Part shown: one piece after another, positions 1 to 64,000 of the stretch
Layout of the letters: each line of letters starts with the position of its first letter
Numbering within the stretch: position 1 is the stretch's first letter
Assembly (NCBI GenBank): GCA_000725195.1
Contig: JAIL01000258.1
Coordinates: 22,822-86,821 of the forward strand
Direction: 5' to 3'
Origin: Snodgrassella alvi SCGC AB-598-O02
GTDB taxonomy: Bacteria; Pseudomonadota; Gammaproteobacteria; Burkholderiales; Neisseriaceae
Length of the DNA stretch: 64,000 nt
Notes under the pieces: generated by a model
What the model saw: only the letters and a program-made list of their open reading frames with translations
Databases searched by the model: none
Told to the model about the DNA's origin: nothing
Position numbers and translations under genes: made by a program

Positions 1-264
1 GTAGTAGCTGGTATGTTGCCGACGATCAATCAATTAAGTGTGGTCGGCTTGGTTAGTTTGCCGGGTATGATTACCGGTCAAATTCTTGCTGGTGCTTCGC
101 CAGATCAGGCAATTCGTTTTCAATTACTCACCATGTTTTTAATTTGCGCTGGGTCTGCCGGCGGATGTTTACTGTGTGCAATATTTGTTTATAGACATGT
201 TTTTAATCGTTGCTGGCAATTTTGTAGCTGGCGACTAAAGAGACGGAAAACAGAAACGGCTTAG
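1..264 (+). CDS. fetB: FetB-type iron export ABC transporter permease, C-terminal fragment
   Basis: The reading frame is open from base 1, so this is the 3' end of a gene cut by the window edge. The visible product has the typical end of the UPF0014/FetB permease family: MLPTINQLSVVGLVSLPGM, then TGQILAG, then a hydrophobic helix and a basic tail. In E. coli FetB pairs with the ATPase FetA to export iron and protect against oxidative stress. The family is recognised from memory of this conserved C-terminal motif; the rest of the gene and any fetA lie outside the window. An iron exporter next to the ISC operon is suggestive, but the two loci are convergent and not co-transcribed. Confidence 0.75.
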   Translation, partial: VVAGMLPTINQLSVVGLVSLPGMITGQILAGASPDQAIRFQLLTMFLICAGSAGGCLLCAIFVYRHVFNRCWQFCSWRLKRRKTETA

Positions 265-382
265 TAATAATATTAAGTTTGAAAAAAATACAGATAAAGT
301 TGAATTAGATTTGAAACCGACTGGTTTCTGATAAACCTAATTACTGATGACTAGCCAAATTACCTGTAATTGTTCCAAATTA

Positions 383-399
383 CCTCTATTAAATAGAGG
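383..399. terminator. Possible hairpin between convergent fetB and iscX
   Basis: CCTCTAT and ATAGAGG form a perfect 7-bp stem with a TAA loop in the gap between convergent fetB and iscX. It is followed by a weak T-rich run (attaaattttt) and is not a textbook intrinsic terminator. Its position makes it the best candidate for ending fetB transcription. Confidence 0.35.
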
Positions 400-525
400 A
401 GATTAAATTTTTGCAGCTTAAAAAGTAAGATTTAAAGTTAATAGCTTTTACTGCTATTTATTCAGCATATAAGCTTGCATTGTAACATTTTTAATATAAA
501 TGATTACTATTTTAGGCTTGAAATT

Positions 526-720
526 TTAATTATTTTCATCAATCCAAGCTTGCTGAATGGCTTCGAGAATTTTTTCACCACAATGATCAGGATTATCATC
601 GAAAGCAGGTAATGATAAAACCAATTCGCGTAATTGGGTAAAACGAATATTTTTGGGGTCGATTTTATGGTGGCGATCGGCTAACTCTTCAGCAATATAA
701 TGAATATCGGTCCATTTCAT
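526..720 (-). CDS. iscX: IscX, Fe-S cluster assembly adaptor
   Basis: A small acidic protein of 64 residues, the usual length for IscX (YfhJ). It begins MKWTDIHYIAEELADR and carries the conserved middle FTQLRELVLSLPAF and the acidic end WIDENN. IscX binds IscS and modulates cysteine desulfuration and iron delivery. It is the last gene of the isc cluster, 65 bases after fdx on the same strand, which is its usual place in proteobacteria. Confidence 0.92.
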   Translation of the reverse strand: MKWTDIHYIAEELADRHHKIDPKNIRFTQLRELVLSLPAFDDNPDHCGEKILEAIQQAWIDENN

Positions 721-785
721 AATTTAAACCTTTTGCTAATCATTGGGATTACAATAACAAATAGGGCAGAAGTACAATGTGAATT

Positions 786-1127
786 TTAATGTTCTTCACG
801 GGCATGATTGATAGTGTATTTGGGTATTTCAACAGTGATATCACTATCACCTACCACAGCCTGGCAGCTCAAACGAGAATCTGCTTCCAATCCCCAAGCC
901 TGATCTAATAAATCTTCTTCCTGTTCGCTTGGCTCATTCAAACTTTGAAAACCCTTACGAATCAGTACATGGCAGGTAGTGCATGCACATGATTGCTCAC
1001 ATGCATGTTCAATTTCAATGTCATGCTCCAAAAGTGCATCGCAAATACTGGTTCCTGTGGGAATGTTATCTAACTCTTTTCCATCGGGACAAAGTTGAGG
1101 ATGGGGTAATACTGTTATTTTGGGCAT
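786..1127 (-). CDS. fdx: ISC-type [2Fe-2S] ferredoxin
   Basis: A 113-residue adrenodoxin-like ferredoxin. The cluster ligands are visible as CEQSCACTTC around residues 43-52 and a fourth cysteine in SRLSCQ near residue 88. It supplies electrons during Fe-S assembly on IscU and interacts with IscS. Length and motif spacing match Fdx of ISC operons rather than plant-type ferredoxins. It lies between the glutathione S-transferase gene and iscX, all on the minus strand. Confidence 0.93.
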   Translation of the reverse strand: MPKITVLPHPQLCPDGKELDNIPTGTSICDALLEHDIEIEHACEQSCACTTCHVLIRKGFQSLNEPSEQEEDLLDQAWGLEADSRLSCQAVVGDSDITVEIPKYTINHAREEH

Positions 1128-1197
1128 GTATGTTCCGGTCGTTTAAATTTTATTAGCATAATGATTTTATAGTATACAAGTCTAACTACTATAAACG

Positions 1198-1824
1198 TTA
1201 TGCCAATCCTTCTGATTTTAGAGCTGTCTTGACACGCTGATCAGCTTCAACACGGTGGTAGAAGGGTTGCAGATTAGCATATTCACTCAGATCAATTTTA
1301 CAGATTTCAGTCCAACGCAACATAACATAAATGTAAACGTCTGCAATACTGAGATCGGTACCAGCTAGATAGTTTTGTTCTTTAAGTGCATGATCTACAC
1401 TGGCAAAGAGTTTAACAATTTTCATGCTGGCATTTTTGATTAAGCTGGCTTGTGCTTCCTTATCATCAACGAGGGTGGCTACCTTAAAAATAGGAAGAAA
1501 AGCTGGATGCAGATTGCTATTGGCAAAAGCAAGCCATTGACGAACTTTCGCACGAGCATGCACATCAGTTATTGCTTTTGTACCAAATATGGCTTTTTCA
1601 GGAACCAGATCATTAATATAATCGATAATGGCAAAATTTTCGGCTAAGACCCACTTTCCATCAACTAATAAAGGCACTTGTCCCTGAGGATTTAATGCTA
1701 AGTATTCTGTATTTTTAATCGTGTCATGTTGCACTTCTTCGGCACTATAGTCTAATCCACTCCATTCCAGTGCTATATGAGAAATTAAAGAACAGGAACC
1801 CGGTAAATAAAATAATTTCAACAT
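1198..1824 (-). CDS. Glutathione S-transferase family protein
   Basis: A 208-residue protein with an N-terminal thioredoxin-like GST domain (residues about 1-80: FYLPGSCSLISHIALEW, then NPQGQVPLLVDG, then LAENFAIIDYI) and a helical C-terminal domain containing LAGTDLSIADVYIYV. The SCSL segment is where beta-class bacterial GSTs hold the catalytic cysteine or serine. The substrate cannot be told. It sits inside the isc operon between hscA (50-base gap) and fdx, which is not a standard isc position. A link to redox protection of Fe-S assembly is only an inference. Confidence 0.88.
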   Translation of the reverse strand: MLKLFYLPGSCSLISHIALEWSGLDYSAEEVQHDTIKNTEYLALNPQGQVPLLVDGKWVLAENFAIIDYINDLVPEKAIFGTKAITDVHARAKVRQWLAFANSNLHPAFLPIFKVATLVDDKEAQASLIKNASMKIVKLFASVDHALKEQNYLAGTDLSIADVYIYVMLRWTEICKIDLSEYANLQPFYHRVEADQRVKTALKSEGLA

Positions 1825-1873
1825 ATTTTTTCTTTCACATAAGGTTAAAAAACATTGTTGTCACAAATAAGGT

Positions 1874-3742
1874 TTACAAATCAGTTACTTTTTTGCCTTG
1901 TAAAGCGCGCTGAATATTGCGATTCATTCGTTTAGCAGCAAAATCATCTGTTGTCTGATTTAAAACCTGAATGGCAGCACGGATAGATTGTGCGTCGCCT
2001 TGGTTCATTTCCGTTCTAGTGTGAGATAGAGCTAATTGAATAGTATTAATTTCAGCCACCGTCAGAATATCGGCATCCATTTTTAGAGCACTATCCACTG
2101 CTGCAATGATACTTTGTGCCTCTACTATTGCTTCTGTACGGCTACGTTGCTGAGCATCTGTTTCAGCGTTAGCAAAGCTGTCTTTAAGCATTTCGGTAAT
2201 AACTGTATCATCCAAACCGTATGAAGGTTTAACCTCAATTTGAGCTTGAGTGCCTGTTGTTTGTTCGCGCGCAGAAACAGAAAGTAAACCATCTGCATCT
2301 ACCTGAAATGTGACTCTGATTCGGGCTGCACCGGCAGCCATAGGCGGAATACCACGCAGAGTAAATTGTGCCAAACTGCGACAATCACTGACCAGTTCAC
2401 GTTCCCCCTGAACTACATGAATCATCATGGCAGTTTGCCCGTCTTTAAACGTAGTAAAGTCCTGTGCACGAGCTGTCGGCAATGTGCTGTTTCGGGGAAT
2501 AATTTTTTCAACCAAGCCGCCATAGGTTTCTAAACCCAGTGATAATGGGGTGACATCCAGCAACAGCCATTCATCATCATTTTTATTACCAGCTAATACA
2601 TTTGCTTGCATAGCTGCACCTAAAGCAACAACCTCATCAGGATTAAGATTATTTAGTGGAGTTTGCCCGAAATAAGCAGCCACAGCCTGCTGTACATGCA
2701 GCATACGCGTTGCTCCACCAACCATAATTACGCCATTAATATCCTGTTTACTAACCCCAGCATCTCGCAAAGCCTGTTTAACTGGTTCAAGAGTTTTAAC
2801 GACCAATGGTTGGGTTAATTGCTGAAACGTTGTGCGACTTATTTCTGTCGATATTTGCTGACCAGTTGATAAAGTAGCAGTAATAGTTGTTGAGTTTTGA
2901 ACTGTAAGATTCTCTTTGGCAGTACGACTAAGCGATTGTAGCAGCGCGCTATCCTGTGTTGATAATTGCGATAATTTATTTTGTTCTAATAACCAGCAAA
3001 ATAAACGCTGGTCGAAATCATCTCCACCTAATGCACTATTGCCATTAGTAGCTTTAACTTCAAATAAACCTCGACGTAATATCAAAACAGACACATCAAA
3101 AGTACCACCACCAAGGTCATAAACGACAAATGTACCCTCAGCAGCATTATCCAATCCATACGCAATGGCAGCTGCTGTCGGTTCATTCAGCAGGCGTAAA
3201 ACATGCAGACCAGCCAAACGAGCTGCATCTTTAGTTGCTTGACGTTGAGCATCATCAAAATAAGCAGGTACAGTAATTACCGCCCCAGCCGGTTCACCAC
3301 CCATTGCATTTTCAGCTCGTTTTTTTAATATTTTAAGTATGTCTGCTGAAACTTCGATAGGCGTTTTCATACCGGCGCGAGTATGAATATTAATAATACG
3401 GTCATCATGGCCGAATTTATAAGGTAAATAGCTAAATTCGGTATCCGATTTGATATCATTTAATGTACGACCAATCATTCTTTTTGCCGAACTTATCGTA
3501 TTGGTGGGATCAATACGTTGCATTTTGAGTGCTTCAGCGCCGACTTCAATTAAGTTATCCTGATCATAACGTACTACCGATGGGACGGTAACATGTCCCT
3601 GTTCATCAGCCAAACACTCAGCGTGCCCATTGCGCACAGTGGCAACCAGACTATTAGTTGTTCCTAAATCAATGCCAACTGCAAGCCTATGTTCGTGAGG
3701 TGCAGTTGATAAGCCGGGCTCGGCGATTTGCAATAATGCCAT
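1874..3742 (-). CDS. hscA: HscA, Hsp70-type chaperone for Fe-S assembly
   Basis: A 622-residue Hsp70 homologue, the usual HscA length. The ATPase domain starts with [12 protein letters not shown] near residue 24 and has the phosphate-2 motif [15 protein letters not shown] and VGGATRM. The substrate-binding domain follows from about residue 390 ([17 protein letters not shown]). Unlike DnaK it has no acidic EEVD-like tail. HscA with HscB releases clusters from IscU by recognising its LPPVK motif, which is present in the iscU gene here. The gene lies 96 bases after hscB. Confidence 0.95.
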
Positions 3743-3838
3743 AATCTGAATCTTATCTCAGTTTCTTACTTCAATCAGTATAATGAAATATTTTGAATGG
3801 TTATAATACCAATAAATGAGTATTAAAATTACTAATAA

Positions 3839-4354
3839 TTAACAAAATGGATTAGGTAAGGACAAATTGATCTCTGCTATTAATTTAGTCAGAAAGCGAG
3901 CTTGACGAACCAAATCTGCGGCCTGTTCCAAATGATTAAGCTCAAATGCAGTATTTAAGGTTTGCATTAATTGCCGATGTTCGTGTTTAATATCTTTAGC
4001 TAATTGGGTCAGCATGTCTACATTATTTGTTTGCCGAGCTTCTTCAATTTCTTCACGCCATTTCATTTGCTGCATTAAAAATTCACTTGAAAATTGAGTA
4101 TTTTCTGGTGCATCAGCTTCAATTCCGCGTTGTTGCAACAAATAGGCTGCTCGATCTAAAGGATTACTCAGAATTCGATAAGCCTCATTTACTGTGGCGG
4201 CCATCATCATTGCCTGTTTTTGTTCGAATGCACTTTTGCTGGCAAATTTGTCAGGATGACATTGTGCAGCCAGTAAGCGATAATTTTCGTCCAGTTTGGC
4301 AATGTCCACAGAAAATTTCTCAGGCAATTGAAATAATTGAAAGTATTGATTCAT
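3839..4354 (-). CDS. hscB: HscB, J-domain co-chaperone
   Basis: A 171-residue protein. The N-terminal J domain (about 1-75) has the diagnostic HPD in AAQCHPDKF near residue 34 and NEAYRILSNPLDRAAYLL. The C-terminal three-helix domain (about 90-170) binds IscU. HscB stimulates the HscA ATPase and delivers IscU. It lies between iscA and hscA on the minus strand, the standard order. No zinc-binding N-terminal extension is present, as expected for bacterial HscB. Confidence 0.94.
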   Translation of the reverse strand: MNQYFQLFQLPEKFSVDIAKLDENYRLLAAQCHPDKFASKSAFEQKQAMMMAATVNEAYRILSNPLDRAAYLLQQRGIEADAPENTQFSSEFLMQQMKWREEIEEARQTNNVDMLTQLAKDIKHEHRQLMQTLNTAFELNHLEQAADLVRQARFLTKLIAEINLSLPNPFC

Positions 4355-4504
4355 AATTTATTTTCTGTGATTTTTACTTACAATGCATATACAAACATTT
4401 ATTGTGTTTGGAAAATACTGCTTATGTGCTAACAATATAATTGATAAAAAATAAAAATAGTCACGACAATATTTCGCATTGTAATCGTAACTGACATTTA
4501 TTTA

Positions 4505-4825
4505 TCAGACATGGAAACTTTCACCACAGCCACATTCATCTTTTGCATTGGGATTGGCAAATTTAAAGCCTTCCTGTAATCCTTCTTTTACAAAATCAAG
4601 TTCCGTTCCATTCAGATAAACGTGGCTTTTCGGATCAACAAACACTTTTACTCCGTGTTGCTCAAATATCATATCTTCCGGTTGTATTTGGTCAACAAAT
4701 TCTAAAGTATAGGCCATACCAGAACAGCCACTGTTTTTGACACCTAGGCGAATACCTTCACCTTTACCGCGTTTAATCAAAAAATTACTGATATGCTGAG
4801 CGGCTTTTTCAGTCAGAGAAATCAT
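4505..4825 (-). CDS. iscA: IscA, A-type Fe-S carrier
   Basis: A 106-residue HesB/IscA family protein. All three conserved cysteines are present: one in NSGCSGMAY near residue 34 and two in the C-terminal DECGCGESF. It carries or transfers iron or Fe-S clusters to target proteins. It follows the small four-cysteine ORF by 29 bases and precedes hscB, so it belongs to the isc operon. Confidence 0.95.
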
Positions 4826-4854
4826 CTGTTTGTTCCATCAGTTAATGCTGTTAA

Positions 4855-5061
4855 TCATTCTAGTTCAGTTGGATCATTAAATTGAATATCATCAATATAT
4901 CGATTAAAGCGACGAATATATGCTTGTTTAAAAAGTCGCTGGCAAATTAATTTTTCAGCGCAACTATTACAAAAGTAGTTGATAACATCGTTTGGGTGTG
5001 AGTCCGAGGGGATATAGGTACTACATTCCAGACATAATTTATACTGTGTCTGATAGTTCAT
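4855..5061 (-). CDS. Small four-cysteine (zinc-ribbon-like) protein in the isc operon
   Basis: A 68-residue protein that I do not recognise. It has two CxxC pairs, CLEC at residues 10-13 and CNSC at 31-34, and one more cysteine at 40. This could bind zinc or, given the context, an Fe-S cluster. The C-terminal half is basic then acidic (KQAYIRRFNRY, then DDIQFNDPTELE). It is transcribed with iscU (79-base gap before it) and iscA (29-base gap after it), and there is no signal peptide. The ribosome binding site is weak. The ordered cysteine pattern and operon position favour a real gene. Confidence 0.7.
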   Translation of the reverse strand: MNYQTQYKLCLECSTYIPSDSHPNDVINYFCNSCAEKLICQRLFKQAYIRRFNRYIDDIQFNDPTELE

Positions 5062-5140
5062 TGGTATTTCTGCTATTAAAACTTAATCGCGATATTTTAA
5101 ATAAATGGACTAATATGTACTAGCTATACCCAAAATATTT

Positions 5141-5524
5141 TTATTCATCGTGTTTTTTACGATAATCTGCTACTGCTGCTTTAATGGCATCTTCTGCCAG
5201 GATAGAGCAATGAATCTTAACTGGTGGTAGCGCTAACTCTTCAGCAATAGCGCTATTTTTAATTGCTAAAGCTTCATCCAAGCTTTTGCCTTTTACCCAT
5301 TCAGTGATCAAACTGGAAGAGGCAATGGCTGAACCACAACCATAAGTTTTAAATTTAGCATCTTCTATAATGCCATTTTCTCCAACTTTAATTTGTAATT
5401 TCATTACATCACCGCATGCCGGTGCTCCGACCATTCCTGTTCCCACACTTTGATCACCCTTTTCAAAAGAGCCAACATTACGAGGATTTTCATAATGATC
5501 AATAACTTTATCGCTATAGGCCAT
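5141..5524 (-). CDS. iscU: IscU, Fe-S cluster scaffold
   Basis: A 127-residue scaffold protein on which IscS-derived sulfur and iron are assembled. The three ligand cysteines are visible in GAPACGDVM (about 37), TYGCGSAIA (about 63) and KIHCSILAEDA (about 106). The LPPVK motif recognised by HscA lies just before the last one. Length and order match the family exactly. It lies 112 bases after iscS on the minus strand. Confidence 0.97.
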   Translation of the reverse strand: MAYSDKVIDHYENPRNVGSFEKGDQSVGTGMVGAPACGDVMKLQIKVGENGIIEDAKFKTYGCGSAIASSSLITEWVKGKSLDEALAIKNSAIAEELALPPVKIHCSILAEDAIKAAVADYRKKHDE

Positions 5525-5636
5525 GATAGAGTTCCTTAGATATTTTTGTAATTTTCGGTATTATTAAGATAAATAAGTGAAACATCGGGCTTTTATCTTA
5601 ATACTTTATTTCTAAACAATAAAATACAAATTTAAA

Positions 5637-6851
5637 TTAATGGGCAGCCCATTCGACTGTATTTAAGTCTATGCCTTCCTGATGCATTTCCCACAATGGA
5701 GAAAGTTCGCGTAACTTATCAATTTTCGATTTAATAAGATTTGCCGCATAATCCACTTCTTCAACAGTAGTAAAACGACCAAATGTAATGCGTAAGGAAC
5801 TATGTGCCAACTCGTCATTGCGTCCTAATGCGCGGAGTACATAACTGGGTTCGAGGCTGGCTGAGGTACAGGCAGAACCGCTGGAAACAGCAATATCTTT
5901 TACCGCCATAATTAGGCTTTCACCTTCGACAAAATTAAAACTGATATTCAGATTTTGATAAACCCTGTGTTCCATATCACCGTTAACATAAACTTCTTTA
6001 ACGTCTTTGATAGCATGCAGAAAACGGTCACGCAGAATTTTCGCATGAGCATTATCATGATCCATTTCCAGTCTGGCCAATCGAAATGCCTCACCCATAC
6101 CAACAATTTGGTGCGTAGGCAAAGTACCAGATCGAAAACCACGTTCATGACCACCACCATGCATTTGTGCATTCAGGCGTACCCTTGGCTTACGACGAAC
6201 ATATAAAGCGCCAATACCTTTTGGACCATAAGTTTTATGCGCAGACATGCTCAGTAAACCAATTCGATTGGCTTTGACATCGATATGAACTTTACCAGTA
6301 GCTTGTGCGGCATCAACATGAAAAATAATTCCGTGTTCTTCACAAATAACACCAATAGCAGCTATATCTTGAATCACACCAATTTCATTATTGACCCACA
6401 TCACACTAACTACTGTCGTATCAGGACGAATAGCAGCTTTTAATTCATCCAGATCAAGTAAACCATTTTCCTGAACATTCAGATAGGTGACTTCGAATCC
6501 TTCGCGTTCAAGTTCGCGCATTGTATCCAATACGGCTTTATGCTCAGTTTTTAATGTAATTAAATGCTTACCCTTGCTGGCATAAAACTGTGCCGCACCT
6601 TTAATCGCCAAATTGTCAGACTCCGTAGCACCGGAAGTGAAAATAATTTCTTTAGAGTCAGCGCCAATCAAGGCGGCAACTTCATTACGGGCTTTTTCAA
6701 CTGCTTCTTCAGCCGTCCAACCAAAACTGTGACTATTTGAAGCTGGATTACCAAATATTTCAGTTAAATAAGGAATCATTTTTTCTGCAACCCGAGGATC
6801 AACAGGAGTTGTAGCAGAATAATCTAAATATATTGGAAGTTTTACAGTCAT
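5637..6851 (-). CDS. iscS: IscS, cysteine desulfurase
   Basis: A class V PLP enzyme that takes sulfur from cysteine for Fe-S assembly and tRNA thiolation. Visible features are the N-terminus [18 protein letters not shown], the PLP lysine in [17 protein letters not shown] and the mobile persulfide cysteine in [22 protein letters not shown] chose the second ATG (MTVKLPIYL), giving 404 residues, the usual IscS length. AAGAGAA sits at a suitable distance for it, whereas the ATG two codons upstream is too close. It is the second gene of the operon, 32 bases after iscR. Confidence 0.96.
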
Positions 6852-6883
6852 AATCATGTTCTCTTAATATTTCAGTAGCTTAA

Positions 6884-7351
6884 TTAATGCAGGCTGATAA
6901 GCGTTACAGCCTGTTCATGACTACTTTTTTGTTCGTTATTATGTCGATGTTCTTGTTGGTTTAAAATACATTGCAGCGAAATTCCGCGCAGATAATTATC
7001 TATGGTTTTATTCAGATTACTCCATAAATCATGTGTCAGACAGGGATTACCAGACTGACAGTCAGCATGACCACCACACTGGGTGGCATCCAGCATATCT
7101 TCGGCAGCAGCGATAATGTCAGCAATATTAATCAAAGAGGCGTCCTGACTTAGTATATAGCCGCCACCTGGTCCGCGTATACTTTCTACTAAACCAGCTC
7201 GGCGCAATTTGCCAAATAACTGTTCCAGATAAGACAGGGAAATTTGTTGGCGTTCACTGATAGCAGTCAGGTTAACGGCACCACATTGCGAATGCATAGC
7301 TAAATCAAGCATGGCAATAACAGCGAAGCGTCCCTTAGTTGTTAAACGCAT
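6884..7351 (-). CDS. iscR: IscR, Rrf2-family Fe-S-sensing regulator
   Basis: A 155-residue Rrf2-type regulator with an N-terminal winged helix (MRLTTKGRFAVIAMLDLA, then ISLSYLEQLFGKLRRAGLVES, then GPGGGYIL). The three cluster cysteines are seen in ATQCGGHADCQSGNPCLTHDLW, around residues 92-104. Holo-IscR with a [2Fe-2S] cluster represses its own operon through type I sites, and such a site lies just upstream. It is the first gene of the isc operon. Confidence 0.95.
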   Translation of the reverse strand: MRLTTKGRFAVIAMLDLAMHSQCGAVNLTAISERQQISLSYLEQLFGKLRRAGLVESIRGPGGGYILSQDASLINIADIIAAAEDMLDATQCGGHADCQSGNPCLTHDLWSNLNKTIDNYLRGISLQCILNQQEHRHNNEQKSSHEQAVTLISLH

Positions 7352-7382
7352 GACACATCCCAGAAATTTATAAATATTTATA

Positions 7383-7411
7383 ATTATCTAATACCCGACA
7401 AAATTAATCAA
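7383..7411 (-). promoter_or_regulatory. Promoter of the isc operon
   Basis: On the minus strand a -35 box TTGATT (7411-7406) and a -10 box GATAAT (7388-7383) are separated by exactly 17 bases, about 30 bases upstream of the iscR start. The -35 box and most of the spacer lie within the IscR-type operator described separately, as expected for autorepression. Confidence 0.7.
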
Positions 7412-7415
7412 GTAT
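7391..7415 (-). promoter_or_regulatory. IscR type I operator upstream of iscR
   Basis: A 25-base sequence on the minus strand reads ATACTTGATT at the left, AATTT in the middle and TCGGGTAT at the right. Compared by eye with the E. coli type I IscR consensus as I remember it, 23 of 25 positions agree. It covers the -35 box and spacer of the isc promoter. Binding here by [2Fe-2S]-IscR would repress the operon when clusters are sufficient. Confidence 0.72.
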
Positions 7416-8164
7416 ATAAAAGGTAAGAGTAATAAAAGTAATCAGCGCAGATACCAATCTAAACAAAGTATTTTACAAATATGATCAGGCAAGAATGAAC
7501 AGATTATTAGCTAATTAATTGAAATATTATTTAGTTTAGTATTTTGTAGGAAGGACGGAAATCGTATTTGAACAATATAAAATATATTTGCCATACATAA
7601 ATAAACAAATATTCGATATTAATTTAGACAAATTATTACAACATGAAAGTTAATTGCTTTATTACAAATCATTTTTAACAATGGCATAATAATATAAGAA
7701 TGTATTCTGTATACTATCTGATTCGATCATTGAATTATTTAACACAAGACGTTGTTAAATAGTTATCCTACTTAAATCAAATTTGGTTAGTAAGAGTATA
7801 AACTAAATAGATTTAATTAGGTTTGTTCATCTTGATCTAAGTTATTGTTTTAATATCTAGGGTCATTGAAACTCAGAGTAGGTTACAAACATATGTTTGA
7901 AATAACTAGTCGATCTAACGCTAATCCTAGTAAAAAAATTTTTAATTGTAATTTTGCCTATATATTTTTTATAGTCAATCTTTGGGTAAAATAATACTAA
8001 TTTTTCAGATAATTATCGTCAATATGAAATATTTCATATAATCTATGGATCAAATAAAATTATTGGTTATTTTATTTATCACTTTTTTGAGTACAATTGT
8101 GTGCATATAAAATTAATATTTACCCGTTAAACCGTTAGATGCTGGAGGTTAGTGCAATTCGAGT
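7416..8164. other. Long AT-rich intergenic region between iscR and serB
   Basis: About 750 bases without a convincing ORF, RNA or repeat. It lies upstream of the isc promoter and downstream of serB. I see no clear intrinsic terminator for serB. Nothing else can be supported. Confidence 0.5.
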
Positions 8165-9007
8165 CTATAGAAACCACTTACGAACTGTGTCTAATCCACC
8201 GTAACGAGTACAGATATTCGCTGCTTGCTCAGTTTTTGGCTTGGCATGATAAGCGATGCCGATTCCTGCTGATTGCAACATAGGTATATCATTGGCTCCA
8301 TCACCAATGGCAAGAATTTGCGACTTGTCCATATCGAATTTTGCGGCATATTCATTCAATATATCGGCTTTAGCCTGAGCGTCGATAATACGCCCAGATA
8401 ACTCACCATTTAATTTCCCATCACTTATGGCTAATTCATTGGCAAATGCGTAATCAAGATGATACTGTTGTTGTAAGCGATCAGTAAAGAAAGTAAACCC
8501 TCCCGAAACCAGCATAAATTTAACTTGATGCTGTCGGCATTGTTCTATTAACCATTCGGCTCCGGGCGACAGATGCAGAATTTTATCGTAGACATATTGT
8601 AATTGTTGTATTGAAAGACCTTTTAATAGCGCTACACGTTCGCGTAGGGAGTTTTCGAAATCAATTTCTCCACGCATTGATCTTTCAGTTATAGCAGCAA
8701 TTTGAGATTGTAAACCGACGCCGGCTGCGATTTCATCCACACATTCAATAGTAATGAACGTCGAATCCATATCGCTAACAATTAATCCCAAATCAGCAAA
8801 GGCCATATCTGGCAAAACAGCATAATCAATTTTTTGTTGACATAAATGGTGATGCATATTTTCATCAATGGTGAACTCTCTATGCACGGGTATTCTTATA
8901 ACAGAATAGTCAAAATGGTAATTTGGGGAAGCAGGCAAAACATGCTGCAAATCTTCTAAATCACATTGACGTAAATCTTTGTGTTGTAAAACAAGGACAA
9001 ATTTCAT
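8165..9007 (-). CDS. serB: SerB, phosphoserine phosphatase
   Basis: A 280-residue HAD-family phosphatase that makes L-serine from phosphoserine, the last step of serine synthesis. The HAD motifs are visible: DMDSTFI (nucleophile aspartate, about residue 79-83), VSGGFTFF and GDGANDIPML. The N-terminal 70 residues form the smaller, variable regulatory portion of SerB. It stands alone, divergent from the OPT transporter gene. Confidence 0.93.
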   Translation of the reverse strand: MKFVLVLQHKDLRQCDLEDLQHVLPASPNYHFDYSVIRIPVHREFTIDENMHHHLCQQKIDYAVLPDMAFADLGLIVSDMDSTFITIECVDEIAAGVGLQSQIAAITERSMRGEIDFENSLRERVALLKGLSIQQLQYVYDKILHLSPGAEWLIEQCRQHQVKFMLVSGGFTFFTDRLQQQYHLDYAFANELAISDGKLNGELSGRIIDAQAKADILNEYAAKFDMDKSQILAIGDGANDIPMLQSAGIGIAYHAKPKTEQAANICTRYGGLDTVRKWFL

Positions 9008-9317
9008 AGAAAATACAAATCTTAAAATTAAAAGTGTTTCAACTATATGTTAGTCTACAATATTTCAAAATCATTAGTAATAAAATCTTTAAAGTAGATG
9101 ACAATTAAGAGCAGATCAGAGCAATTCCATTAAAAACGGACGAATTTTAAGAAAATGGTATATTTACATTTATTCATTAAATATAATGAAAAAAAATATA
9201 TCAATTTGTACAATTATCAACCTTTGTCCAAAATTGCGGTCATAAAATTAAATTTAGCGTCCGAAATTAGCGATATATTTGTTATTATTTAAGATCGCAT
9301 CTTTATGGAGTTATTAT
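9008..9317. other. Divergent promoter region between serB and the OPT transporter
   Basis: About 310 AT-rich bases that must hold the start signals of both genes. No promoter with good -35 and -10 boxes and spacing stood out. The only clear element is the ribosome binding site GGAG (9307-9310), seven bases before the ATG at 9318. Confidence 0.4.
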
Positions 9318-11360
9318 ATGCAACACCCTTCGAACCCTTCATCGGCGATGGATCATTACCGGGAATTAACTCTTCGCGGAATGATCCTAGGAGCCTTAAT
9401 TACAGTAATCTTTACCGCATCTAACGTTTACCTGGGACTTAAAGTAGGTCTGACTTTTGCCTCGTCTATACCAGCAGCTGTAATATCAATGGCTGTTTTA
9501 AAATGTTTCCATGGATCAAATATTCTGGAAAACAATATGGTACAAACTCAGGCTTCTGCAGCTGGTACTCTGTCTTCCATAATTTTTGTCTTGCCAGGTT
9601 TATTAATGATTGGTTACTGGCAGGGCTTTCCATTCTGGCAAACCACACTCATCTGTGCGGCCGGGGGTATTCTTGGGGTTATCTTCACAGTTCCATTACG
9701 TCATGTATTGGTTGTGAAAAGTACCTTACCTTATCCAGAAGGAATTGCTGCTGCTGAAATTCTTAAAGCAGGTGATCATAACCAACCACTGGAAAATGAT
9801 GGTGAAACACCGCAAAGTGGTGTAAAGCAGATAGTAACTGGATCAATCATTTCAGGTATTTTCAGTTTTCTGGCTGGTGGACTTCGTGTCATTAGTGAAA
9901 GTGCAAGTGGATGGTTTAAAGTCGGTAATGCCATATTTCAGGTACCAATGGGATTTTCTTTGGCATTATTGGGCGCTGGTTGGTTAGTCGGGATTGCCGG
10001 CGGTATAGCAGTATTATTGGGTATATTTTTTGCATGGGGAATTGCCGTACCCATTATCAGTAGCCTATCGCCCATGCCGGCTGATGCAAATATGATCGCA
10101 TTTGCAAAAACTATCTGGACAAGTAAAGTAAAATTTATAGGTGCCGGTGCTATTGCTGTTGCTGCTATTTGGACATTAATAACATTGTTTAAACCTATGC
10201 TTGAAGGTATGAAATTATCTTTTCAGGCTTTAAGTGGTAAGAATCAACAAAATCAATTACTGGAACGAACTAATCAGGATTTGTCACCTAAAACAATGTT
10301 ACTGATTATTTTTGCAACCGTAATTATACTACTAGCTACATTCTATAGTTTTGTTGCTAATGCTCCGATTTCTACTGGTTTAGCTTGTATACTGGTAGTT
10401 TGTGCAACATTCATGGCATTTCTGATTGGATTTTTGGTAGCGGCTGCCAGTGGTTACATGGCTGGTCTGATCGGATCTTCTTCTAGTCCAATATCAAGTA
10501 TTGGTATCGTTTCAATTGTTATTATTTCCATGATATTCATGGCTATTGGTCAATCTAATGGAGTCTTTTCTGTTAATGGTGGCAATCAATTCATGACTGC
10601 ATTAGCGTTATTTACTGCCGCCGTAGTTATGGCTATCGCTACTATTTCTAATGACAACTTACAAGATTTGAAAACTGGTTATTTAGTGCAGGCTACGCCA
10701 TGGCGTCAGCAGGTTGCTTTGATTATTGGTTGTATCGTGGGGGCAGTAGTTATTTCTCCTGTTCTGGAGCTGTTATACAACGCCTACGGTTTTGCCGGAG
10801 CTATGCCAAGAGAAGGTATGGATGTATCGAACGCACTTTCTGCACCTCAGGCAACTCTTATGACAACCATAGCAACTGGTATATTTTCCCATAATTTGAA
10901 TTGGGACTATATATGGATCGGTGTGGGACTAGGTATAGGCTTAATTATTCTTGATTTAGTCGTTAAACGTCTTCGTCCGGGTTGGAGTGTTCCGCCATTG
11001 GCAGTTGGTATGGGAATTTATTTGCCTGCTTCAATAAACATGCCTATCTTCGTTGGAACATTGCTTTCTTTCTTTTGTATGCGTCATATTAAAAAGCGTT
11101 ATAGCGACCAAAATGAACGTGAACGTGAGCTTAAAGCTGTTGACCGTCGTGGTACCTTATTAGCTGCCGGTTTGATTGTTGGCGAAAGTATCGTTGGCGT
11201 TGTGCTGGCAATGGTTATTGTTGGTTCCATAGCACTTGGTGAAGGGGAATCACCATTGGCTATGAATTTGACTAATTGGGATAAAACCGGTGAATTACTG
11301 GGGCTAGGACTCTTTATTGTTTCTATCTTGATTTTATTACGCAAAATAATGAAGAAATAA
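9318..11360 (+). CDS. OPT-family oligopeptide or metal-chelate transporter
   Basis: A polytopic membrane protein of 680 residues from the chosen ATG, which has GGAG seven bases upstream. A longer frame from a TTG at 9279 lacks a ribosome binding site. OPT-family features include ELTLRGMILGALITVIF at the N-terminus, NVYLGLKVGLTFASSIPAAV, and EGIAAAEIL in a cytoplasmic loop. About 14-16 hydrophobic segments are seen. Bacterial OPT proteins import peptides or metal chelates; the substrate cannot be told. It is a single gene followed by a strong terminator. Confidence 0.88.
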   Translation: MQHPSNPSSAMDHYRELTLRGMILGALITVIFTASNVYLGLKVGLTFASSIPAAVISMAVLKCFHGSNILENNMVQTQASAAGTLSSIIFVLPGLLMIGYWQGFPFWQTTLICAAGGILGVIFTVPLRHVLVVKSTLPYPEGIAAAEILKAGDHNQPLENDGETPQSGVKQIVTGSIISGIFSFLAGGLRVISESASGWFKVGNAIFQVPMGFSLALLGAGWLVGIAGGIAVLLGIFFAWGIAVPIISSLSPMPADANMIAFAKTIWTSKVKFIGAGAIAVAAIWTLITLFKPMLEGMKLSFQALSGKNQQNQLLERTNQDLSPKTMLLIIFATVIILLATFYSFVANAPISTGLACILVVCATFMAFLIGFLVAAASGYMAGLIGSSSSPISSIGIVSIVIISMIFMAIGQSNGVFSVNGGNQFMTALALFTAAVVMAIATISNDNLQDLKTGYLVQATPWRQQVALIIGCIVGAVVISPVLELLYNAYGFAGAMPREGMDVSNALSAPQATLMTTIATGIFSHNLNWDYIWIGVGLGIGLIILDLVVKRLRPGWSVPPLAVGMGIYLPASINMPIFVGTLLSFFCMRHIKKRYSDQNERERELKAVDRRGTLLAAGLIVGESIVGVVLAMVIVGSIALGEGESPLAMNLTNWDKTGELLGLGLFIVSILILLRKIMKK

Positions 11361-11380
11361 GCAACTATTAGTTGAACACA

Positions 11381-11408
11381 AACAGCACTTTTATAGTGCT
11401 GTTTTTTT
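11381..11408 (+). terminator. Intrinsic terminator after the OPT transporter
   Basis: AACAGCAC and GTGCTGTT form an 8-bp stem with the loop TTTTATA, followed by seven T residues. It starts 20 bases after the stop codon. Confidence 0.88.
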
Positions 11409-11741
11409 AATGTTTTTTATAGAGAATAGACTTAAATCAAATAGATTTAAATAGATAGTTCATGATAATCAATATGCATTTACATTGTAGTGTTTATTTT
11501 GTTTTCTGATCTTTGAGCTGATTTATCAAAATTATAAGGTGTTAAGCGGGGTAGCTAAGAAAGGATATGCATGCCTCTATAATTATTTCTAGTAATTAAT
11601 CTTATTCAACGTTACTAATATTCATAACAATAACTTAAATAAATATATTGAATTAGAATATTACTATTATCAATAATAATTTTAAGGTGTTCTTATACTC
11701 AGTTTAAGGATATTTCTCTAAAAAAGCTTTAAGATAATGAG
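11409..11741. other. Intergenic region between the OPT terminator and the tRNA-like gene
   Basis: About 330 AT-rich bases with no supportable ORF, repeat or RNA. Confidence 0.4.
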
Positions 11742-11814
11742 TGCGCCTACAGGGATTCGAACCCCGGTTACTGCTTAGAAATTGCAGTGTCCTCGGCCAC
11801 TAGACGATAAGCGC
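11742..11814 (-). tRNA. tRNA-Glu(UUC)-like gene with an aberrant anticodon arm and no encoded CCA
   Basis: The minus strand folds as a complete 73-base cloverleaf. The acceptor GCGCTTA pairs with TAGGCGC, the D arm GTC/GAC has the Glu-like loop TAGTGGCCGAG, and the T arm CGGGG-TTCGAAT-CCCTG is intact. The anticodon loop ATTTCTA places TTC at 34-36, so glutamate. Oddities: an A-A mismatch closes the anticodon stem (31-39), position 37 is U where a purine is normal, pair 2-71 is C-G, and the bases after the discriminator are CTC, not CCA. The tRNA-Asn at 51529 does encode CCA. It may be a divergent or decaying tRNA-Glu. Confidence 0.7.
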
Positions 11815-11947
11815 ATTTAATTGAATATACTAAATTATATTATATAATTGTTATAGCTATATTTAAATTAATTAAATTAGCTTTATATAATACCTAATAT
11901 TTTGAAAAATAACATCCATTACCTTATCTGTCAAAGTGAGGAGCACA

Positions 11948-12205
11948 ATGAGATAAAAGTATTTCCCCAAAACTCTTGACGTGTTTGACGATTTAACTGT
12001 TCATAGTATTAATCTTCTCTGCGATAAAAATTTAGACAGCGAATATCAAGGAATTAAACAATCGGTTGCTGATTATGTTGAATCCATCTTAATCAATGAC
12101 AATCAGACTAATCGCAATCTACTAGTAATGCAACAATTAGTCCTAGTACTTAATATTTTATCGGATATTGTGACATTTGTTAGTGAATTAAATAAATCAA
12201 TTTAG
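11948..12205 (+). pseudogene. Small ORF with in-frame stop at codon 3, possibly restarting at GTG 11981
   Basis: An ATG at 11948 with a good ribosome binding site (GAGGAG, four bases away) is followed by AGA and then TAA. The same frame then runs open to a stop at 12205. A GTG at 11981 could start a 74-residue product (FDDLTVHSINLLCDKNLD near its start, a hydrophobic end LVLVLNILSDIVTF), but it has no convincing ribosome binding site. The family is not recognised. Either a nonsense mutation has disabled the gene or translation restarts at the GTG. Confidence 0.45.
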
Positions 12206-12306
12206 ATAATAAAAAATAGAGTTATCAAAATCTCAAAAAGCGAGTTTTTAATTAAGCCATTTTCTTTGGTTCGAATTAAGTTATTCTAGGGTGTATTGAT
12301 ATTCAG

Positions 12307-14442
12307 TTATGTTTCATCTCTCTTGATTACTATTGGCAATTGATAATGAGTTTTGCTCATTAGATGGCAGAGATATGCCGTTTGTAAAACATGGTCAATC
12401 TTTATTGGTTGATTTTGTGTTAGTTTATTTAGCGTATGGCTTAGCGTGGTTAAGCCAAGTGAATTACAGTGAAATTGTAACGCCTCGATTTTTTGTTTAT
12501 CGCTACTAGATAATACTAGCCGACCAGAACTGGTTATTGCTTCAAGTAATGTTAAAGTTGGTTTTATAATATATGTTGTAATAGGATCTTGTTGGTAAGC
12601 AATTTGCGTATTGAGCTTTTTCTTGTTTGATAATTTTAGTTTTTCAAATAGATGATTGAATTTTTCCCAAAATTTAAGGGTATTATTTTCAATAAATAAA
12701 CTTTCGTTATCAAAATCCAAATATAGTAAATTAATCTGCTTGGTTTGCGACTCTTGATAAAAAAGCGCAAAAGGCTCTAGATCTAAATTATTGTCATTTT
12801 TTATGCATTTTACCAAGACAGTTAAAGGTTTATGTTCTGTTTTTAAAAAACAATTTAATATTCTAATACGCTGCTCATCTATACCATCCCAAAATAGTCT
12901 CAATTGTAGTTGATTGTTTTTATTATCTTTAATACACCAAACTAGGCATTGTCTAATTTCATCTAATGCTGGTGTTTGTGAATTGGTGATATGAATAGCC
13001 AATATATTGTCAAACAGAGAATCATTTACATCATTTTTTTGCAGATAATCGGACAACTCTGACCAATCATGAAAACCATTATTGGTACGAAACACTTGAT
13101 AATCCTGATCACTCCAACCGGTCTTCTTTAGCGTTACATTAGAACCCAAAGCAGATAAATTATTACCATCAGCTAGACGTGGATTATGCAAGGTAAACCC
13201 TCTTTTCATCAGCATATTTGGCATTGATTGCCATAGAGAGACAGTTTGCCAGATCGCTTCGCGATAGAAATTGATATCGGCATCGTTGGGTCTAGCTATT
13301 GTTGTTTGGTAATACTGATTATCCTCAGGTTGCCAAAAGTAGAATGTGGCACCTTGAGCACCGGTTTTGCTTTGCCACCAATAACCACCTAGTGGCAATA
13401 AATCTAACGCTTGATTTTTGGTTTGATATTGGCGTTTTTGATTACCGCGCATATCTGTAAGCTGTTGACCGTGGCTATTTAATAGTATTTGCAAATGTGC
13501 GGTTAAACGGGCTAAAAGTAATAAAATATCTTGTTCTTCAGTAGAAAAATGTCGATTAACTTGTAATTCAATTAATTGGCAAATTTGCCTAAGCATAGCG
13601 GCTAACATAGGTAACCCTTGTGCTCTGGCGGACATATTAAGTAGCAGTAGCTGGTTAGATTGACTTTTGCTAACATGAGACAAACCATGTTCTATCAATG
13701 AGTTAATCTGTGACTGCACCTGTTTAATCAAGAGAATTTCATCATCACTAAGCTGATCTTGCTGATTATTTTGCTGATGTTCGGTAATAATTTGATCTGG
13801 CCATTGCCAGTTTTTTTGATTCTGTTGAAATAGATAAGCAATAACCGCTAAATGTACTGCCTGTTTTTGCTTATCTGGTAATTCAGAAATGATACCAGCA
13901 AAGCCGGTACCCGCTGTATAGATAATTGGTGTAGTACTGAGTGGAACTTGAATACGAAGTTGAACGCCCTGGGTTTGCACGCTGACCGCATCGTTTTGTG
14001 ACCAATCAAATAAAAGTTGATAGGCTAATCTTATATTGGCCTTACCCACTGTTTTAAATAATTGGCTACTATCAATTGTTAATAGTTCGGCTAAAGGATC
14101 ACTATAGTGGTTAGAGGATTCAATTGGCTGATTAGATGTGTCACTATTAGCTTTAGCAGCAACTTGATCAATAACGGGATTTTCTTGTAACCATAACACT
14201 GCAGCGATTATGTGTTTACAATGTTCACTGGCTGGACAGCTACAGTTAGCCGTTTGGATGCCTTGTGGTGTCAGTTTGACTTGTTGGCTATCAACCTCGA
14301 ATAACAGATGTGATTGCTGGTGTTCGATTAATTTGACTTTATTGGCTTGAATATCTTTAAGTGCACGTCGAATGACGCCAACATTAGCATAGACAGCTAA
14401 AGCATCTTGATCGTAATTTAAGTAGATTTGCGACCAACTCAT
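12307..14442 (-). CDS. yehQ: SWIM zinc-finger protein, YehQ-like
   Basis: A 711-residue protein with a SWIM motif CxCx5CxH at residues 67-77 (CSCPASEHCKH), followed by IIAAVLWL, as is typical of SWIM proteins. The rest is mainly helical, with no other motif I recognise. SWIM domains bind zinc and are thought to contact DNA or protein. The start is the ATG that overlaps the yehP stop in ATGA, preceded by GAGGTG; a longer frame begins 21 bases upstream. It is the last gene of the Yeh-type operon, in the same position as yehQ in E. coli. Assignment rests on domain and gene order. Confidence 0.8.
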   Translation of the reverse strand: MSWSQIYLNYDQDALAVYANVGVIRRALKDIQANKVKLIEHQQSHLLFEVDSQQVKLTPQGIQTANCSCPASEHCKHIIAAVLWLQENPVIDQVAAKANSDTSNQPIESSNHYSDPLAELLTIDSSQLFKTVGKANIRLAYQLLFDWSQNDAVSVQTQGVQLRIQVPLSTTPIIYTAGTGFAGIISELPDKQKQAVHLAVIAYLFQQNQKNWQWPDQIITEHQQNNQQDQLSDDEILLIKQVQSQINSLIEHGLSHVSKSQSNQLLLLNMSARAQGLPMLAAMLRQICQLIELQVNRHFSTEEQDILLLLARLTAHLQILLNSHGQQLTDMRGNQKRQYQTKNQALDLLPLGGYWWQSKTGAQGATFYFWQPEDNQYYQTTIARPNDADINFYREAIWQTVSLWQSMPNMLMKRGFTLHNPRLADGNNLSALGSNVTLKKTGWSDQDYQVFRTNNGFHDWSELSDYLQKNDVNDSLFDNILAIHITNSQTPALDEIRQCLVWCIKDNKNNQLQLRLFWDGIDEQRIRILNCFLKTEHKPLTVLVKCIKNDNNLDLEPFALFYQESQTKQINLLYLDFDNESLFIENNTLKFWEKFNHLFEKLKLSNKKKLNTQIAYQQDPITTYIIKPTLTLLEAITSSGRLVLSSSDKQKIEALQFHCNSLGLTTLSHTLNKLTQNQPIKIDHVLQTAYLCHLMSKTHYQLPIVIKRDET

Positions 14443-15614
14443 TTCATCACCTCTGCAAGCCAAGTAGCAAAATGTTCGGGTGTTAAAGCCGCAATTTGCA
14501 TCCCTCGATTAGCCAGTTGTTGGGATACTTGCAGATCATAAACCGGAGTTGCATCGTAGTCTAAAGCGGCTAAGCCAAGCATTTTAATGCGATTAGCGTT
14601 GAGGCGCGCAACGGTGTTATAAAGATTGGTTAAGCTCACCCCTTCATAAAAATCACTGACAACAACCATAATTGTACGCGATGGATTAGTTATTTTTTGT
14701 TCCGCATAATTTAATGCATAGCCAATGTTGGTACCTCCACCGAGTTGTACTGTCATGAGTATTTCAACTGGATCGCTCGCTAAATGGGTTAAATCCACCA
14801 CTTGAGTATCAAAAACCAATAAATGTAAGTTAACAGCCGGTAACTGAGTAATAATACTGGCACAAATAGCCGAGTAGAAAATGGAGGTATCCATTGAACC
14901 ACTTTGATCAACACATAAAATGATATCCCAAGGAAGTTGGCGAGTAGCGCGAGAGTTAAAGATGGCTTTTTCAATAATGATTCGTTGTTTATCCTGATCA
15001 AAATGTTTTAAATTAGCTTTAATGGTTGCTCGCCAATCAAAGTTTTGGTTGCTTTTAATTAATGAACGTCGAAATCGATTTTTTTTGCCAGTCAACGCAT
15101 TAATAAAATTGGTCTTAATTTTTTGCAGAATTTCATCCACTACTTTTTTGATAAGCGCTTTTACCTCTTCTTGCACACTGTTATTGAGCTTACCACGTAA
15201 GTTCATTAATAGTCTCACTGAATTGAAATTGGGTTGTAACTCTTTTACGGCATTAGGATCGTTTAAAATACCTTCGAGCTGATATCGTTCAATTGCTTGG
15301 TTTTGCATTCGTTCAAAAGTACTTTTAGGAAATAATTTGCGTGTCTGTCTTAACCAATTTACAGTGTTGTAAACCGAGTTATCTTTTCCTCCATATTTTG
15401 ATTTTGAAGCGTTTTCGTCCTTAGTTAATAAACCTCGAGAGCGATATTCATTTTGATAGAGATAATTTAAGGCTTGATCAATTTGCCGATCATAGGGATT
15501 TAAATCATTATTGGGATTGAGATGTTCATCTGCGTATTGACCTAAAATTAAACGCCAACGCTTAATTTGTTCGTCTGGTTTGCTATCTTCTTTGGTTTGT
15601 TTATCGTTATTCAT
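14439..15614 (-). CDS. yehP: VWA-domain protein, YehP-like
   Basis: A 391-residue protein whose C-terminal half (about 228-390) is a von Willebrand A domain. The MIDAS metal site is intact: DQSGS at 236-240, a threonine in QLGGGTNIGYAL and an aspartate in VVVSDFYEG. The N-terminal half is helical and basic (LIKKVVDEILQKIK). VWA proteins of this kind partner with MoxR AAA+ ATPases, one of which is encoded two genes upstream. It overlaps yehQ by four bases and follows the DUF5682 gene by seven. No signal peptide is seen, so it is cytoplasmic. Confidence 0.88.
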   Translation of the reverse strand: MNNDKQTKEDSKPDEQIKRWRLILGQYADEHLNPNNDLNPYDRQIDQALNYLYQNEYRSRGLLTKDENASKSKYGGKDNSVYNTVNWLRQTRKLFPKSTFERMQNQAIERYQLEGILNDPNAVKELQPNFNSVRLLMNLRGKLNNSVQEEVKALIKKVVDEILQKIKTNFINALTGKKNRFRRSLIKSNQNFDWRATIKANLKHFDQDKQRIIIEKAIFNSRATRQLPWDIILCVDQSGSMDTSIFYSAICASIITQLPAVNLHLLVFDTQVVDLTHLASDPVEILMTVQLGGGTNIGYALNYAEQKITNPSRTIMVVVSDFYEGVSLTNLYNTVARLNANRIKMLGLAALDYDATPVYDLQVSQQLANRGMQIAALTPEHFATWLAEVMK

Positions 15615-15621
15615 ACCAATC

Positions 15622-18189
15622 CTAGTGTTTGAACCAATCGGTGAGTTGTTGCTGTTTTATGTGTTTGCTAATTGACAATTCCAGCGAGAGTGCTTTTTGT
15701 AGCTGATTTTCACTAAATTGATATTGTTGAAGATGCAAATCAGCATCAGTAATATGATATTTTTTAGCAATTTTTTCTGCCAAGGAGGCATTTTGATTTG
15801 GATTTAATTGGCTAAAAGCTAAACGCAAATCAGGTAAGATTTTGATAAACTGCTCTGCTGACCAATCTATCAGTAATTTATCTAAACTGTCTAATAGGAT
15901 GGATGAATGGATAACCAATTCTGGCGCACATGACATAATGCCAATAAAATAGTTAATAGTTTGTTCACTTTGCGTAGCTAAACTAAAATTGATATTGATA
16001 TTTTCTTCCAATTGTTGTTGACTAAAATAGGAATCCAAATAGCTAATACTATCAATTGCCCCTCGGATTAATGAGACCTCATTTAACTCAGATTGTAAAC
16101 GATGCAGATTCTGGTAAAAATCTTGTTTAAGTTGTTTAATATCAAGTTGATCTGGCAAATAGTTTAATAAGTCTCTAAACGAAAGTAATATTTGCAAATT
16201 TTGCTGTTGATGCTCAATTTCTGGTTGTTTTAATTTATTTAATAGAAAAAAGCCTTGTTGCACAATTTTATTTAATAAAGTAAGTAATGTCGATGTCGCT
16301 TTAAGTTGTAAAAAAGTTTGCCCTTGCCACAAGTAAACCATACGATGGCCACAATGAATGAGCGAATCCAATTCACCTTCACTTAGAATAAAATCAGCTA
16401 GATTATCAAGTATATGGTTAAAATAATCATCTAGCCCCATTAACGCCGCTTGCGTTAACTGCTCAACCGCCAGTAAACTTGCTGACACCATGTTATTTTC
16501 TATAAATTGTTTGGCGTCCATTTGCATTTTACTTATGGCAATGTGTTCCAGCTTAGTTCCCTTTTGTGATAACTCAATCAATCTCGCTTCCACCATTGGT
16601 GTCCAAGCATAACGCCAATCTTCAAACATCACATTTAAACGTTGACCATGAATGTAATCAGGACCATCAACTCGACTAGCAAAACCGACCTTTAAAAAAG
16701 TCATCAAGTGTAAAAAACGACTACGTTGTCGATGATCAGGTTTACGATAAATATCGATATGAGTGAGTTTTTGATTAGTATCATCCAATTTGAAACGATA
16801 TTTTTTTAAAGTTAAATAGACATCATTAACCAGTGGTGGTTGTGCTATTCCGATTGGTACTTCGCCCAGTAAATTGCCTGATAGACAATCTCGTATTGTT
16901 AACCAAAACTCACTACGCGCATTATCAATGCTCTCTTTAATAAAGCAAGATTGAATGGCATCGAGTAAATCATATCGTCCTGGTCCATTATGCCCACGCA
17001 AATCAGCAAGTAATATGGCTTGTTCTATGGCTGATTTTAACGGCACAAATCCTGTTAAATTATTATAGTTTGATTGTTGGCGTAATTTATGGGCAATTTC
17101 TGACAGTAAAGTTAAAGTTTGTCGTTGGCGATTTTCTCGTCCGGTTTGCTCTTCATTAGCAGTCTTATCATAATCCAACATCGATTGCCACGTTGTTTGA
17201 TAATACGCAGGTGAAGGCATGCCGGATGCATAACCATTTAAGGCATCAAGGCGATCAAAACTGTAACGAATTAACCATGTCTGATCTTTATCACCACTTT
17301 TTTGTTGACGATTAAATTGTGTCATGTCAGCTTTTTTCGGTAATATCAGCCGATTTTTCCATAATCCTTCAACTAACGCTAAGGTGTGAAAGCCTCCTGT
17401 TACCACAACAATTTTGGCTTTAGGATTAGATTTTTTTAGCTCACCAATTGCAGATAACATATACTGTTCACGTTGTGCCGATCCCTCAGCGACTAGCGAC
17501 TCTTGGCTATAATCGAGCCTTGACATGGCGCACCAAATAAATGTATCAACAAAAAACGTTTGCCAATCAGCAATTTCCTCATAATCTTTTAATTCAAATA
17601 GATGCTCCCAGACTTCGTCATGATCTCGGCAGTGCAGTTTTTGCATTAAACATTGAATATATTGACTATGTTTGAGATAAGTTTCAGAAAGTAGCGAACG
17701 ATCTTGCTCTAAATCGCTATTTAGATCCGTCTGTAAACTCCATGGTAAATCAATAAATTGTATCTTGGCCTGCTGCTTTTTTGCCATCTGCATTGCTATC
17801 CACTCTGGTGAGTAATGACAAAATGGATAAAATGCTGAATAGATAATTGATTTAGGTGTTATATCATAGGCATCATCGGTATCATCTTCCGTTTCTGGCT
17901 CGGAATTTGTTATTAGTAGATCAATGGTTTTTTCGGTTTGACATAGTACGGCGATAGGTGGCTTAGTGTCACTATGTAACAGTTGATCGATGATAGTAGC
18001 AAAACTTGATGGCGCTTCGATCAATATGTGTGTTGGCTGGACTTCTTCAATTAAGTGTTTTAGTGCATAGCTACAGGCAGGGCTATGATGACGCACTGGC
18101 GCAAAGTAGATCTGCTGTAACTGTAGCGCTTTGAGACTTTGTAACGCTTTTGATAACCTTTCCGGTAATAATGAATGGCTGATTGTCAT
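15622..18189 (-). CDS. yehM: DUF5682-family protein, YehM-like
   Basis: A large cytoplasmic protein of 855 residues. The N-terminal third has FAPVRHHSPACSYALKHLI near residue 31 and ILIEAPSSF, then KIVVVTGGFHTLALVEG near residue 260. The GGFH motif and the ordering resemble the TraB/ChaN-like fold; that comparison is an inference. The rest is helical and less distinctive. In E. coli the homologous gene is yehM, between yehL and yehP, the same order as here. It lies nine bases after yehL and seven before yehP. The biochemical role is unknown. Confidence 0.82.
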   Translation of the reverse strand: MTISHSLLPERLSKALQSLKALQLQQIYFAPVRHHSPACSYALKHLIEEVQPTHILIEAPSSFATIIDQLLHSDTKPPIAVLCQTEKTIDLLITNSEPETEDDTDDAYDITPKSIIYSAFYPFCHYSPEWIAMQMAKKQQAKIQFIDLPWSLQTDLNSDLEQDRSLLSETYLKHSQYIQCLMQKLHCRDHDEVWEHLFELKDYEEIADWQTFFVDTFIWCAMSRLDYSQESLVAEGSAQREQYMLSAIGELKKSNPKAKIVVVTGGFHTLALVEGLWKNRLILPKKADMTQFNRQQKSGDKDQTWLIRYSFDRLDALNGYASGMPSPAYYQTTWQSMLDYDKTANEEQTGRENRQRQTLTLLSEIAHKLRQQSNYNNLTGFVPLKSAIEQAILLADLRGHNGPGRYDLLDAIQSCFIKESIDNARSEFWLTIRDCLSGNLLGEVPIGIAQPPLVNDVYLTLKKYRFKLDDTNQKLTHIDIYRKPDHRQRSRFLHLMTFLKVGFASRVDGPDYIHGQRLNVMFEDWRYAWTPMVEARLIELSQKGTKLEHIAISKMQMDAKQFIENNMVSASLLAVEQLTQAALMGLDDYFNHILDNLADFILSEGELDSLIHCGHRMVYLWQGQTFLQLKATSTLLTLLNKIVQQGFFLLNKLKQPEIEHQQQNLQILLSFRDLLNYLPDQLDIKQLKQDFYQNLHRLQSELNEVSLIRGAIDSISYLDSYFSQQQLEENININFSLATQSEQTINYFIGIMSCAPELVIHSSILLDSLDKLLIDWSAEQFIKILPDLRLAFSQLNPNQNASLAEKIAKKYHITDADLHLQQYQFSENQLQKALSLELSISKHIKQQQLTDWFKH

Positions 18190-18198
18190 AGCGATTAG

Positions 18199-19296
18199 TT
18201 ATTTCCAAAAAGTTTTTGATACTTGATAAAAACTACGCCAGATATCTGACTTTTTAGCCCGCTCTCGTACCACATTATCCATATAAAATTGGATTCTTTT
18301 AATATCATCCGCATTGTCTTTCAAAACAACGCCAATCAACTGTTTGGCAATCTGTTCACCTGTTAATGTCCCATTACCAAGATAATGGGCATCTAATGCT
18401 GATGCATAGGCAATATTTACCGCTTCGGCAGTGGACATTACTGCATCGGGTGTTTTTAATTTGGCACCTCCCGACGTTTGCCCCTGTCTAAGCTCTTGAA
18501 ATGTCGTCACCAGTAGTTCGATAACGTCAATAGGTACAGTGATTTGTGCTTTTAAATCACCTAATTCTTGACTAAGTTGCCGTTGGATTAATTCAATTTC
18601 AAAATCTTTATCGGTTATAGGATTAACCGTTTCGAAATTAAAACGTCTCTTTAACGCGGCTGACATTTCGTGCACACCACGATCTTGTAAGTTTGCTGTA
18701 CCAATAATATTAAATCCAGGCTTAGCTTTGATAACACCGTTAGACCCCATTTCAGGGATCATCATTTGTTTTTCAGACATAATTGAAACCAGCATATCTT
18801 GAATTTCTGGTTGGCAACGGGTTATCTCTTCAAAACGAACAATTTTACCTTGAAGCATACCTTGATAAACTGGCGAGCCAATTAAAGCCCGTTCAGTGGG
18901 TCCTTCAGCAAGTAATAGTGCATAATTCCACGAATAACGAATATGATCTTCATTAGTACCAGCAGTACCTTGAATGGTTAAATTTGAATCACCACTTATC
19001 GCTGCTGCTAATAATTCTGATAACATGGATTTTGCTGTACCGGGTTGCCCCACTAGCATTAAACCTTGTTTTCCTAATAGTGATACAATTGCACGGTCAA
19101 CTAATGGGTCATCACCAAAAAATTTTCGGCTAATTCCCAAAGATTCATTACCTAAAATAAATTGACGTACTGATTTAGGAGATAAAAGCCAACCTTGTGG
19201 TTTATTATTGTCTTTATCGACTTTGCTTAATGTTGCCAATTCTTGCTCATAACGCTCTTCCGCTGTTAAGCGAATTGCTTGTTTCTGATTTACCAT
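18199..19296 (-). CDS. yehL: MoxR-type AAA+ ATPase, YehL-like
   Basis: A 365-residue AAA+ ATPase from the ATG at 19296, whose bases overlap the stop of the upstream yehI copy; AAGGA lies nine bases away. Walker A is GQPGTAKS at 83-90. The Walker B region reads IVRFEEI, with glutamate where aspartate is usual. The sensor-1-like segment is FNIIGTANLQDRGVHEMSAALKRRF. MoxR ATPases act with VWA partners as chaperones that activate or remodel target complexes, and a VWA gene is two genes downstream. The helical C-terminus ends SFYQVSKTFWK. A decayed second copy lies at 27550-27629. Confidence 0.9.
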   Translation of the reverse strand: MVNQKQAIRLTAEERYEQELATLSKVDKDNNKPQGWLLSPKSVRQFILGNESLGISRKFFGDDPLVDRAIVSLLGKQGLMLVGQPGTAKSMLSELLAAAISGDSNLTIQGTAGTNEDHIRYSWNYALLLAEGPTERALIGSPVYQGMLQGKIVRFEEITRCQPEIQDMLVSIMSEKQMMIPEMGSNGVIKAKPGFNIIGTANLQDRGVHEMSAALKRRFNFETVNPITDKDFEIELIQRQLSQELGDLKAQITVPIDVIELLVTTFQELRQGQTSGGAKLKTPDAVMSTAEAVNIAYASALDAHYLGNGTLTGEQIAKQLIGVVLKDNADDIKRIQFYMDNVVRERAKKSDIWRSFYQVSKTFWK

Positions 19297-22200
19297 TCTA
19301 ATTTTTCCTTCCAATTTGGCTCAAATCCGCTTGACGCATTAGCGACAGCTATATAATCAGCATAACCTTCTGCAAGTAACACTTGCGGTAATTTATCGAG
19401 AGCAATGGCTTTATCGGTATAACGTGAATTTTCAGTGAAATAAACTGTATAGAGCACTGCTGGAATATTTTCTTCAGGTACAAAACTACCACTAAACTCA
19501 ATATTGATATAAATTCCAATACTTGCAAAGTATTTATGATAACCTTCAAACCACCCCGCATCTTCTATAACATCTCGTTTATAACCTAATTTAGTTAATA
19601 TACCGCGTATAGTAAAACTATCAGTCATCCAGCCTAAGTGGTCATCAATTACCCCATTTTTCATTTTACTAATATCCGGTAATTTATGGGTAAATTGTTC
19701 AACCAACTGATTTATTTTGTAATCTTTAATATGCGATTGCCATTGCGCAATATCAGTATTTGACATTAATGCACAATGAGCGAGTGTAATAAAGTGATTG
19801 GGTCCTAAAACGATTTCATCATCTTGATTGTTAATTAAACTCCCATCTTCCGTTGGTCTAAAACTATTTACAATTTGACCATCATTATCTAATTCCAACC
19901 AAACTAAACGTTGAATAAGTCGCCCTACAATAGGGTGAGATTGCAAATATTTTTGCCAATCTTCTATGCTCCATTGACGCTGAGTACACATTGCTTCATA
20001 AAAACGACTAACTTGCATATCAAGTAATTGGCTGAGCTCTTTTTTACTGTTTTTAAATTGATTTTTTGCTTCCTTAACTAGATCTGCATCTTCGGTTTTA
20101 CGAGCTTCAGGTAAAGCTTTTATTTTAACGCCATCAGCATTTTTTAATTGCCATTTAAATTTATCATCCAAACTAGCAATAAAAGTACGCTCACCATAAT
20201 CAAGGATTAATTGCCCATCATCATCTAAACCGGCCATTGATATCGTACGGTCGGCTAATTGATCGGTAGTCCAACTATTACGCTGGGCTATATTTTCAAC
20301 TAATAATCGTGCCTTTTCTTGAATTGATGTAGTTCGATAACGACGTGCTAAGGATAGTAGAAGTTGAATAATCAATGGATCATCACTGTTTCCCAACGCT
20401 TCAAGTAAAGCTTCAATTTGTGCTCGACGTCGATAATGATCTTTCATATAACTGGCTAATAGTGTAACAGCTACACGTCCATCAACATTACTGGATAAAG
20501 CTAATATCCCTTTTACTTTAATCGCTGAGCAATAGTAGGTTGATAGCGTTTCATTTTTGATTTCTTCAAAAACTTGTTCATAGGTAATATTTGCATAATT
20601 AGCATAATACTGCGGATATTGCTTGTAATACCCTTTATATTCCTGAAAACGTTGAGGAGCTAATAAATTTGCCTTAACCTCAGCCTCTTCTATGGTAGCT
20701 GTTCGGGTATCTTGTTTGATAAAACTTTGCAAAATAAATTCGCCCAATTTTTGTTGGCTTGATTGACTAAGCAAACGAGAATAAATGGTTAACAGGGAAT
20801 TAGAGGGATCTTTTAATTTAACCGCTAACCATACCCACCATTCAATAATTTGAGAATTAACTTCATCACCATTTTGCCAAGTCAGAGATGGCATTAAGTC
20901 AAAATTAAACCATTTAAGTTCTGCTGGCTTTTTACCTTTTAAACCTTTTTGGGCATCGGCCAATAACTTCTTCGACGTTAAATATTGACTGATGTCTTCA
21001 CCTATTTTTTGTAGGGCAATTAAGATTGCGGCTTGTACAGCTTCACGTTTTTCTTTTTTCAGGGCTACATGTAAAGCTTCAATAGAAGATTTTTGTCCTA
21101 AGTCAGCCAACCAGTTAGCTGCAGCAATACGGACATTCTGTTTTGCGGACGATAAAGATGGTTCAATTTGATTATGTATATTAGGGATCAGTTTTAAGGC
21201 ATCTTGGGCAACATAGCAAATCGATTTGCTTCCCTCTAAAGCTAATTCACATAAATAGGTAACATATTTGGCTGGAATAATAGGGAAAAATTGTAATGTT
21301 TTAATGGCGCTAGTTACATCAACACTATACCAGTCGGCGTTATTTCTTTTATCGCGATTATGGGAATTATACCAGTCATTAGATAGAGGGGTAAAACCAA
21401 ATGCTTCATCAAGCAAAAATTCATTTTCGGCAAAAAATGCCCAAAGTTTATGAGGTTCATCTATATAAAGATCGTGATAGGTGTCATTATGTAAAAATAG
21501 CTCAGCAACAGTATATTTGACATTCTCATTGCTTTCAATCTTGACTATGACATCAACAATTTGTCTAAGGTCAAGTTTTTTCATAAAGTCGTATTTTTTG
21601 TATATTCTTTCAAGAAAGTAACTAGCGTCCAAGCTATAAGAGTTACTTTTACCGTCCAAGTTATATTGGAATCGATATTTTAATCGATATATTCGAAAAA
21701 GGTGAAACAAAGTAAATTCGGGTAAACTTTGTAACCTATTTTTAGTAAGTAAAAATTTGAAATTTGTATCCCTATCAAAATGTGTACGAAGTGTCGAATA
21801 TTCGATTTTGCCATTCAGATAAGCAACTATATCATCCAAAAAATGCAATTTAATTTTCTTTAATGATTTATAATTTTTTTGATAATAATCCTGATTAGTT
21901 CTGTTTTTTTTGTTTTCCTCTAACTCATTTTGCATTAATTTTTCATACTTAATAATATATTCTTCAATATTTTGCAGTAAAATATCGCGCGCATTTATTG
22001 GTAACTCAGTATCAGTAAAGGGTTGAAAATCAGGAATAACTAAATTTGTTTGCTGTTTGACGCTGTTAGCGCTTTCGAGTCGTGATAGAGCGCTTTCGAT
22101 TGCGGTAATCACCTTTTTATTGGTTTCGTTAGCTAACGCCTGTTGTAAAATTGTCGGTTCGACAGACATTCTCGACAGTGATACTACTGCACGACAACGT

Positions 22201-23105
22201 TGTTCAACTGAACCAGAAATTAAAAAATGCTGTAGATGAGGTGCAACTGAAGTAATTGGTAAACTAAGTAGCATTTCTGTTGCTAATTGACTCACTCTTT
22301 TTGAAGTACTCAACGATTGCATAGTAATGAAATCAATTAACTGTAACCGCAGTTCATCGTGTTGGTAAATATAGTTTAATTGATCTAATTGCCCTAAAAT
22401 GGCCAACCCTTGTGTTGGTAATTGTTTAAATATTTCAATATGATTTTTGATATACGATAATAAGCCATTTATTGTCATAAAATATTCAAAGTAGTTGTAA
22501 TAGCTAATTTGTACATTCTGGCGATCAAAAATGGCAAACAATAACTTTTCGCCTAAACCAGCTTGTTCACCTTCAAGTAATTGATGTAACTGTTCGATAT
22601 TCCAATTTTTGCGTTCATCAAATTTCTTATTATCTTTGTTAAAATATGGCAATGTACTAATTAAACCATCATATAACAAATAGATAAACCATGCGGGTAA
22701 TTGATTAGTAGAGAGTTTAATAAACGGTAAATGCTGACATAAAGTGGCTAAAACTCGAGCATATCGGGTTAGCTGTTCGAGCGTATAGTTTTCAGTCCAT
22801 TGTCGGTAAAAAGCAAAGCGTGTTTTTTCTAAAGAAGAAATATGGTTATGATAATGTCCACAATCTAATTCACAAGGTCTATTTAATAATTCATAAAGTT
22901 TATCTGCGGTATCGGATGATTGACACATTTTATCAAAATCTACCAACACACTTGGATCTTCTCCCTTTAAGATATATTGTGTAATACGTAATGGTAATTT
23001 TTTATCAAGTTTTTCTAGGGGTTCAAAAAGAGTTGAAATTAATTCTTTAGAAAATAATTTATTGGGCATTAATTTTCTTGGTATGAATTTTTTTATATCT
23101 ATCAT
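19290..23105 (-). CDS. yehI: DUF4132 (YehI/MolR-like) protein, copy 1
   Basis: A very large cytoplasmic protein of 1271 residues. It begins with a helical region (ELISTLFEPLEKLDKKLPLR) and has a HEAT-repeat-like middle (QNVRIAAANWLADLGQ, then AVQAAILIALQKIGEDIS). The C-terminal half is the DUF4132 region, including LDYGERTFIASLD and VGRLIQRLVWLELD, ending SSGFEPNWKEKLEW. E. coli YehI (about 1200 residues) is the named relative and heads a similar operon. This copy overlaps yehL by seven bases, so it is the translationally coupled one. Unlike copies 2 and 3 it has an extra stretch near residue 490 rich in tyrosine and serine. AAGGAG precedes the start. Confidence 0.87.
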   Translation of the reverse strand: MIDIKKFIPRKLMPNKLFSKELISTLFEPLEKLDKKLPLRITQYILKGEDPSVLVDFDKMCQSSDTADKLYELLNRPCELDCGHYHNHISSLEKTRFAFYRQWTENYTLEQLTRYARVLATLCQHLPFIKLSTNQLPAWFIYLLYDGLISTLPYFNKDNKKFDERKNWNIEQLHQLLEGEQAGLGEKLLFAIFDRQNVQISYYNYFEYFMTINGLLSYIKNHIEIFKQLPTQGLAILGQLDQLNYIYQHDELRLQLIDFITMQSLSTSKRVSQLATEMLLSLPITSVAPHLQHFLISGSVEQRCRAVVSLSRMSVEPTILQQALANETNKKVITAIESALSRLESANSVKQQTNLVIPDFQPFTDTELPINARDILLQNIEEYIIKYEKLMQNELEENKKNRTNQDYYQKNYKSLKKIKLHFLDDIVAYLNGKIEYSTLRTHFDRDTNFKFLLTKNRLQSLPEFTLFHLFRIYRLKYRFQYNLDGKSNSYSLDASYFLERIYKKYDFMKKLDLRQIVDVIVKIESNENVKYTVAELFLHNDTYHDLYIDEPHKLWAFFAENEFLLDEAFGFTPLSNDWYNSHNRDKRNNADWYSVDVTSAIKTLQFFPIIPAKYVTYLCELALEGSKSICYVAQDALKLIPNIHNQIEPSLSSAKQNVRIAAANWLADLGQKSSIEALHVALKKEKREAVQAAILIALQKIGEDISQYLTSKKLLADAQKGLKGKKPAELKWFNFDLMPSLTWQNGDEVNSQIIEWWVWLAVKLKDPSNSLLTIYSRLLSQSSQQKLGEFILQSFIKQDTRTATIEEAEVKANLLAPQRFQEYKGYYKQYPQYYANYANITYEQVFEEIKNETLSTYYCSAIKVKGILALSSNVDGRVAVTLLASYMKDHYRRRAQIEALLEALGNSDDPLIIQLLLSLARRYRTTSIQEKARLLVENIAQRNSWTTDQLADRTISMAGLDDDGQLILDYGERTFIASLDDKFKWQLKNADGVKIKALPEARKTEDADLVKEAKNQFKNSKKELSQLLDMQVSRFYEAMCTQRQWSIEDWQKYLQSHPIVGRLIQRLVWLELDNDGQIVNSFRPTEDGSLINNQDDEIVLGPNHFITLAHCALMSNTDIAQWQSHIKDYKINQLVEQFTHKLPDISKMKNGVIDDHLGWMTDSFTIRGILTKLGYKRDVIEDAGWFEGYHKYFASIGIYINIEFSGSFVPEENIPAVLYTVYFTENSRYTDKAIALDKLPQVLLAEGYADYIAVANASSGFEPNWKEKLEW

Positions 23106-23597
23106 ATTGTTTTACTCTCCTTGAGAATTAGAACATTAAAATCATTTCCAACTGATTAATAAATATAATGTTATATAATTAAAAGTTCAAATTTAATTTG
23201 ATTATTTAAATCACACTAAATGCCATTGTTATTAAGATAACTGTTTTTAATACACTTGGGATTTTAGCTAACAATTATGCTGTTTATGCTTAATTTAATA
23301 ATAGTAATTCATAAATCTGTCTTATATATCAATTTCGATTGGCAATATCTTTATAGACTAAACTCAGTTTTGATAATCACACTCTATTTTTATACTTTTA
23401 TAAAATTATCCTTGGACTTTTCAATCACGCCAACCAAATAGCAAATTTAATTCAATGTTAATCGATAGATCGTTTACCAACCCATCGTTGCGCAAAAAGG
23501 TAAGTGAAACATCATATAAAACAATAAACCTTGCTCGTTTATTTTCACAAGATGTCATATTAAAAAAATGTTGTTAGCCTAATTAATAACCATAAAA
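23106..23597. other. Gap between yehI copy 1 and the relic 5' of it
   Basis: About 490 AT-rich bases upstream of yehI copy 1. It holds the ribosome binding site AAGGAG of that gene. I see no yehL-like sequence here, unlike the gap between copies 2 and 3. It probably contains decayed sequence or a promoter, but neither can be shown. Confidence 0.35.
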
Positions 23598-23738
23598 TTA
23601 ACTATACCTAAGATCTTCAACAACCTTGTGATCTTTGATTGATAAAACATACTGACAGATCCGTTCAAGTATTGATTGTTCTAAATCATATAAACCCGCA
23701 ATGCAATCAACAATAACTTTCTCTCTCGACTTCTGATC
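23598..23738 (-). pseudogene. Relic of a yehI N-terminus downstream of copy 2
   Basis: In the minus-strand frame shifted by one from the end of yehI copy 2, 46 codons stay open (DQKSREKVIV, then DCIAGLYDLEQSILERICQY) to a stop at 23598. They resemble the start of intact YehI, for example ELDKSLPERITQYIL in copy 2, with about 10 of 28 residues identical without gaps. There is no ATG, GTG or TTG at the beginning of the frame. It matches the relic at 27687-27809. I read it as the surviving 5' part of another yehI copy. Confidence 0.6.
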
Positions 23739-26700
23739 ATGTATCCCATATCACTTTATTTTGCCAATTAGGGTCAAAACCATTGGATGCATCGGCTACC
23801 GCCATATAATTAGCATAACTTTCGGCTAATAACACTTTCGGCAGGTTATCTAGCTTAATTACGCCATCATGATAACCCGGTGTTTTACTGAAATAAAGTC
23901 TATCAAGTACTGCTAGAATATTTTCTTCAGGTACCATACCACCACTGAAATCAATATGGATATAAATTTTTAAACGGCTATAGTATTTGTGGTAACAAAA
24001 AAAGCTTTCACCCTCCTGCGCACTTTCACGCTCATAACCCAATTCGGTTAAAATATCACGTAGGGTAAAACTGTCCATTGACCAACCATAACGATCATTA
24101 ATGATATTATTTTCAAATTTGTTCATATCCGGTAATGGATGACTAAACTGGTCAAACCAGGAGATTACTTTATAATCTTTAAGATGCGCTTGCCATTGTG
24201 CTATATCTTCACTTGTAAGCAATACTGAATGAGCAACGGTAATAAAATGATGTTGATCAATTGAGATTTCTTCATCTTGATTAGTTATTAAGTTGCCATC
24301 TTCTGTTGGCCTAAAACTATTGACTATTTGACCATTACTGTCTAATTCCAACCAAACTAAACGTTGAATAAATCGTCCCATAATTGGGTGAGATTGCAGA
24401 TATTGTTGCCAATCTTCCACTCGCCATTGATGCTGAACACACATGGCTTCATAAAAACGACTAATTTGCATAGTGAGTAATTGATTAAGCTCTTTTTTAT
24501 TATTGCTGAACTGTTTTTTTACCTCTTTGACTAATTCAGGGTTTTCGTTTTTGCCTGCTTCAGGTAATGCTTTGATTTTTTCTCCCTCAGCATTTGTTAA
24601 TTGCCATTTAAATTGCTCATCTAAACTAGCAGTAAAAGTACGTTCACCATAATCAAGAATTAACAGGCCATTATCATCTAACCCTGCCGTCGATATGGTG
24701 CGATCAGCCAGTTCATCAATAGTCCAGCCTGAACGCTTGGCAATATTTTCTACCAAATATCTGGCCTTTTTTTGAATGGATGCTGTGCGATAGTTGGATA
24801 CTACTAATAATAATAGTTGAATGATCAGCGGATCATCACTGTTTGCTAATGCTTCAAGCATCGCTTCAATTTGTGCTTGACGTTGATAATGGTTTTTCAT
24901 GAACGTGCGTAAGAGAGATACCGCAATTCGACCTTCAATACCACATATTAACGCTAATATTCCTTTTGTTTTGATGGCTGAACCAGAACAGGTTGCTAAT
25001 GTCTCTTGTTTAATTTCGTCGAAAACCTGCTCATAAGTAATATCTTTATAGTGACGATAAAATTCTGGATAGTTCTGATAATTTAAGATACGTTCTTGCA
25101 AGCGTTTATCGGCTTGTAAGCTAGCTACGGCTAGAGCCTCTTCTAACGTTGGATTTAGCGTATCTTGCTTAATAAAACGTTGTAAAATAAATTCGCCTAA
25201 TTGTTGCTGACTTTGGATGCTTAACAATCGACTATAAATAGCTAACAGCGCATTAGCTGGATCATTTAATTTAGCTGCTAATCGAATCCACCACTGAATA
25301 ATTTGTGGATCAACTGCTTTACCATTACGCCAAGTCAATGAGGGAATTAAGTTAAAATCAAACCAATCTAGTTCGGTTGGCACTTTACCTTCTAAACCTT
25401 TTTGGGCATCAGCCAATAACTTTTTCGGCGTTAAGTGCTGACTAATGTCTTCACCAATTTTTTTCAGCGCCACCAATATCGCCGCTTGTAATGTTTCGTG
25501 TTTCTCTTTTTTTAGTGCATCATTTAGTGCCTTATGCGAACTTTTTTGTCCTAGCTTAGCCAACCAATTAGCTGCAATAATTCGCACCTCTTGTTTAGAG
25601 GAGGATAAGGCTTGTTCAACTTGATGATGTATGTTAGGGATCCGTTGTAAAGCATCTTGCGCTACATAACGTAACTGCTTACTTTCGCCTAAAGCTAACT
25701 CAAATAGGTAAGCGACATATTTAACCGGAAGCGTTGGAAATAGCTTTAATATTTTAATGGTAATAATTTTATCAATAAAACGAACAAAAAACGGAGCGAT
25801 TTGAAAAGGGGCAAAACCTAATGCTTGATCAATCAAAAAGTCATTTTCAGCAAAAAAAGGCCATAATTTATTTGGTTCATTTTCATAAATATCATAAAAA
25901 AAATCACTGTTTAAAAATGGCAGAGCAATTGTATATACAAATTTTTTATTGGGATCGAGCTTTACCATAACATCCGCTATTTGTCTAAGATCGGCATTTT
26001 TAACCACCTCATAGTTATTGTATAACTTTTTAAAAAAATAAATACTATCTGTAGGGCCAGTTAATTTTTTCATTCTGAATAAGTGAAATAAAGAAAATTC
26101 AGGTAAATTTGCTAGTCGATTTTTGGTAAATAAAATTCGAAAATCAATACGCTTACCAAGTTTTTTTAATAATGCTGTGCCATCGATTTTACCATTTATA
26201 TGATCAAAGATAGTATCGAGAGAATTTAATGTGACCGTTTCCAGATGTTTATAACTTTCTTGATGATATTGCCATGATGTATTATTTTTTTGGTTTTTCT
26301 CTAGCTCATCTTCCATCAATTTTTTATATTCGATAAGGCTTTTGTCGAAATTCTGCTGTAAAATATCAAGCGCCGTTATTGGCAATGGTGTGTCACTAAT
26401 TGGTTCAAATTCAGGAATAACTAAATCTGCTTGCTGTTTAGCTGCATTGGCACTTGCCAAACACAATAAAGCACTTTCAAGAGCAGCAATAACTGTTTTA
26501 TTGGTTTCGTTAGCTAAAGCTTGCTGTAAAATTGTCGATTCAGAAATAATTCGAGAAAGTAATATTGCGGCATTAGCACGCTCATTTACCGAGCCAGAAG
26601 TTAAAAAGTGTTGTAATTGGAGTTGAATCAGCTCATGTGGTAAGTTAAATAGTATTCCTGTGGCTAATTGACTCACCTGTTTGCAAGTATTTAACGCCTG

Positions 26701-27471
26701 CATGGCAATAAAATCAACCAGTTGTAACTGAAATTCTGGATATCGTTGAATATATCTAAGTTGTTCTACCTGCCCCCCAGGCGCCAGTCCCAGTGAAGGG
26801 AGTTGTTTAAATAATTCAATTCGTTCTTGAATATAGGTCAATAATCCATTCAACCGAGTAAAATTTCGGAAGAAATCAAAACGATCAGCAGCAACATTTT
26901 GACGGTCAAAAATCACAAATAGCAACTTTTCGCCTAATCCTGCTTGTTCAATTTCAAGAAATTGATGTAATTGTTGTGCTGACCGATTTTCACGCTCAAC
27001 AATTTCTTTTTTGTGCCAATTAGGACAAGATAATGTAGTAATGAGTCCATCATATAACAAACAGATAAACCATGATGGGAGTTGTTCGCTTGTATGTTTA
27101 ATAAAACTTGAATGGTCAAATAAAGTAGCAAAAACTCGGGCAAATCGAATTATCTGTTCTGGTGTATAAGCATCCGTCCAAAGCTTATAAAAATTAACAC
27201 GAGCTTGTAATGGCGGATGAATTTTGACATAAGAATCTACATTATGTAATTCTGCTGGTCTCTGTAATAATTCATAAATGTTGGTAAAGTTATTCGGCAC
27301 TTGGCATAACTTATCAAAATCAGCTAACACAGCAAGTTCTTCACCATGCAAGATATATTGCGTGATCCTCTCTGGTAAAGATTTATCCAGTTCACTTAAT
27401 GGGTTAAAGATAGTGGTAATTAACTGGTCAGATATCAGTAGACTTGTTGAGAATTGTTCTGTTTTTTTCAT
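23737..27471 (-). CDS. yehI: DUF4132 (YehI/MolR-like) protein, copy 2
   Basis: A 1244-residue paralogue of the proteins encoded at 19290-23105 and 27829-31563. It has the same architecture: a helical N-terminus (DQLITTIFNPLSELDKSLPE), HEAT-like repeats (EVRIIAANWLAKLGQ) and a C-terminal DUF4132 region (TASLDEQFKWQL, MGRFIQRLVWLELD). I start it at the ATG at 27471 (MKKTEQF), which aligns with copy 3; a frame 18 bases longer lacks a ribosome binding site. The end differs from the other copies: it reads KVIWDT, so it lost the TGG-TAA end that overlaps yehL in copy 1. No yehL follows it. Confidence 0.86.
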   Translation of the reverse strand: MKKTEQFSTSLLISDQLITTIFNPLSELDKSLPERITQYILHGEELAVLADFDKLCQVPNNFTNIYELLQRPAELHNVDSYVKIHPPLQARVNFYKLWTDAYTPEQIIRFARVFATLFDHSSFIKHTSEQLPSWFICLLYDGLITTLSCPNWHKKEIVERENRSAQQLHQFLEIEQAGLGEKLLFVIFDRQNVAADRFDFFRNFTRLNGLLTYIQERIELFKQLPSLGLAPGGQVEQLRYIQRYPEFQLQLVDFIAMQALNTCKQVSQLATGILFNLPHELIQLQLQHFLTSGSVNERANAAILLSRIISESTILQQALANETNKTVIAALESALLCLASANAAKQQADLVIPEFEPISDTPLPITALDILQQNFDKSLIEYKKLMEDELEKNQKNNTSWQYHQESYKHLETVTLNSLDTIFDHINGKIDGTALLKKLGKRIDFRILFTKNRLANLPEFSLFHLFRMKKLTGPTDSIYFFKKLYNNYEVVKNADLRQIADVMVKLDPNKKFVYTIALPFLNSDFFYDIYENEPNKLWPFFAENDFLIDQALGFAPFQIAPFFVRFIDKIITIKILKLFPTLPVKYVAYLFELALGESKQLRYVAQDALQRIPNIHHQVEQALSSSKQEVRIIAANWLAKLGQKSSHKALNDALKKEKHETLQAAILVALKKIGEDISQHLTPKKLLADAQKGLEGKVPTELDWFDFNLIPSLTWRNGKAVDPQIIQWWIRLAAKLNDPANALLAIYSRLLSIQSQQQLGEFILQRFIKQDTLNPTLEEALAVASLQADKRLQERILNYQNYPEFYRHYKDITYEQVFDEIKQETLATCSGSAIKTKGILALICGIEGRIAVSLLRTFMKNHYQRQAQIEAMLEALANSDDPLIIQLLLLVVSNYRTASIQKKARYLVENIAKRSGWTIDELADRTISTAGLDDNGLLILDYGERTFTASLDEQFKWQLTNAEGEKIKALPEAGKNENPELVKEVKKQFSNNKKELNQLLTMQISRFYEAMCVQHQWRVEDWQQYLQSHPIMGRFIQRLVWLELDSNGQIVNSFRPTEDGNLITNQDEEISIDQHHFITVAHSVLLTSEDIAQWQAHLKDYKVISWFDQFSHPLPDMNKFENNIINDRYGWSMDSFTLRDILTELGYERESAQEGESFFCYHKYYSRLKIYIHIDFSGGMVPEENILAVLDRLYFSKTPGYHDGVIKLDNLPKVLLAESYANYMAVADASNGFDPNWQNKVIWDT

Positions 27472-27549
27472 AGTCCTTAGTTTTTCCATTAAGGTTGAAA
27501 TCTTTGGTATTTATTTATAATCAATTGTTATAGTGATTTAACATTGCTA

Positions 27550-27629
27550 AAAAAATGATGTTTGATAATAACTACGCCAGATAAACGTTCTTGTGCAGTT
27601 AATCGTATTTCTTGTTTCTGATTTCACAT
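27550..27629 (-). pseudogene. Deletion relic of a second yehL
   Basis: Reading the minus strand, AAAGGATTAAAG precedes ATG, TGA, then AATCAGAAACAAG, and the codons for EIRLTAQER. These match the first 14 codons of intact yehL (NQKQAIRLTAEER) with the second codon changed to a stop. At about 27585 the match jumps to the last 13 codons of yehL (TCTGGCGTAGTT and following, encoding WRSFYQVS). Thus about 80 of 1098 bases remain after an internal deletion. It lies immediately upstream of yehI copy 2, showing that yehI was duplicated together with at least part of yehL. Confidence 0.82.
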
Positions 27630-27686
27630 CTTTAATCCTTTCTATCCAAATCAAATTTACTTGTTATTATATTTATTCTTTGTTTA

Positions 27687-27809
27687 TCATGGATTTAGAT
27701 CATCAGGAACCATGACATCTTTGCCATATACAATATAATGACAAATTTGTTCAAGCATTGACTGTTCTAATTTATGTAAACCGGCAACGCAATCAAGAAT
27801 AACCTGATC
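27687..27809 (-). pseudogene. Relic of a yehI N-terminus downstream of copy 3
   Basis: Forty codons on the minus strand (DQVILDCVAGLHKLEQSMLE, then QICHYIVYGK) end at a TGA at 27687. They align without gaps to the start of intact YehI copy 2 (DQLITTIFNPLSELDKSL), with about 12 of 34 residues identical, and more closely to the relic at 23598-23738. The frame begins after a TAG, and only a TTG is available as a start. Differences between the two relics fall often at third codon positions, which suggests they were once translated. Confidence 0.6.
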
Positions 27810-27828
27810 CAAAAGGTTAAACTATTTT

Positions 27829-30800
27829 TTACCATATTAGTTTATCTTTCCAATTAGGATCAAAACCACTACTAGCATTTGCCACTGCCATATAATCAGC
27901 ATAGCCTTCTGCGAGTAACACTTGGGGTAATTTATCTAGCGCAATTGCTCTATCTTTGAAACCTTTTTTATTGCTGAAATAAAGGTTAAAGAGTACTGCT
28001 GGGATATTTTCTTCCGGTAGCATGCTACCACTGAATTCAATATTGATATGAATATTTAGACTGTCAAAATATTTATGATAACCAAAAAAACATCCTTCAT
28101 CTTCAATAATGTCACGCATATAACCCAATTTGGTTAAAATACCACGTAGGGTAAAACTGTCCGTTAACCAGCCTAAACGATCATCAATAATGCCATCTTT
28201 AAATTTGCTCATATCCGGTAATGGATGACTAAACTGCTCAAACAATGGGTTTATTTTGTAATCTTTAAGATGCTTCTGCCATAGTACTACATCTTCAATT
28301 GACAGTAACACTGAATGAGCAACGGTAATAGAATGATTTTGATCTAGTAAGATCTCTTCATCTTGATTGGTTATTAAACTGCCATCTTCAGCTGGCCTAA
28401 AACTATTAACTATTTGACCATTATTGTTTAATTCCAGCCACACTAAACGCTGAATCAATCGTCCCACAATTGGATGTGGTTGCAGATATTTTTGCCAATC
28501 GTTCACTTTCCATTGACGCTGAACACACATGGCTTCGTAAAAGCGGTTAATTTGCATAGTAAGCAATTGGCTCAGCTCTTTTTTACTGTTGCTAAATTGT
28601 TTTTTGGCTTGTTTGACAAGTTCTGAATTTTCGCTTTTACGTGCCTCGGGTAATACTTTAATCTTTTCTCCCTCTGCATTTTTCAATTGCCATTTAAACT
28701 GCTCGTCTAAACTAGCAGTAAAGGTACGCTCACCGTAATCAAGAATTAACAAGCCATTATCATCTAAGCCTGCGGTCGATATGGTGCGGTCTGCCAGTTC
28801 ATCTGTGCTCCAGCCTGTACGCTGGGCAATACTTTCTGCCAAGTATTTAGCCTTTTCTTGAATGGATGCCATCCGATAGCGACGAGCTAATGACAATAAT
28901 AGTTGAATGATCAGCGGATCATCACTGTTTGCCAGTGGTTCAAGCATTGCTTCAATTTGTGCTCGACGTTGATAATGATTTTTCATATAACTGCGCAAGA
29001 TAGATACTGCAAAAGAGCCCTCAATACCGCAGGTTAACGCTAATATTCCTTTTGTTTTAATGGCTGAGCCAAGATAAGTTGCTAATGTTTCTTTTTTAAT
29101 TTCGTCAAAAACCTGCTCATAAGTAATATTTTTATAGTAAGAATAAAACTCCGGATAGCGCTGATAATTTAAAATATATTGTTGCAAGCGTTTATCGGCT
29201 TGCGAATTGGCTTCGGCTTCAGCCTCCTCTAAAGTTGGTGTTCGGGTATCTTGGTTGATAAAACTTTGCAAAATGAATTCGCCTAATTGTTGCTGACTTT
29301 GGGTGCTTAACAATCGAGTATAAATGATTAATAGTGGATGACTAGGATCTTTTAATTTGACCGCTAAGCAGATCCACCACTGAATAATTTGTCGATCAAC
29401 TTTATCACCATTTTGCCAAGTTAAAGTGGGTAATAAGTTAAAATCAAACCAATTAAGATCGGTGGGTATTTTACCTTTTAAACCTTTTTGAGCATCAGCC
29501 AATAACTTTTTCGGGGTTAAGTGCTGACTAATGTCTTCACCAATTTTTTCTAGTGCCACCAATATCGCTGCTTGTACTGTTTCGCGTTTTTCTTTTTTTA
29601 AAGCATTATTTAAAGCCTTAATTGAGCTTTTTTGTCCTAACTCAGCCAACCAATTAGCTACGGCAATACGCACTTCTTGTTTAGGAGAGGATAAAGCTTG
29701 TTCAACTTGATTATGTATATTGGGGATCAGCTTTAAGGCATCTTGCGCCGCATAACGTATCTGCTTACTTTCGCCTAAAGCTAATTCAAATAAGTAAGCA
29801 ACATATTTAGCTGGAATAGTTGGAAAGAGTTGTAATATTTTTATGGCACAAACTTTATCGATACAATTATAAGAAGATTGATTGATTTGAAGAGGAGCAA
29901 AACCCAATGCTTGATCAATTAAAAATTCATTTTCAGCAAAAAAAGCCCATAATTTATATGGCTCATTTTCATAAATGTCATGAAAAGCATCACTGGTTAA
30001 AAATGGCAGAGCAATTGCATATTCAACTTGTGAATAGGAATTGAGTTTGACCATGACATCAGCTAATTGTCTCAGATCGAATTTTTTAACCACGTCATAG
30101 TTATTGTATAATCTTTTAAAATAATAATTACTATCTGAAGGGTCAATTAATTCTCTCATTCGAAATAAGTGAAATAAAGAAAATTCAGGTAAATTTGATA
30201 ATCGATTTTTAGTCAGTAAAAATCGAAAATCAATATCTTTATTAATTTTATCCAATAATGCGGATCGATTGATTTTACCATCCAAATATTCAAAGATATT
30301 ATCCAGGGATTTTGATGTGACCGTTTTCAACGATTTATAACTGTTTTGATAATAATCCAATGCCCATGATTTATTCTTTTCTTTATTTTCCTCTAGTTCC
30401 TTTTGCATCAATTTTTTACATTCGATAAGGAAATCGTCAAAATTTTGCTGTAAAACATCACGAGCACTTATTGGCAATGGCGTGTCACTAAGAGGTTTAA
30501 AATCAGGGATAACTAAATCAGCTTGTTGTTTGGCTGCATTGGCACTTTCCAATCTTGATAAAGCATTTTCAATGGTAGCAATAACTGTTTTATTGGTTTC
30601 GTTAGCCAAAGCCTCTTGTAAAATTATCGGTTCAGAAATGATTCGAGAGAGCAATATTGTTGCATTAACACGTTGCTTGACTGAGCCTAAAGTTAGAAAA
30701 TATTTTAATTGATGTTGAACCAGCCCCAGTGGTTGACTTAATAGTATTTCTGTAGCAAGTTTACTCACCTGCTTTGAAGTGTTTAATGCCTGCATTGCCA

Positions 30801-31563
30801 GAAAATCAACCAATTGCAAACTTAGTTCAGGGTATTTATGAATGTAGTTAAGTTGTTCTAGCTGTCCCAAAAGCGCCAAACCGCGTAAGGGAAGTTGCTT
30901 AAAAAATTCAAGGTGATCTTGGATATAATTCAATAACCCATTCAACCGAGTAAAATATTGAAAGTAATTACAATGATATTCAGGAATATTATGACGGTCA
31001 AAAATTGCGAATAGCAAATTCTCGCCTAATCCTGCTTGTTCAACTTCAAGAAATTGATGTAATTGTTGTACCGACCAATTTTCACGGTCATCAATTTTGT
31101 CTTCGTTTTCACCAAAAAATGGTAAGGTAGTAATCAGCCCATCATATAACAAATAGATAAGCCATGATGGGATTTGCTCGCTTACGCGTTTAGTAAAACG
31201 TAAATGTTCACACAAGGTGGCTAAAACACGGGCAAATCGAATAATTTGTTCTGGTGTATAAGCCTCAGTCCACAGTTTATAAAATTTAATCCGAGCATGT
31301 AACGACGGATGAATTTTGTCGTAGTTATCTAAACTATAAAAATCTGCTGGTCTTTGCAATAATTCATAAATTTTGTCAAAATTATTCGGTATTTGGCATA
31401 ATTTATCAAAATCAACTAACACAGCAACTTCATCACCCTCTAAGATATATTTTGTTATCCGTGTTGGTAAAGAATTATCCAGCTCACTTAATGGTTTGAA
31501 AATAGTGGTAATTAATTGTTGTGATAAGAATGGCTTAGTTAATAACTGTTTTGTTTTTTTCAT
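27829..31563 (-). CDS. yehI: DUF4132 (YehI/MolR-like) protein, copy 3
   Basis: A 1244-residue paralogue and the first gene of the block in transcription order. N-terminal helical region (QQLITTIFKPLSELDNSLPT), HEAT-like repeats (KQEVRIAVANWLAELGQ, then TVQAAILVALEKIGEDIS) and a DUF4132 C-terminus (VGRLIQRLVWLELN), ending SSGFDPNWKDKLIW. The ending TGG-TAA is the same as in copy 1, where it overlaps the yehL start, so this copy was once probably coupled to a yehL too. Copies 2 and 3 look more alike in the middle region than either does to copy 1. Confidence 0.87.
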   Translation of the reverse strand: MKKTKQLLTKPFLSQQLITTIFKPLSELDNSLPTRITKYILEGDEVAVLVDFDKLCQIPNNFDKIYELLQRPADFYSLDNYDKIHPSLHARIKFYKLWTEAYTPEQIIRFARVLATLCEHLRFTKRVSEQIPSWLIYLLYDGLITTLPFFGENEDKIDDRENWSVQQLHQFLEVEQAGLGENLLFAIFDRHNIPEYHCNYFQYFTRLNGLLNYIQDHLEFFKQLPLRGLALLGQLEQLNYIHKYPELSLQLVDFLAMQALNTSKQVSKLATEILLSQPLGLVQHQLKYFLTLGSVKQRVNATILLSRIISEPIILQEALANETNKTVIATIENALSRLESANAAKQQADLVIPDFKPLSDTPLPISARDVLQQNFDDFLIECKKLMQKELEENKEKNKSWALDYYQNSYKSLKTVTSKSLDNIFEYLDGKINRSALLDKINKDIDFRFLLTKNRLSNLPEFSLFHLFRMRELIDPSDSNYYFKRLYNNYDVVKKFDLRQLADVMVKLNSYSQVEYAIALPFLTSDAFHDIYENEPYKLWAFFAENEFLIDQALGFAPLQINQSSYNCIDKVCAIKILQLFPTIPAKYVAYLFELALGESKQIRYAAQDALKLIPNIHNQVEQALSSPKQEVRIAVANWLAELGQKSSIKALNNALKKEKRETVQAAILVALEKIGEDISQHLTPKKLLADAQKGLKGKIPTDLNWFDFNLLPTLTWQNGDKVDRQIIQWWICLAVKLKDPSHPLLIIYTRLLSTQSQQQLGEFILQSFINQDTRTPTLEEAEAEANSQADKRLQQYILNYQRYPEFYSYYKNITYEQVFDEIKKETLATYLGSAIKTKGILALTCGIEGSFAVSILRSYMKNHYQRRAQIEAMLEPLANSDDPLIIQLLLSLARRYRMASIQEKAKYLAESIAQRTGWSTDELADRTISTAGLDDNGLLILDYGERTFTASLDEQFKWQLKNAEGEKIKVLPEARKSENSELVKQAKKQFSNSKKELSQLLTMQINRFYEAMCVQRQWKVNDWQKYLQPHPIVGRLIQRLVWLELNNNGQIVNSFRPAEDGSLITNQDEEILLDQNHSITVAHSVLLSIEDVVLWQKHLKDYKINPLFEQFSHPLPDMSKFKDGIIDDRLGWLTDSFTLRGILTKLGYMRDIIEDEGCFFGYHKYFDSLNIHINIEFSGSMLPEENIPAVLFNLYFSNKKGFKDRAIALDKLPQVLLAEGYADYMAVANASSGFDPNWKDKLIW

Positions 31564-32042
31564 ATTTTATTGCTTATCTTTAATGATCAAATCTTTGATA
31601 TGCCTTGTAATTACAATATATTTGTAACATTTAATTGCTACTCGTCTTAATTTAATTTTACCATTTAAAAATATATAGAACGATTCAAATTCTTGCAATT
31701 CACTTATTTAGGGGGAAGGGTAGTGATAGATTAGATGAATTGATTTAAATAAATTGTTGGCGAGACAAATAGATAGAGTAAATTATTTAAAATTTAATAT
31801 AATGTAAATTTGAGTGCAGAATTGCCAGAAAATTATTGATACATAAAATTTTCATAATAAATTTAATATATTTAGAAAACTATTTCTAATAGGTAATGAA
31901 AGTTATTTTTTTGATAATTTATTTTATATTAATTCAAAAATTATTGCTCGTTATCTGGAAAATAAACTGTTATGATAGTAATTATGTTACATAAATATAG
32001 CTGCTCTGAATAAATTTATATTTTTATATTGAAAGGTAAATC
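31564..32042. other. Divergent region upstream of yehI copy 3
   Basis: About 480 AT-rich bases between the Yeh block and the small secreted protein gene. It holds a candidate promoter for the block (listed separately) and the ribosome binding site GAAAGG of the gene at 32043. I searched by eye for a copy of the tRNA-like 3' end (an attachment site) and saw none. Confidence 0.4.
31670..31698 (-). promoter_or_regulatory. Candidate promoter of the Yeh block
   Basis: On the minus strand TTGCAA (31698-31693) and TATATT (31675-31670) are separated by 17 bases, about 107 bases before the start of yehI copy 3. In such AT-rich DNA this could be chance. Confidence 0.35.
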
Positions 32043-32276
32043 ATGAAAATCAAAACAATAAATCATTTAACCATGTCAATATTATTATCTTTTTCTGTAG
32101 TAGTTGCTGACGCTTATAAACCATCTAATTTTGACAAAATTCAACTAAAACATAAATGTGAAAATGAACTATCCTCATCTTTTAGAGATTTTGCCGGTAC
32201 ACCTAGTTGTGATAAATTAAAAAGAATTGAGATTCAAGAAAATCAGCCATCTATCCCAGTAAAAATGGAAAATTAA
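32043..32276 (+). CDS. Small secreted protein of unknown function
   Basis: A 77-residue protein with GAAAGG before the ATG. The first 24 residues look like a signal peptide (a basic start, then MSILLSFSVVVADA), leaving a mature part of about 53 residues with two cysteines (HKCENEL and TPSCDKL) that could form a disulfide. I do not recognise a family. It lies alone between the Yeh block and the histidine kinase gene, which is convergent to it. Expression is plausible but unproven. Confidence 0.55.
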   Translation: MKIKTINHLTMSILLSFSVVVADAYKPSNFDKIQLKHKCENELSSSFRDFAGTPSCDKLKRIEIQENQPSIPVKMEN

Positions 32277-32307
32277 TGAATTAATGAAAAAGGTAATTTT
32301 AGACAAA

Positions 32308-33678
32308 TTATTTTTGCTTTGTATGAAATAAAAAAACCTGAAATTCAGCAGAATTATTTTGCATGTTTTCAATGTTTTTGATTTGCATATCAAGTCCATG
32401 TAATTTGGCTATGCTTTCAGCAATAGATAATCCTAAGCCACTACCAATTCTGTCCTGTCCGGCGGGACGATAAAAGCGTTCACGTAAACGGTTTAATTTT
32501 TCCTTATTCATTTTCTTACTTGGATTAGTAATGTTAATGTAATTTGCTGCTAAAGTTATAGTTATGATGCTACCTGTAGGACTATAGCGTACAGCGTTAT
32601 CAAGTAAATTACGTATAAGAATAATGAGAAGTGCTGAATCACCAAAAATAGGTAGTGCATCTGTATTCGTAGTCACTAAACATTGACGTTGAATACGACA
32701 GTGTCGTTCTCTAGCCAGTAATTGGACATTTTCAATTGCTTCATTGCTAATTTCAAGCCAATTTACCATATTGGGATAGGGTGGTACGGATAACGGATCC
32801 AAGCGAGAAAGAATCAACAGTTGATCAACCAAATGAACTGAACGATCAATACTGTTCTGAATGTGACGTACCCGCAAAAGTTGTTGGTCATTTAAATCTG
32901 TTAATGTTAAAACTTCTGTTTGCACTTTAAGGGCGGTGAGAGGGCTACGTAATTCATGCGCCGCATCAGCTGTGAAACGAAGTTCACGGGCACGGGTTTG
33001 TTCGATACGCTGAAATAGATCATTGAGTGCATTAATAATGGGTTGTATTTCTGTTGGTGTTGCATTTGAAAGAGGAGTAATGCTATTTGGTTTTCGTTGA
33101 GATAAAGTTTGAGCCAATTCGCTCAATGGTTGTGTACCACGTTTTACTGCCCAGACTATTAACCATAACAATAAAGGTAATGCTAATATCGACACTGCTA
33201 ATTGGGACCAGACAGCACGCAAAACTGTTTGTAGTCTCTCATGCTTACTAAAAGAAACGGCTACCTTAAGTTGTAGGGATGGATTTTCCAAATAAAAAAT
33301 ACGCCAGCCTCGCCTTTGCCACCACTTGCCCTGATTAATAAAGCCTTGATAATTGCTTAAATACGGAATATTTTCTCCCGTTTTATCTGCATGTATTAAT
33401 TTCCCTCGATACCAGATGGCGTATCCTGATTCTTTACTATCAATGAGACCTCGTTGTGAAGCAGGAATGGATGGCAGGGTAGGATAAAAGCTGGTATTAG
33501 GGTTAATTGGTGTGTGCATTAATCTTTGGGCTAACTGACTCATTTGTGTATCACCTACTTCATTAATCTCATGCATGACAGCTAATGCGCTGATAATAGC
33601 CGTGAAAATCCACAACAATGGTAAGGTGAAAGATAGATAAATCAGGAGACGCTTGCTTATGGCTGTGGTCGACTTCAT
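32308..33678 (-). CDS. PmrB/QseC-like sensor histidine kinase
   Basis: A 456-residue inner-membrane kinase. Two membrane helices (about 10-34 and 158-178) flank a periplasmic sensor of about 120 residues. The H box AAHELRSPLTALK has the phosphorylated His at 241; RNLLDNAVRYS (N box) and GSGLGLSIAES (G box) follow. An ExxE sequence (EINE, 37-40) lies just outside the first helix; PmrB of Salmonella uses ExxE motifs to sense ferric iron, so iron sensing is possible but unproven. Its start overlaps the regulator stop by four bases. It likely phosphorylates the regulator encoded at 33675-34337. Confidence 0.88.
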   Translation of the reverse strand: MKSTTAISKRLLIYLSFTLPLLWIFTAIISALAVMHEINEVGDTQMSQLAQRLMHTPINPNTSFYPTLPSIPASQRGLIDSKESGYAIWYRGKLIHADKTGENIPYLSNYQGFINQGKWWQRRGWRIFYLENPSLQLKVAVSFSKHERLQTVLRAVWSQLAVSILALPLLLWLIVWAVKRGTQPLSELAQTLSQRKPNSITPLSNATPTEIQPIINALNDLFQRIEQTRARELRFTADAAHELRSPLTALKVQTEVLTLTDLNDQQLLRVRHIQNSIDRSVHLVDQLLILSRLDPLSVPPYPNMVNWLEISNEAIENVQLLARERHCRIQRQCLVTTNTDALPIFGDSALLIILIRNLLDNAVRYSPTGSIITITLAANYINITNPSKKMNKEKLNRLRERFYRPAGQDRIGSGLGLSIAESIAKLHGLDMQIKNIENMQNNSAEFQVFLFHTKQK

Positions 33679-34337
33679 GGTGCCTCTCCAAGTTGATAGC
33701 CCAGACCACGGCGAGTGCGAATAATTGTATTACTTATTTTTTTTCGTAAATGATGGACATGTACTTCTATTGCGTTGCTTTCAACTTCCTGTTGCCAATT
33801 ATAAAGTTTGTCTTCAATCTGGGCTCGACTAAACACCTGTTGTGGATGGGTAATAAGTAGTTGTAACAGTATCCATTCTCGTGGGGTAAGGTTTAGATTC
33901 CGCCCGCATAGCTTTGCGGTACAGCTGGCTAAGTTCAGCATAAGCTGCCCAAATTTAATTTCACTCTGACTAAATCCCTGATTGCGGCGTATGAGAGCGT
34001 GCAATCGAGCAATGACCTCATCTAGCGCAAAAGGTTTGCATAAATAATCGTCCGCTCCGGCATTAAGTCCTGCTAATCGATCTGGTAGAGCATCACGGGC
34101 GGTGAGGATCAGTACCGGTGTATGAATATTTTGTTGGCGCCAGTGAGCAAGTACTTGCATTCCATCAGTTTCTGGTAGACTTAAATCCAGTATAACTGCA
34201 TCGTATGGTGCAGCAGTTATGGCTTTTTCTCCGGTTGTACCAGAAGAGAAAATATCACATGTCATCCCGTGTTCACTTAATCCAGCATTAAGACCTTCCG
34301 CAATATAATGATCATCTTCCAGAATTAATATACGCAT
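33675..34337 (-). CDS. PmrA/QseB-like OmpR-family response regulator
   Basis: A 220-residue OmpR-type regulator. The receiver domain has the acidic pair EDD near residue 7, the phosphoacceptor Asp51 in VILDLSLPETDGM and the lysine in CKPFALDEV. The C-terminal winged helix shows LTPREWILLQLL and a recognition region ending TRRGLGYQL. The start at 34337 (MRILILEDD) is chosen over a longer frame that overlaps the transporter gene. It lies five bases after that gene and overlaps the kinase gene. The likely target site is the tandem CTTAAG at 35128-35144 before eptA. Confidence 0.92.
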   Translation of the reverse strand: MRILILEDDHYIAEGLNAGLSEHGMTCDIFSSGTTGEKAITAAPYDAVILDLSLPETDGMQVLAHWRQQNIHTPVLILTARDALPDRLAGLNAGADDYLCKPFALDEVIARLHALIRRNQGFSQSEIKFGQLMLNLASCTAKLCGRNLNLTPREWILLQLLITHPQQVFSRAQIEDKLYNWQQEVESNAIEVHVHHLRKKISNTIIRTRRGLGYQLGEAP

Positions 34338-34342
34338 GTTTT

Positions 34343-35041
34343 TTAGATAATAATCCTCATAATACGTCCTATGATACTGGTAAATGCCAGAGCGAGGATA
34401 CCTAAAATAACAATTCGAATAACGGCAGGGCGTTTTGGCGCTCCTCCGAGATGTGCAGACAGACAACCTAAAATGCTTAAACCAACGATGGTAGTGATAG
34501 CCAGAACAGCCATTAACCATAGAGTAGAGCTTAGTAACGATAATAAAACGGGCATAAGTGCACCGCAGCTAAATGCAAAAGCTGATGCTAATGCTGCTTG
34601 TATAGGATTTGCTTTACTAACTTCAGTGATGCCTATTTCTTCCCGGGCATGTGCTTCTAGGGCATTATGTTTTGTCATCGCTTCGGCAACTCGTTTTGCC
34701 AATGTTTCATCTAAACCGCGCTGACGATAAATATCAGTAAGTTCTTCCAGTTCAACTTCAGGATATTTTATGAGTGAATCCATCTCTTTTCGCAAATCTG
34801 CTGCTTCGGTATCACGCTGACTGGAAACTGAAACGTATTCACCAGCTGCCATTGAGGCTGCTCCCGAAATCAAGGCTGCTATTCCAGTCAAAAGCAAAGT
34901 ATGGTGATTCGGATCTGCTGCAGCCATCCCCATTAGCAGGCTCGCTGTAGAAATCAATCCATCATTTGCTCCTAAGACTCCGGCACGTAGCCAGTTATTA
35001 CGATTGGAAAAATGCTTTTCAACGTGCCATGACTGACTCAT
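34343..35041 (-). CDS. VIT1/CCC1-family metal transporter
   Basis: A 232-residue membrane protein of the VIT family, which moves iron or manganese across membranes. It starts MSQSWHVEKH with a very strong ribosome binding site (AGGAGG, five bases away). N-terminal family signature: WLRAGVLGANDGLISTASLL, then AAGEYVSVSSQRDTE. A cytoplasmic helical segment rich in acidic residues follows (ELEELTDIYRQRGLDE), then three C-terminal membrane helices. It is the first gene of an operon with the two-component system, suggesting that metal level and envelope modification are linked. Confidence 0.88.
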   Translation of the reverse strand: MSQSWHVEKHFSNRNNWLRAGVLGANDGLISTASLLMGMAAADPNHHTLLLTGIAALISGAASMAAGEYVSVSSQRDTEAADLRKEMDSLIKYPEVELEELTDIYRQRGLDETLAKRVAEAMTKHNALEAHAREEIGITEVSKANPIQAALASAFAFSCGALMPVLLSLLSSTLWLMAVLAITTIVGLSILGCLSAHLGGAPKRPAVIRIVILGILALAFTSIIGRIMRIII

Positions 35042-35127
35042 ATGTACCTCCTGCAAAATTTTGATATTACTATCAAATTTAATATTTTCTGCTTTATTAA
35101 ACGATGACAAAAGGATGCTTATGAGCG

Positions 35128-35144
35128 CTTAAGCTTATCTTAAG
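35128..35144. promoter_or_regulatory. PmrA/QseB-type operator upstream of eptA
   Basis: Two perfect CTTAAG half-sites are separated by five bases (CTTAT). This matches the PmrA box, YTTAAK-N5-YTTAAK, as I know it from enterics. Ten bases after the second half-site is a possible -10 box TACACT (35155-35160) for eptA. CTTAAG is palindromic, so the site reads the same toward the divergent transporter-regulator-kinase operon and may control both. Confidence 0.72.
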
Positions 35145-35188
35145 GTTAGCTGTTTACACTGTGCTGCATTTAGTTAAAAAGGGACATT

Positions 35189-36835
35189 ATGCAGAAAAAG
35201 TGTATTTTACGCCGTGACCAAGCTGTGTTTATGCTGAGCTGCTATATGGTGGTGGTATTTAACCTTGGGTTTTGGCTTTATTTGTTACAGCATGTAATTT
35301 TTAGAAATAATGTGATTTTGTGGCTCAGTATGCCGATTTTCATGCTAGCTGCTATTAATTTTTTCATGCAGTTGTTTTTCTGGCCATATTTACATCGCTT
35401 TTTTGTACCATTATTTTTAATTATAGGCTCGGCGGTAAGCTATGCAACAATGACGCAAAGTATCTATTTTGATGCCAATATGGTGCAAAATATTATACAA
35501 ACCAACCCCGATGAAGCGATGGCATGGTTAACCCCCCGTTTCTGGGTATGGTTGGCAATTACGGGCATATTTCCGGCACAATGGTATTGCTGGGGTGTTA
35601 CCGTTAAATTTGCAAAACACTGGCACCAAGAGTTGATTGGCTATCTTTTAAATACCGCTATATCAATTATCATCATTACCGTCATTTTTATGACCGCTTA
35701 TAGTAGTTATATTTCCTTTTTTCGTAATAACAAAGCAGTTAATCATCTAATTGTGCCGACTAATATTATTGGCTCAGTGGTTAAAACCGTTTATAACGCT
35801 TATGATTCCAATCAGCCATTACAGCGGATTGGTTTGGATGCTACCCATCAGGTACAAATGCATAAACGTTTACTGGTTGTTGTTGTAGGAGAAACCACGC
35901 GTGCACAAAACTGGGGTTTGAACGGATATATACGTCAAACCACGCCTGAGCTGGCCAAAATCAATAAAAATCTAATTAATTTCCCTCATGTAAGTTCTTG
36001 TGGTACGGCTACCGCTGTATCCTTGCCTTGCCTGTTTTCAAATATGCCTCGCCAGTATTATAAAAGTAATTTAGCGAAGCATCAGGAGGGTTTATTGGAT
36101 GTTTTACAACGTGCTGGTGTAAATGTATCTTGGCGAGATAATGATGGTGGTTGTAAAGGTGTCTGTGATCGCATCGAATATCTGGAAGTTAAGGATTGGG
36201 CACCGCAGATAAAGTGCACAGGTGATGGCTGTCTCGATGAAAGTTTATTAGTGAATTTGCGTAATGTAATAGCCAATTTATCTGATGACTCAGTCTTATT
36301 TTTACATACCATTGGCAGTCATGGTCCAACTTATTACCAACGTTATTCAGAACAATTTAAACAATTTACGCCCACCTGTGATACTAATCAGATTCAGCAA
36401 TGTAGTAACGAACAATTGCTTAATACTTATGATAATACGATTTTATACACCGATCATGTACTTGGACAACTTATACGACTATTACAAGAAGATGAGAGTT
36501 TATCAAGTGCCATGTGGTATTTCTCCGATCATGGCGAATCTTTGGGAGAAAAAGGCATATATTTACATGCTACGCCATATACTATCGCACCTGCAGAACA
36601 AACACAGATTCCGATGGTATTTTGGGCTAATGATAACTTTATTCGAACGACTAATTTAAATATAGATTGTTTATCTCAGCAGGCTCAGCAAAAATCTTTT
36701 TCACATGATTATATTTTTCATTCGATTCTATCATTAATGGAGGTGACAACCAGTGAATATCAATCACAACTTGATATATTTGCTCCTTGCCGTAACAAGC
36801 CGACTGAATCTGGAAATAAAATAGCTAGCAATTAA
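35189..36835 (+). CDS. eptA: EptA-like phosphoethanolamine transferase
   Basis: A 548-residue inner-membrane enzyme. Five membrane helices occupy about residues 12-175, followed by a periplasmic alkaline-phosphatase-like domain. The zinc and nucleophile site is in VVVGETTRAQNWGLNGY (likely Thr236). FLHTIGSHGPTY and WYFSDHGESLGEKGIYLH supply other zinc ligands. Paired cysteines (SSCGTATAVSLPC, CKGVC, CTGDGC) fit the disulfides of this family. It adds phosphoethanolamine to lipid A, which gives resistance to polymyxin and host cationic peptides. It is divergent from the PmrAB-like operon, with a PmrA-type box between them. Confidence 0.92.
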   Translation: MQKKCILRRDQAVFMLSCYMVVVFNLGFWLYLLQHVIFRNNVILWLSMPIFMLAAINFFMQLFFWPYLHRFFVPLFLIIGSAVSYATMTQSIYFDANMVQNIIQTNPDEAMAWLTPRFWVWLAITGIFPAQWYCWGVTVKFAKHWHQELIGYLLNTAISIIIITVIFMTAYSSYISFFRNNKAVNHLIVPTNIIGSVVKTVYNAYDSNQPLQRIGLDATHQVQMHKRLLVVVVGETTRAQNWGLNGYIRQTTPELAKINKNLINFPHVSSCGTATAVSLPCLFSNMPRQYYKSNLAKHQEGLLDVLQRAGVNVSWRDNDGGCKGVCDRIEYLEVKDWAPQIKCTGDGCLDESLLVNLRNVIANLSDDSVLFLHTIGSHGPTYYQRYSEQFKQFTPTCDTNQIQQCSNEQLLNTYDNTILYTDHVLGQLIRLLQEDESLSSAMWYFSDHGESLGEKGIYLHATPYTIAPAEQTQIPMVFWANDNFIRTTNLNIDCLSQQAQQKSFSHDYIFHSILSLMEVTTSEYQSQLDIFAPCRNKPTESGNKIASN

Positions 36836-37774
36836 GAAACTATTGAACTTTTAAGTCTTACTTCGATAAATTAGTGACAAATAGATATTAATTATTGCAA
36901 TCATTACTATCAATTTATACAGATAGTATTTATGAAAATTTTTTCTTTAGTATGACCTAGCGAAGGTATTACTAGGCAAACAAATTTTAAATGATAATGG
37001 TAAATGATTATGAATATACTGCTTTTAATAAATTTCCTAATCATGTCCTCTTTATTTCATGTCATATTTCGATAATATGTTAAAAATTGATTAATCGAAA
37101 TAAGCATTAGACTAAATGTAAAGAAGGAATTTTTTATTAGTAAATTCGAAAATACTAAGTAATTTAATTTAGAATTTTTGTATTACTGGTACTGATGTAG
37201 AAAACAGTTTTAAATTTTTTAGCTAGCTTTCAAACTGATTCAATTAATTTAAAAGCAAATGCAAAAAGAACAGAACCGCCATTACGGATTTCACAAAGCA
37301 AAATTTCAAATTAAGATCAAGGTCAACCTGACCAAAAAAGATTTAATGTATATAGAATTTAATTTTAATTAAGGAGATGTTACTATGGTACATACTGCCA
37401 TGCAACCCATTAGTAGGACAATTTGTCGATATTCTAGATAGAATTTGGCAATGAAAGAATCGTTATGTTTTAGTAACAGTAATCATTTTATATTTGATTC
37501 GATAAAGAACAAGCCAATAACGCTACATTTTTTTTGAAAAATCCCATCAATACAAAATTTTTGGCAGAATATAAATCTTTTTTTGGACTATACGTTAAAA
37601 GTCTGGTTAAAGGATCTAGATCAAAATTGAAAAGATAAAGTACCTAATAAAAATAATGATATATTTTATGATAGCTAGATCATTTTACAGTAGCTAATGT
37701 AGAAAAGAAAACACGGCTTGTGCAATAAATAATAGTATTGGTGATTCCGTTAGATAAAACATTAAGGAGTTAAA
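36836..37774. other. Gene-poor region with decayed coding fragments
   Basis: About 940 bases without an intact gene. From 37259 short overlapping fragments are seen: a 37-codon frame (37259-37372) that reads like a protein C-terminus (QNRHYGFHKAKFQIKIKVNL); a 25-codon frame (37377-37454, LPCNPLVGQFVDILDRIWQ); and a 28-codon frame overlapping it in ATGA. An AAGGAG (37371-37376) stands just before the second frame. The pattern resembles a broken gene pair, perhaps toxin and immunity, but no family can be named. The first 400 bases show nothing supportable. Confidence 0.4.
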
Positions 37775-38251
37775 ATGAATATCAACAAGCTTATTAAAAT
37801 AATCCTATGTAGTATCATGTTATTTAATGGTCAAGGAGTATTTGCTGATAACAAATTATTGAAAAATAATATTAAAAATGAAATAAAGAAATATGGATTA
37901 TTTATCGATAACTATAAAGAAAAGCCTTTTCAAATGACTTTCGATGCATCTAAAAGTCCTTTTCCTGTTACCCTTGGCCTTCAAGCTTCGTCAGCAAATA
38001 ATTTTAAACAATGTCCAGGCGTGCTACAAGCTGCTCGAGAGCAAGAATTTGGTAAAATGAAAAAAATAGATACTTATAATGAATATCCTATTTATCTTAT
38101 TCCAGCCCCAAAAGACTCTAATCTTAGTGATGTACTTTTCAGCTATAAAAATAAAACTTGTTTAGGCATGTATGGATCTGCTGGCCAAAAACTCACTGTA
38201 GAAGATAAAGTTAGATTATCCATTTTAAAAGTTTTTATTAAATCTTTTTAA
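37775..38251 (+). CDS. Secreted protein of unknown function
   Basis: A 158-residue protein. A good signal peptide (residues 1-24: KLIKIILCSIMLFNGQGVFA) is followed by a mature part of about 134 residues with two cysteines (FKQCPGVL and NKTCLGMYG) that could form a disulfide in the periplasm. The ATG is preceded by AAGGAG. No domain is recognised. It is a single gene in an AT-rich accessory-looking region next to decayed fragments, so a recent or lineage-specific origin is likely. Confidence 0.65.
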   Translation: MNINKLIKIILCSIMLFNGQGVFADNKLLKNNIKNEIKKYGLFIDNYKEKPFQMTFDASKSPFPVTLGLQASSANNFKQCPGVLQAAREQEFGKMKKIDTYNEYPIYLIPAPKDSNLSDVLFSYKNKTCLGMYGSAGQKLTVEDKVRLSILKVFIKSF

Positions 38252-38722
38252 GAGCATCTCTAATGCGAATCATAGATAGGTAAAAGCAAATTATTTTTTT
38301 TCAATTTTATTATCTAGAACTAGTAATGCTGTAAATTCCCATCATTAGTACACAAGCCAAGAAGAAAATCAAGGTAATGTTTCATGAATTTATATTCTAT
38401 AGATGTCACATTATAAAAAGCTTCATACAGTCTTTTAATTGTACATATCTAATCATTCTTTCGTTCTTTTGCTTACTTGTTTCAAATTTTTAAAGATATG
38501 AAAATCTAATATCTTTATTCGAAAGATTTAAACAACTGTACTTTTTATAAAGTGGTTTAAAAGTCATCGTTACCACTTATGTATTTATATAGTGATTTGC
38601 ATTTAAAATGTATTAGATTAAAACGCACATCAGTTTTATTATTTTTCTGTGAAGATTGGGCGATGATCACGTAGCTGCCGTATAATCCTGTCTTTCTCAG
38701 ATTGTTGTGAAAGTTTTAAAGC
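38252..38722. other. Intergenic region upstream of rdgC
   Basis: About 470 AT-rich bases. Near its end TTGGGC (38656-38661) and TATAAT (38681-38686) could form an rdgC promoter, but the spacer is 19 bases, longer than ideal. Nothing else is supported. Confidence 0.35.
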
Positions 38723-39625
38723 ATGTGGTTTAAACAATTAACTATTTACCCGCTCAATAAAGATAAATTACCAGATTTAGAAATGCTTGCTAATAAATTG
38801 CAGGAAGCTGCTTTTAAGCCATGCATGGGGTTGGATTGGGATAGTGTAGGATTCAGTAGCCCAGTGTCGTTTAGCCCGGAAATGGTATTTCCGGCACAAA
38901 ATACCTGGCGAATTGCATTGAAAAAAGAAGAAAAAGTACTACCAGCAGCAGTGGTACGTGATATTTTAGATGAAAAAATAAATGAAATCAGAGAAATTGA
39001 AGGACGTAATGTTGGCCGTAAAGAAAAAAATGAATTAAAAGAAAATATTACTGATGATCTATTGCCACGTGCTTTTACCAAAAGCAGTAAAACTGAAGCT
39101 ATTTTAGATAGTCAGTATGGGTTTTTGTTAATCAATCAGGCTAACAGTAATCGTGCCGAAATGTTATTAACTAAATTGCGTGATGCTTTAGGTGGACTTG
39201 AAGCCAAATTACCTCGAACTCAGCAGTCGCCTGGCAGCCTGATGACAGAATGGTTATTACAGGGTAGTGCAGCAGGGCATTTTGAGTTAGATAGTGATTG
39301 TGAACTTAAGGGCTTAGGTGATGCAGCTCCGGTAGTCCGAATCAGCCATCAGGATTTAACTGCTGAAGAAGTTATTAATCTGGTTAAAAACGGCAAAATT
39401 GTCACACAGCTTGGTTTATGCTGGCAAGATCGAGTACGCTTTGTTCTCACTCAGGATTTTACGCTAAAACGTATTCAGTTTTTGGATGTTATACAGGAAG
39501 AGGCCGCTGGACAGGGTGACGATATGCAAAGTATTACTTTTGCATCACAGATATTGATGGCTGAGGCATTAGGTGAATTATTGTCAGAGCTCGTTCATCA
39601 TTTGGGTGGTTGGCTCCCGGAATAA
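38723..39625 (+). CDS. rdgC: RdgC, recombination-associated DNA-binding protein
   Basis: A 300-residue protein with the typical start MWFKQLTIYPL and GLDWDSVGFSSPV. RdgC forms a ring around duplex DNA and inhibits RecA filament formation. In Neisseria it contributes to pilin antigenic variation. Length matches the family. It is followed by dcd, which has its own promoter. Confidence 0.93.
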   Translation: MWFKQLTIYPLNKDKLPDLEMLANKLQEAAFKPCMGLDWDSVGFSSPVSFSPEMVFPAQNTWRIALKKEEKVLPAAVVRDILDEKINEIREIEGRNVGRKEKNELKENITDDLLPRAFTKSSKTEAILDSQYGFLLINQANSNRAEMLLTKLRDALGGLEAKLPRTQQSPGSLMTEWLLQGSAAGHFELDSDCELKGLGDAAPVVRISHQDLTAEEVINLVKNGKIVTQLGLCWQDRVRFVLTQDFTLKRIQFLDVIQEEAAGQGDDMQSITFASQILMAEALGELLSELVHHLGGWLPE

Positions 39626-39643
39626 TACAACAAAAAGGTTAAA

Positions 39644-39672
39644 TTGGCGCATGGTATCGGCTACGGTATAAT
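39644..39672 (+). promoter_or_regulatory. Promoter of dcd
   Basis: TTGGCG and a perfect TATAAT are separated by 17 bases, 27 bases before the dcd start codon. Confidence 0.65.
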
Positions 39673-39698
39673 GCGCTAAATTTATTAAAGGTAATGTG

Positions 39699-40265
39699 AT
39701 GAGTATTAAGTCGGACAAATGGATACGCCGCATGAGCGAGCAACACGGCATGATTGAACCGTTCGAACCTGATCAGATAAAGCAGTTAAACGGTGAAAAA
39801 ATTATATCTTATGGTACTTCCAGTTATGGATATGACATTCGCTGTGCCCGTGAATTCAAAATTTTTACAAATATCAACAGCACCATTGTTGATCCTAAGA
39901 ATTTTGATACACGCAATTTTGTTACCGTTGAAGACGATTTCTGCATTATCCCGCCCAACTCGTTTGCTCTTGCCCGCACGGTAGAATATTTTCGTATCCC
40001 ACGCAATGTATTAACGGTATGTTTGGGAAAATCGACTTATGCTCGGTGTGGTATTATTGTGAATGTTACGCCGTTTGAGCCGGAATGGGAAGGCTACGTG
40101 ACGCTGGAGTTTTCTAATACGACACCTTTGCCGGCTAAAATTTATGCTAATGAAGGTGTTGCACAGGTCTTATTTTTTGAAAGCGACGAAGAGTGCGCTA
40201 CTTCATATAAAGACAGGTCAGGCAAATACATGGGGCAAACCGGAGTGACTTTACCAAAAGCTTAA
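39699..40265 (+). CDS. dcd: dCTP deaminase
   Basis: A 188-residue trimeric enzyme that deaminates dCTP to dUTP for thymidylate synthesis. Family motifs: [42 protein letters not shown] (start and end visible across residues about 109-137) and GVAQVLFFE. The catalytic glutamate is the one in [10 protein letters not shown] use the ATG at 39699; the GTG just before it is in frame but less well placed relative to AAAGG. It ends before a strong terminator. Confidence 0.95.
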
Positions 40266-40282
40266 ATTAGTTAAAATCACTG

Positions 40283-40306
40283 AAGGACGCTAAGGCGTCC
40301 TTTTTT
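40283..40306 (+). terminator. Intrinsic terminator after dcd
   Basis: AAGGACGC and GCGTCCTT form an 8-bp stem with the loop TAAG, followed by a T run. It lies 17 bases after the dcd stop. Confidence 0.9.
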
Positions 40307-40419
40307 CATAAAAAGATTTAGTTCTAATAATAGTCAAAGTTTAAATCATCTAGAGGAGAAAATAAAATATTTACCTCAACATTAATAAAATATATACAAA
40401 GACAATTATTTAATTACAT

Positions 40420-41241
40420 TTAAATCCGGCGTTGTAATCTGGCGGCTAAAATTATGCTGGCTGCTAATTCCTCAATTGATTTATGAGTAGTATTAGTATA
40501 CGGAATATTAAAACGACGGTACATATCTTCAGCAGTTAAGATTTCATGTCGGCAGTTATCTTTGCTTGCATAGCGGGAATCAGGACGTCGTTCTGAACGA
40601 ATATGGTGTAATCGATCGGCATCGATGGTCAGTCCGTAAAGTTTTTGCCGAAATGGTTTAACCATACGGGGTAGTTCACTACTTTCCAAATCCTCAGGAA
40701 TAAGGGGGTAATTAGCAGCGCGAATACCATATTGGAGAGCCAGATATAAACAAGTCGGCGTTTTTCCACTGCGGGAAACACCCATTAATATCACATCCGC
40801 ATGTTGAAGTTCACGATCTGTAATCCCATCATCGTTATTGAGTGCAAAATTAATGGCATCCATTCTTTTATCATATTTTTCCGTATCATACATACCATGA
40901 GTGCGACCGATTGAATGGTTAGCTTTTGTGCCCAGTTCTTCTTCTAATTCGCCTATAAAAGCGTCATAAAAACTCATATGTAAACCAGCACTGGTTTTAA
41001 TTTGTTCGCGAATATTTTCATCGACAATACTGGAAAAAACCAGTGGACGTACGTCACTTTGTTGCGCGGATCGATTAATTAAAGCAACAACTTCTTCTGC
41101 TTTGGTTTTGGTATCGACAAATGGATAAGTAGCTCTTTTAAAGTCGATATTATCAAACTGATTTAATAGAGCTAATCCCATACTTTCGGCTGTTATCCCG
41201 GTACGGTCGGATACGAAAAAAACTTGGCGAATTGGTTTCAT
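40420..41241 (-). CDS. ppsR: PpsR, PEP synthase regulatory kinase/pyrophosphorylase
   Basis: A 273-residue DUF299-type protein with the P-loop GVSRSGKTPTCLYLA (about 154-168) and the N-terminal VFFVSDRTGITAESMG. PpsR controls phosphoenolpyruvate synthase by ADP-dependent phosphorylation and Pi-dependent dephosphorylation of a threonine. Its target gene ppsA is divergent from it at 41650, as in E. coli. The gene ends near the dcd terminator region. Confidence 0.93.
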   Translation of the reverse strand: MKPIRQVFFVSDRTGITAESMGLALLNQFDNIDFKRATYPFVDTKTKAEEVVALINRSAQQSDVRPLVFSSIVDENIREQIKTSAGLHMSFYDAFIGELEEELGTKANHSIGRTHGMYDTEKYDKRMDAINFALNNDDGITDRELQHADVILMGVSRSGKTPTCLYLALQYGIRAANYPLIPEDLESSELPRMVKPFRQKLYGLTIDADRLHHIRSERRPDSRYASKDNCRHEILTAEDMYRRFNIPYTNTTHKSIEELAASIILAARLQRRI

Positions 41242-41649
41242 GAGCTTTAATAATAGTTAAAGTAAATGCGAAATAAAGAGAGAATTGTAATTGAAGTTTG
41301 AATTTATAAGTGAAAATTTTGGCTGAACTCTGCCGATAATTTTTTATTTGTTGTAAAAAAAAAACGATATATCTTTTATAAAAAAGTAACAATAAATTTA
41401 TATAAAATAACTATTTTAAAGCAAAAAATTTGTTAATTTACTATTTTTTTAGAATAATAAGTTGAATAATGCATTTTTGTCATAATTTTCACCTAATCTT
41501 TAATTAAATTTAATTAATCATTAAAGAGGATTAACAATGAATATCCGCTATGAGACGGCAATTACGGGGCAAAAAGGCATGACATTCCGTATTTGAGTCG
41601 TTAAAATAGGTTGTCTTCAACTGCTATCTCAAAGCACTGGATGCCCAAA
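41242..41649. other. Divergent ppsR-ppsA control region
   Basis: About 400 AT-rich bases between the two divergent genes. It contains a 19-codon leader ORF (41537-41596, listed separately). No promoter with confident boxes is seen. Confidence 0.45.
41537..41596 (+). CDS. Possible 19-residue leader peptide upstream of ppsA
   Basis: An ATG preceded by AAAGAGGATTAACA (a clear ribosome binding site) opens a 19-codon frame MNIRYETAITGQKGMTFRI ending TGA, 53 bases before the ppsA start. The ppsA start itself has only a weak ribosome binding site. A translated leader could control ppsA by coupling or attenuation. No run of a single amino-acid codon is visible, so it is not a classic amino-acid attenuator. 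It could also be a remnant. Confidence 0.45.
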   Translation: MNIRYETAITGQKGMTFRI

Positions 41650-44037
41650 ATGAACGGCAAAAATGTAATCTGGTTTGAAAATTTACGCATGACTGACGTT
41701 GAAAGCGTTGGTGGTAAAAATGCTTCTCTAGGCGAAATGATTTCGCAGTTATCTGAGAAAGGGGTGCGCGTACCGGGAGGTTTTGCCACTACCGCTGAAG
41801 CCTATCGCAAATTTCTTGCTTATGAGGGTCTGAACGAACGGATTAATAATGAACTTAATGCGCTGGATGTTGACAATGTAGCTGAATTGGCTCGGGTGGG
41901 TAAGCAAATTCGCCAATGGATTATGGAAACGCCATTTCCACCAGAGTTGGAAGCAGACATACAAGCTGCATGGGAAAAAATGATTGCTGATGCCGGAACA
42001 GACCAAATTTCTGTTGCCGTACGTTCTTCGGCTACTGCTGAAGATTTACCAGATGCTTCTTTTGCTGGGCAGCAGGAAACATTCCTTAATATTTGTGGCT
42101 TAGAAAATGTTAAAGAGGCTATGCATCATGTATTTGCTTCTTTGTACAATGATCGGGCTATTTCTTATCGAGTTCATAAAAATTTTACCCATGAAGCGGT
42201 AGCGTTATCAGCAGGCGTACAACGTATGGGGCGCTCTGATGAGGGTGCTTCAGGAGTAATGTTTACAATGGATACTGAATCTGGTTTTGATCAGGTGGTA
42301 TTCATTACTTCTTCTTACGGTCTGGGAGAGACCGTTGTACAGGGCGCGGTTAACCCTGATGAATTTTACGTACATAAACCAACTTTGCGTGCAGGTAGAC
42401 CAGCAATTCTACGTAAAACCATGGGCTCCAAGCTTATTAAAATGGTATTTACTGATGCTGCTCAGGCTGGTAAATCAGTACAAACAGTTGATGTTGATGT
42501 TGCTGAACGTAAGAAGTTTTCAATCAGTGAAGCAGAAGTCACTGAGCTGGCCGGATATGCTTTAATTATTGAAGAACATTATGGTCGGCCGATGGATATT
42601 GAATGGGGTCGCGACGGTATAGATGGCAAGCTGTATATATTACAAGCCCGTCCAGAAACTGTTAAATCTCAGGAAAAAGCCAGTCGCGTACTACGCCGCT
42701 ATAAAATAAATGAAAAATCAAAGGTGCTGGTTGAAGGTCGTGCAATTGGTCAAAAAGTAGGTCAGGGCAAAATCAGACTGGTTAAAACTGTTGATGAAAT
42801 GCACAAGGTTCTACCAGGCGATGTGCTGGTAACTGATATGACTGACCCCGATTGGGAACCTGTAATGAAACGTGCTTCAGCCATCATCACTAATCGTGGC
42901 GGACGGACTTGTCATGCTGCAATTATTGCACGTGAATTAGGTATACCTGCGGTGGTGGGTACAGGTAATGCTACTTCAATACTGCAAGATGAACATGATG
43001 TAACTGTATCATGCGCAGAAGGAGATACTGGTTATGTTTATGATGGTCTGCTGAATGTTGAGGTTACTGAGATTCCGCTGGACAACATGCCAGAAGCCCC
43101 TGCAAAAATTATGATGAATGTTGGCAATCCAGAATTGGCTTTCAGTTTCACTAATTTGCCGGGCTATGGAATTGGTCTGGCGCGTATGGAATTCATTATT
43201 AATCGGCAAATTGGTATTCATCCGCGAGCATTACTAGAGTTTGATCAGCAGGATGAAGAGATGAAAGCTGAAATTACCGATCGAATGGCTGGTTATGCTT
43301 CACCGGTAAGTTTCTATGTTGATAAAATTGCCGAAGGTGTTGCTACACTGGCTGCATCTGTTTATCCAAAAAAAGTTATTGTGCGTATGTCTGATTTTAA
43401 ATCAAACGAATATGCCAATCTTTTGGGTGGAAATAAATATGAGCCACATGAAGAAAACCCAATGTTAGGCTTCCGAGGTGCAGCACGCTACGTGTCTAAA
43501 GAGTTTAAAGATTGTTTTGCTTTAGAGTGTCAGGCTCTGAAATATGTACGTGATGAAATGGGTCTAACCAATGTTGAAATTATGATTCCTTTTGTGCGTA
43601 CTTTAAAAGAAGCTGAAGCTGTTGTTCGTGCACTTAAAGAAAATGGTTTGGAGCGTGGTAAAAACGGACTACGGTTGATTATGATGTGCGAATTACCAAC
43701 CAATGCTGTTTTGGCAGAGCAATTCCTGAAATATTTCGACGGCTTCTCAATCGGTTCTAATGATATGACTCAACTCACTTTAGGTGTGGATCGTGATAGT
43801 GGTGGTCCGATTGCTAGTACATTTGATGAGCGTGATCCAGCCGTTAAAGTTATGTTCAGTCTGGCTATTAAAGCATGTCGTAAACTGGATAAATACATCG
43901 GAATTTGTGGTCAAGGTCCATCTGATCATGCCGATTTTGCCAAATGGTTAATTGAAGAGGGAATTGAAACTATCTCTTTAAATCCAGATACAGTGATTGA
44001 AACGTGGTTATATTTAGCTAATGAGCTTAAAAAATAA
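41650..44037 (+). CDS. ppsA: PpsA, phosphoenolpyruvate synthase
   Basis: A 795-residue enzyme from the ATG at 41650 ([14 protein letters not shown]), which matches the usual family length; in-frame starts up to 39 bases upstream are possible. It makes PEP from pyruvate and ATP in gluconeogenesis. The nucleotide-binding domain shows [21 protein letters not shown], the phosphohistidine domain [21 protein letters not shown], and the C-terminal PEP/pyruvate domain [18 protein letters not shown]. Regulated by PpsR encoded divergently. A strong terminator follows. Confidence 0.96.
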
Positions 44038-44053
44038 CTTGCTTAATATAAAG

Positions 44054-44081
44054 GCTGCTACTTTAGGTAGCAGCTTTTTTT
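44054..44081 (+). terminator. Intrinsic terminator after ppsA
   Basis: GCTGCTAC and GTAGCAGC form an 8-bp stem with the loop TTTAG, followed by seven T residues, 16 bases after the ppsA stop. Confidence 0.9.
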
Positions 44082-44580
44082 GATTAATAAAAATTATGTG
44101 AATCGATACCATTTTGGTTTTGTGAATATAAAATTATATTATTGTTTAATATGGTGATTATTTAATAATCAAATTTACTTCAGATAGTTATTTTTACTCG
44201 CATTTTTAGTAACGAAAAATAATTGGTGATTAGTTTTTCTTAAAACCATGTTGAAGCTACAGAGTGTTGAAATTTATCCAAAAATAGATAGCTTTAAAAT
44301 GTTTAATAATCACGATTTTTAGATGTAATGAGTAAATTGACATTCAATCATTTGTGGTTTTAGGTAACAAAATACCAAATACTAAATATATATCAATAAA
44401 AATTAACTACACGTATTAATTTAAAAGTAATTGAATATAGTTTAATTAATATTTAACCCGTGCCAAACCTAAAGTTCGAATAGCGATAATAAGAAAAATT
44501 TTTCTGAAATCAAAATTTTATGTTTTTTGAATATAGTGAGGTATTAAACTAAGATATTCTATTAGAGAAATATAACTATA
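44082..44580. other. Intergenic region between two terminators
   Basis: About 500 AT-rich bases between the convergent ppsA and ctpA terminators. No ORF, RNA or repeat can be supported. Confidence 0.5.
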
Positions 44581-44612
44581 AAAAAAGCAGATAGTTTGCT
44601 ATCTGCTTTTTT
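44581..44612 (-). terminator. Intrinsic terminator after ctpA
   Basis: GCAGATAG and CTATCTGC form an 8-bp stem with the loop TTTG. On the minus strand it is followed by a run of T residues. It lies 11 bases past the ctpA stop and can also act on the plus strand. Confidence 0.88.
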
Positions 44613-44623
44613 GAAAATTAAAA

Positions 44624-46141
44624 TTATTTTTTACTTTTTTGCTCTTTTTTATCCGCTTTGCCTGATTTGTTTGCAGCTAGTCCCAATGATTGATTCCATT
44701 TAGCCGGGTCTTTGACCAGATCTAATGCAGCTTTGAGTTGTGCGTCTTTGGCAGGATTAGGTTCGCGCCGTGCTAACCAGTCATCATCATCCTTTTTCTT
44801 GTTTTCTTTATCGACGCCAGTAACGTTTTTATCTTTAGCAGAAGTTTTATTTTCCTGATTAATCACGTTACTATCACCATCAGCAGTGTTGTCCTTGTTA
44901 ACATGAATCTGACTGTTCACTTCTTTGCCGCCCAAAGGATTATTGATATGGCCGGTAAGATCAGCTTCACGACTTTCGAATTGTCGATTTTTATCCTTAA
45001 CTTCGACATCCGGCACAATACCTTGAGCCTGAATTGATCGATCGTTAGGAGTATAGTAAAGAGCGGTGGTCAATTTCATTGCGCCACCGTTGGATAAAGG
45101 AATTACTGACTGAACCGAACCTTTACCAAAACTTTGGCTGCCCACAATGACCGCACGTTTATAATCCTGTAATGCGCCGGAAACAATTTCTGAAGCAGAA
45201 GCGGTGCCGGAGTTAATTAAAATAGTAACCGGAATTGTTTTAAGTTCTTCCGGCATATTGACCAAAGGATCACTGCCTTTCATCAGATAATCATTTGGAA
45301 TTGCTCGTAGAACCATACCCTCTTTTTTATCACGGTTTTTAGTGCTTACCACTTTAACACCTGATTTTAGAAATACAGAAGAAACTCCTACAGCACTATT
45401 TAACAGACCGCCAGGGTCGTCGCGCAAATCAAGTACAATTCCCTTAAGTGGTTGCTTATTCTGTTTACGTAAATCCTTAAGTGCGCTGGCAAGCAAATTT
45501 AATGTGTGTTCCTGAAATTGGGTTATTCGTACATAACCATAATCTGGTTCAATGAGTTTATGACGGACACTTTTAACTTTAATAATAGCGCGAGTGAGAT
45601 GTAAGACTATTGGTTGTGGATGATCTTTACGAGCAAGTGTTAGTGTAATGCTGGTACCAGGCTTACCACGCATTTTCTTAACTGCCTCGGTACTAGTCAT
45701 ATTGCGAGTGGATTCATTTTCAATTTTTACAATGTAATCGCCACTCTTGATTCCGGCACGATCTGCCGGTGTATCTTCAATTGGTGCAACAATTTTAATC
45801 AGTCCGTCTTCAGAACTGATTTCCATCCCTAATCCCCCAAATTCACCGGTTGTACTTTCTTTGAGGTCAGAAAAGTCTTTAATAGTTAAGTATTCCGAAT
45901 GAGGATCAAGATTGCTAACCATACCTTTCATGGCACCTTCTAAAATACTGTCATCGGTTTTACTTTCGACATAGTTAGCTTTAATTTGTCCATACACTTC
46001 AGCCATGGTATGTAAAGATTGCAATGGAAGTGCTTCTTCTTTTTGTTCATTAGCATAGCCTTGCAGGCTGATTGTCAGAACAGCACCACTAAGAGCGCCT
46101 AAGGTATATAAAAATACTTTTTTAAATGTTGATTTAGCCAT
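44624..46141 (-). CDS. ctpA: CtpA, S41 carboxyl-terminal processing peptidase
   Basis: A 505-residue periplasmic protease from the ATG at 46141 (MAKSTFKKVFLYTLG); a TTG-initiated frame 30 bases longer is unlikely. An N-terminal membrane segment (about 7-24), a PDZ domain (about 90-180: GGLGMEISSEDGLIKIV) and the S41 domain with the catalytic serine in INSGTASASEIVSGAL and the lysine in SQSFGKGSVQ. The C-terminal tail is long, charged and low-complexity (KENKKKDDDDW). It is the last gene of the gpmI-envC-ctpA operon. Confidence 0.93.
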   Translation of the reverse strand: MAKSTFKKVFLYTLGALSGAVLTISLQGYANEQKEEALPLQSLHTMAEVYGQIKANYVESKTDDSILEGAMKGMVSNLDPHSEYLTIKDFSDLKESTTGEFGGLGMEISSEDGLIKIVAPIEDTPADRAGIKSGDYIVKIENESTRNMTSTEAVKKMRGKPGTSITLTLARKDHPQPIVLHLTRAIIKVKSVRHKLIEPDYGYVRITQFQEHTLNLLASALKDLRKQNKQPLKGIVLDLRDDPGGLLNSAVGVSSVFLKSGVKVVSTKNRDKKEGMVLRAIPNDYLMKGSDPLVNMPEELKTIPVTILINSGTASASEIVSGALQDYKRAVIVGSQSFGKGSVQSVIPLSNGGAMKLTTALYYTPNDRSIQAQGIVPDVEVKDKNRQFESREADLTGHINNPLGGKEVNSQIHVNKDNTADGDSNVINQENKTSAKDKNVTGVDKENKKKDDDDWLARREPNPAKDAQLKAALDLVKDPAKWNQSLGLAANKSGKADKKEQKSKK

Positions 46142-46275
46142 TATTGGTTTTGTTCTTTCTGATAGCGACAAGTTTCAAAATATTAAATAAATTTTCCGTT
46201 CGATAATTATATATAAATTTTTTGTCATTAAAAAGATTACATAAATATTGCAAACGGAGTAATCATGCTTTGATA

Positions 46276-47604
46276 TTAAACTATCCATGATAACGGGTTC
46301 ATGGCCTGATTGTGATAGCGAATTTCAAAATAGAGGCCAATATTTCCATCAGGTAATTGTCCACTGGTGCCAATACTCTGACCAGGTGAAACGGATTTGC
46401 CAGCGGAAACATTCATGGCAGATAAACCTGTATATATACTAAGATATCCTTCTCCATGATCTATGATGATGGTATTGCCATACCCCTGTAAATAAGCTGC
46501 ATATACAATGTTACCGCTGGCAATACTGTGTACCGTTGTGGAGCTGGTATTAAAAAATAAACCTTTCCAAGTACCTCCATTCGGTCTCTGTTCACCAAAT
46601 TTTCCACTAATGGTGCCACTAACCGGTCGTTGTAATCGTCCTTGTTTCTGTGCCAGTGAACTGCTTAATTTAGGTTGTGCCACTTCTGTGGCTTTCAACG
46701 TCATGTCTTCAGAGGTTAGCGAATAGTTATGATTGTTATTTTGAGTCGAATTTACTTGATCTGCGGTATCGCTAGCTGATGTATTAACTTTTATACCGGT
46801 CTGAAGCGAATTTATTGGTTTAGTTTGCTCTTTATGATTCTTTGCAATTACAGTGCCTTTAGGCTGGTTACTTTTGCGAGCCTTAGATTGAGCAGATAAC
46901 CGGCTAAGTAAGCTATTTAAGCGTTTTTCATCGCTCTTAAGAGTTTGGAGTTGTTTATTCTGAGCGCTCAGCTGCTGATCAAGTTGTGAAAATTGATTTT
47001 GTTGCTGATTATGCTGGGTATGTAGTTTTTTTACTAATTGTTGTTGTTTTTGGTGTAATGTATTTAATTGCTGACGTTGGCTCGTGAGTGCTTTTTGTTG
47101 TGTCTCAAGATTTTGCTGTTGTTGTCGCAACCGCTGAATCACTTGTTCATTGGCAGCATTCAGATAGCGTAAGTACTGAAGAGTTCTGCCTTTTTGATCA
47201 ACACTGTCTTTTTTAAGCCAGAGATAGACACTATTGGGTTGGCGATTGCGATAATGGGCATTCAGTAACCGACTTACTTGCGTTTTGGTTTCGGCAATAC
47301 GGGTTTGGGTTTGGTCGAGACTAGTCTGTAAAGCCTGATATTGTTTGAAACTTGTTTGCTGCTGGCGACGAATTTGTTCTAATTCTTTCTTTGCTTGATT
47401 AAGCTGTTGTCCAGTTTGTGCCATGGATACGTCAATTTTTTTCTGTTCGCTAGCAGTTTTATTTATTTGGTTTTGTGTTGTGGATATAGCCTGATGAACC
47501 TGTTGCAAATTAGAAGGAACAGAAGGCTGATTTTTGCCAGCAGCAAAAGTTTCTAAACTTAAAAAATTAAGTAAAATCAGGCTAAACCAAATATGTGCTT
47601 TCAT
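46276..47604 (-). CDS. envC: EnvC/NlpD-like murein hydrolase activator
   Basis: A 442-residue exported protein: a signal peptide (1-22, ending LETFAA), a long coiled coil rich in glutamine (about 25-240) and a C-terminal LytM/M23 domain (about 325-442: FGEQRPNGGTWKGLFF and DHGEGYLSIYTGL). The catalytic HxxxD and HxH residues of active M23 peptidases are absent (GLFFNTS and LSIYTGL stand there), as in EnvC. It therefore most likely activates amidases at division sites instead of cutting peptidoglycan. Its ATG overlaps the gpmI stop (TAATG), as in the E. coli gpmM-envC pair. Confidence 0.87.
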   Translation of the reverse strand: MKAHIWFSLILLNFLSLETFAAGKNQPSVPSNLQQVHQAISTTQNQINKTASEQKKIDVSMAQTGQQLNQAKKELEQIRRQQQTSFKQYQALQTSLDQTQTRIAETKTQVSRLLNAHYRNRQPNSVYLWLKKDSVDQKGRTLQYLRYLNAANEQVIQRLRQQQQNLETQQKALTSQRQQLNTLHQKQQQLVKKLHTQHNQQQNQFSQLDQQLSAQNKQLQTLKSDEKRLNSLLSRLSAQSKARKSNQPKGTVIAKNHKEQTKPINSLQTGIKVNTSASDTADQVNSTQNNNHNYSLTSEDMTLKATEVAQPKLSSSLAQKQGRLQRPVSGTISGKFGEQRPNGGTWKGLFFNTSSTTVHSIASGNIVYAAYLQGYGNTIIIDHGEGYLSIYTGLSAMNVSAGKSVSPGQSIGTSGQLPDGNIGLYFEIRYHNQAMNPLSWIV

Positions 47605-49127
47605 TATAACGTTTTGAATTGAATTAAATTATGCCCAGTCATTTCTGGAGGAGGATTCAAACCAAGCGCAGCTAACAATGAAGGTGCAACGTCTTTAAGC
47701 GCACCGCCTGGCATTATAGTTGCAGGACGACCAATGTAGATAAACGGTACAGGTTCGGTGGTGTGTTGGGTATGGGGCTGCTGATTTTGCTCATCATACA
47801 TATGTTCACAATTACCATGATCAGCTGTAATGATGACCTCTCCACCAACAGTCTTTGCTGCTTCGACGACGCGAGCTACACATGCATCTATAGTTTCTAC
47901 TGCAGTTATAGCTGCTGATAAAGAACCAGTATGACCTACCATATCTCCATTGGCAAAATTACAAATAATGACATCGTGGCGATGATTGTTTAGGCTGTCG
48001 ATTATGTTTTCTGTTATACCTAAAGCACTCATTTCAGGTTGTAGGTCATAAGTTGTAACTTTAGGAGAAGAAATTAAAATTCGTTCTTCCCCATTATATG
48101 GTTCTTCACGACCACCGCTGAAAAAATAAGTTACATGAGGATACTTTTCTGTTTCCGCAATACGCAGCTGGCTTAAACCCTGAGAAGCAAGAAATTCGCC
48201 TAATCCGTTGTTTATGGTTTGGCGATCAAACATTACTGGATTGGGGAATTGAGCGCCATAGTTAGTTATACTGGCAAAGTAGCTGGTTATAACACGGTGT
48301 TTACGCTTAAATCCTTGAAAGTCGTTAAATGTAAGTGCCTGAGTTAACTCACGTGCCCGATCAGCACGAAAATTTAAAAATAAAATGGCATCGTTATCAT
48401 TGAGTGTCGCCTGTGGATTTACCAATGTGGGTTGAACGAATTCATCTAGTTCATTGCGTTCATATGCAGCCTGTAAAGCTGCAACAGGTGATGGTGCGGT
48501 ATACTGACAATCTCCAAACAGGGCATTATAAGCCTGCTCAACTCGATCCCAGCGATTATCTCTGTCCATGGCAAAGAAACGACCAATAATGGCACCACAT
48601 TGAACCTGAGGGTGCTGTTGCATATATTGTTCTAATCTTTGCAAATAACTTAGTGCGCTCTTAGGCGGGGTGTCGCGTCCATCCAAAAAAGGGTGGACAA
48701 CAATTTTTTCCATGCCTGCAGCCAGTGCAGCTTCTATTATGGCAAAAATATGCTCAATATGACTATGTACACCACCATCGGAAAATAAAGCCAATAAATG
48801 AAGAGTTTTATTAGGATTCTGCCAGATGTATTGTAGAACGGGGTTGTGAAATAACGTTTTGTCCTCAATAGCCATGTCAATACGAGTGATATCCTGTGGA
48901 ACGACCCGTCCGGCTCCAATATTCAGATGACCCACTTCTGAATTACCAAATTGACCAATAGGCAAGCCTACCATACGTTCAGATGCATCAATCGTTCCAG
49001 ATGCATATTGTTGCCGGTATTGATCAATATGCGGAGTTTGTGCCAATAAAACAGCATTGTCATTACCATCAGTACGATGACCGAAGCCGTCAAGAATAAG
49101 GAGAACAATGGGTTTGGTTAGGGACAC
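47604..49127 (-). CDS. gpmI: 2,3-bisphosphoglycerate-independent phosphoglycerate mutase
   Basis: A 507-residue manganese-dependent enzyme that interconverts 3- and 2-phosphoglycerate. The N-terminus VLLILDGFGHR holds a metal aspartate, GNSEVGHLNIGAGRVV the phosphorylated serine, and ADHGNCEHMYD further metal ligands. The start is GTG, with AAAGG seven bases upstream. First gene of an operon with envC and ctpA. The last 55 bases of its coding end (47609-47663) recur inverted at 63946-64000. Confidence 0.95.
   Translation of the reverse strand: MSLTKPIVLLILDGFGHRTDGNDNAVLLAQTPHIDQYRQQYASGTIDASERMVGLPIGQFGNSEVGHLNIGAGRVVPQDITRIDMAIEDKTLFHNPVLQYIWQNPNKTLHLLALFSDGGVHSHIEHIFAIIEAALAAGMEKIVVHPFLDGRDTPPKSALSYLQRLEQYMQQHPQVQCGAIIGRFFAMDRDNRWDRVEQAYNALFGDCQYTAPSPVAALQAAYERNELDEFVQPTLVNPQATLNDNDAILFLNFRADRARELTQALTFNDFQGFKRKHRVITSYFASITNYGAQFPNPVMFDRQTINNGLGEFLASQGLSQLRIAETEKYPHVTYFFSGGREEPYNGEERILISSPKVTTYDLQPEMSALGITENIIDSLNNHRHDVIICNFANGDMVGHTGSLSAAITAVETIDACVARVVEAAKTVGGEVIITADHGNCEHMYDEQNQQPHTQHTTEPVPFIYIGRPATIMPGGALKDVAPSLLAALGLNPPPEMTGHNLIQFKTL
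47609..47663. repeat. gpmI 3' segment repeated inverted at the window end
   Basis: The 55 bases here are the exact reverse complement of 63946-64000. The base before the match differs. In gpmI they encode GLNPPPEMTGHNLIQFKT, in their natural place; the copy at the window end is the anomalous one. Confidence 0.95.
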
Positions 49128-49336
49128 AACTTACCTTTCTAAAAATGGGCATTGTTGAAACAGATAGTCTGAAAATATAAAAATTTATTTTAGGAAAAAT
49201 GATGTCTGACAAGCTATCTATAATATTGTAAACCAATTATAACAAAAAAATAGCTTGAGAAACTGATGTATTGACCCGATTTAACGTATCATCTTAATTA
49301 TTTATTAGAGTGATTATTGATTTGGATAAGCACGAT

Positions 49337-49915
49337 ATGGATTTACAGAAAACTACTGCTTGCTCTTTTTCACTGGCCAATCATTTTTTGATTGCTATGC
49401 CTGGTATGCATGATCAGTTTTTTAAAGAAAGCGTAGTTTATATATGTGAGCATAATGCTGAAGGTGCAATGGGTATTATTGTTAATAAACCTTCGCCTAT
49501 TATGATGGATTTACTTTTTGACGCAGCCAAAACACCTACACCTGAGCGTTTCCATGGGCAATGGGTTTTGTTAGGTGGCCCTGTACAGGTGGACCGTGGT
49601 TTTTTGGTACACACACCTATTGGTTCCTGGGAAAGCAGTTTGCTGGTTAATGATGAAGTGGCAATGACTACTTCTCGCGATATTATTATTGGTTTGACAC
49701 AGGATAAAGAAGTGAATAAGGCTGTAGCAACCATCGGATATTCTAGTTGGAGTGCCGGACAACTGGAACAGGAACTGGCCAATAATAGCTGGATTACTGT
49801 TAAGGCTGATATGAAAATATTATTTGATATGCCTTATAAACAAAGATACCAGGCAGCATTAAAACTTTTGAATATTGATATGGCTAATCTGAGTACCATA
49901 GCAGGACATGCCTGA
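49337..49915 (+). CDS. algH: AlgH/YqgE-family protein (UPF0301)
   Basis: A 192-residue protein from the ATG at 49337 ([17 protein letters not shown]). A GTG at 49310 would give 201 residues but is without a good ribosome binding site. Family features: [25 protein letters not shown] and [13 protein letters not shown]. The function is not firmly established; AlgH was first linked to alginate regulation in Pseudomonas. The gene overlaps or adjoins ruvX downstream, the pairing common in proteobacteria. A possible promoter TTGACC-17-TTAATT lies at 49271-49299. Confidence 0.9.
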
Positions 49916-49916
49916 T

Positions 49917-50372
49917 ATGGCCAATTATGTCCTTGCTTCCGGCACTGTTTTGGGGTTCGATTTTGGCTTAGTTCGTATAGGTGTTGCTGTGGGGGAGGCA
50001 GAATTAGCGACTGTCCATCCTTTAACCACAATAACCGCGATTACTAATGATGAACGTTTTGCAAAAATTGCAGCATTAATTAAAGAATGGCAGCCTTTAG
50101 CTTTGGTGGTGGGTTTACCTACGCATGCTGATAATAGTGAAGATGAGGCTACAGCCTTGTGTCGACGGTTTGGAAATCGTTTACACGGCCGTTTTAATCT
50201 GCCGGTTTATTGGGTAGATGAACGCTGGACTTCTGCAATCGCTGAAGATCTCTTGACGGAAGCTCGGGTATTTGGCAAAAAAAGAAAGCAGGTACTCGAT
50301 CAGATAGCTGCACAAGCCATATTAACAACTTTTTTTTATCATGGTGCTGATATAGCCAAACTGAATAATTAG
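49917..50372 (+). CDS. ruvX: RuvX/YqgF, Holliday-junction resolvase-like RNase
   Basis: A 151-residue RNase H-like protein from the ATG at 49917, which has AGGA nine bases upstream; an ATG nine bases earlier inside algH is too close to that site. The first acidic residue is in [16 protein letters not shown], followed by [34 protein letters not shown] and a late aspartate in [11 protein letters not shown]. YqgF is needed for 5' processing of pre-16S rRNA. It is coupled to algH. Confidence 0.92.
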
Positions 50373-50529
50373 CTTTTTGTTCCTTATCAGCGATAAATAT
50401 GTTAGCTATTTATGCTGTTAGAAGTAAAAAATTTGAAATAATAATATGATTTTAAATCAAATTATTAATTTCGTTTAAACTTTTTTATGTCTATGCAGCG
50501 GATAAATTACATATTTTCAGGGAGAGTTT

Positions 50530-51438
50530 ATGGCAAAATTGCAATCAAAATTAACTGAAATTGATGCAGATCTTAAGGCCAATATTCTGGCGGAAGCCTT
50601 ACCTTATATACGTCGTTTTTCCAGATGTACGATGATTATAAAGTATGGTGGTAATGCCATGACTGATCCAGAGCTAAAAAAGAAATTTGCCAAGGATATC
50701 GTTTTACTAAAACTGGTTGGTATCCATCCGGTAATTGTTCATGGCGGGGGACCGCAGATTAATGAGTTTTTGCGTAAAATTGGCAAGGAAAACCAGTTTA
50801 TACAGGGATTTCGTGTCACTGATAATGAGACTATGAATGTTGTTGAAATGGTGTTGGGTGGTTGTGTAAATAAAGAAATAACATCATTGCTTAATCTTTT
50901 TGGAGGACATGCTATAGGTATTACCGGACGAGATAATCATTTCATTAAAGCCAAAAAAATGATGGTGAATGGAGAATATGATATTGGTCAGGTAGGAGAG
51001 ATTGTAGAAATAGATACTCATCTGATTAAAGAATTAGTTCAGCAAGGTTATATACCTGTTGTGGCACCTATCGGCGTAGGTGAGCAGGGCGAAGCCTTCA
51101 ATATCAATGCTGATGTGGTTGCTGGTAAGTTGGCAGAATGCTTACAAGCGGAAAAATTGATTATGTTAACTAACACGCAAGGTGTTCTGGATGAAAATAA
51201 TAATCTGATTACTAAGCTAACGCCTGCTGATATTAATAAATTAATTGAATCGGGAATATTGCAGGGAGGCATGTTGCCAAAAATCAGTGCAACATTGCAG
51301 GCTGCTTTGAATGGAGTTAGTGATATCCATATTATCGATGGTCGGGTACCGCATGCTCTATTGCTGGAAATATTTACAGATCAAGGGGTAGGGACAATGA
51401 TACTAGGGCATGATGAACATCAGGACATGATTATCTGA
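50530..51438 (+). CDS. argB: Acetylglutamate kinase
   Basis: A 302-residue amino-acid kinase family enzyme for the second step of arginine synthesis. Motifs: IIKYGGNAM (ATP-binding lysine and glycines, about 36-45), [11 protein letters not shown] (about 71-81) and [14 protein letters not shown] near the C-terminus. The extended N-terminal helix ([15 protein letters not shown]) is the type that forms hexamers and gives arginine feedback inhibition in other species. AGGGAGAG precedes the ATG. Confidence 0.95.
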
Positions 51439-51490
51439 AAATCAAAATCAATTTTTAGATAAATTCATTAGTGCAAAATTTGAAAAATAC

Positions 51491-51518
51491 TTGACAGCAA
51501 AATTAGAGACGTTATAAT
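51491..51518 (+). promoter_or_regulatory. Promoter of tRNA-Asn
   Basis: Perfect TTGACA and perfect TATAAT boxes are separated by 16 bases, ending ten bases before the tRNA. Confidence 0.85.
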
Positions 51519-51528
51519 TTCGCCTCAT

Positions 51529-51604
51529 TCCCTGATAGCTCAGTCGGTAGAGCGACGGACTGTTAATCCGCAGGTCCCAGGTTCGAGCCCTGGTCGGGGA
51601 GCCA
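51529..51604 (+). tRNA. tRNA-Asn(GUU)
   Basis: A complete 76-base cloverleaf with acceptor TCCCTGA/TCGGGGA, anticodon loop CTGTTAA (anticodon GTT), T arm CCAGG-TTCGAGC-CCTGG and encoded CCA. It has its own strong promoter and a terminator. Confidence 0.96.
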
Positions 51605-51610
51605 GATACA

Positions 51611-51639
51611 AAAAAGCACTCATCATATGAGTGCTTTTT
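51611..51639. terminator. Bidirectional terminator between tRNA-Asn and the FKBP gene
   Basis: AAAAAGCACTCAT and ATGAGTGCTTTTT form a long stem with the loop CAT and A/T tracts on both sides. It can end both the tRNA on the plus strand and the FKBP gene on the minus strand. Confidence 0.9.
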
Positions 51640-51653
51640 AATTGCTTAGCTAC

Positions 51654-52187
51654 TTACTCTCCAACTTTAATAAGTTTGACATCAAAGATCAGCGTACTGT
51701 TTGCCGGAATCAAAGGACTAGGACTCTGATCACCGTAGGCCAAATCTGCCGGAATATAAAATGTAAAGTTGCTACCCTCATTCATTAATTGTAATCCTTC
51801 TGTCCAACCGGGAATAACACCATTCAATGGGAAAGTTGCAGGTTTATTGCCATGCATAGCCGTGCTGTCAAAAACTGTTCCATCAATTAGTCGACCTTCG
51901 TATTCAACTGTTACGGTATCGGTTGCTTTAGGTGATTTGCCTTTGGTCTGGTGATTTATTTTATATTGTAAACCAGAGGGCGTTGTATGTACGCCTTTAG
52001 CATTTTTGTTTTGATTCAGAAAATTTTCACCTGCTGTTGATGCGCTTCGCACTTCATCAACCTGTGAAGCCATTGAAGCTGCTGCAACATCACTACTGCT
52101 TGCCGGTTGTTCTTTTTCTGCTGCATTACAGGCTGATAACGCCATGATGGAGGCCAAACCAAATGCACTTAATGATAGTTTTTTCAT
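51654..52187 (-). CDS. FKBP-type peptidyl-prolyl isomerase lipoprotein
   Basis: A 177-residue lipoprotein with lipobox LSAC (Cys at 20) after a signal peptide, a serine/alanine-rich linker, and one FKBP domain (about 90-177: VTVEYEGRLIDGTVFDST, GWTEGLQLMNEGS, FYIPADLAYGD). It lacks the long N-terminal dimerisation helices of FkpA and Mip, so it resembles a short Neisseria-type surface or periplasmic FKBP. It assists folding of envelope proteins. Confidence 0.9.
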   Translation of the reverse strand: MKKLSLSAFGLASIMALSACNAAEKEQPASSSDVAAASMASQVDEVRSASTAGENFLNQNKNAKGVHTTPSGLQYKINHQTKGKSPKATDTVTVEYEGRLIDGTVFDSTAMHGNKPATFPLNGVIPGWTEGLQLMNEGSNFTFYIPADLAYGDQSPSPLIPANSTLIFDVKLIKVGE

Positions 52188-52761
52188 AATTCTGTCGATG
52201 ATGTTTTAACTGGGCTTTAATTATAACAGTCATTAATACAGCTAAAAATCAATTATTACTGAGAGTTTTAATTCTGCGTTAATTTGAATTTTACAGTTCA
52301 TACTGACGGTGTAATCTAGTCAGAAAAATCACTTCTGCTTGGTTGATCAGATACTCTCTATCAGAATTAATGAGTTACTAGTTTAGGCTCAATAAACTAT
52401 AAAAGGATCTGTATTTTTATTAGATGAGTATCGCTATTTTTAACAACTCAATCAAAATCTGTTGGTTTTATGATACTATTGCAACATCTAAGTTTTCTTT
52501 ACGACAATAAACTATTTTTTAGTAATCCTCAAAGAATAATGGCTGTTTAAGAATTTTATACTATTATCATTATTTAATGATAACAATAGTAGCTCTAAAT
52601 TAACAAAATATGTCTAAATTCTGCTTAATTATGTAATTGTATTTGTCAGACAGAATGTTAATTATCCAATTTTATGTTACTACCAATGTAAATTAGCACT
52701 AAACAATGCCCGGTACTGTTATTCTTGGCGCAGCAGTAATTAACCAAATTTAGATAACAGC
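52188..52761. other. Intergenic region upstream of the rho promoter
   Basis: About 570 AT-rich bases between the divergent FKBP and rho genes. No ORF or RNA can be supported beyond the rho promoter and leader listed next. Confidence 0.4.
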
Positions 52762-52791
52762 TTGACATTACCTCCTTGGACGTCATAAAAT
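52762..52791 (+). promoter_or_regulatory. rho promoter with a long leader
   Basis: TTGACA (52762-52767) and TAAAAT (52786-52791) are separated by 18 bases. The start codon of rho is at 52986, so the leader would be nearly 190 bases. A long leader fits the known autoregulation of rho by attenuation in other proteobacteria. Confidence 0.55.
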
Positions 52792-52985
52792 TCGTCTTAA
52801 TAACAAGAGATCAATTTTAAGTCTAAGATTAATGTCTTTGTGGCGGATTTAAATAAACAAATCAACTTTCAATAAAACGCTTATCTTTCGCAATTTTATG
52901 TGAGTTAAACTCGTTAATTATTGTCATTACGAGTCAAGAGACTATTTTATCTGAAATTCCTATAAATAAATTCACTTATATATTT

Positions 52986-54248
52986 ATGCACGTTTCTGAA
53001 TTACAAAATTTACATGTGTCTGAATTATTAGGCATAGCCGAAGAGTTTGGTATTGAAAATGCCAATCGTTTACGTAAACAAGACCTTGTTTTTGCAATTG
53101 TGCGCATCAAAATGAAGCAAGGTGAGGCTTTTACCTGTTCTGGCACGCTGGAAATTCTACCTGACGGTTTTGGTTTTTTACGCAGCATGGATACTTCATA
53201 TCTAGCTGGTCCAGATGATATTTATGTCAGCCCCAGCCAGATACGTCGTTTTAACCTACATACTGGCGATACAATCGAAGGTAGTGTGCGAGTACCTAAA
53301 GATAATGAGCGCTACTTTGCGTTAGTACGTCTGGATAAAATAAACGGTGATGATCCTGACGTATGTAAACACAAAATTCTTTTTGAAAATCTAACGCCAC
53401 TATTTCCGGATCGTCAGTTTGTGCTGGAGCGCGATATTCGCTCAGGCGAAAATTTAACTGGACGTGCTATTGATCTAATCGCGCCAATCGGCTTTGGCCA
53501 GCGAGCCTTACTGGTAGCACCACCCAAATCAGGTAAAACAGTGATGTTGCAAAATATTGCGCATGCTATTACCGCAAATTATCCTGAAGCAGAATTAATT
53601 GTATTGTTGATTGATGAACGTCCTGAAGAAGTAACGGAAATGACTCGTTCCGTTCGTGGTGAGGTAGTCTCTTCAACATTTGATGAACCGGCCACTCGTC
53701 ATGTTCAGGTTGCTGAAATGGTGATGGAAAAAGCCAAACGTTTGGTAGAGCATAAAAAAGATGTTGTTATTTTGCTTGATTCGATTACTCGCCTGGCACG
53801 GGCCTACAATACCGTTATTCCAGCATCCGGCAAAATTTTGACTGGCGGTATTGATGCAAATGCTTTACATCGGCCAAAACGCTTTTTTGGTGCAGCTCGA
53901 AATGTAGAAGAAGGTGGTTCTTTAACCATTATTGCTACTGCACTGGTTGAAACCGGAAGTCGTATGGATGATGTGATTTACGAGGAATTTAAAGGTACCG
54001 GTAATATGGAATTGCATTTGGATCGCCGTATGGCTGAAAAACGTTTATTCCCAGCAATTAATATTAATCGTTCTGGTACTCGTCGTGAAGAATTACTTGT
54101 AAGTAATGACCGTTTACAGAAAATGTGGTTGTTGCGCAAGTTCCTGCATCCTATGGATGATATAGAAGCGATGGAATTTATTATTGATAAATTAAAGCAG
54201 TCAAAAAATAACGCTGATTTTTTCGATTTAATGCGGGGTAGCAAATAA
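52986..54248 (+). CDS. rho: Transcription termination factor Rho
   Basis: A 420-residue RecA-like hexameric helicase. N-terminal SAP-like and cold-shock RNA-binding domains (1-125: [15 protein letters not shown]), Walker [13 protein letters not shown] (about 179-190), Walker [17 protein letters not shown], and the Q/R-loop region [23 protein letters not shown]. Length matches the standard Rho without insertions. It has its own promoter and terminator. Confidence 0.98.
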
Positions 54249-54263
54249 TTAGTTTGCATTTTT

Positions 54264-54299
54264 AAAAAAACGTACTAGCTTTGTTAGTACTTTTTTTTT
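54264..54299 (+). terminator. Intrinsic terminator after rho
   Basis: AAAAAACGTACTA and TAGTACTTTTTTTT form a stem, with GTACTA/TAGTAC at its core and A/T tracts on each side, 15 bases after the rho stop. Confidence 0.8.
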
Positions 54300-54895
54300 A
54301 TTAAGTCATTTTATAATCGAAAAGCTAATACCGTTATAGTTAGGTAGAATTATCATTCCTTGCAAATCTCAGGCTAAATATCGGCTAAAGGATGATTAAG
54401 TTAGAAATCTAGTAGTCAATATGACTGTTTTCTTATCCGGATTAAATACTGAAGAAACTATTAAACAGTCACCTAATTTCCCTTGTCCTATGTACTTAGT
54501 TTGGCAAAAAGGGAGATAACTAAAAATTATTTTTCATGATGATTTTAATTTAAAATATTTTCTTTTGGTGTCTATCAAAATATTTAAAAAAACAGGACAA
54601 AGCAAAGCTAACTTCCCATAACTCATTTTTTTAAATAGCAGTTATAATTTTTTTTGTACACCATTGTAATAATAAATTCGAATTTTTTAATGAAAACAAT
54701 CAAGATATTTATGACCTAAATAGGTTAAGTAAATAATTCTGATTATTTAGATAAAATAACAATATCATTTTTTGCATCAATACCTAATAAAAAAAAGTGT
54801 AACGAATTATTTTAAATCTACTATAAGCAATAGTGTAAAAATAAAGATAAACTATAAGTTAATATCATAGCTTATCTTTATTAAATAACGGTAAT
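54300..54895. other. Intergenic region between rho and lpxH
   Basis: About 600 AT-rich bases. The only frame noted is 32 codons from 54421 (MTVFLSGLNTEETIKQSP at its start) without a clear ribosome binding site. No gene can be supported. Confidence 0.4.
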
Positions 54896-55633
54896 TTATA
54901 ATTTCAATTCATGAACATGAACTCCCTGCGCATCTACGGCTAAATATCCCCCATAATCATTTGCCCAATCTTGAATTACATAACGTTTAAATGGCTGATT
55001 TAGGTAGCTATGCTCGTGTATGGCTGGGCGATGAGTATGACCGTGAATTAAGGTAGGTAAGGTTTGGTGATTTTGAGTACTAATTAAAGCCTCAATTCCG
55101 TTTTCAGTTACATCTGAAATTTCGCTTTTTCCTTCACTGTTTTTACGTGTTTCGCTCATTTGGCGTATTTGCCCGGCAAGCATTCGGCGTTCAGCAATAG
55201 GTTTATGTAATACAGCCATTTGCCATAGTGGGTTGCGAGATTGTGCTCGGAATTGCTGGTAGGCGATATCATCAGTACATAATTCATCTCCATGTACCAA
55301 TAGGTAATTTTGTCCATATAGATTAACCAATTGAGGAGCTTCAAGTAATTTAATATCTGTTTCTGCTGCAAATTGTTTACCCAGCAGAAAATCACGATTT
55401 CCATGCATGAAATAGATTGGTGTATGGCTGGTAAATTGCTTGAGTAATGATTTAATCTCACGAATGAAATTACTATCATCATCATCACCGATCCAGACAT
55501 CGAAAAAATCACCAAGTATATATAAACTATCAATTCTTCCTTGCCATTGATTCAGACATTGTTTAAATAACTGATTTAAGGCTGGAGTGTGCTCGGATAA
55601 ATGCAGATCAGAAATTAAAATTGTAGTATTCAT
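54896..55633 (-). CDS. lpxH: UDP-2,3-diacylglucosamine pyrophosphatase
   Basis: A 245-residue metallophosphoesterase that makes lipid X in lipid A synthesis. Metal ligand motifs: LISDLHLSEH, ILGDFFDVWIGDDDD, FMHGNRDFLLG, LVHGDELCTDD and LIHGHTHRPAIH. Length and motif order match LpxH. It follows the ArsC-like gene by 12 bases on the minus strand, likely co-transcribed. Confidence 0.95.
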   Translation of the reverse strand: MNTTILISDLHLSEHTPALNQLFKQCLNQWQGRIDSLYILGDFFDVWIGDDDDSNFIREIKSLLKQFTSHTPIYFMHGNRDFLLGKQFAAETDIKLLEAPQLVNLYGQNYLLVHGDELCTDDIAYQQFRAQSRNPLWQMAVLHKPIAERRMLAGQIRQMSETRKNSEGKSEISDVTENGIEALISTQNHQTLPTLIHGHTHRPAIHEHSYLNQPFKRYVIQDWANDYGGYLAVDAQGVHVHELKL

Positions 55634-55645
55634 TTTTTTAAATAA

Positions 55646-56002
55646 TTAAAGAACAAAAAAATTATTATAAAGTAGTGGATCAAATCCAATCATAACCTGG
55701 TTTTTATGTACCAATACAGGTCGTTTAATAATAGATGGGTGTGTTAACATCAGGTTGATTGCAGTAGCTTCGCTACTGAGGGCTTCTTGTTGTTCGCTAT
55801 CGGTCAGTTTGCGCCAAGTTGTCCCTTTACGATTGATTAATTTTTCTTTTGGAATTTGTGATAACCAAAATTCAATATCTTTTGCGGAAGGCGGTATTTT
55901 TTTGAAATCAATATATTCTGCGGTAATATTGTTTTCATTAAGCCATTGACGAGCTTTTTTAACCGTATTACATTGGGTAATACCATATATTTTAGTGGAC
56001 AT
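55646..56002 (-). CDS. ArsC/Spx-family protein, YffB-like
   Basis: A 118-residue protein from the second ATG (MSTKIYG); an ATG two codons earlier is equally possible. ArsC-like motifs: KIYGITQCNTVKKARQWL with a single cysteine, then IDFKKIPPS and NRKGTTWRKL. The absence of a CxxC and the LINRKGTT motif fit YffB-type reductases, not the regulator Spx. The physiological role is not known. It precedes lpxH. Confidence 0.87.
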   Translation of the reverse strand: MSTKIYGITQCNTVKKARQWLNENNITAEYIDFKKIPPSAKDIEFWLSQIPKEKLINRKGTTWRKLTDSEQQEALSSEATAINLMLTHPSIIKRPVLVHKNQVMIGFDPLLYNNFFVL

Positions 56003-56185
56003 AGTCATTACAATGATCTGAAAGAGTAAGTATTATACCGCTTTAGTCTGACGGTCTGGATAAAGTGTTGCTTTTATTTTTACTAGATTTTGCTGAACTA
56101 TTTATTGTTCGCTTAATTGCTAATCGTTTGTATTGTCTGTATCCTTTCACTTAGCTAAATTTTATCTGTATAGAGAGACGCAAAT

Positions 56186-56827
56186 ATGAGAAAAATGAGC
56201 ATACTTGTTTTAAGTTTACTGTTAGCTGGCTGTGGTGGAAAACAGGCAGCTAATCAGACAAATTTTTCTGATGCAATTAATGAATTTGGAAAAATTGATC
56301 ATGTATGTCTGCCTGTCAATCTGATGCTGGACAATATCGAAAATGGTGCTAAAAATAATATTTCTGTTGGTGCTCAGGAAATTAAGATTACTATCAAAAA
56401 TTCAAATGGAGATAAAGTTAATAAAACTGCATTAAATCAGATGGATGCTCTGGTTGAAGCCAAAGTATATGAACAAGGTAAGAAAGAAGAGCTTCAATTG
56501 CAAAATGGTAAAAAAGTACCTGTGGCCGTATATTATCTCTCTGATAAAGCCAAAGATAAAATAGTTAGGACACCACAAAGCTCATTATTATGTCTCGGAA
56601 CGCAAAAAGTAGATAAGATTGTGTTATTCACAGAACCCACACCAGCTAATGGCGTTACAGTTTCTAAAGTTGTGTATGAAGCAAAATTGGTCCCTGAAAA
56701 ATGGTCAGAAAAACTACTTAAAACAACTGATGAAAACTGGTGGAAATCTTTAAATGAGCCGCAACGACGGACAGCTGTATTGGTATTAACTGATAAGGGC
56801 TGGAAAGATGAGAGGGTATTGCATTAA
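56186..56827 (+). CDS. Lipoprotein of unknown function
   Basis: A 213-residue protein with a lipoprotein signal peptide and lipobox LAGC (cysteine at 16), followed by a mature domain with a pair of cysteines (DHVCLPVNL near 44 and LLCLGTQ near 136). I do not recognise the domain. The ATG is preceded by AGAGAG. It is a single gene ended by a shared terminator. It could be an outer-membrane or periplasmic accessory protein. Confidence 0.75.
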   Translation: MRKMSILVLSLLLAGCGGKQAANQTNFSDAINEFGKIDHVCLPVNLMLDNIENGAKNNISVGAQEIKITIKNSNGDKVNKTALNQMDALVEAKVYEQGKKEELQLQNGKKVPVAVYYLSDKAKDKIVRTPQSSLLCLGTQKVDKIVLFTEPTPANGVTVSKVVYEAKLVPEKWSEKLLKTTDENWWKSLNEPQRRTAVLVLTDKGWKDERVLH

Positions 56828-56908
56828 GCAATATAAGATATTTCGATTGTTAGAATTTCCAAACAGTTACATACTTACTTAGTCCATAAAGTATGGTATT
56901 AATACATA

Positions 56909-56939
56909 AAAAAACAGCCTTTGCTTAAAGGCTGTTTTA
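56909..56939. terminator. Bidirectional terminator between the lipoprotein gene and secF
   Basis: AAAACAGCCTTT and AAAGGCTGTTTT form a 12-bp stem with the loop GCTTA, with A and T tracts on both sides. It can serve both convergent genes. Confidence 0.88.
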
Positions 56940-56955
56940 TTTTAGCGAATATTTT

Positions 56956-57891
56956 TTATACTACTGCTTCTTCTTTTTTCTTCTGTGGTTTGACCAAATT
57001 CTGGCGATTTAATCCGAACATAATTAATAGCGGACTGGCTACCAGAACGGAAGAATAAATACCAAATACAATACCAATGGTTAATGCCATGGCAAAACCA
57101 TGTAGCGCTGCTCCGCCAAAGATAAGCATGGAAATTACCATTGCTTCGGTTGATCCATGGGTGATAATAGTGCGGCTCATGGTTGCAGTGATAGCGTTGT
57201 CAATGATAGCTGGTACACTTTTACCACGCATTTGTGGTTTATGAAAATTTTCTCGTATACGGTCAAATACCACTACGGATTCGTTCACTGAATATCCTAG
57301 TACCGCTAATATACCCGCTAATACGGTTAAGGAAAATTCCCAGTGAAAAAAAGCAAAGCAGCCAAGAATAATTACTACGTCATGCATATTAGCGATTATG
57401 GCAGATACAGCAAAACGCCACTCAAACCGCATTGATAGGTAAATAATGATACCTACTACAACCATGGCCAATGCTAACAAGCCATGTGTAACCAGTTCTT
57501 CTCCTACCTGTGGTCCGATAAACTCAACCTGACGCAATATAACGCCTTGCTGATGTTTTTTTAGTACATCCATGACCTGATTGGACAGTTGTGCAGAGGT
57601 AAAGTTGGCTTTATTGGGTAAGCGAATCATCACTTGCTTATTGGTACCCAGTGCTTGTACCTGTATCTCACCGAGTTTGAGTTCATCAAGTTCATTACGG
57701 ATATGGTTTAAATCTGCACTTTGCTTAAACTCAACTTCCATTACGGTACCACCGGTAAACTCGACTGAAAAATTCAATCCACGTGTTACCAAAAAAAATA
57801 CCGCTAATATAAATGTAATAAGCGAAATGGCCGTTGTAAGCTTACCGTAGCTCATAAACGGAATATCACGTTTAATCTTAAAAAATTCCAT
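56956..57891 (-). CDS. secF: SecF, protein translocase subunit
   Basis: A 311-residue inner-membrane protein with six membrane segments and a periplasmic loop between the first two. Motifs: VEFTGGTVMEVEF near the start, and in the fourth helix GYSVNESVVVFDRIREN. With SecD it uses the proton gradient to assist export through SecYEG. It lies three bases after secD. It ends with a basic tail. Confidence 0.96.
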   Translation of the reverse strand: MEFFKIKRDIPFMSYGKLTTAISLITFILAVFFLVTRGLNFSVEFTGGTVMEVEFKQSADLNHIRNELDELKLGEIQVQALGTNKQVMIRLPNKANFTSAQLSNQVMDVLKKHQQGVILRQVEFIGPQVGEELVTHGLLALAMVVVGIIIYLSMRFEWRFAVSAIIANMHDVVIILGCFAFFHWEFSLTVLAGILAVLGYSVNESVVVFDRIRENFHKPQMRGKSVPAIIDNAITATMSRTIITHGSTEAMVISMLIFGGAALHGFAMALTIGIVFGIYSSVLVASPLLIMFGLNRQNLVKPQKKKEEAVV

Positions 57892-57894
57892 GAT

Positions 57895-59748
57895 TTAAGC
57901 CTTATTGTTATGAGCGTTATTATCTTCAGCAATCCAGATATGGCCAATTGATAACGTTTTTAGCTTACGTTTTCTGCCATACCACAGGTTGACGATGGCG
58001 CGGGTTACCACTACAGAAGAGTACATAGATGTAAGAATACCTAAACAATGTACAACAGCGAAGCCACGAATCGGTCCTGAACCAAAGATCAGTAAGGCAA
58101 GTCCGGCAATCAGAGAAGTAATATTTGAATCGACAATAGTATGCCAGGCGTGATCGTAGCCTGCATTGATTGACATCTGAGGAGTGACGCCGTGGCGTAA
58201 CTCTTCCCGGATACGTTCATTGATCAATACATTGGAGTCAATCGCCATCCCTAGTGTTAAAGCAATAGCTGCTATTCCAGGTAAGGTGAGTGTCGCCTGC
58301 ATTGCAGATAAGATAGCGATTAAAAATATCAGATTACACGATAAGGCAATAACGGAAAATAAACCAAACAGCCGATAATAGATCATCATAAAGACTGCAA
58401 CGATGACAAAGCCCCACAGAGTTGAGTGGAAACCTTTACTGATATTTTCTTTACCTAAAGAAGGACCAATGGTTCGTTCTTCAATAATTTTCATCGGTGC
58501 TGCTAGTGATCCAGCGCGAAGTAATAATGAAGTATCATTAGCTTCTGCAATACTCATACTGCCGGAAATGATAGTTTTGCCACCTGGAATAGCTTCATTT
58601 ATTACCGGAGCTGTAATTACTTCAGACTTACCTTGATCGATTAAAACCATCGCCATGCGTTTGCCAACATTGTTACGTGTAAGGTCAGCAAATATTGTGG
58701 CGCCGGTGCTGTCAAAGTTAACGCTTACGCCGGGCTGACCACGATCATTAAAACTGGCCTGAGCATCACTGATGTTGTCACCGGTTAATTCAACCTGTTT
58801 GCTTACTAATGTTGGTGCACCATCACCTGCAGATGGTAGTAATTCATATCCGTAAGGAACATTGCCCTGTAAGGCTTGCTGGTAAAGGCTACCATCGTCA
58901 CTTACCATACGAACCTGTAATGTAGCTGTACGGCCAATGATATCTTTTGCTTTGGCTGTATCCTGAACGCCAGGCAATTGAACAACTATGCGATCAGGGC
59001 CTGCTTGCTGAATCACCGGTTCAGCAACACCAAGTTCGTTTACGCGATTATGTAAGGTGTTAATATTTTGTTTAACCGCATCTGAACGAATACGAGTTAA
59101 AACGGCCTCGCTGAGACTGATAATCAGGTGACTATCTTTTTGCTCCAGTGTGGCATCATTCAGATATTTTTTTAGTAAAGGATAAGCCGTTCCGGCATCC
59201 TCTTTAGACTGAAACGGTACGATTAAAGTCTGATTGTTTTTACTTATCTCGCCAGTGCGAATATTGGCTTTTCGTAGTTGCCGACGAATATCACCGTTAT
59301 AGCTATCTAAAGTTTTTTCTACAGCGGACTGCATGTCGACTTGCATGGTAAAGTGAACTCCGCCACGCAAATCAAGTCCAAGAAACATTGGTTTAGCATG
59401 AATTTTTTCCATCCATGCCGGTGTATTCGCCAGTAGGTTAAGTGCAACAATATAGCCCTCACCAAATTTGGCTGCTATGGCATCACGAGCTTTTAATTGA
59501 GTTTCCGTATCATTAAAACGCACTTTAAGACTACCATCAGCGATAAACATACCGTTATGCTTGATGTGTGCAGCGGCTAGAGCTTCTTCAACAGTTTTTT
59601 CTGTTTTGCTATCTATAGTGATAGCTTGGCGATTGGTAGAAATTTGTACTGCCGGTATTTCACCAAAAAGATTAGGTATGGTATATAACAAACCTAGTAT
59701 GATGGTACTTATGATAAGCAGATATTTCCACAAAGGATAACGATTCAT
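57895..59748 (-). CDS. secD: SecD, protein translocase subunit
   Basis: A 617-residue inner-membrane protein with one N-terminal helix, a large periplasmic domain (about 30-440, with GLDLRGGVHFTMQVD and VQLPGVQDTAKAKDIIG) and five C-terminal helices including GMAIDSNVLINERIREE. Partner of SecF in protein export. It is the second gene of the yajC-secD-secF operon. Confidence 0.96.
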   Translation of the reverse strand: MNRYPLWKYLLIISTIILGLLYTIPNLFGEIPAVQISTNRQAITIDSKTEKTVEEALAAAHIKHNGMFIADGSLKVRFNDTETQLKARDAIAAKFGEGYIVALNLLANTPAWMEKIHAKPMFLGLDLRGGVHFTMQVDMQSAVEKTLDSYNGDIRRQLRKANIRTGEISKNNQTLIVPFQSKEDAGTAYPLLKKYLNDATLEQKDSHLIISLSEAVLTRIRSDAVKQNINTLHNRVNELGVAEPVIQQAGPDRIVVQLPGVQDTAKAKDIIGRTATLQVRMVSDDGSLYQQALQGNVPYGYELLPSAGDGAPTLVSKQVELTGDNISDAQASFNDRGQPGVSVNFDSTGATIFADLTRNNVGKRMAMVLIDQGKSEVITAPVINEAIPGGKTIISGSMSIAEANDTSLLLRAGSLAAPMKIIEERTIGPSLGKENISKGFHSTLWGFVIVAVFMMIYYRLFGLFSVIALSCNLIFLIAILSAMQATLTLPGIAAIALTLGMAIDSNVLINERIREELRHGVTPQMSINAGYDHAWHTIVDSNITSLIAGLALLIFGSGPIRGFAVVHCLGILTSMYSSVVVTRAIVNLWYGRKRKLKTLSIGHIWIAEDNNAHNNKA

Positions 59749-59798
59749 ATTTGCTGCCTTATTTGCAGACTGTTATTTTGAAAATTAGAGACAATAAC

Positions 59799-59819
59799 GC
59801 CGCAATTTAGCATTGCGGC
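59799..59819. other. Hairpin between yajC and secD
   Basis: GCCGCAAT and ATTGCGGC form a perfect 8-bp stem with a five-base loop between two co-transcribed genes. It is not followed by a T run on the minus strand (GTTATTG), so it is more likely an mRNA-stability or processing element than a terminator. Confidence 0.5.
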
Positions 59820-59827
59820 ATAAAAAA

Positions 59828-60127
59828 TTACTCTGATACTTTTGCAGTAATGGCATTGCGTTCGAAATTAACTTCAACATTGGGCGCAATTTCTAAAGTA
59901 AAATGCTGTTCACTAACTTTGGTGATTTTGCCAATGATGCCAGCAATTGTGATAACTTTATCACCTTTTTTCAGTTCAGCTATCATCTGTAAATGTTTTT
60001 TGTGTTTTGCTTGCTGCGGACGAATCATCAGAAAATAAAACAAAACAATAATCAGCAAAAACGGCAAAAAGTTCATCAGGCCATTAGGCGCAGCGGCTGA
60101 ATCAGCAGCATGGGCAAACTCAATCAT
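59828..60127 (-). CDS. yajC: YajC, Sec translocase accessory subunit
   Basis: A 99-residue membrane protein with a single helix (about 18-37: FLPFLLIIVLFYFLMIRPQQ, typical of YajC) and a cytoplasmic domain with GDKVITIAGIIGKI. It associates with SecDF. First gene of the operon. Confidence 0.95.
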   Translation of the reverse strand: MIEFAHAADSAAAPNGLMNFLPFLLIIVLFYFLMIRPQQAKHKKHLQMIAELKKGDKVITIAGIIGKITKVSEQHFTLEIAPNVEVNFERNAITAKVSE

Positions 60128-60230
60128 GGGATACTCCGTAAGATTTAAATAATCTAAACACCAAACTGTATATTGTAATGGGCAATAAAGATTTTATCCA
60201 GTTTTCTGTACAAATCGTTTTCAAGAATAT

Positions 60231-60908
60231 TTATGTAATTAAATTAAGCTCTGCCATTGATGTAATGCTCTCAGTGGTAACGATGAAATGATCCAGTAAG
60301 CGGATATCAAGCAGATTCAATGCCGCTTTAATATTTTCAGTAAATTTAATATCTGCGGATGAAGGTTTGGCAGAACGCCCTGGATGATTATGTGCCAGAA
60401 TGATAGAAGCAGCATGATATTTTAAAGCTGTTTTAGCTACTTCTCGAGTATAAACGGTTGTTTCATTAATTGTGCCCCGGGCAAGTTCAATAGTGTGCAG
60501 TAGTTCATTGCTTTGATTTAGTATTAAAGCTATACACACTTCCACTTGCTCATGATTAAAATAGAGGCGTAAATATTCTGCAACAGTTTCCGGCTGGCTG
60601 AAAATTGGCTGACAACGAATTTGTTCTTTCAGCATCCGCTGACTAATTTCCCGAATTACTGCAAATTGCGCATAACTGGCTATGCCCATACCTTTGTGTT
60701 GACACAATTCTTTAAAGTCCGCATTGAGTAAAGCGCGTAAACTGCCCATTTTATCGATCAAATAACGAGCTAAATCTACGGCAGTCATACCTTGTGTACC
60801 CGTACGCAATAAAATCGCTAATAGTTCCGTATCACTTAGGGCAGCTACTCCTTGTTTAAGAAGTTTTTCTCGTGGACGGTCGTTTTGTGGCCAATGTTTA
60901 ATACTCAT
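60231..60908 (-). CDS. radC: RadC-family protein
   Basis: A 225-residue protein: N-terminal helix-hairpin-helix region (MSIKHWPQNDRPREKLL, then LSDTELLAILLRTG) and a C-terminal JAB-like domain with the metal motif HNHPGRSAKPSSADIKFT. Despite its name its role in DNA repair is unproven. It is divergent from radA. Confidence 0.93.
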   Translation of the reverse strand: MSIKHWPQNDRPREKLLKQGVAALSDTELLAILLRTGTQGMTAVDLARYLIDKMGSLRALLNADFKELCQHKGMGIASYAQFAVIREISQRMLKEQIRCQPIFSQPETVAEYLRLYFNHEQVEVCIALILNQSNELLHTIELARGTINETTVYTREVAKTALKYHAASIILAHNHPGRSAKPSSADIKFTENIKAALNLLDIRLLDHFIVTTESITSMAELNLIT

Positions 60909-61066
60909 GAGTAGATTTATCGTTACTTTTTTGTCATATTATATTGAAATTATATATTATTGTAAACATAAGTTAATAATGCAAAATACTGTTAACGATT
61001 TTTGATGTCTGCTAAGAAGTTCTTCTGATCAAATTTTGATAAAATAACAGGCTAACAGGAAGAGTT

Positions 61067-62437
61067 ATGGTTAAACAAAAATCTCAATTTATATGTGATG
61101 CTTGTGGTGGTGTATCGCCCAAATGGCAAGGTCGCTGTCCGCATTGTGGAGAGTGGAATACTTTGACCGAAACTGCAATGTCTGTACAAAGTACTAATAG
61201 TCGTTTCCAGTCTTGGGCAGCTAATGCAACAGCAGTGCAACTTTTGGCAGATGTCAGTGCGGTTGAGGTACAACGTAATCCAACTGGTATGACCGAGTTG
61301 GATCGGGTTTTGGGTGGAGGTTTGGTTGAAGGGGCAGTTATTTTATTAGGAGGCGACCCGGGCATTGGTAAATCAACCTTGCTATTACAAACCATTGCTC
61401 AAATGACCGAGCATTCAAATGTTTTATATGTTTCTGGTGAAGAATCTGCTCAACAGGTAGCTTTACGAGCACAAAGATTAGGTGTTAATGCTGATTCAGT
61501 TCATTTATTGGCAGAAATAAGAATAGAAGCAATCAGTGCAGCTATCTCACAGCATAAGCCTGAGGTGGTCGTAATTGATTCTATCCAAACGATGTATTCT
61601 GAAAATATTTCTTCTGCACCGGGATCGGTCTCACAGGTGCGTGAATGTGCAGCCCAGTTAACGCGTTTGGCAAAACATCAGGGTATTTCGATGTTACTAG
61701 TTGGTCATGTTACCAAGGACGGAGCCATTGCCGGTCCGCGAGTACTGGAACACATGGTTGATACGGTATTGTACTTTGAAGGTGAAACTCACTCTAATTA
61801 TCGAATGATAAGAACGATGAAAAATCGTTTTGGGGCTGCTAATGAGTTAGGTGTTTTTGCGATGACAGAAAAAGGACTAAAGGGAGTGGCAAATCCCTCA
61901 GCATTATTTTTATCCAGTTATCGCGATGATGTCCCAGGATCATGTGTTCTGGTGACGCAGGAAGGTTCTCGGCCCTTATTAGTTGAAATTCAGGCATTGG
62001 TAGATGATGCTCATGGCTTTGCACCTAAAAGATTGACAGTTGGACTTGCTCAGGAAAGATTATCAATGCTGCTGGCGGTTTTGAATCGCCATGCTGGCGT
62101 GGCTTGTCATGATCAGGACGTTTTTCTAAACGCTGTAGGCGGTGTTAAAATTACCGAACCAGCAGCAGATTTGGCTGTTATATTAGCTATGCTGTCCAGT
62201 TATCGTAATCGACCTTTACCGGAAAAACTCATTGTATTTGGCGAAGTGGGTTTATCAGGTGAAATACGTCCTGTTCCTCGGGGTCAGGAAAGATTACGCG
62301 AGGCAGAGAAATTAGGCTTTACGCATGCTATTATTCCGGTGGCAAATTGTCCGAAAAAAAATACTGATTTCCCAAATCTAACTATTATCGGGGTAAATTC
62401 GGTGCAGGAGGGAGTAAATGCCTGTCGTAATGACTAA
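61067..62437 (+). CDS. radA: RadA, DNA repair and branch-migration protein
   Basis: A 456-residue protein with an N-terminal C4 zinc finger (CDACGGVSPKWQGRCPHCGEW ends visible at residues 10-30), a RecA-like ATPase with Walker A GGDPGIGKST, the family-specific KNRFG motif (MKNRFGAANELGVF) and a C-terminal Lon-like domain. It promotes branch migration in recombination. No gene is tightly linked downstream. Confidence 0.96.
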   Translation: MVKQKSQFICDACGGVSPKWQGRCPHCGEWNTLTETAMSVQSTNSRFQSWAANATAVQLLADVSAVEVQRNPTGMTELDRVLGGGLVEGAVILLGGDPGIGKSTLLLQTIAQMTEHSNVLYVSGEESAQQVALRAQRLGVNADSVHLLAEIRIEAISAAISQHKPEVVVIDSIQTMYSENISSAPGSVSQVRECAAQLTRLAKHQGISMLLVGHVTKDGAIAGPRVLEHMVDTVLYFEGETHSNYRMIRTMKNRFGAANELGVFAMTEKGLKGVANPSALFLSSYRDDVPGSCVLVTQEGSRPLLVEIQALVDDAHGFAPKRLTVGLAQERLSMLLAVLNRHAGVACHDQDVFLNAVGGVKITEPAADLAVILAMLSSYRNRPLPEKLIVFGEVGLSGEIRPVPRGQERLREAEKLGFTHAIIPVANCPKKNTDFPNLTIIGVNSVQEGVNACRND

Positions 62438-62591
62438 TATTCCCACTTTATCTAATTTATAAAGTATAATGATCTGATTTATTTATTCTTTTTTTGTTTC
62501 ATGTTATTAAGAGATTAATATATATAGTATTGGGAAAATTACATATAATTTATAATAGTATAATTTAAAGTTAATATTACAGGCTAATCAT

Positions 62592-63242
62592 ATGAAAACT
62601 ATTCTAGTTGAGGGTCGTGAGGTTGCATTAAGTAACATATTTTGTATTGGGCGTAATTATGCAGAGCATGTAAAAGAACTGAAAAATGCGAAACCTACCG
62701 AGCCTGTTGTATTTTTAAAACCTACCTCAGCTCTGATTCAATCTGGTGAAAATATCACATTACCTGAATATAGCCACGATGTGCATCACGAATGTGAATT
62801 GATTATTTATATTGATAAAGACGTTAATTCAGTTTCTCCGCAAAGGGCATTGGATTATGTGGGTGGCTATGCTATTGGATTGGATTTAACTGCACGCGAT
62901 GTGCAAAGCCAGTTAAAAACCAAAGGTTTACCATGGACTAAAGCCAAAGGTTTTCGGTCAGCAGCCTGTGTTTCTCATTTTATCAGTCCTAAGTTAATAG
63001 ACGATATTAATGCACAGCAGTTTGGTTTAAAAGTAAATGGAGAATTACGCCAGCAAGGTAATACAAAAGATATGATGTTTCCCTGTGCAGAAATTATTAG
63101 TTATTTGTCTGAAGTTTATGGTTTACAAGCAGGTGATATTATTTATACAGGCACTCCGGCGGGAGTTGCTGCTCTCAAATCAGGTGATGAATTAGAATTG
63201 ATTTGGACAGACAAAATTGATGTTAAATTTAAAATTGCCTGA
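62592..63242 (+). CDS. Fumarylacetoacetate hydrolase family protein
   Basis: A 216-residue FAH-superfamily enzyme. Motifs: IFCIGRNYAEHVKELKN, VVFLKPTSALI, the metal ligands in HHECELIIYI, LDLTARDVQSQLKTKGLPW, and IIYTGTPAGVAALKSGD. Length and order are like E. coli YcgM and human FAHD1, which act as oxaloacetate decarboxylase or acylpyruvase. The substrate is not known here. An intrinsic terminator follows. Confidence 0.92.
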   Translation: MKTILVEGREVALSNIFCIGRNYAEHVKELKNAKPTEPVVFLKPTSALIQSGENITLPEYSHDVHHECELIIYIDKDVNSVSPQRALDYVGGYAIGLDLTARDVQSQLKTKGLPWTKAKGFRSAACVSHFISPKLIDDINAQQFGLKVNGELRQQGNTKDMMFPCAEIISYLSEVYGLQAGDIIYTGTPAGVAALKSGDELELIWTDKIDVKFKIA

Positions 63243-63293
63243 ATTCCTTCAATTGCCAAATTAAATTTAAAGTTATCAGGTTTTTATAGGTTC

Positions 63294-63325
63294 AATCCCA
63301 GATTTTTCTGGGATTATGTTTTTAT
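63294..63325 (+). terminator. Intrinsic terminator after the FAH-family gene
   Basis: AATCCCAGA and TCTGGGATT form a 9-bp stem with the loop TTTT, followed by a short T-rich run (ATGTTTTT). Confidence 0.65.
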
Positions 63326-63468
63326 GAGCAAAATTTTTATTATTTCACAACTAGCTATTATAAAATCTGTGAAAATACTAACAGCTGAAGTGAAATTCGC
63401 TGAATTGTGCAGTGACAATTTTTTTCGTTACTACAACTTTAAATTAAAGTTCAAAATTATTTCTATTT

Positions 63469-64000
63469 ATGACAATCAAATCATTCTCTGTTAAAGCGCC
63501 ATTATGGTTGTTTTTATATTTTATTATTTGGGCATTCGCACCTTTTATCTTGACCTCGAGCTACCCGTTAGATGTGCCAGAAGGAATTTATTGGGGGCGA
63601 GAGTGGCAGTGGGGTTATTATAAACATCCACCTTTATCAAGTTGGATCCTCTATTCTTTTTACCATCTGTTTGGTCATATTGGCCCATACATTCTCAGTC
63701 AGAGCGTTATAGCTTTGAGCATATGGCTTGCTTATCTTTTCGGACGTCAACTGATGAGTCGGGAAAGAGCTTTTATTGGTGCCATGTTTTTGCTGGCTAT
63801 TTTTTTCTACACATGGCCATCACTAGAATTTAATCATAATATTGCACAAATGCCAGTGTGGTTGGGGTTAGTATATGTTTTCTATCTAGCCATTAAAAAT
63901 AATCGCTGGTGTGAATGGTTGCTATTTGGCATGCTGGCTGGAGCAGGTTTGAATCCTCCTCCAGAAATGACTGGGCATAATTTAATTCAATTCAAAACGT
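63469..64000 (+). CDS. GT39/ArnT-like glycosyltransferase, N-terminal part, chimeric at its end
   Basis: The frame is open from the ATG at 63469 to the window edge (177 codons). The product begins with a membrane helix, then the catalytic-type loop LDVPEGIYWGREWQWGYY followed by KHPPLSSW, and several membrane helices. This is the pattern of PMT/ArnT (GT39/GT83) family enzymes, which transfer sugars from polyprenyl carriers to lipid A or proteins. The genuine sequence reaches about 63945 (WLLFGMLAGAG). The last 55 bases, encoding GLNPPPEMTGHNLIQFKT, belong to gpmI in inverse orientation and should not be trusted. Confidence 0.8.
   Translation, partial: MTIKSFSVKAPLWLFLYFIIWAFAPFILTSSYPLDVPEGIYWGREWQWGYYKHPPLSSWILYSFYHLFGHIGPYILSQSVIALSIWLAYLFGRQLMSRERAFIGAMFLLAIFFYTWPSLEFNHNIAQMPVWLGLVYVFYLAIKNNRWCEWLLFGMLAGAGLNPPPEMTGHNLIQFKT
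63946..64000. repeat. 55-base inverted copy of the gpmI 3' end at the window edge
   Basis: This stretch is identical, base for base, to the reverse complement of 47609-47663. It fuses in frame to the glycosyltransferase by the shared GGTTTG. The match runs to the last base of the window. Its length (55) is a common assembler k-mer size. Confidence 0.93.

What the first reader, a model, noticed from the sequence alone, without database searches (positions are those of the whole stretch)
12307..31563. Yeh-type MoxR/VWA/SWIM/DUF5682 system with three tandem giant DUF4132 partners
Seen in the sequence: a seven-gene minus-strand block of three full-length YehI-like proteins (1271, 1244 and 1244 residues), a MoxR ATPase, a DUF5682 protein, a VWA protein with intact MIDAS, and a SWIM zinc-finger protein, with overlaps (TGG-TAA/ATG, ATGA) showing coupling. 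Known: MoxR and VWA proteins act together as chaperone-like pairs; E. coli has a similar yehI-L-M-P-Q set with a single yehI and no assigned function. Inference: three diverging HEAT-repeat partners served by one ATPase look like alternative substrate adaptors or recognition subunits, as in conflict or effector systems.
Basis: partly seen in the sequence, partly recalled or inferred. Interest (0 to 1): 0.8.

Follow-up and report, generated by a model that had tools for sequence, protein, structure and literature searches.

The report
Swappable giant adaptors for one ATPase
A Snodgrassella-like bee-gut bacterium carries, set between its own chromosomal genes, a seven-gene cluster up to 98.5% identical to clusters of the bee-gut bacterium Gilliamella, in which one ATPase gene sits beside three different giant proteins that likely act as interchangeable recognition parts, because this part alone is repeatedly duplicated (up to nine copies in Gilliamella) and in one Gilliamella copy has had its front end exchanged with another copy's.

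Summary
Flanks are Snodgrassella-like; the block is 98.5% identical over 15.3 kb to a Gilliamella contig, sits between tRNA-Glu and a histidine-kinase gene, and is missing from 13 of 13 other genomes of the genus. (2) Several DUF4132 genes per cluster is a recurring design: 1-9 in Gilliamella, 2-3 in E. coli (not one), 2-3 in some other proteobacteria. Of 80 related loci, 15 hold two or more DUF4132 genes, none a second MoxR, DUF5682, VWA or SWIM gene. Copies are under purifying selection; yehI has the highest dN/dS in all ten E. coli pairs, though in Gilliamella SWIM and DUF5682 change as fast. One Gilliamella copy is a chimera with a sharp break at residue 330. The 'alternative recognition subunits' idea is supported; the target is unknown. 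Against defence: no PADLOC support, few defence genes nearby, near-core in E. coli. DUF5682's N-terminus may have an EreC/TIKI-like hydrolase fold (weak match).

The parts
9279..11360 (+). OPT-family transporter gene: left flank, native to the host genus
   Evidence: Pfam OPT; DNA homology to same-genus L117, L118, L120, L122
11741..11814 (-). tRNA-Glu (ttc); the block lies on its 5' side
   Evidence: ARAGORN; tRNA-Glu also in the OPT-HK interval of L118, L120 and L122, none reported in L117
11924..12195 (+). Truncated 3' end of a FUSC/YccS-like gene, the neighbour of the cluster in a Gilliamella: left end of the import
   Evidence: DNA match (68%) to Gilliamella L039; 54% aa identity over 76 residues; Pfam FUSC-like for the L039 gene
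12307..14463 (-). SWIM zinc-finger protein (YehQ-like), 718 aa from TTG, likely ATG at 14442
14212..14244 (-). SWIM motif CSCPASEHCKH
   Evidence: C.C.{2,30}C.H in 64 of 66 homologues
14439..15614 (-). VWA (CoxE-like) protein, YehP-like, 391 aa
   Evidence: Pfam VWA_CoxE E=8.6e-49
14895..14909 (-). MIDAS motif DQSGS
   Evidence: [DE].S.S in 68 of 68 homologues
15622..18189 (-). DUF5682 protein, YehM-like, 855 aa; N-terminal third possibly EreC/TIKI-like, rest mostly helical repeats
   Evidence: Pfam E=9.4e-91; model pLDDT 86.7; fold comparison
18073..18093 (-). RHHSPAC motif, with H34 invariant
   Evidence: 43 of 43 rows of A5
18010..18024 (-). LIEAP motif, with E58 invariant
   Evidence: 43 of 43 rows of A5
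17386..17397 (-). GGFH motif, with H268 invariant
   Evidence: 43 of 43 rows of A5
18199..19314 (-). MoxR AAA+ ATPase, YehL-like, 371 aa from TTG, likely ATG at 19296
   Evidence: Pfam AAA_5; 48% identical to E. coli YehL
19027..19050 (-). Walker A of the form GXXXTAKS (GQPGTAKS)
   Evidence: 80 of 80 homologues
19290..23105 (-). DUF4132 copy 1 (MoxR-proximal), 1271 aa
23737..27489 (-). DUF4132 copy 2, 1250 aa
27829..31563 (-). DUF4132 copy 3, 1244 aa; residues 45-1244 modelled as a long HEAT-like solenoid plus an alpha/beta C-terminal module
   Evidence: model pLDDT 88.4
31564..31712 (-). Upstream region of copy 3, still Gilliamella-like: right end of the import
   Evidence: DNA match to L128 ends at 31712; host-type homology resumes at 32011
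32308..33678 (-). QseC-like histidine kinase: right flank, native to the host genus
   Evidence: 70-72% identical to proteins named Snodgrassella

Best explanation
This is a YehI-L-M-P-Q-type MoxR/VWA gene cluster imported from Gilliamella into a Snodgrassella-like genome, in which the DUF4132 giants likely serve as interchangeable recognition subunits of one shared ATPase machine. Shown by the sequence: gene order, import, recurrent duplication of DUF4132 alone, purifying selection on the window's three copies, one clear N-terminal exchange between paralogues, and invariant residues concentrated towards the C-terminus. Inferred mechanism: the variable N-terminal HEAT-like solenoid of a DUF4132 protein binds a target; its conserved C-terminal module docks on the VWA protein, which presents the pair to the MoxR ring; ATP hydrolysis remodels the target and hands it to DUF5682, whose N-terminal domain (possibly EreC/TIKI-like) would cleave or inactivate it, with the SWIM protein as nucleic-acid or protein anchor. 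Adding or reshuffling DUF4132 genes would widen the target range without touching the machine. What the target is (phage, competitor, mobile element or own damaged complex) is not known; a foreign target is the reading I favour, weakly.
For: Only DUF4132 multiplies: 15 of 80 loci with two or more (8 of the 15 Orbaceae), 0 of 80 with a second MoxR, DUF5682, VWA or SWIM gene. Gilliamella genus: 14 of 35 genomes have DUF4132, 1 to 8 Pfam matches each; G166 has 9 tandem genes (8 full, one of 648 aa) beside one core set. Separate groups in a quick tree for Orbaceae, Janthinobacterium and sphingomonad copies, and for the E. coli copies together with one of G114. Mosaicism: G149_D1 (Gilliamella apicola ESL0177) is 94-95% identical to G166_D6 over residues 1-330 (one 50-codon window drops to 81%) and 98.7-99.2% identical to window copy 1 from 330 to the end, while the other parent is 66-75% identical on each side; 19 of 741 copy pairs show both a 100-codon stretch at most 3% different and one at least 20% different. 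Conservation: 23 of 25 invariant columns of 32 diverse DUF4132 proteins lie at model residue 861 or later. E. coli: dN/dS of yehI 0.17-0.27 over ten strain pairs, the highest of the five core genes and metG in each, against 0.01-0.06 for yehL, 0.09-0.16 for yehM, 0.06-0.09 for yehP and 0.09-0.19 for yehQ (three pairs); records only 90-95% identical to K-12 number 2054 of 5285 for yehI and 2216 of 5302 for yehH, but 96 of 5173 for yehL, 52 of 5286 for yehM and 203 of 5587 for metG (yehP and yehQ not run). Import: 98.5% identity over 15.3 kb to L130 and 97.9% over 8 kb to L125, with RdgC of the same contig 98% to its own genus but 28-32% (best match per genome) to eight Gilliamella and Frischella genomes.
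Against: No biochemistry: no target, no shown contact between DUF4132 and VWA or MoxR, no shown DUF5682 activity. DUF4132 is not always the fastest part: against the nearest Gilliamella (G151), copies 1 and 2 have dN 0.004 and 0.007, below SWIM (0.013) and DUF5682 (0.016), and SWIM reaches dN/dS 0.32 against L037; in E. coli the second DUF4132 gene (0.15) is just under yehM (0.16) in the one pair compared, and by dN alone yehQ exceeds yehI in one pair. dN/dS is below 1 in nearly all regions measured, so there is divergence and shuffling but no demonstrated positive selection. C-terminal homogenisation in several pairs can come from ordinary gene conversion between tandem repeats, and residues 1051-1200 are no more conserved than the middle. 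In E. coli the cluster is near-core (yehL in 5171 of 5426 genomes), unlike a typical accessory defence system. PADLOC gives two weak matches in the seven proteins and, among 100 neighbouring proteins of 24 loci, 21 models with one protein each, about six proteins if the Cas1 models share one. Most of the 80 loci show one DUF4132.
Confidence: 0.47

Rival explanations
1. A housekeeping maturation chaperone: YehL/YehP matures one host complex, DUF4132 is a scaffold or client, and extra copies reflect dosage or paralogues for related host complexes rather than recognition of foreign targets.
For: Characterised MoxR/VWA pairs are described as chaperone-like maturation factors (PMC3893208, passages); the cluster is near-core in E. 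coli; most of the 80 loci show a single DUF4132 gene; neighbours are mostly ordinary metabolic genes; the window's copies are under purifying selection.
Against: A host-specific maturation factor would not be expected to move as a 20-kb block between bacterial classes, to be absent from 13 of 13 relatives, to vary from 0 to 9 copies within one genus, or to swap an N-terminal segment.
Confidence: 0.27
2. A DNA-damage or stress response system: the DUF4132/WGR branch senses broken nucleic acid and the MoxR machine clears stalled nucleoprotein.
For: A Deinococcus operon with a DUF4132 protein (drA0165-drA0166) is strongly induced on depletion of the DdrO repressor, and MolR is described there as a LexA-regulon member sharing a WGR domain with DR2173 (PMC8533742, passage); K-12 yehF, a PF05406-family protein, lies directly before yehH (that PF05406 is the WGR domain is recalled); some E. 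coli copies are annotated WGR plus DUF4132; SWIM motif present.
Against: The only CTGTN8ACAG match in or near the block is at 22773, with one mismatch, inside the first DUF4132 gene; the whole window has 13 matches against 16.4 expected by chance. Pfam finds no WGR in the window copies.
Confidence: 0.15
3. The import is a metagenome assembly chimera between Gilliamella and Snodgrassella contigs.
For: The host bin is fragmented (60.8% complete, 259 contigs), and the two genera share one gut (PMC9239279, passages), so co-assembly is plausible; no reads could be checked.
Against: Both sides of the block rejoin the neighbours that lie close together in relatives (OPT and HK, 841 bp apart by homology in L118), which needs two false joins at one native site. 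The block is not identical to any Gilliamella sequence found: 98.5% to the nearest over 15.3 kb, copy 3 92.7% to its nearest DNA match, and it ends in a truncated FUSC gene remnant.
Confidence: 0.07

Closest known systems
Escherichia coli yehI-yehL-yehM-yehP-yehQ cluster (with yehF/yehH)
   Same: Same five families in the same order; tandem DUF4132 genes (2 or 3 in the strains read); yehI highest dN/dS in ten of ten pairs
   Different: E. coli copies fall in a separate group of the tree and are 31-45% identical between DUF4132 types of one strain; window copies are 59-72% identical to each other; the E. coli cluster is near-core and at metG, the window's is an import at tRNA-Glu
Gilliamella DUF4132 arrays (e.g. 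G. apicola ESL0177, N-G2, and G166, whose contig length equals that of the GAPWK_1701 record)
   Same: Source lineage; same genes and order, 97.9-98.5% nt identity to the nearest two; 1-9 copies
   Different: Window holds a particular set: copies 1 and 2 as in the CAMLPV MAG, copy 3 of another type, 82% identical in DNA to that MAG's third copy
MoxR-vWA-centric ternary conflict systems (PMC7159879)
   Same: MoxR plus vWA pair with dedicated extra components; P-loop GXXXTAKS, which that paper reports as frequent in its FtsH and beta-propeller classes (passages)
   Different: No FtsH, VMAP or beta-propeller domain was reported by Pfam for the seven proteins; the VWA protein shows no effector domain; the variable part is a separate DUF4132 protein
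RavA-ViaA and other MoxR/VWA chaperone pairs
   Same: MoxR AAA+ with a VWA cofactor gene close by (PMC3893208, passages)
   Different: YehL is listed there as a subfamily of its own; DUF5682, SWIM and DUF4132 partners here
Erythromycin-esterase / TIKI-TraB-ChaN fold superfamily (for DUF5682 residues 1-330)

Membership tests
YehI-L-M-P-Q (YehL-type MoxR) system | Gene set and order DUF4132-MoxR-DUF5682-VWA-SWIM | tested here: met
   Window order equals E. coli K-12; all five found in 63 of 80 related loci within the fetched stretch, several with rotated order
YehI-L-M-P-Q (YehL-type MoxR) system | MoxR belongs to the YehL subfamily | tested here: inconclusive
   48% identity to YehL over 345 residues; RavA and other subfamilies were not compared
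MoxR-vWA ternary conflict system (PMC7159879) | P-loop GXXXTAKS (paper: often present in the FtsH and beta-propeller classes) | tested here: met
   GQPGTAKS in the window, 80 of 80 homologues match
MoxR-vWA ternary conflict system (PMC7159879) | Third component VMAP, iSTAND, FtsH or beta-propeller | tested here: inconclusive
   No such family named by Pfam at E<=0.001 in the seven proteins apart from a bpMoxR hit below its cut-off (24.5 against 27 bits) on the MoxR itself; whether Pfam models all four was not checked
MoxR-vWA ternary conflict system (PMC7159879) | Variable effector domain on the vWA protein | tested here: not met
   The 391-aa protein shows only VWA-type Pfam families at E<=0.001
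Known anti-phage defence system | Match to a catalogued defence protein | tested here: not met
   PADLOC 2023: only weak matches (E 0.0026 and 0.0057) in the seven proteins
Known anti-phage defence system | Location among other defence genes | tested here: inconclusive
   21 PADLOC models, one protein each, hit among 100 neighbour proteins of 24 loci at 1e-10, many of them Cas1 models; no matched background was run
Known anti-phage defence system | Protection in a phage assay | not testable with these tools
   No experiment possible
EreC/TIKI-TraB-ChaN hydrolase superfamily (DUF5682 N-terminus) | Fold | tested here: inconclusive
EreC/TIKI-TraB-ChaN hydrolase superfamily (DUF5682 N-terminus) | Conserved His/Glu active site | tested here: inconclusive
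   H34, E58, H268 (GGFH) in 43 of 43 rows; equivalence to the catalytic residues is recalled, not aligned

The most novel reading that the evidence does not exclude
DUF4132 arrays are a bacterial receptor repertoire: one MoxR/VWA machine with a hydrolase module is armed by a row of up to nine HEAT-solenoid receptors whose N-terminal recognition halves are duplicated, swapped and lost while the shared C-terminal docking half is kept alike, and the whole cassette is traded between gut symbionts of different classes.
Probability: 0.33. Interest if true: 0.88.

Novelty: new variant of a known kind. Interest (0 to 1): 0.7.

Why it matters
The E. coli yeh genes are annotated as putative or uncharacterised, and the seven of my ten paper searches aimed at this system turned up no functional study of it, judging from listings and passages. 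The pattern reported here (one part multiplies and recombines, four stay single) says which part to test first and how: compare paralogues for different partners. It also gives a natural experiment, a recent transfer of the whole cluster into a genus whose other sampled genomes lack it, between two genera with cultured isolates. If the repertoire reading holds, HEAT-solenoid receptor arrays served by a MoxR ATPase would be a new layout of recognition in bacteria.

Tried and rejected
Assembly or sequencing duplicates as the origin of three copies: rejected, the copies are 59-72% identical and related genomes hold different copies. Pseudogene decay: rejected by dN/dS. LexA-box control: no support. 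Integrase-borne island: no att-like direct repeat between the two ends stood out (only short matches of E 0.003 or weaker); integrase genes were looked for only through the Pfam scan of ten flanking ORFs, nine with hits, none an integrase. Defence-island placement: not supported by a small scan without background. A swap of the third copy at one place between the window and the CAMLPV MAG was considered and dropped: the order in G150 (the window type nearer the low end of its contig, the other type behind it) is equally explained by loss from a longer array. Positive selection by region: the one defined value above 1 (1.09 at residues 600-750 of one pair) rests on dN and dS of about 0.01, and three further cells have dS 0 with dN 0.006-0.014. 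Sequence search of solved structures for DUF5682: nothing useful. NCBIfam: no naming model above cut-off. Paper one search (WGR/MolR/SWIM) listed unrelated papers; one search was for bee-gut gene transfer, search 28 for MoxR conflict systems.

Copies shorter than 550 aa were left out of the tree, and shorter than about 1,070 aa from the mosaic test (39 copies). The entropy profile used 29 copies, after leaving out six copies of the proximal-type group, all G175, L040 and L041 copies, L043 copy 2 and copies of 1,100 aa or less.


Full report
WHAT IS THERE. The window holds seven intact minus-strand genes between 12307 and 31563: SWIM, VWA (CoxE type), DUF5682, MoxR and three DUF4132 giants. The order, read along transcription, is DUF4132 x3, MoxR, DUF5682, VWA, SWIM. 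That is the order of yehI-L-M-P-Q in E. coli K-12, with identities of 48% (MoxR/YehL), 40% (VWA/YehP), 26% (DUF5682/YehM), 31% over 78 residues (SWIM/YehQ) and 26-29% over partial alignments for DUF4132/YehI. Motifs are intact: GQPGTAKS, DQSGS and the SWIM signature. The MoxR-proximal DUF4132 gene overlaps MoxR by 7 nt if MoxR starts at its inner ATG; the VWA stop and the SWIM ATG overlap as ATGA. The other two DUF4132 genes stand apart by 631 and 339 bp.

IT IS AN IMPORT. The flanks belong to the window's own genus: RdgC at 38723 is 98% identical to G001 of that genus, and DNA homology to same-genus genomes runs to 11443 on the left and resumes at 32011 on the right. The right-flank histidine kinase is 70-72% identical to proteins named Snodgrassella, with more distant named Neisseriaceae hits, so the host is Snodgrassella-like. 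The block itself is Gilliamella-like: 98.5% identity over 15,337 bp to the MAG contig CAMLPV010000017 (L130), 97.9% over 8 kb to G. apicola ESL0177 (L125), and copy 3 92.7% over 3.4 kb to another Gilliamella MAG (L128). RdgC of the eight Orbaceae genomes searched (seven Gilliamella, one Frischella) is 28-32% identical at best per genome, so the similarity is not relatedness of the organisms. In relatives the block is missing: DUF4132 in 0 of 13 and DUF5682 in 0 of 13 other genomes of the genus, and OPT-side and HK-side homology lie 841 bp apart in L118, with tRNA-Glu between them. The left end of the import holds a truncated 3' remnant of a FUSC-like gene that neighbours the cluster in a Gilliamella. 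Transfers between these two genera are already reported, with Rhs proteins among the shared genes (PMC9239279, passages and one section read); that paper's main text does not mention DUF4132 and mentions MoxR twice.

ONLY DUF4132 MULTIPLIES. A genome scan gave 80 loci from several phyla. Within the fetched stretch all five families are present in 63 of 80. Two or more DUF4132 genes occur in 15 of 80, eight of them Orbaceae; a second MoxR, DUF5682, VWA or SWIM gene occurs in 0 of 80. In the Gilliamella genus 14 of 35 genomes have DUF4132, with 1 to 8 Pfam matches; gene-by-gene reading of G166 shows nine tandem genes, eight of full length and one of 648 aa, beside a single core set. Of four further E. 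coli strains read, two are annotated with three tandem DUF4132 genes, one with three of which one is shortened, and one with two. A quick tree puts the Orbaceae copies, the Janthinobacterium copies and the sphingomonad copies each in a group of their own, and the E. coli copies in a group shared with one copy of G114, so duplication recurred in several lineages (some forks unsupported).

THE COPIES ARE KEPT AND RESHUFFLED. Against nearest relatives the window copies have dN/dS 0.17, 0.32 and 0.24, which is purifying. In E. coli, yehI has 0.17-0.27 in the ten strain pairs and is the highest of the five core genes and metG in each; the first upstream DUF4132 gene has 0.19-0.24 in the three pairs of like type, the second 0.15 in its one pair; yehL has 0.01-0.06, yehM 0.09-0.16, yehP 0.06-0.09, yehQ 0.09-0.19 in three pairs. 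Against this, by dN alone yehQ exceeds yehI in one pair, and in the closest Gilliamella comparison (window against G151) SWIM and DUF5682 have higher dN (0.013, 0.016) than DUF4132 copies 1 and 2 (0.004, 0.007). In 5,426 E. coli genomes the DUF4132 genes are the divergent part of those run: 2054 of 5285 matching records are only 90-95% identical for yehI and 2216 of 5302 for yehH, against 96 of 5173 for yehL, 52 of 5286 for yehM and 203 of 5587 for metG. Among 39 long Orbaceae and window copies, 19 of 741 pairs combine a nearly identical 100-codon stretch with one at least 20% different (pairs are not independent). The clearest case is the MoxR-proximal copy of G. apicola ESL0177: its first 330 residues are 94-95% identical at DNA level to array copy 6 of G166 (one 50-codon window at 81%) and 68% to the window's copy 1, and the remainder is 98.7-99.2% identical to the window's copy 1 and 66-75% to G166 copy 6. 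Within G166, copy 9 is 94-100% identical to copies 3 and 8 over the last four 50-codon windows and 75-92% over the first five.

INTERPRETATION. Shown: one machine, several divergent DUF4132 partners, repeated duplication of that part alone, and N-terminal exchange in one clear case. Inferred: the solenoid recognises targets, the C-terminal module docks on VWA/MoxR, and DUF5682 acts on the target. Whether the targets are foreign remains open. For: mobility, patchy presence, copy-number swings. Against: no PADLOC support, ordinary neighbours, near-core status in E. coli, dN/dS below 1 nearly everywhere.

RELATION TO KNOWN SYSTEMS. YehL is listed as one of seven MoxR subfamilies (PMC3893208, passages). 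The conflict-system survey PMC7159879 (passages) has no occurrence of YehL, SWIM or DUF4132 in its main text; it reports the GXXXTAKS P-loop as frequent in its FtsH and beta-propeller classes, which here is universal (80 of 80). DUF5682 occurs in no paper of the searched library; DUF4132 occurs in three, of which I saw passages of two and the listing of the third, none about this system; three papers hold two or more of the yeh or molR names (listing only). The claim of novelty rests on these searches of open-licence papers only.

Noticed in passing
L026 11294-16748, L028 5297-19270, L032, L033: A second class of MoxR-DUF5682-VWA loci without a SWIM gene detected in the fetched stretch, with DUF5682 frames mostly of about 750-790 aa that score 770-870 bits against Pfam where the window's scores 305; present in the window host's family and order.
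   Followed up: partly
L015 6475-13912; L141-L144: E. coli varies between two and three tandem DUF4132 genes; in K-12 the upstream one is a pseudogene (yehH) preceded by a separate PF05406-family gene, yehF.
   Followed up: partly
L072 16608-20450, L079 16613-20386, L082 16590-20381: In three sphingomonad-type loci a second DUF4132 gene lies on the opposite strand beyond the SWIM gene; two of them (L072, L079) were in the tree and form a group of their own there.
   Followed up: no
L059, L065, L066, L069, L071, L102; L098: In six Acinetobacter loci the DUF4132 gene sits downstream of SWIM instead of upstream of MoxR, and in L098 DUF4132-MoxR and DUF5682-VWA-SWIM are divergent: the cluster behaves as movable sub-blocks.
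   Followed up: no
window 11443-32011; L117, L118, L120, L122: The OPT to histidine-kinase interval with tRNA-Glu differs in size between relatives (about 0.8 to 3.7 kb by homology, small ORFs in L120 and L122), so it may be a hot spot for insertions.
   Followed up: partly
G179:C1:1906658-1907107: A Gilliamella-genus genome with a DUF4132 gene but no core genes found in the 20-kb stretch fetched around it, possibly an orphan copy.
   Followed up: no
E. coli metG/DUF4132/yeh region: A published resistance transposon (TnMB1860) sits in this DUF4132 region in an ST131 subbranch (PMC9334617, passages), so the locus can be interrupted there.
   Followed up: no
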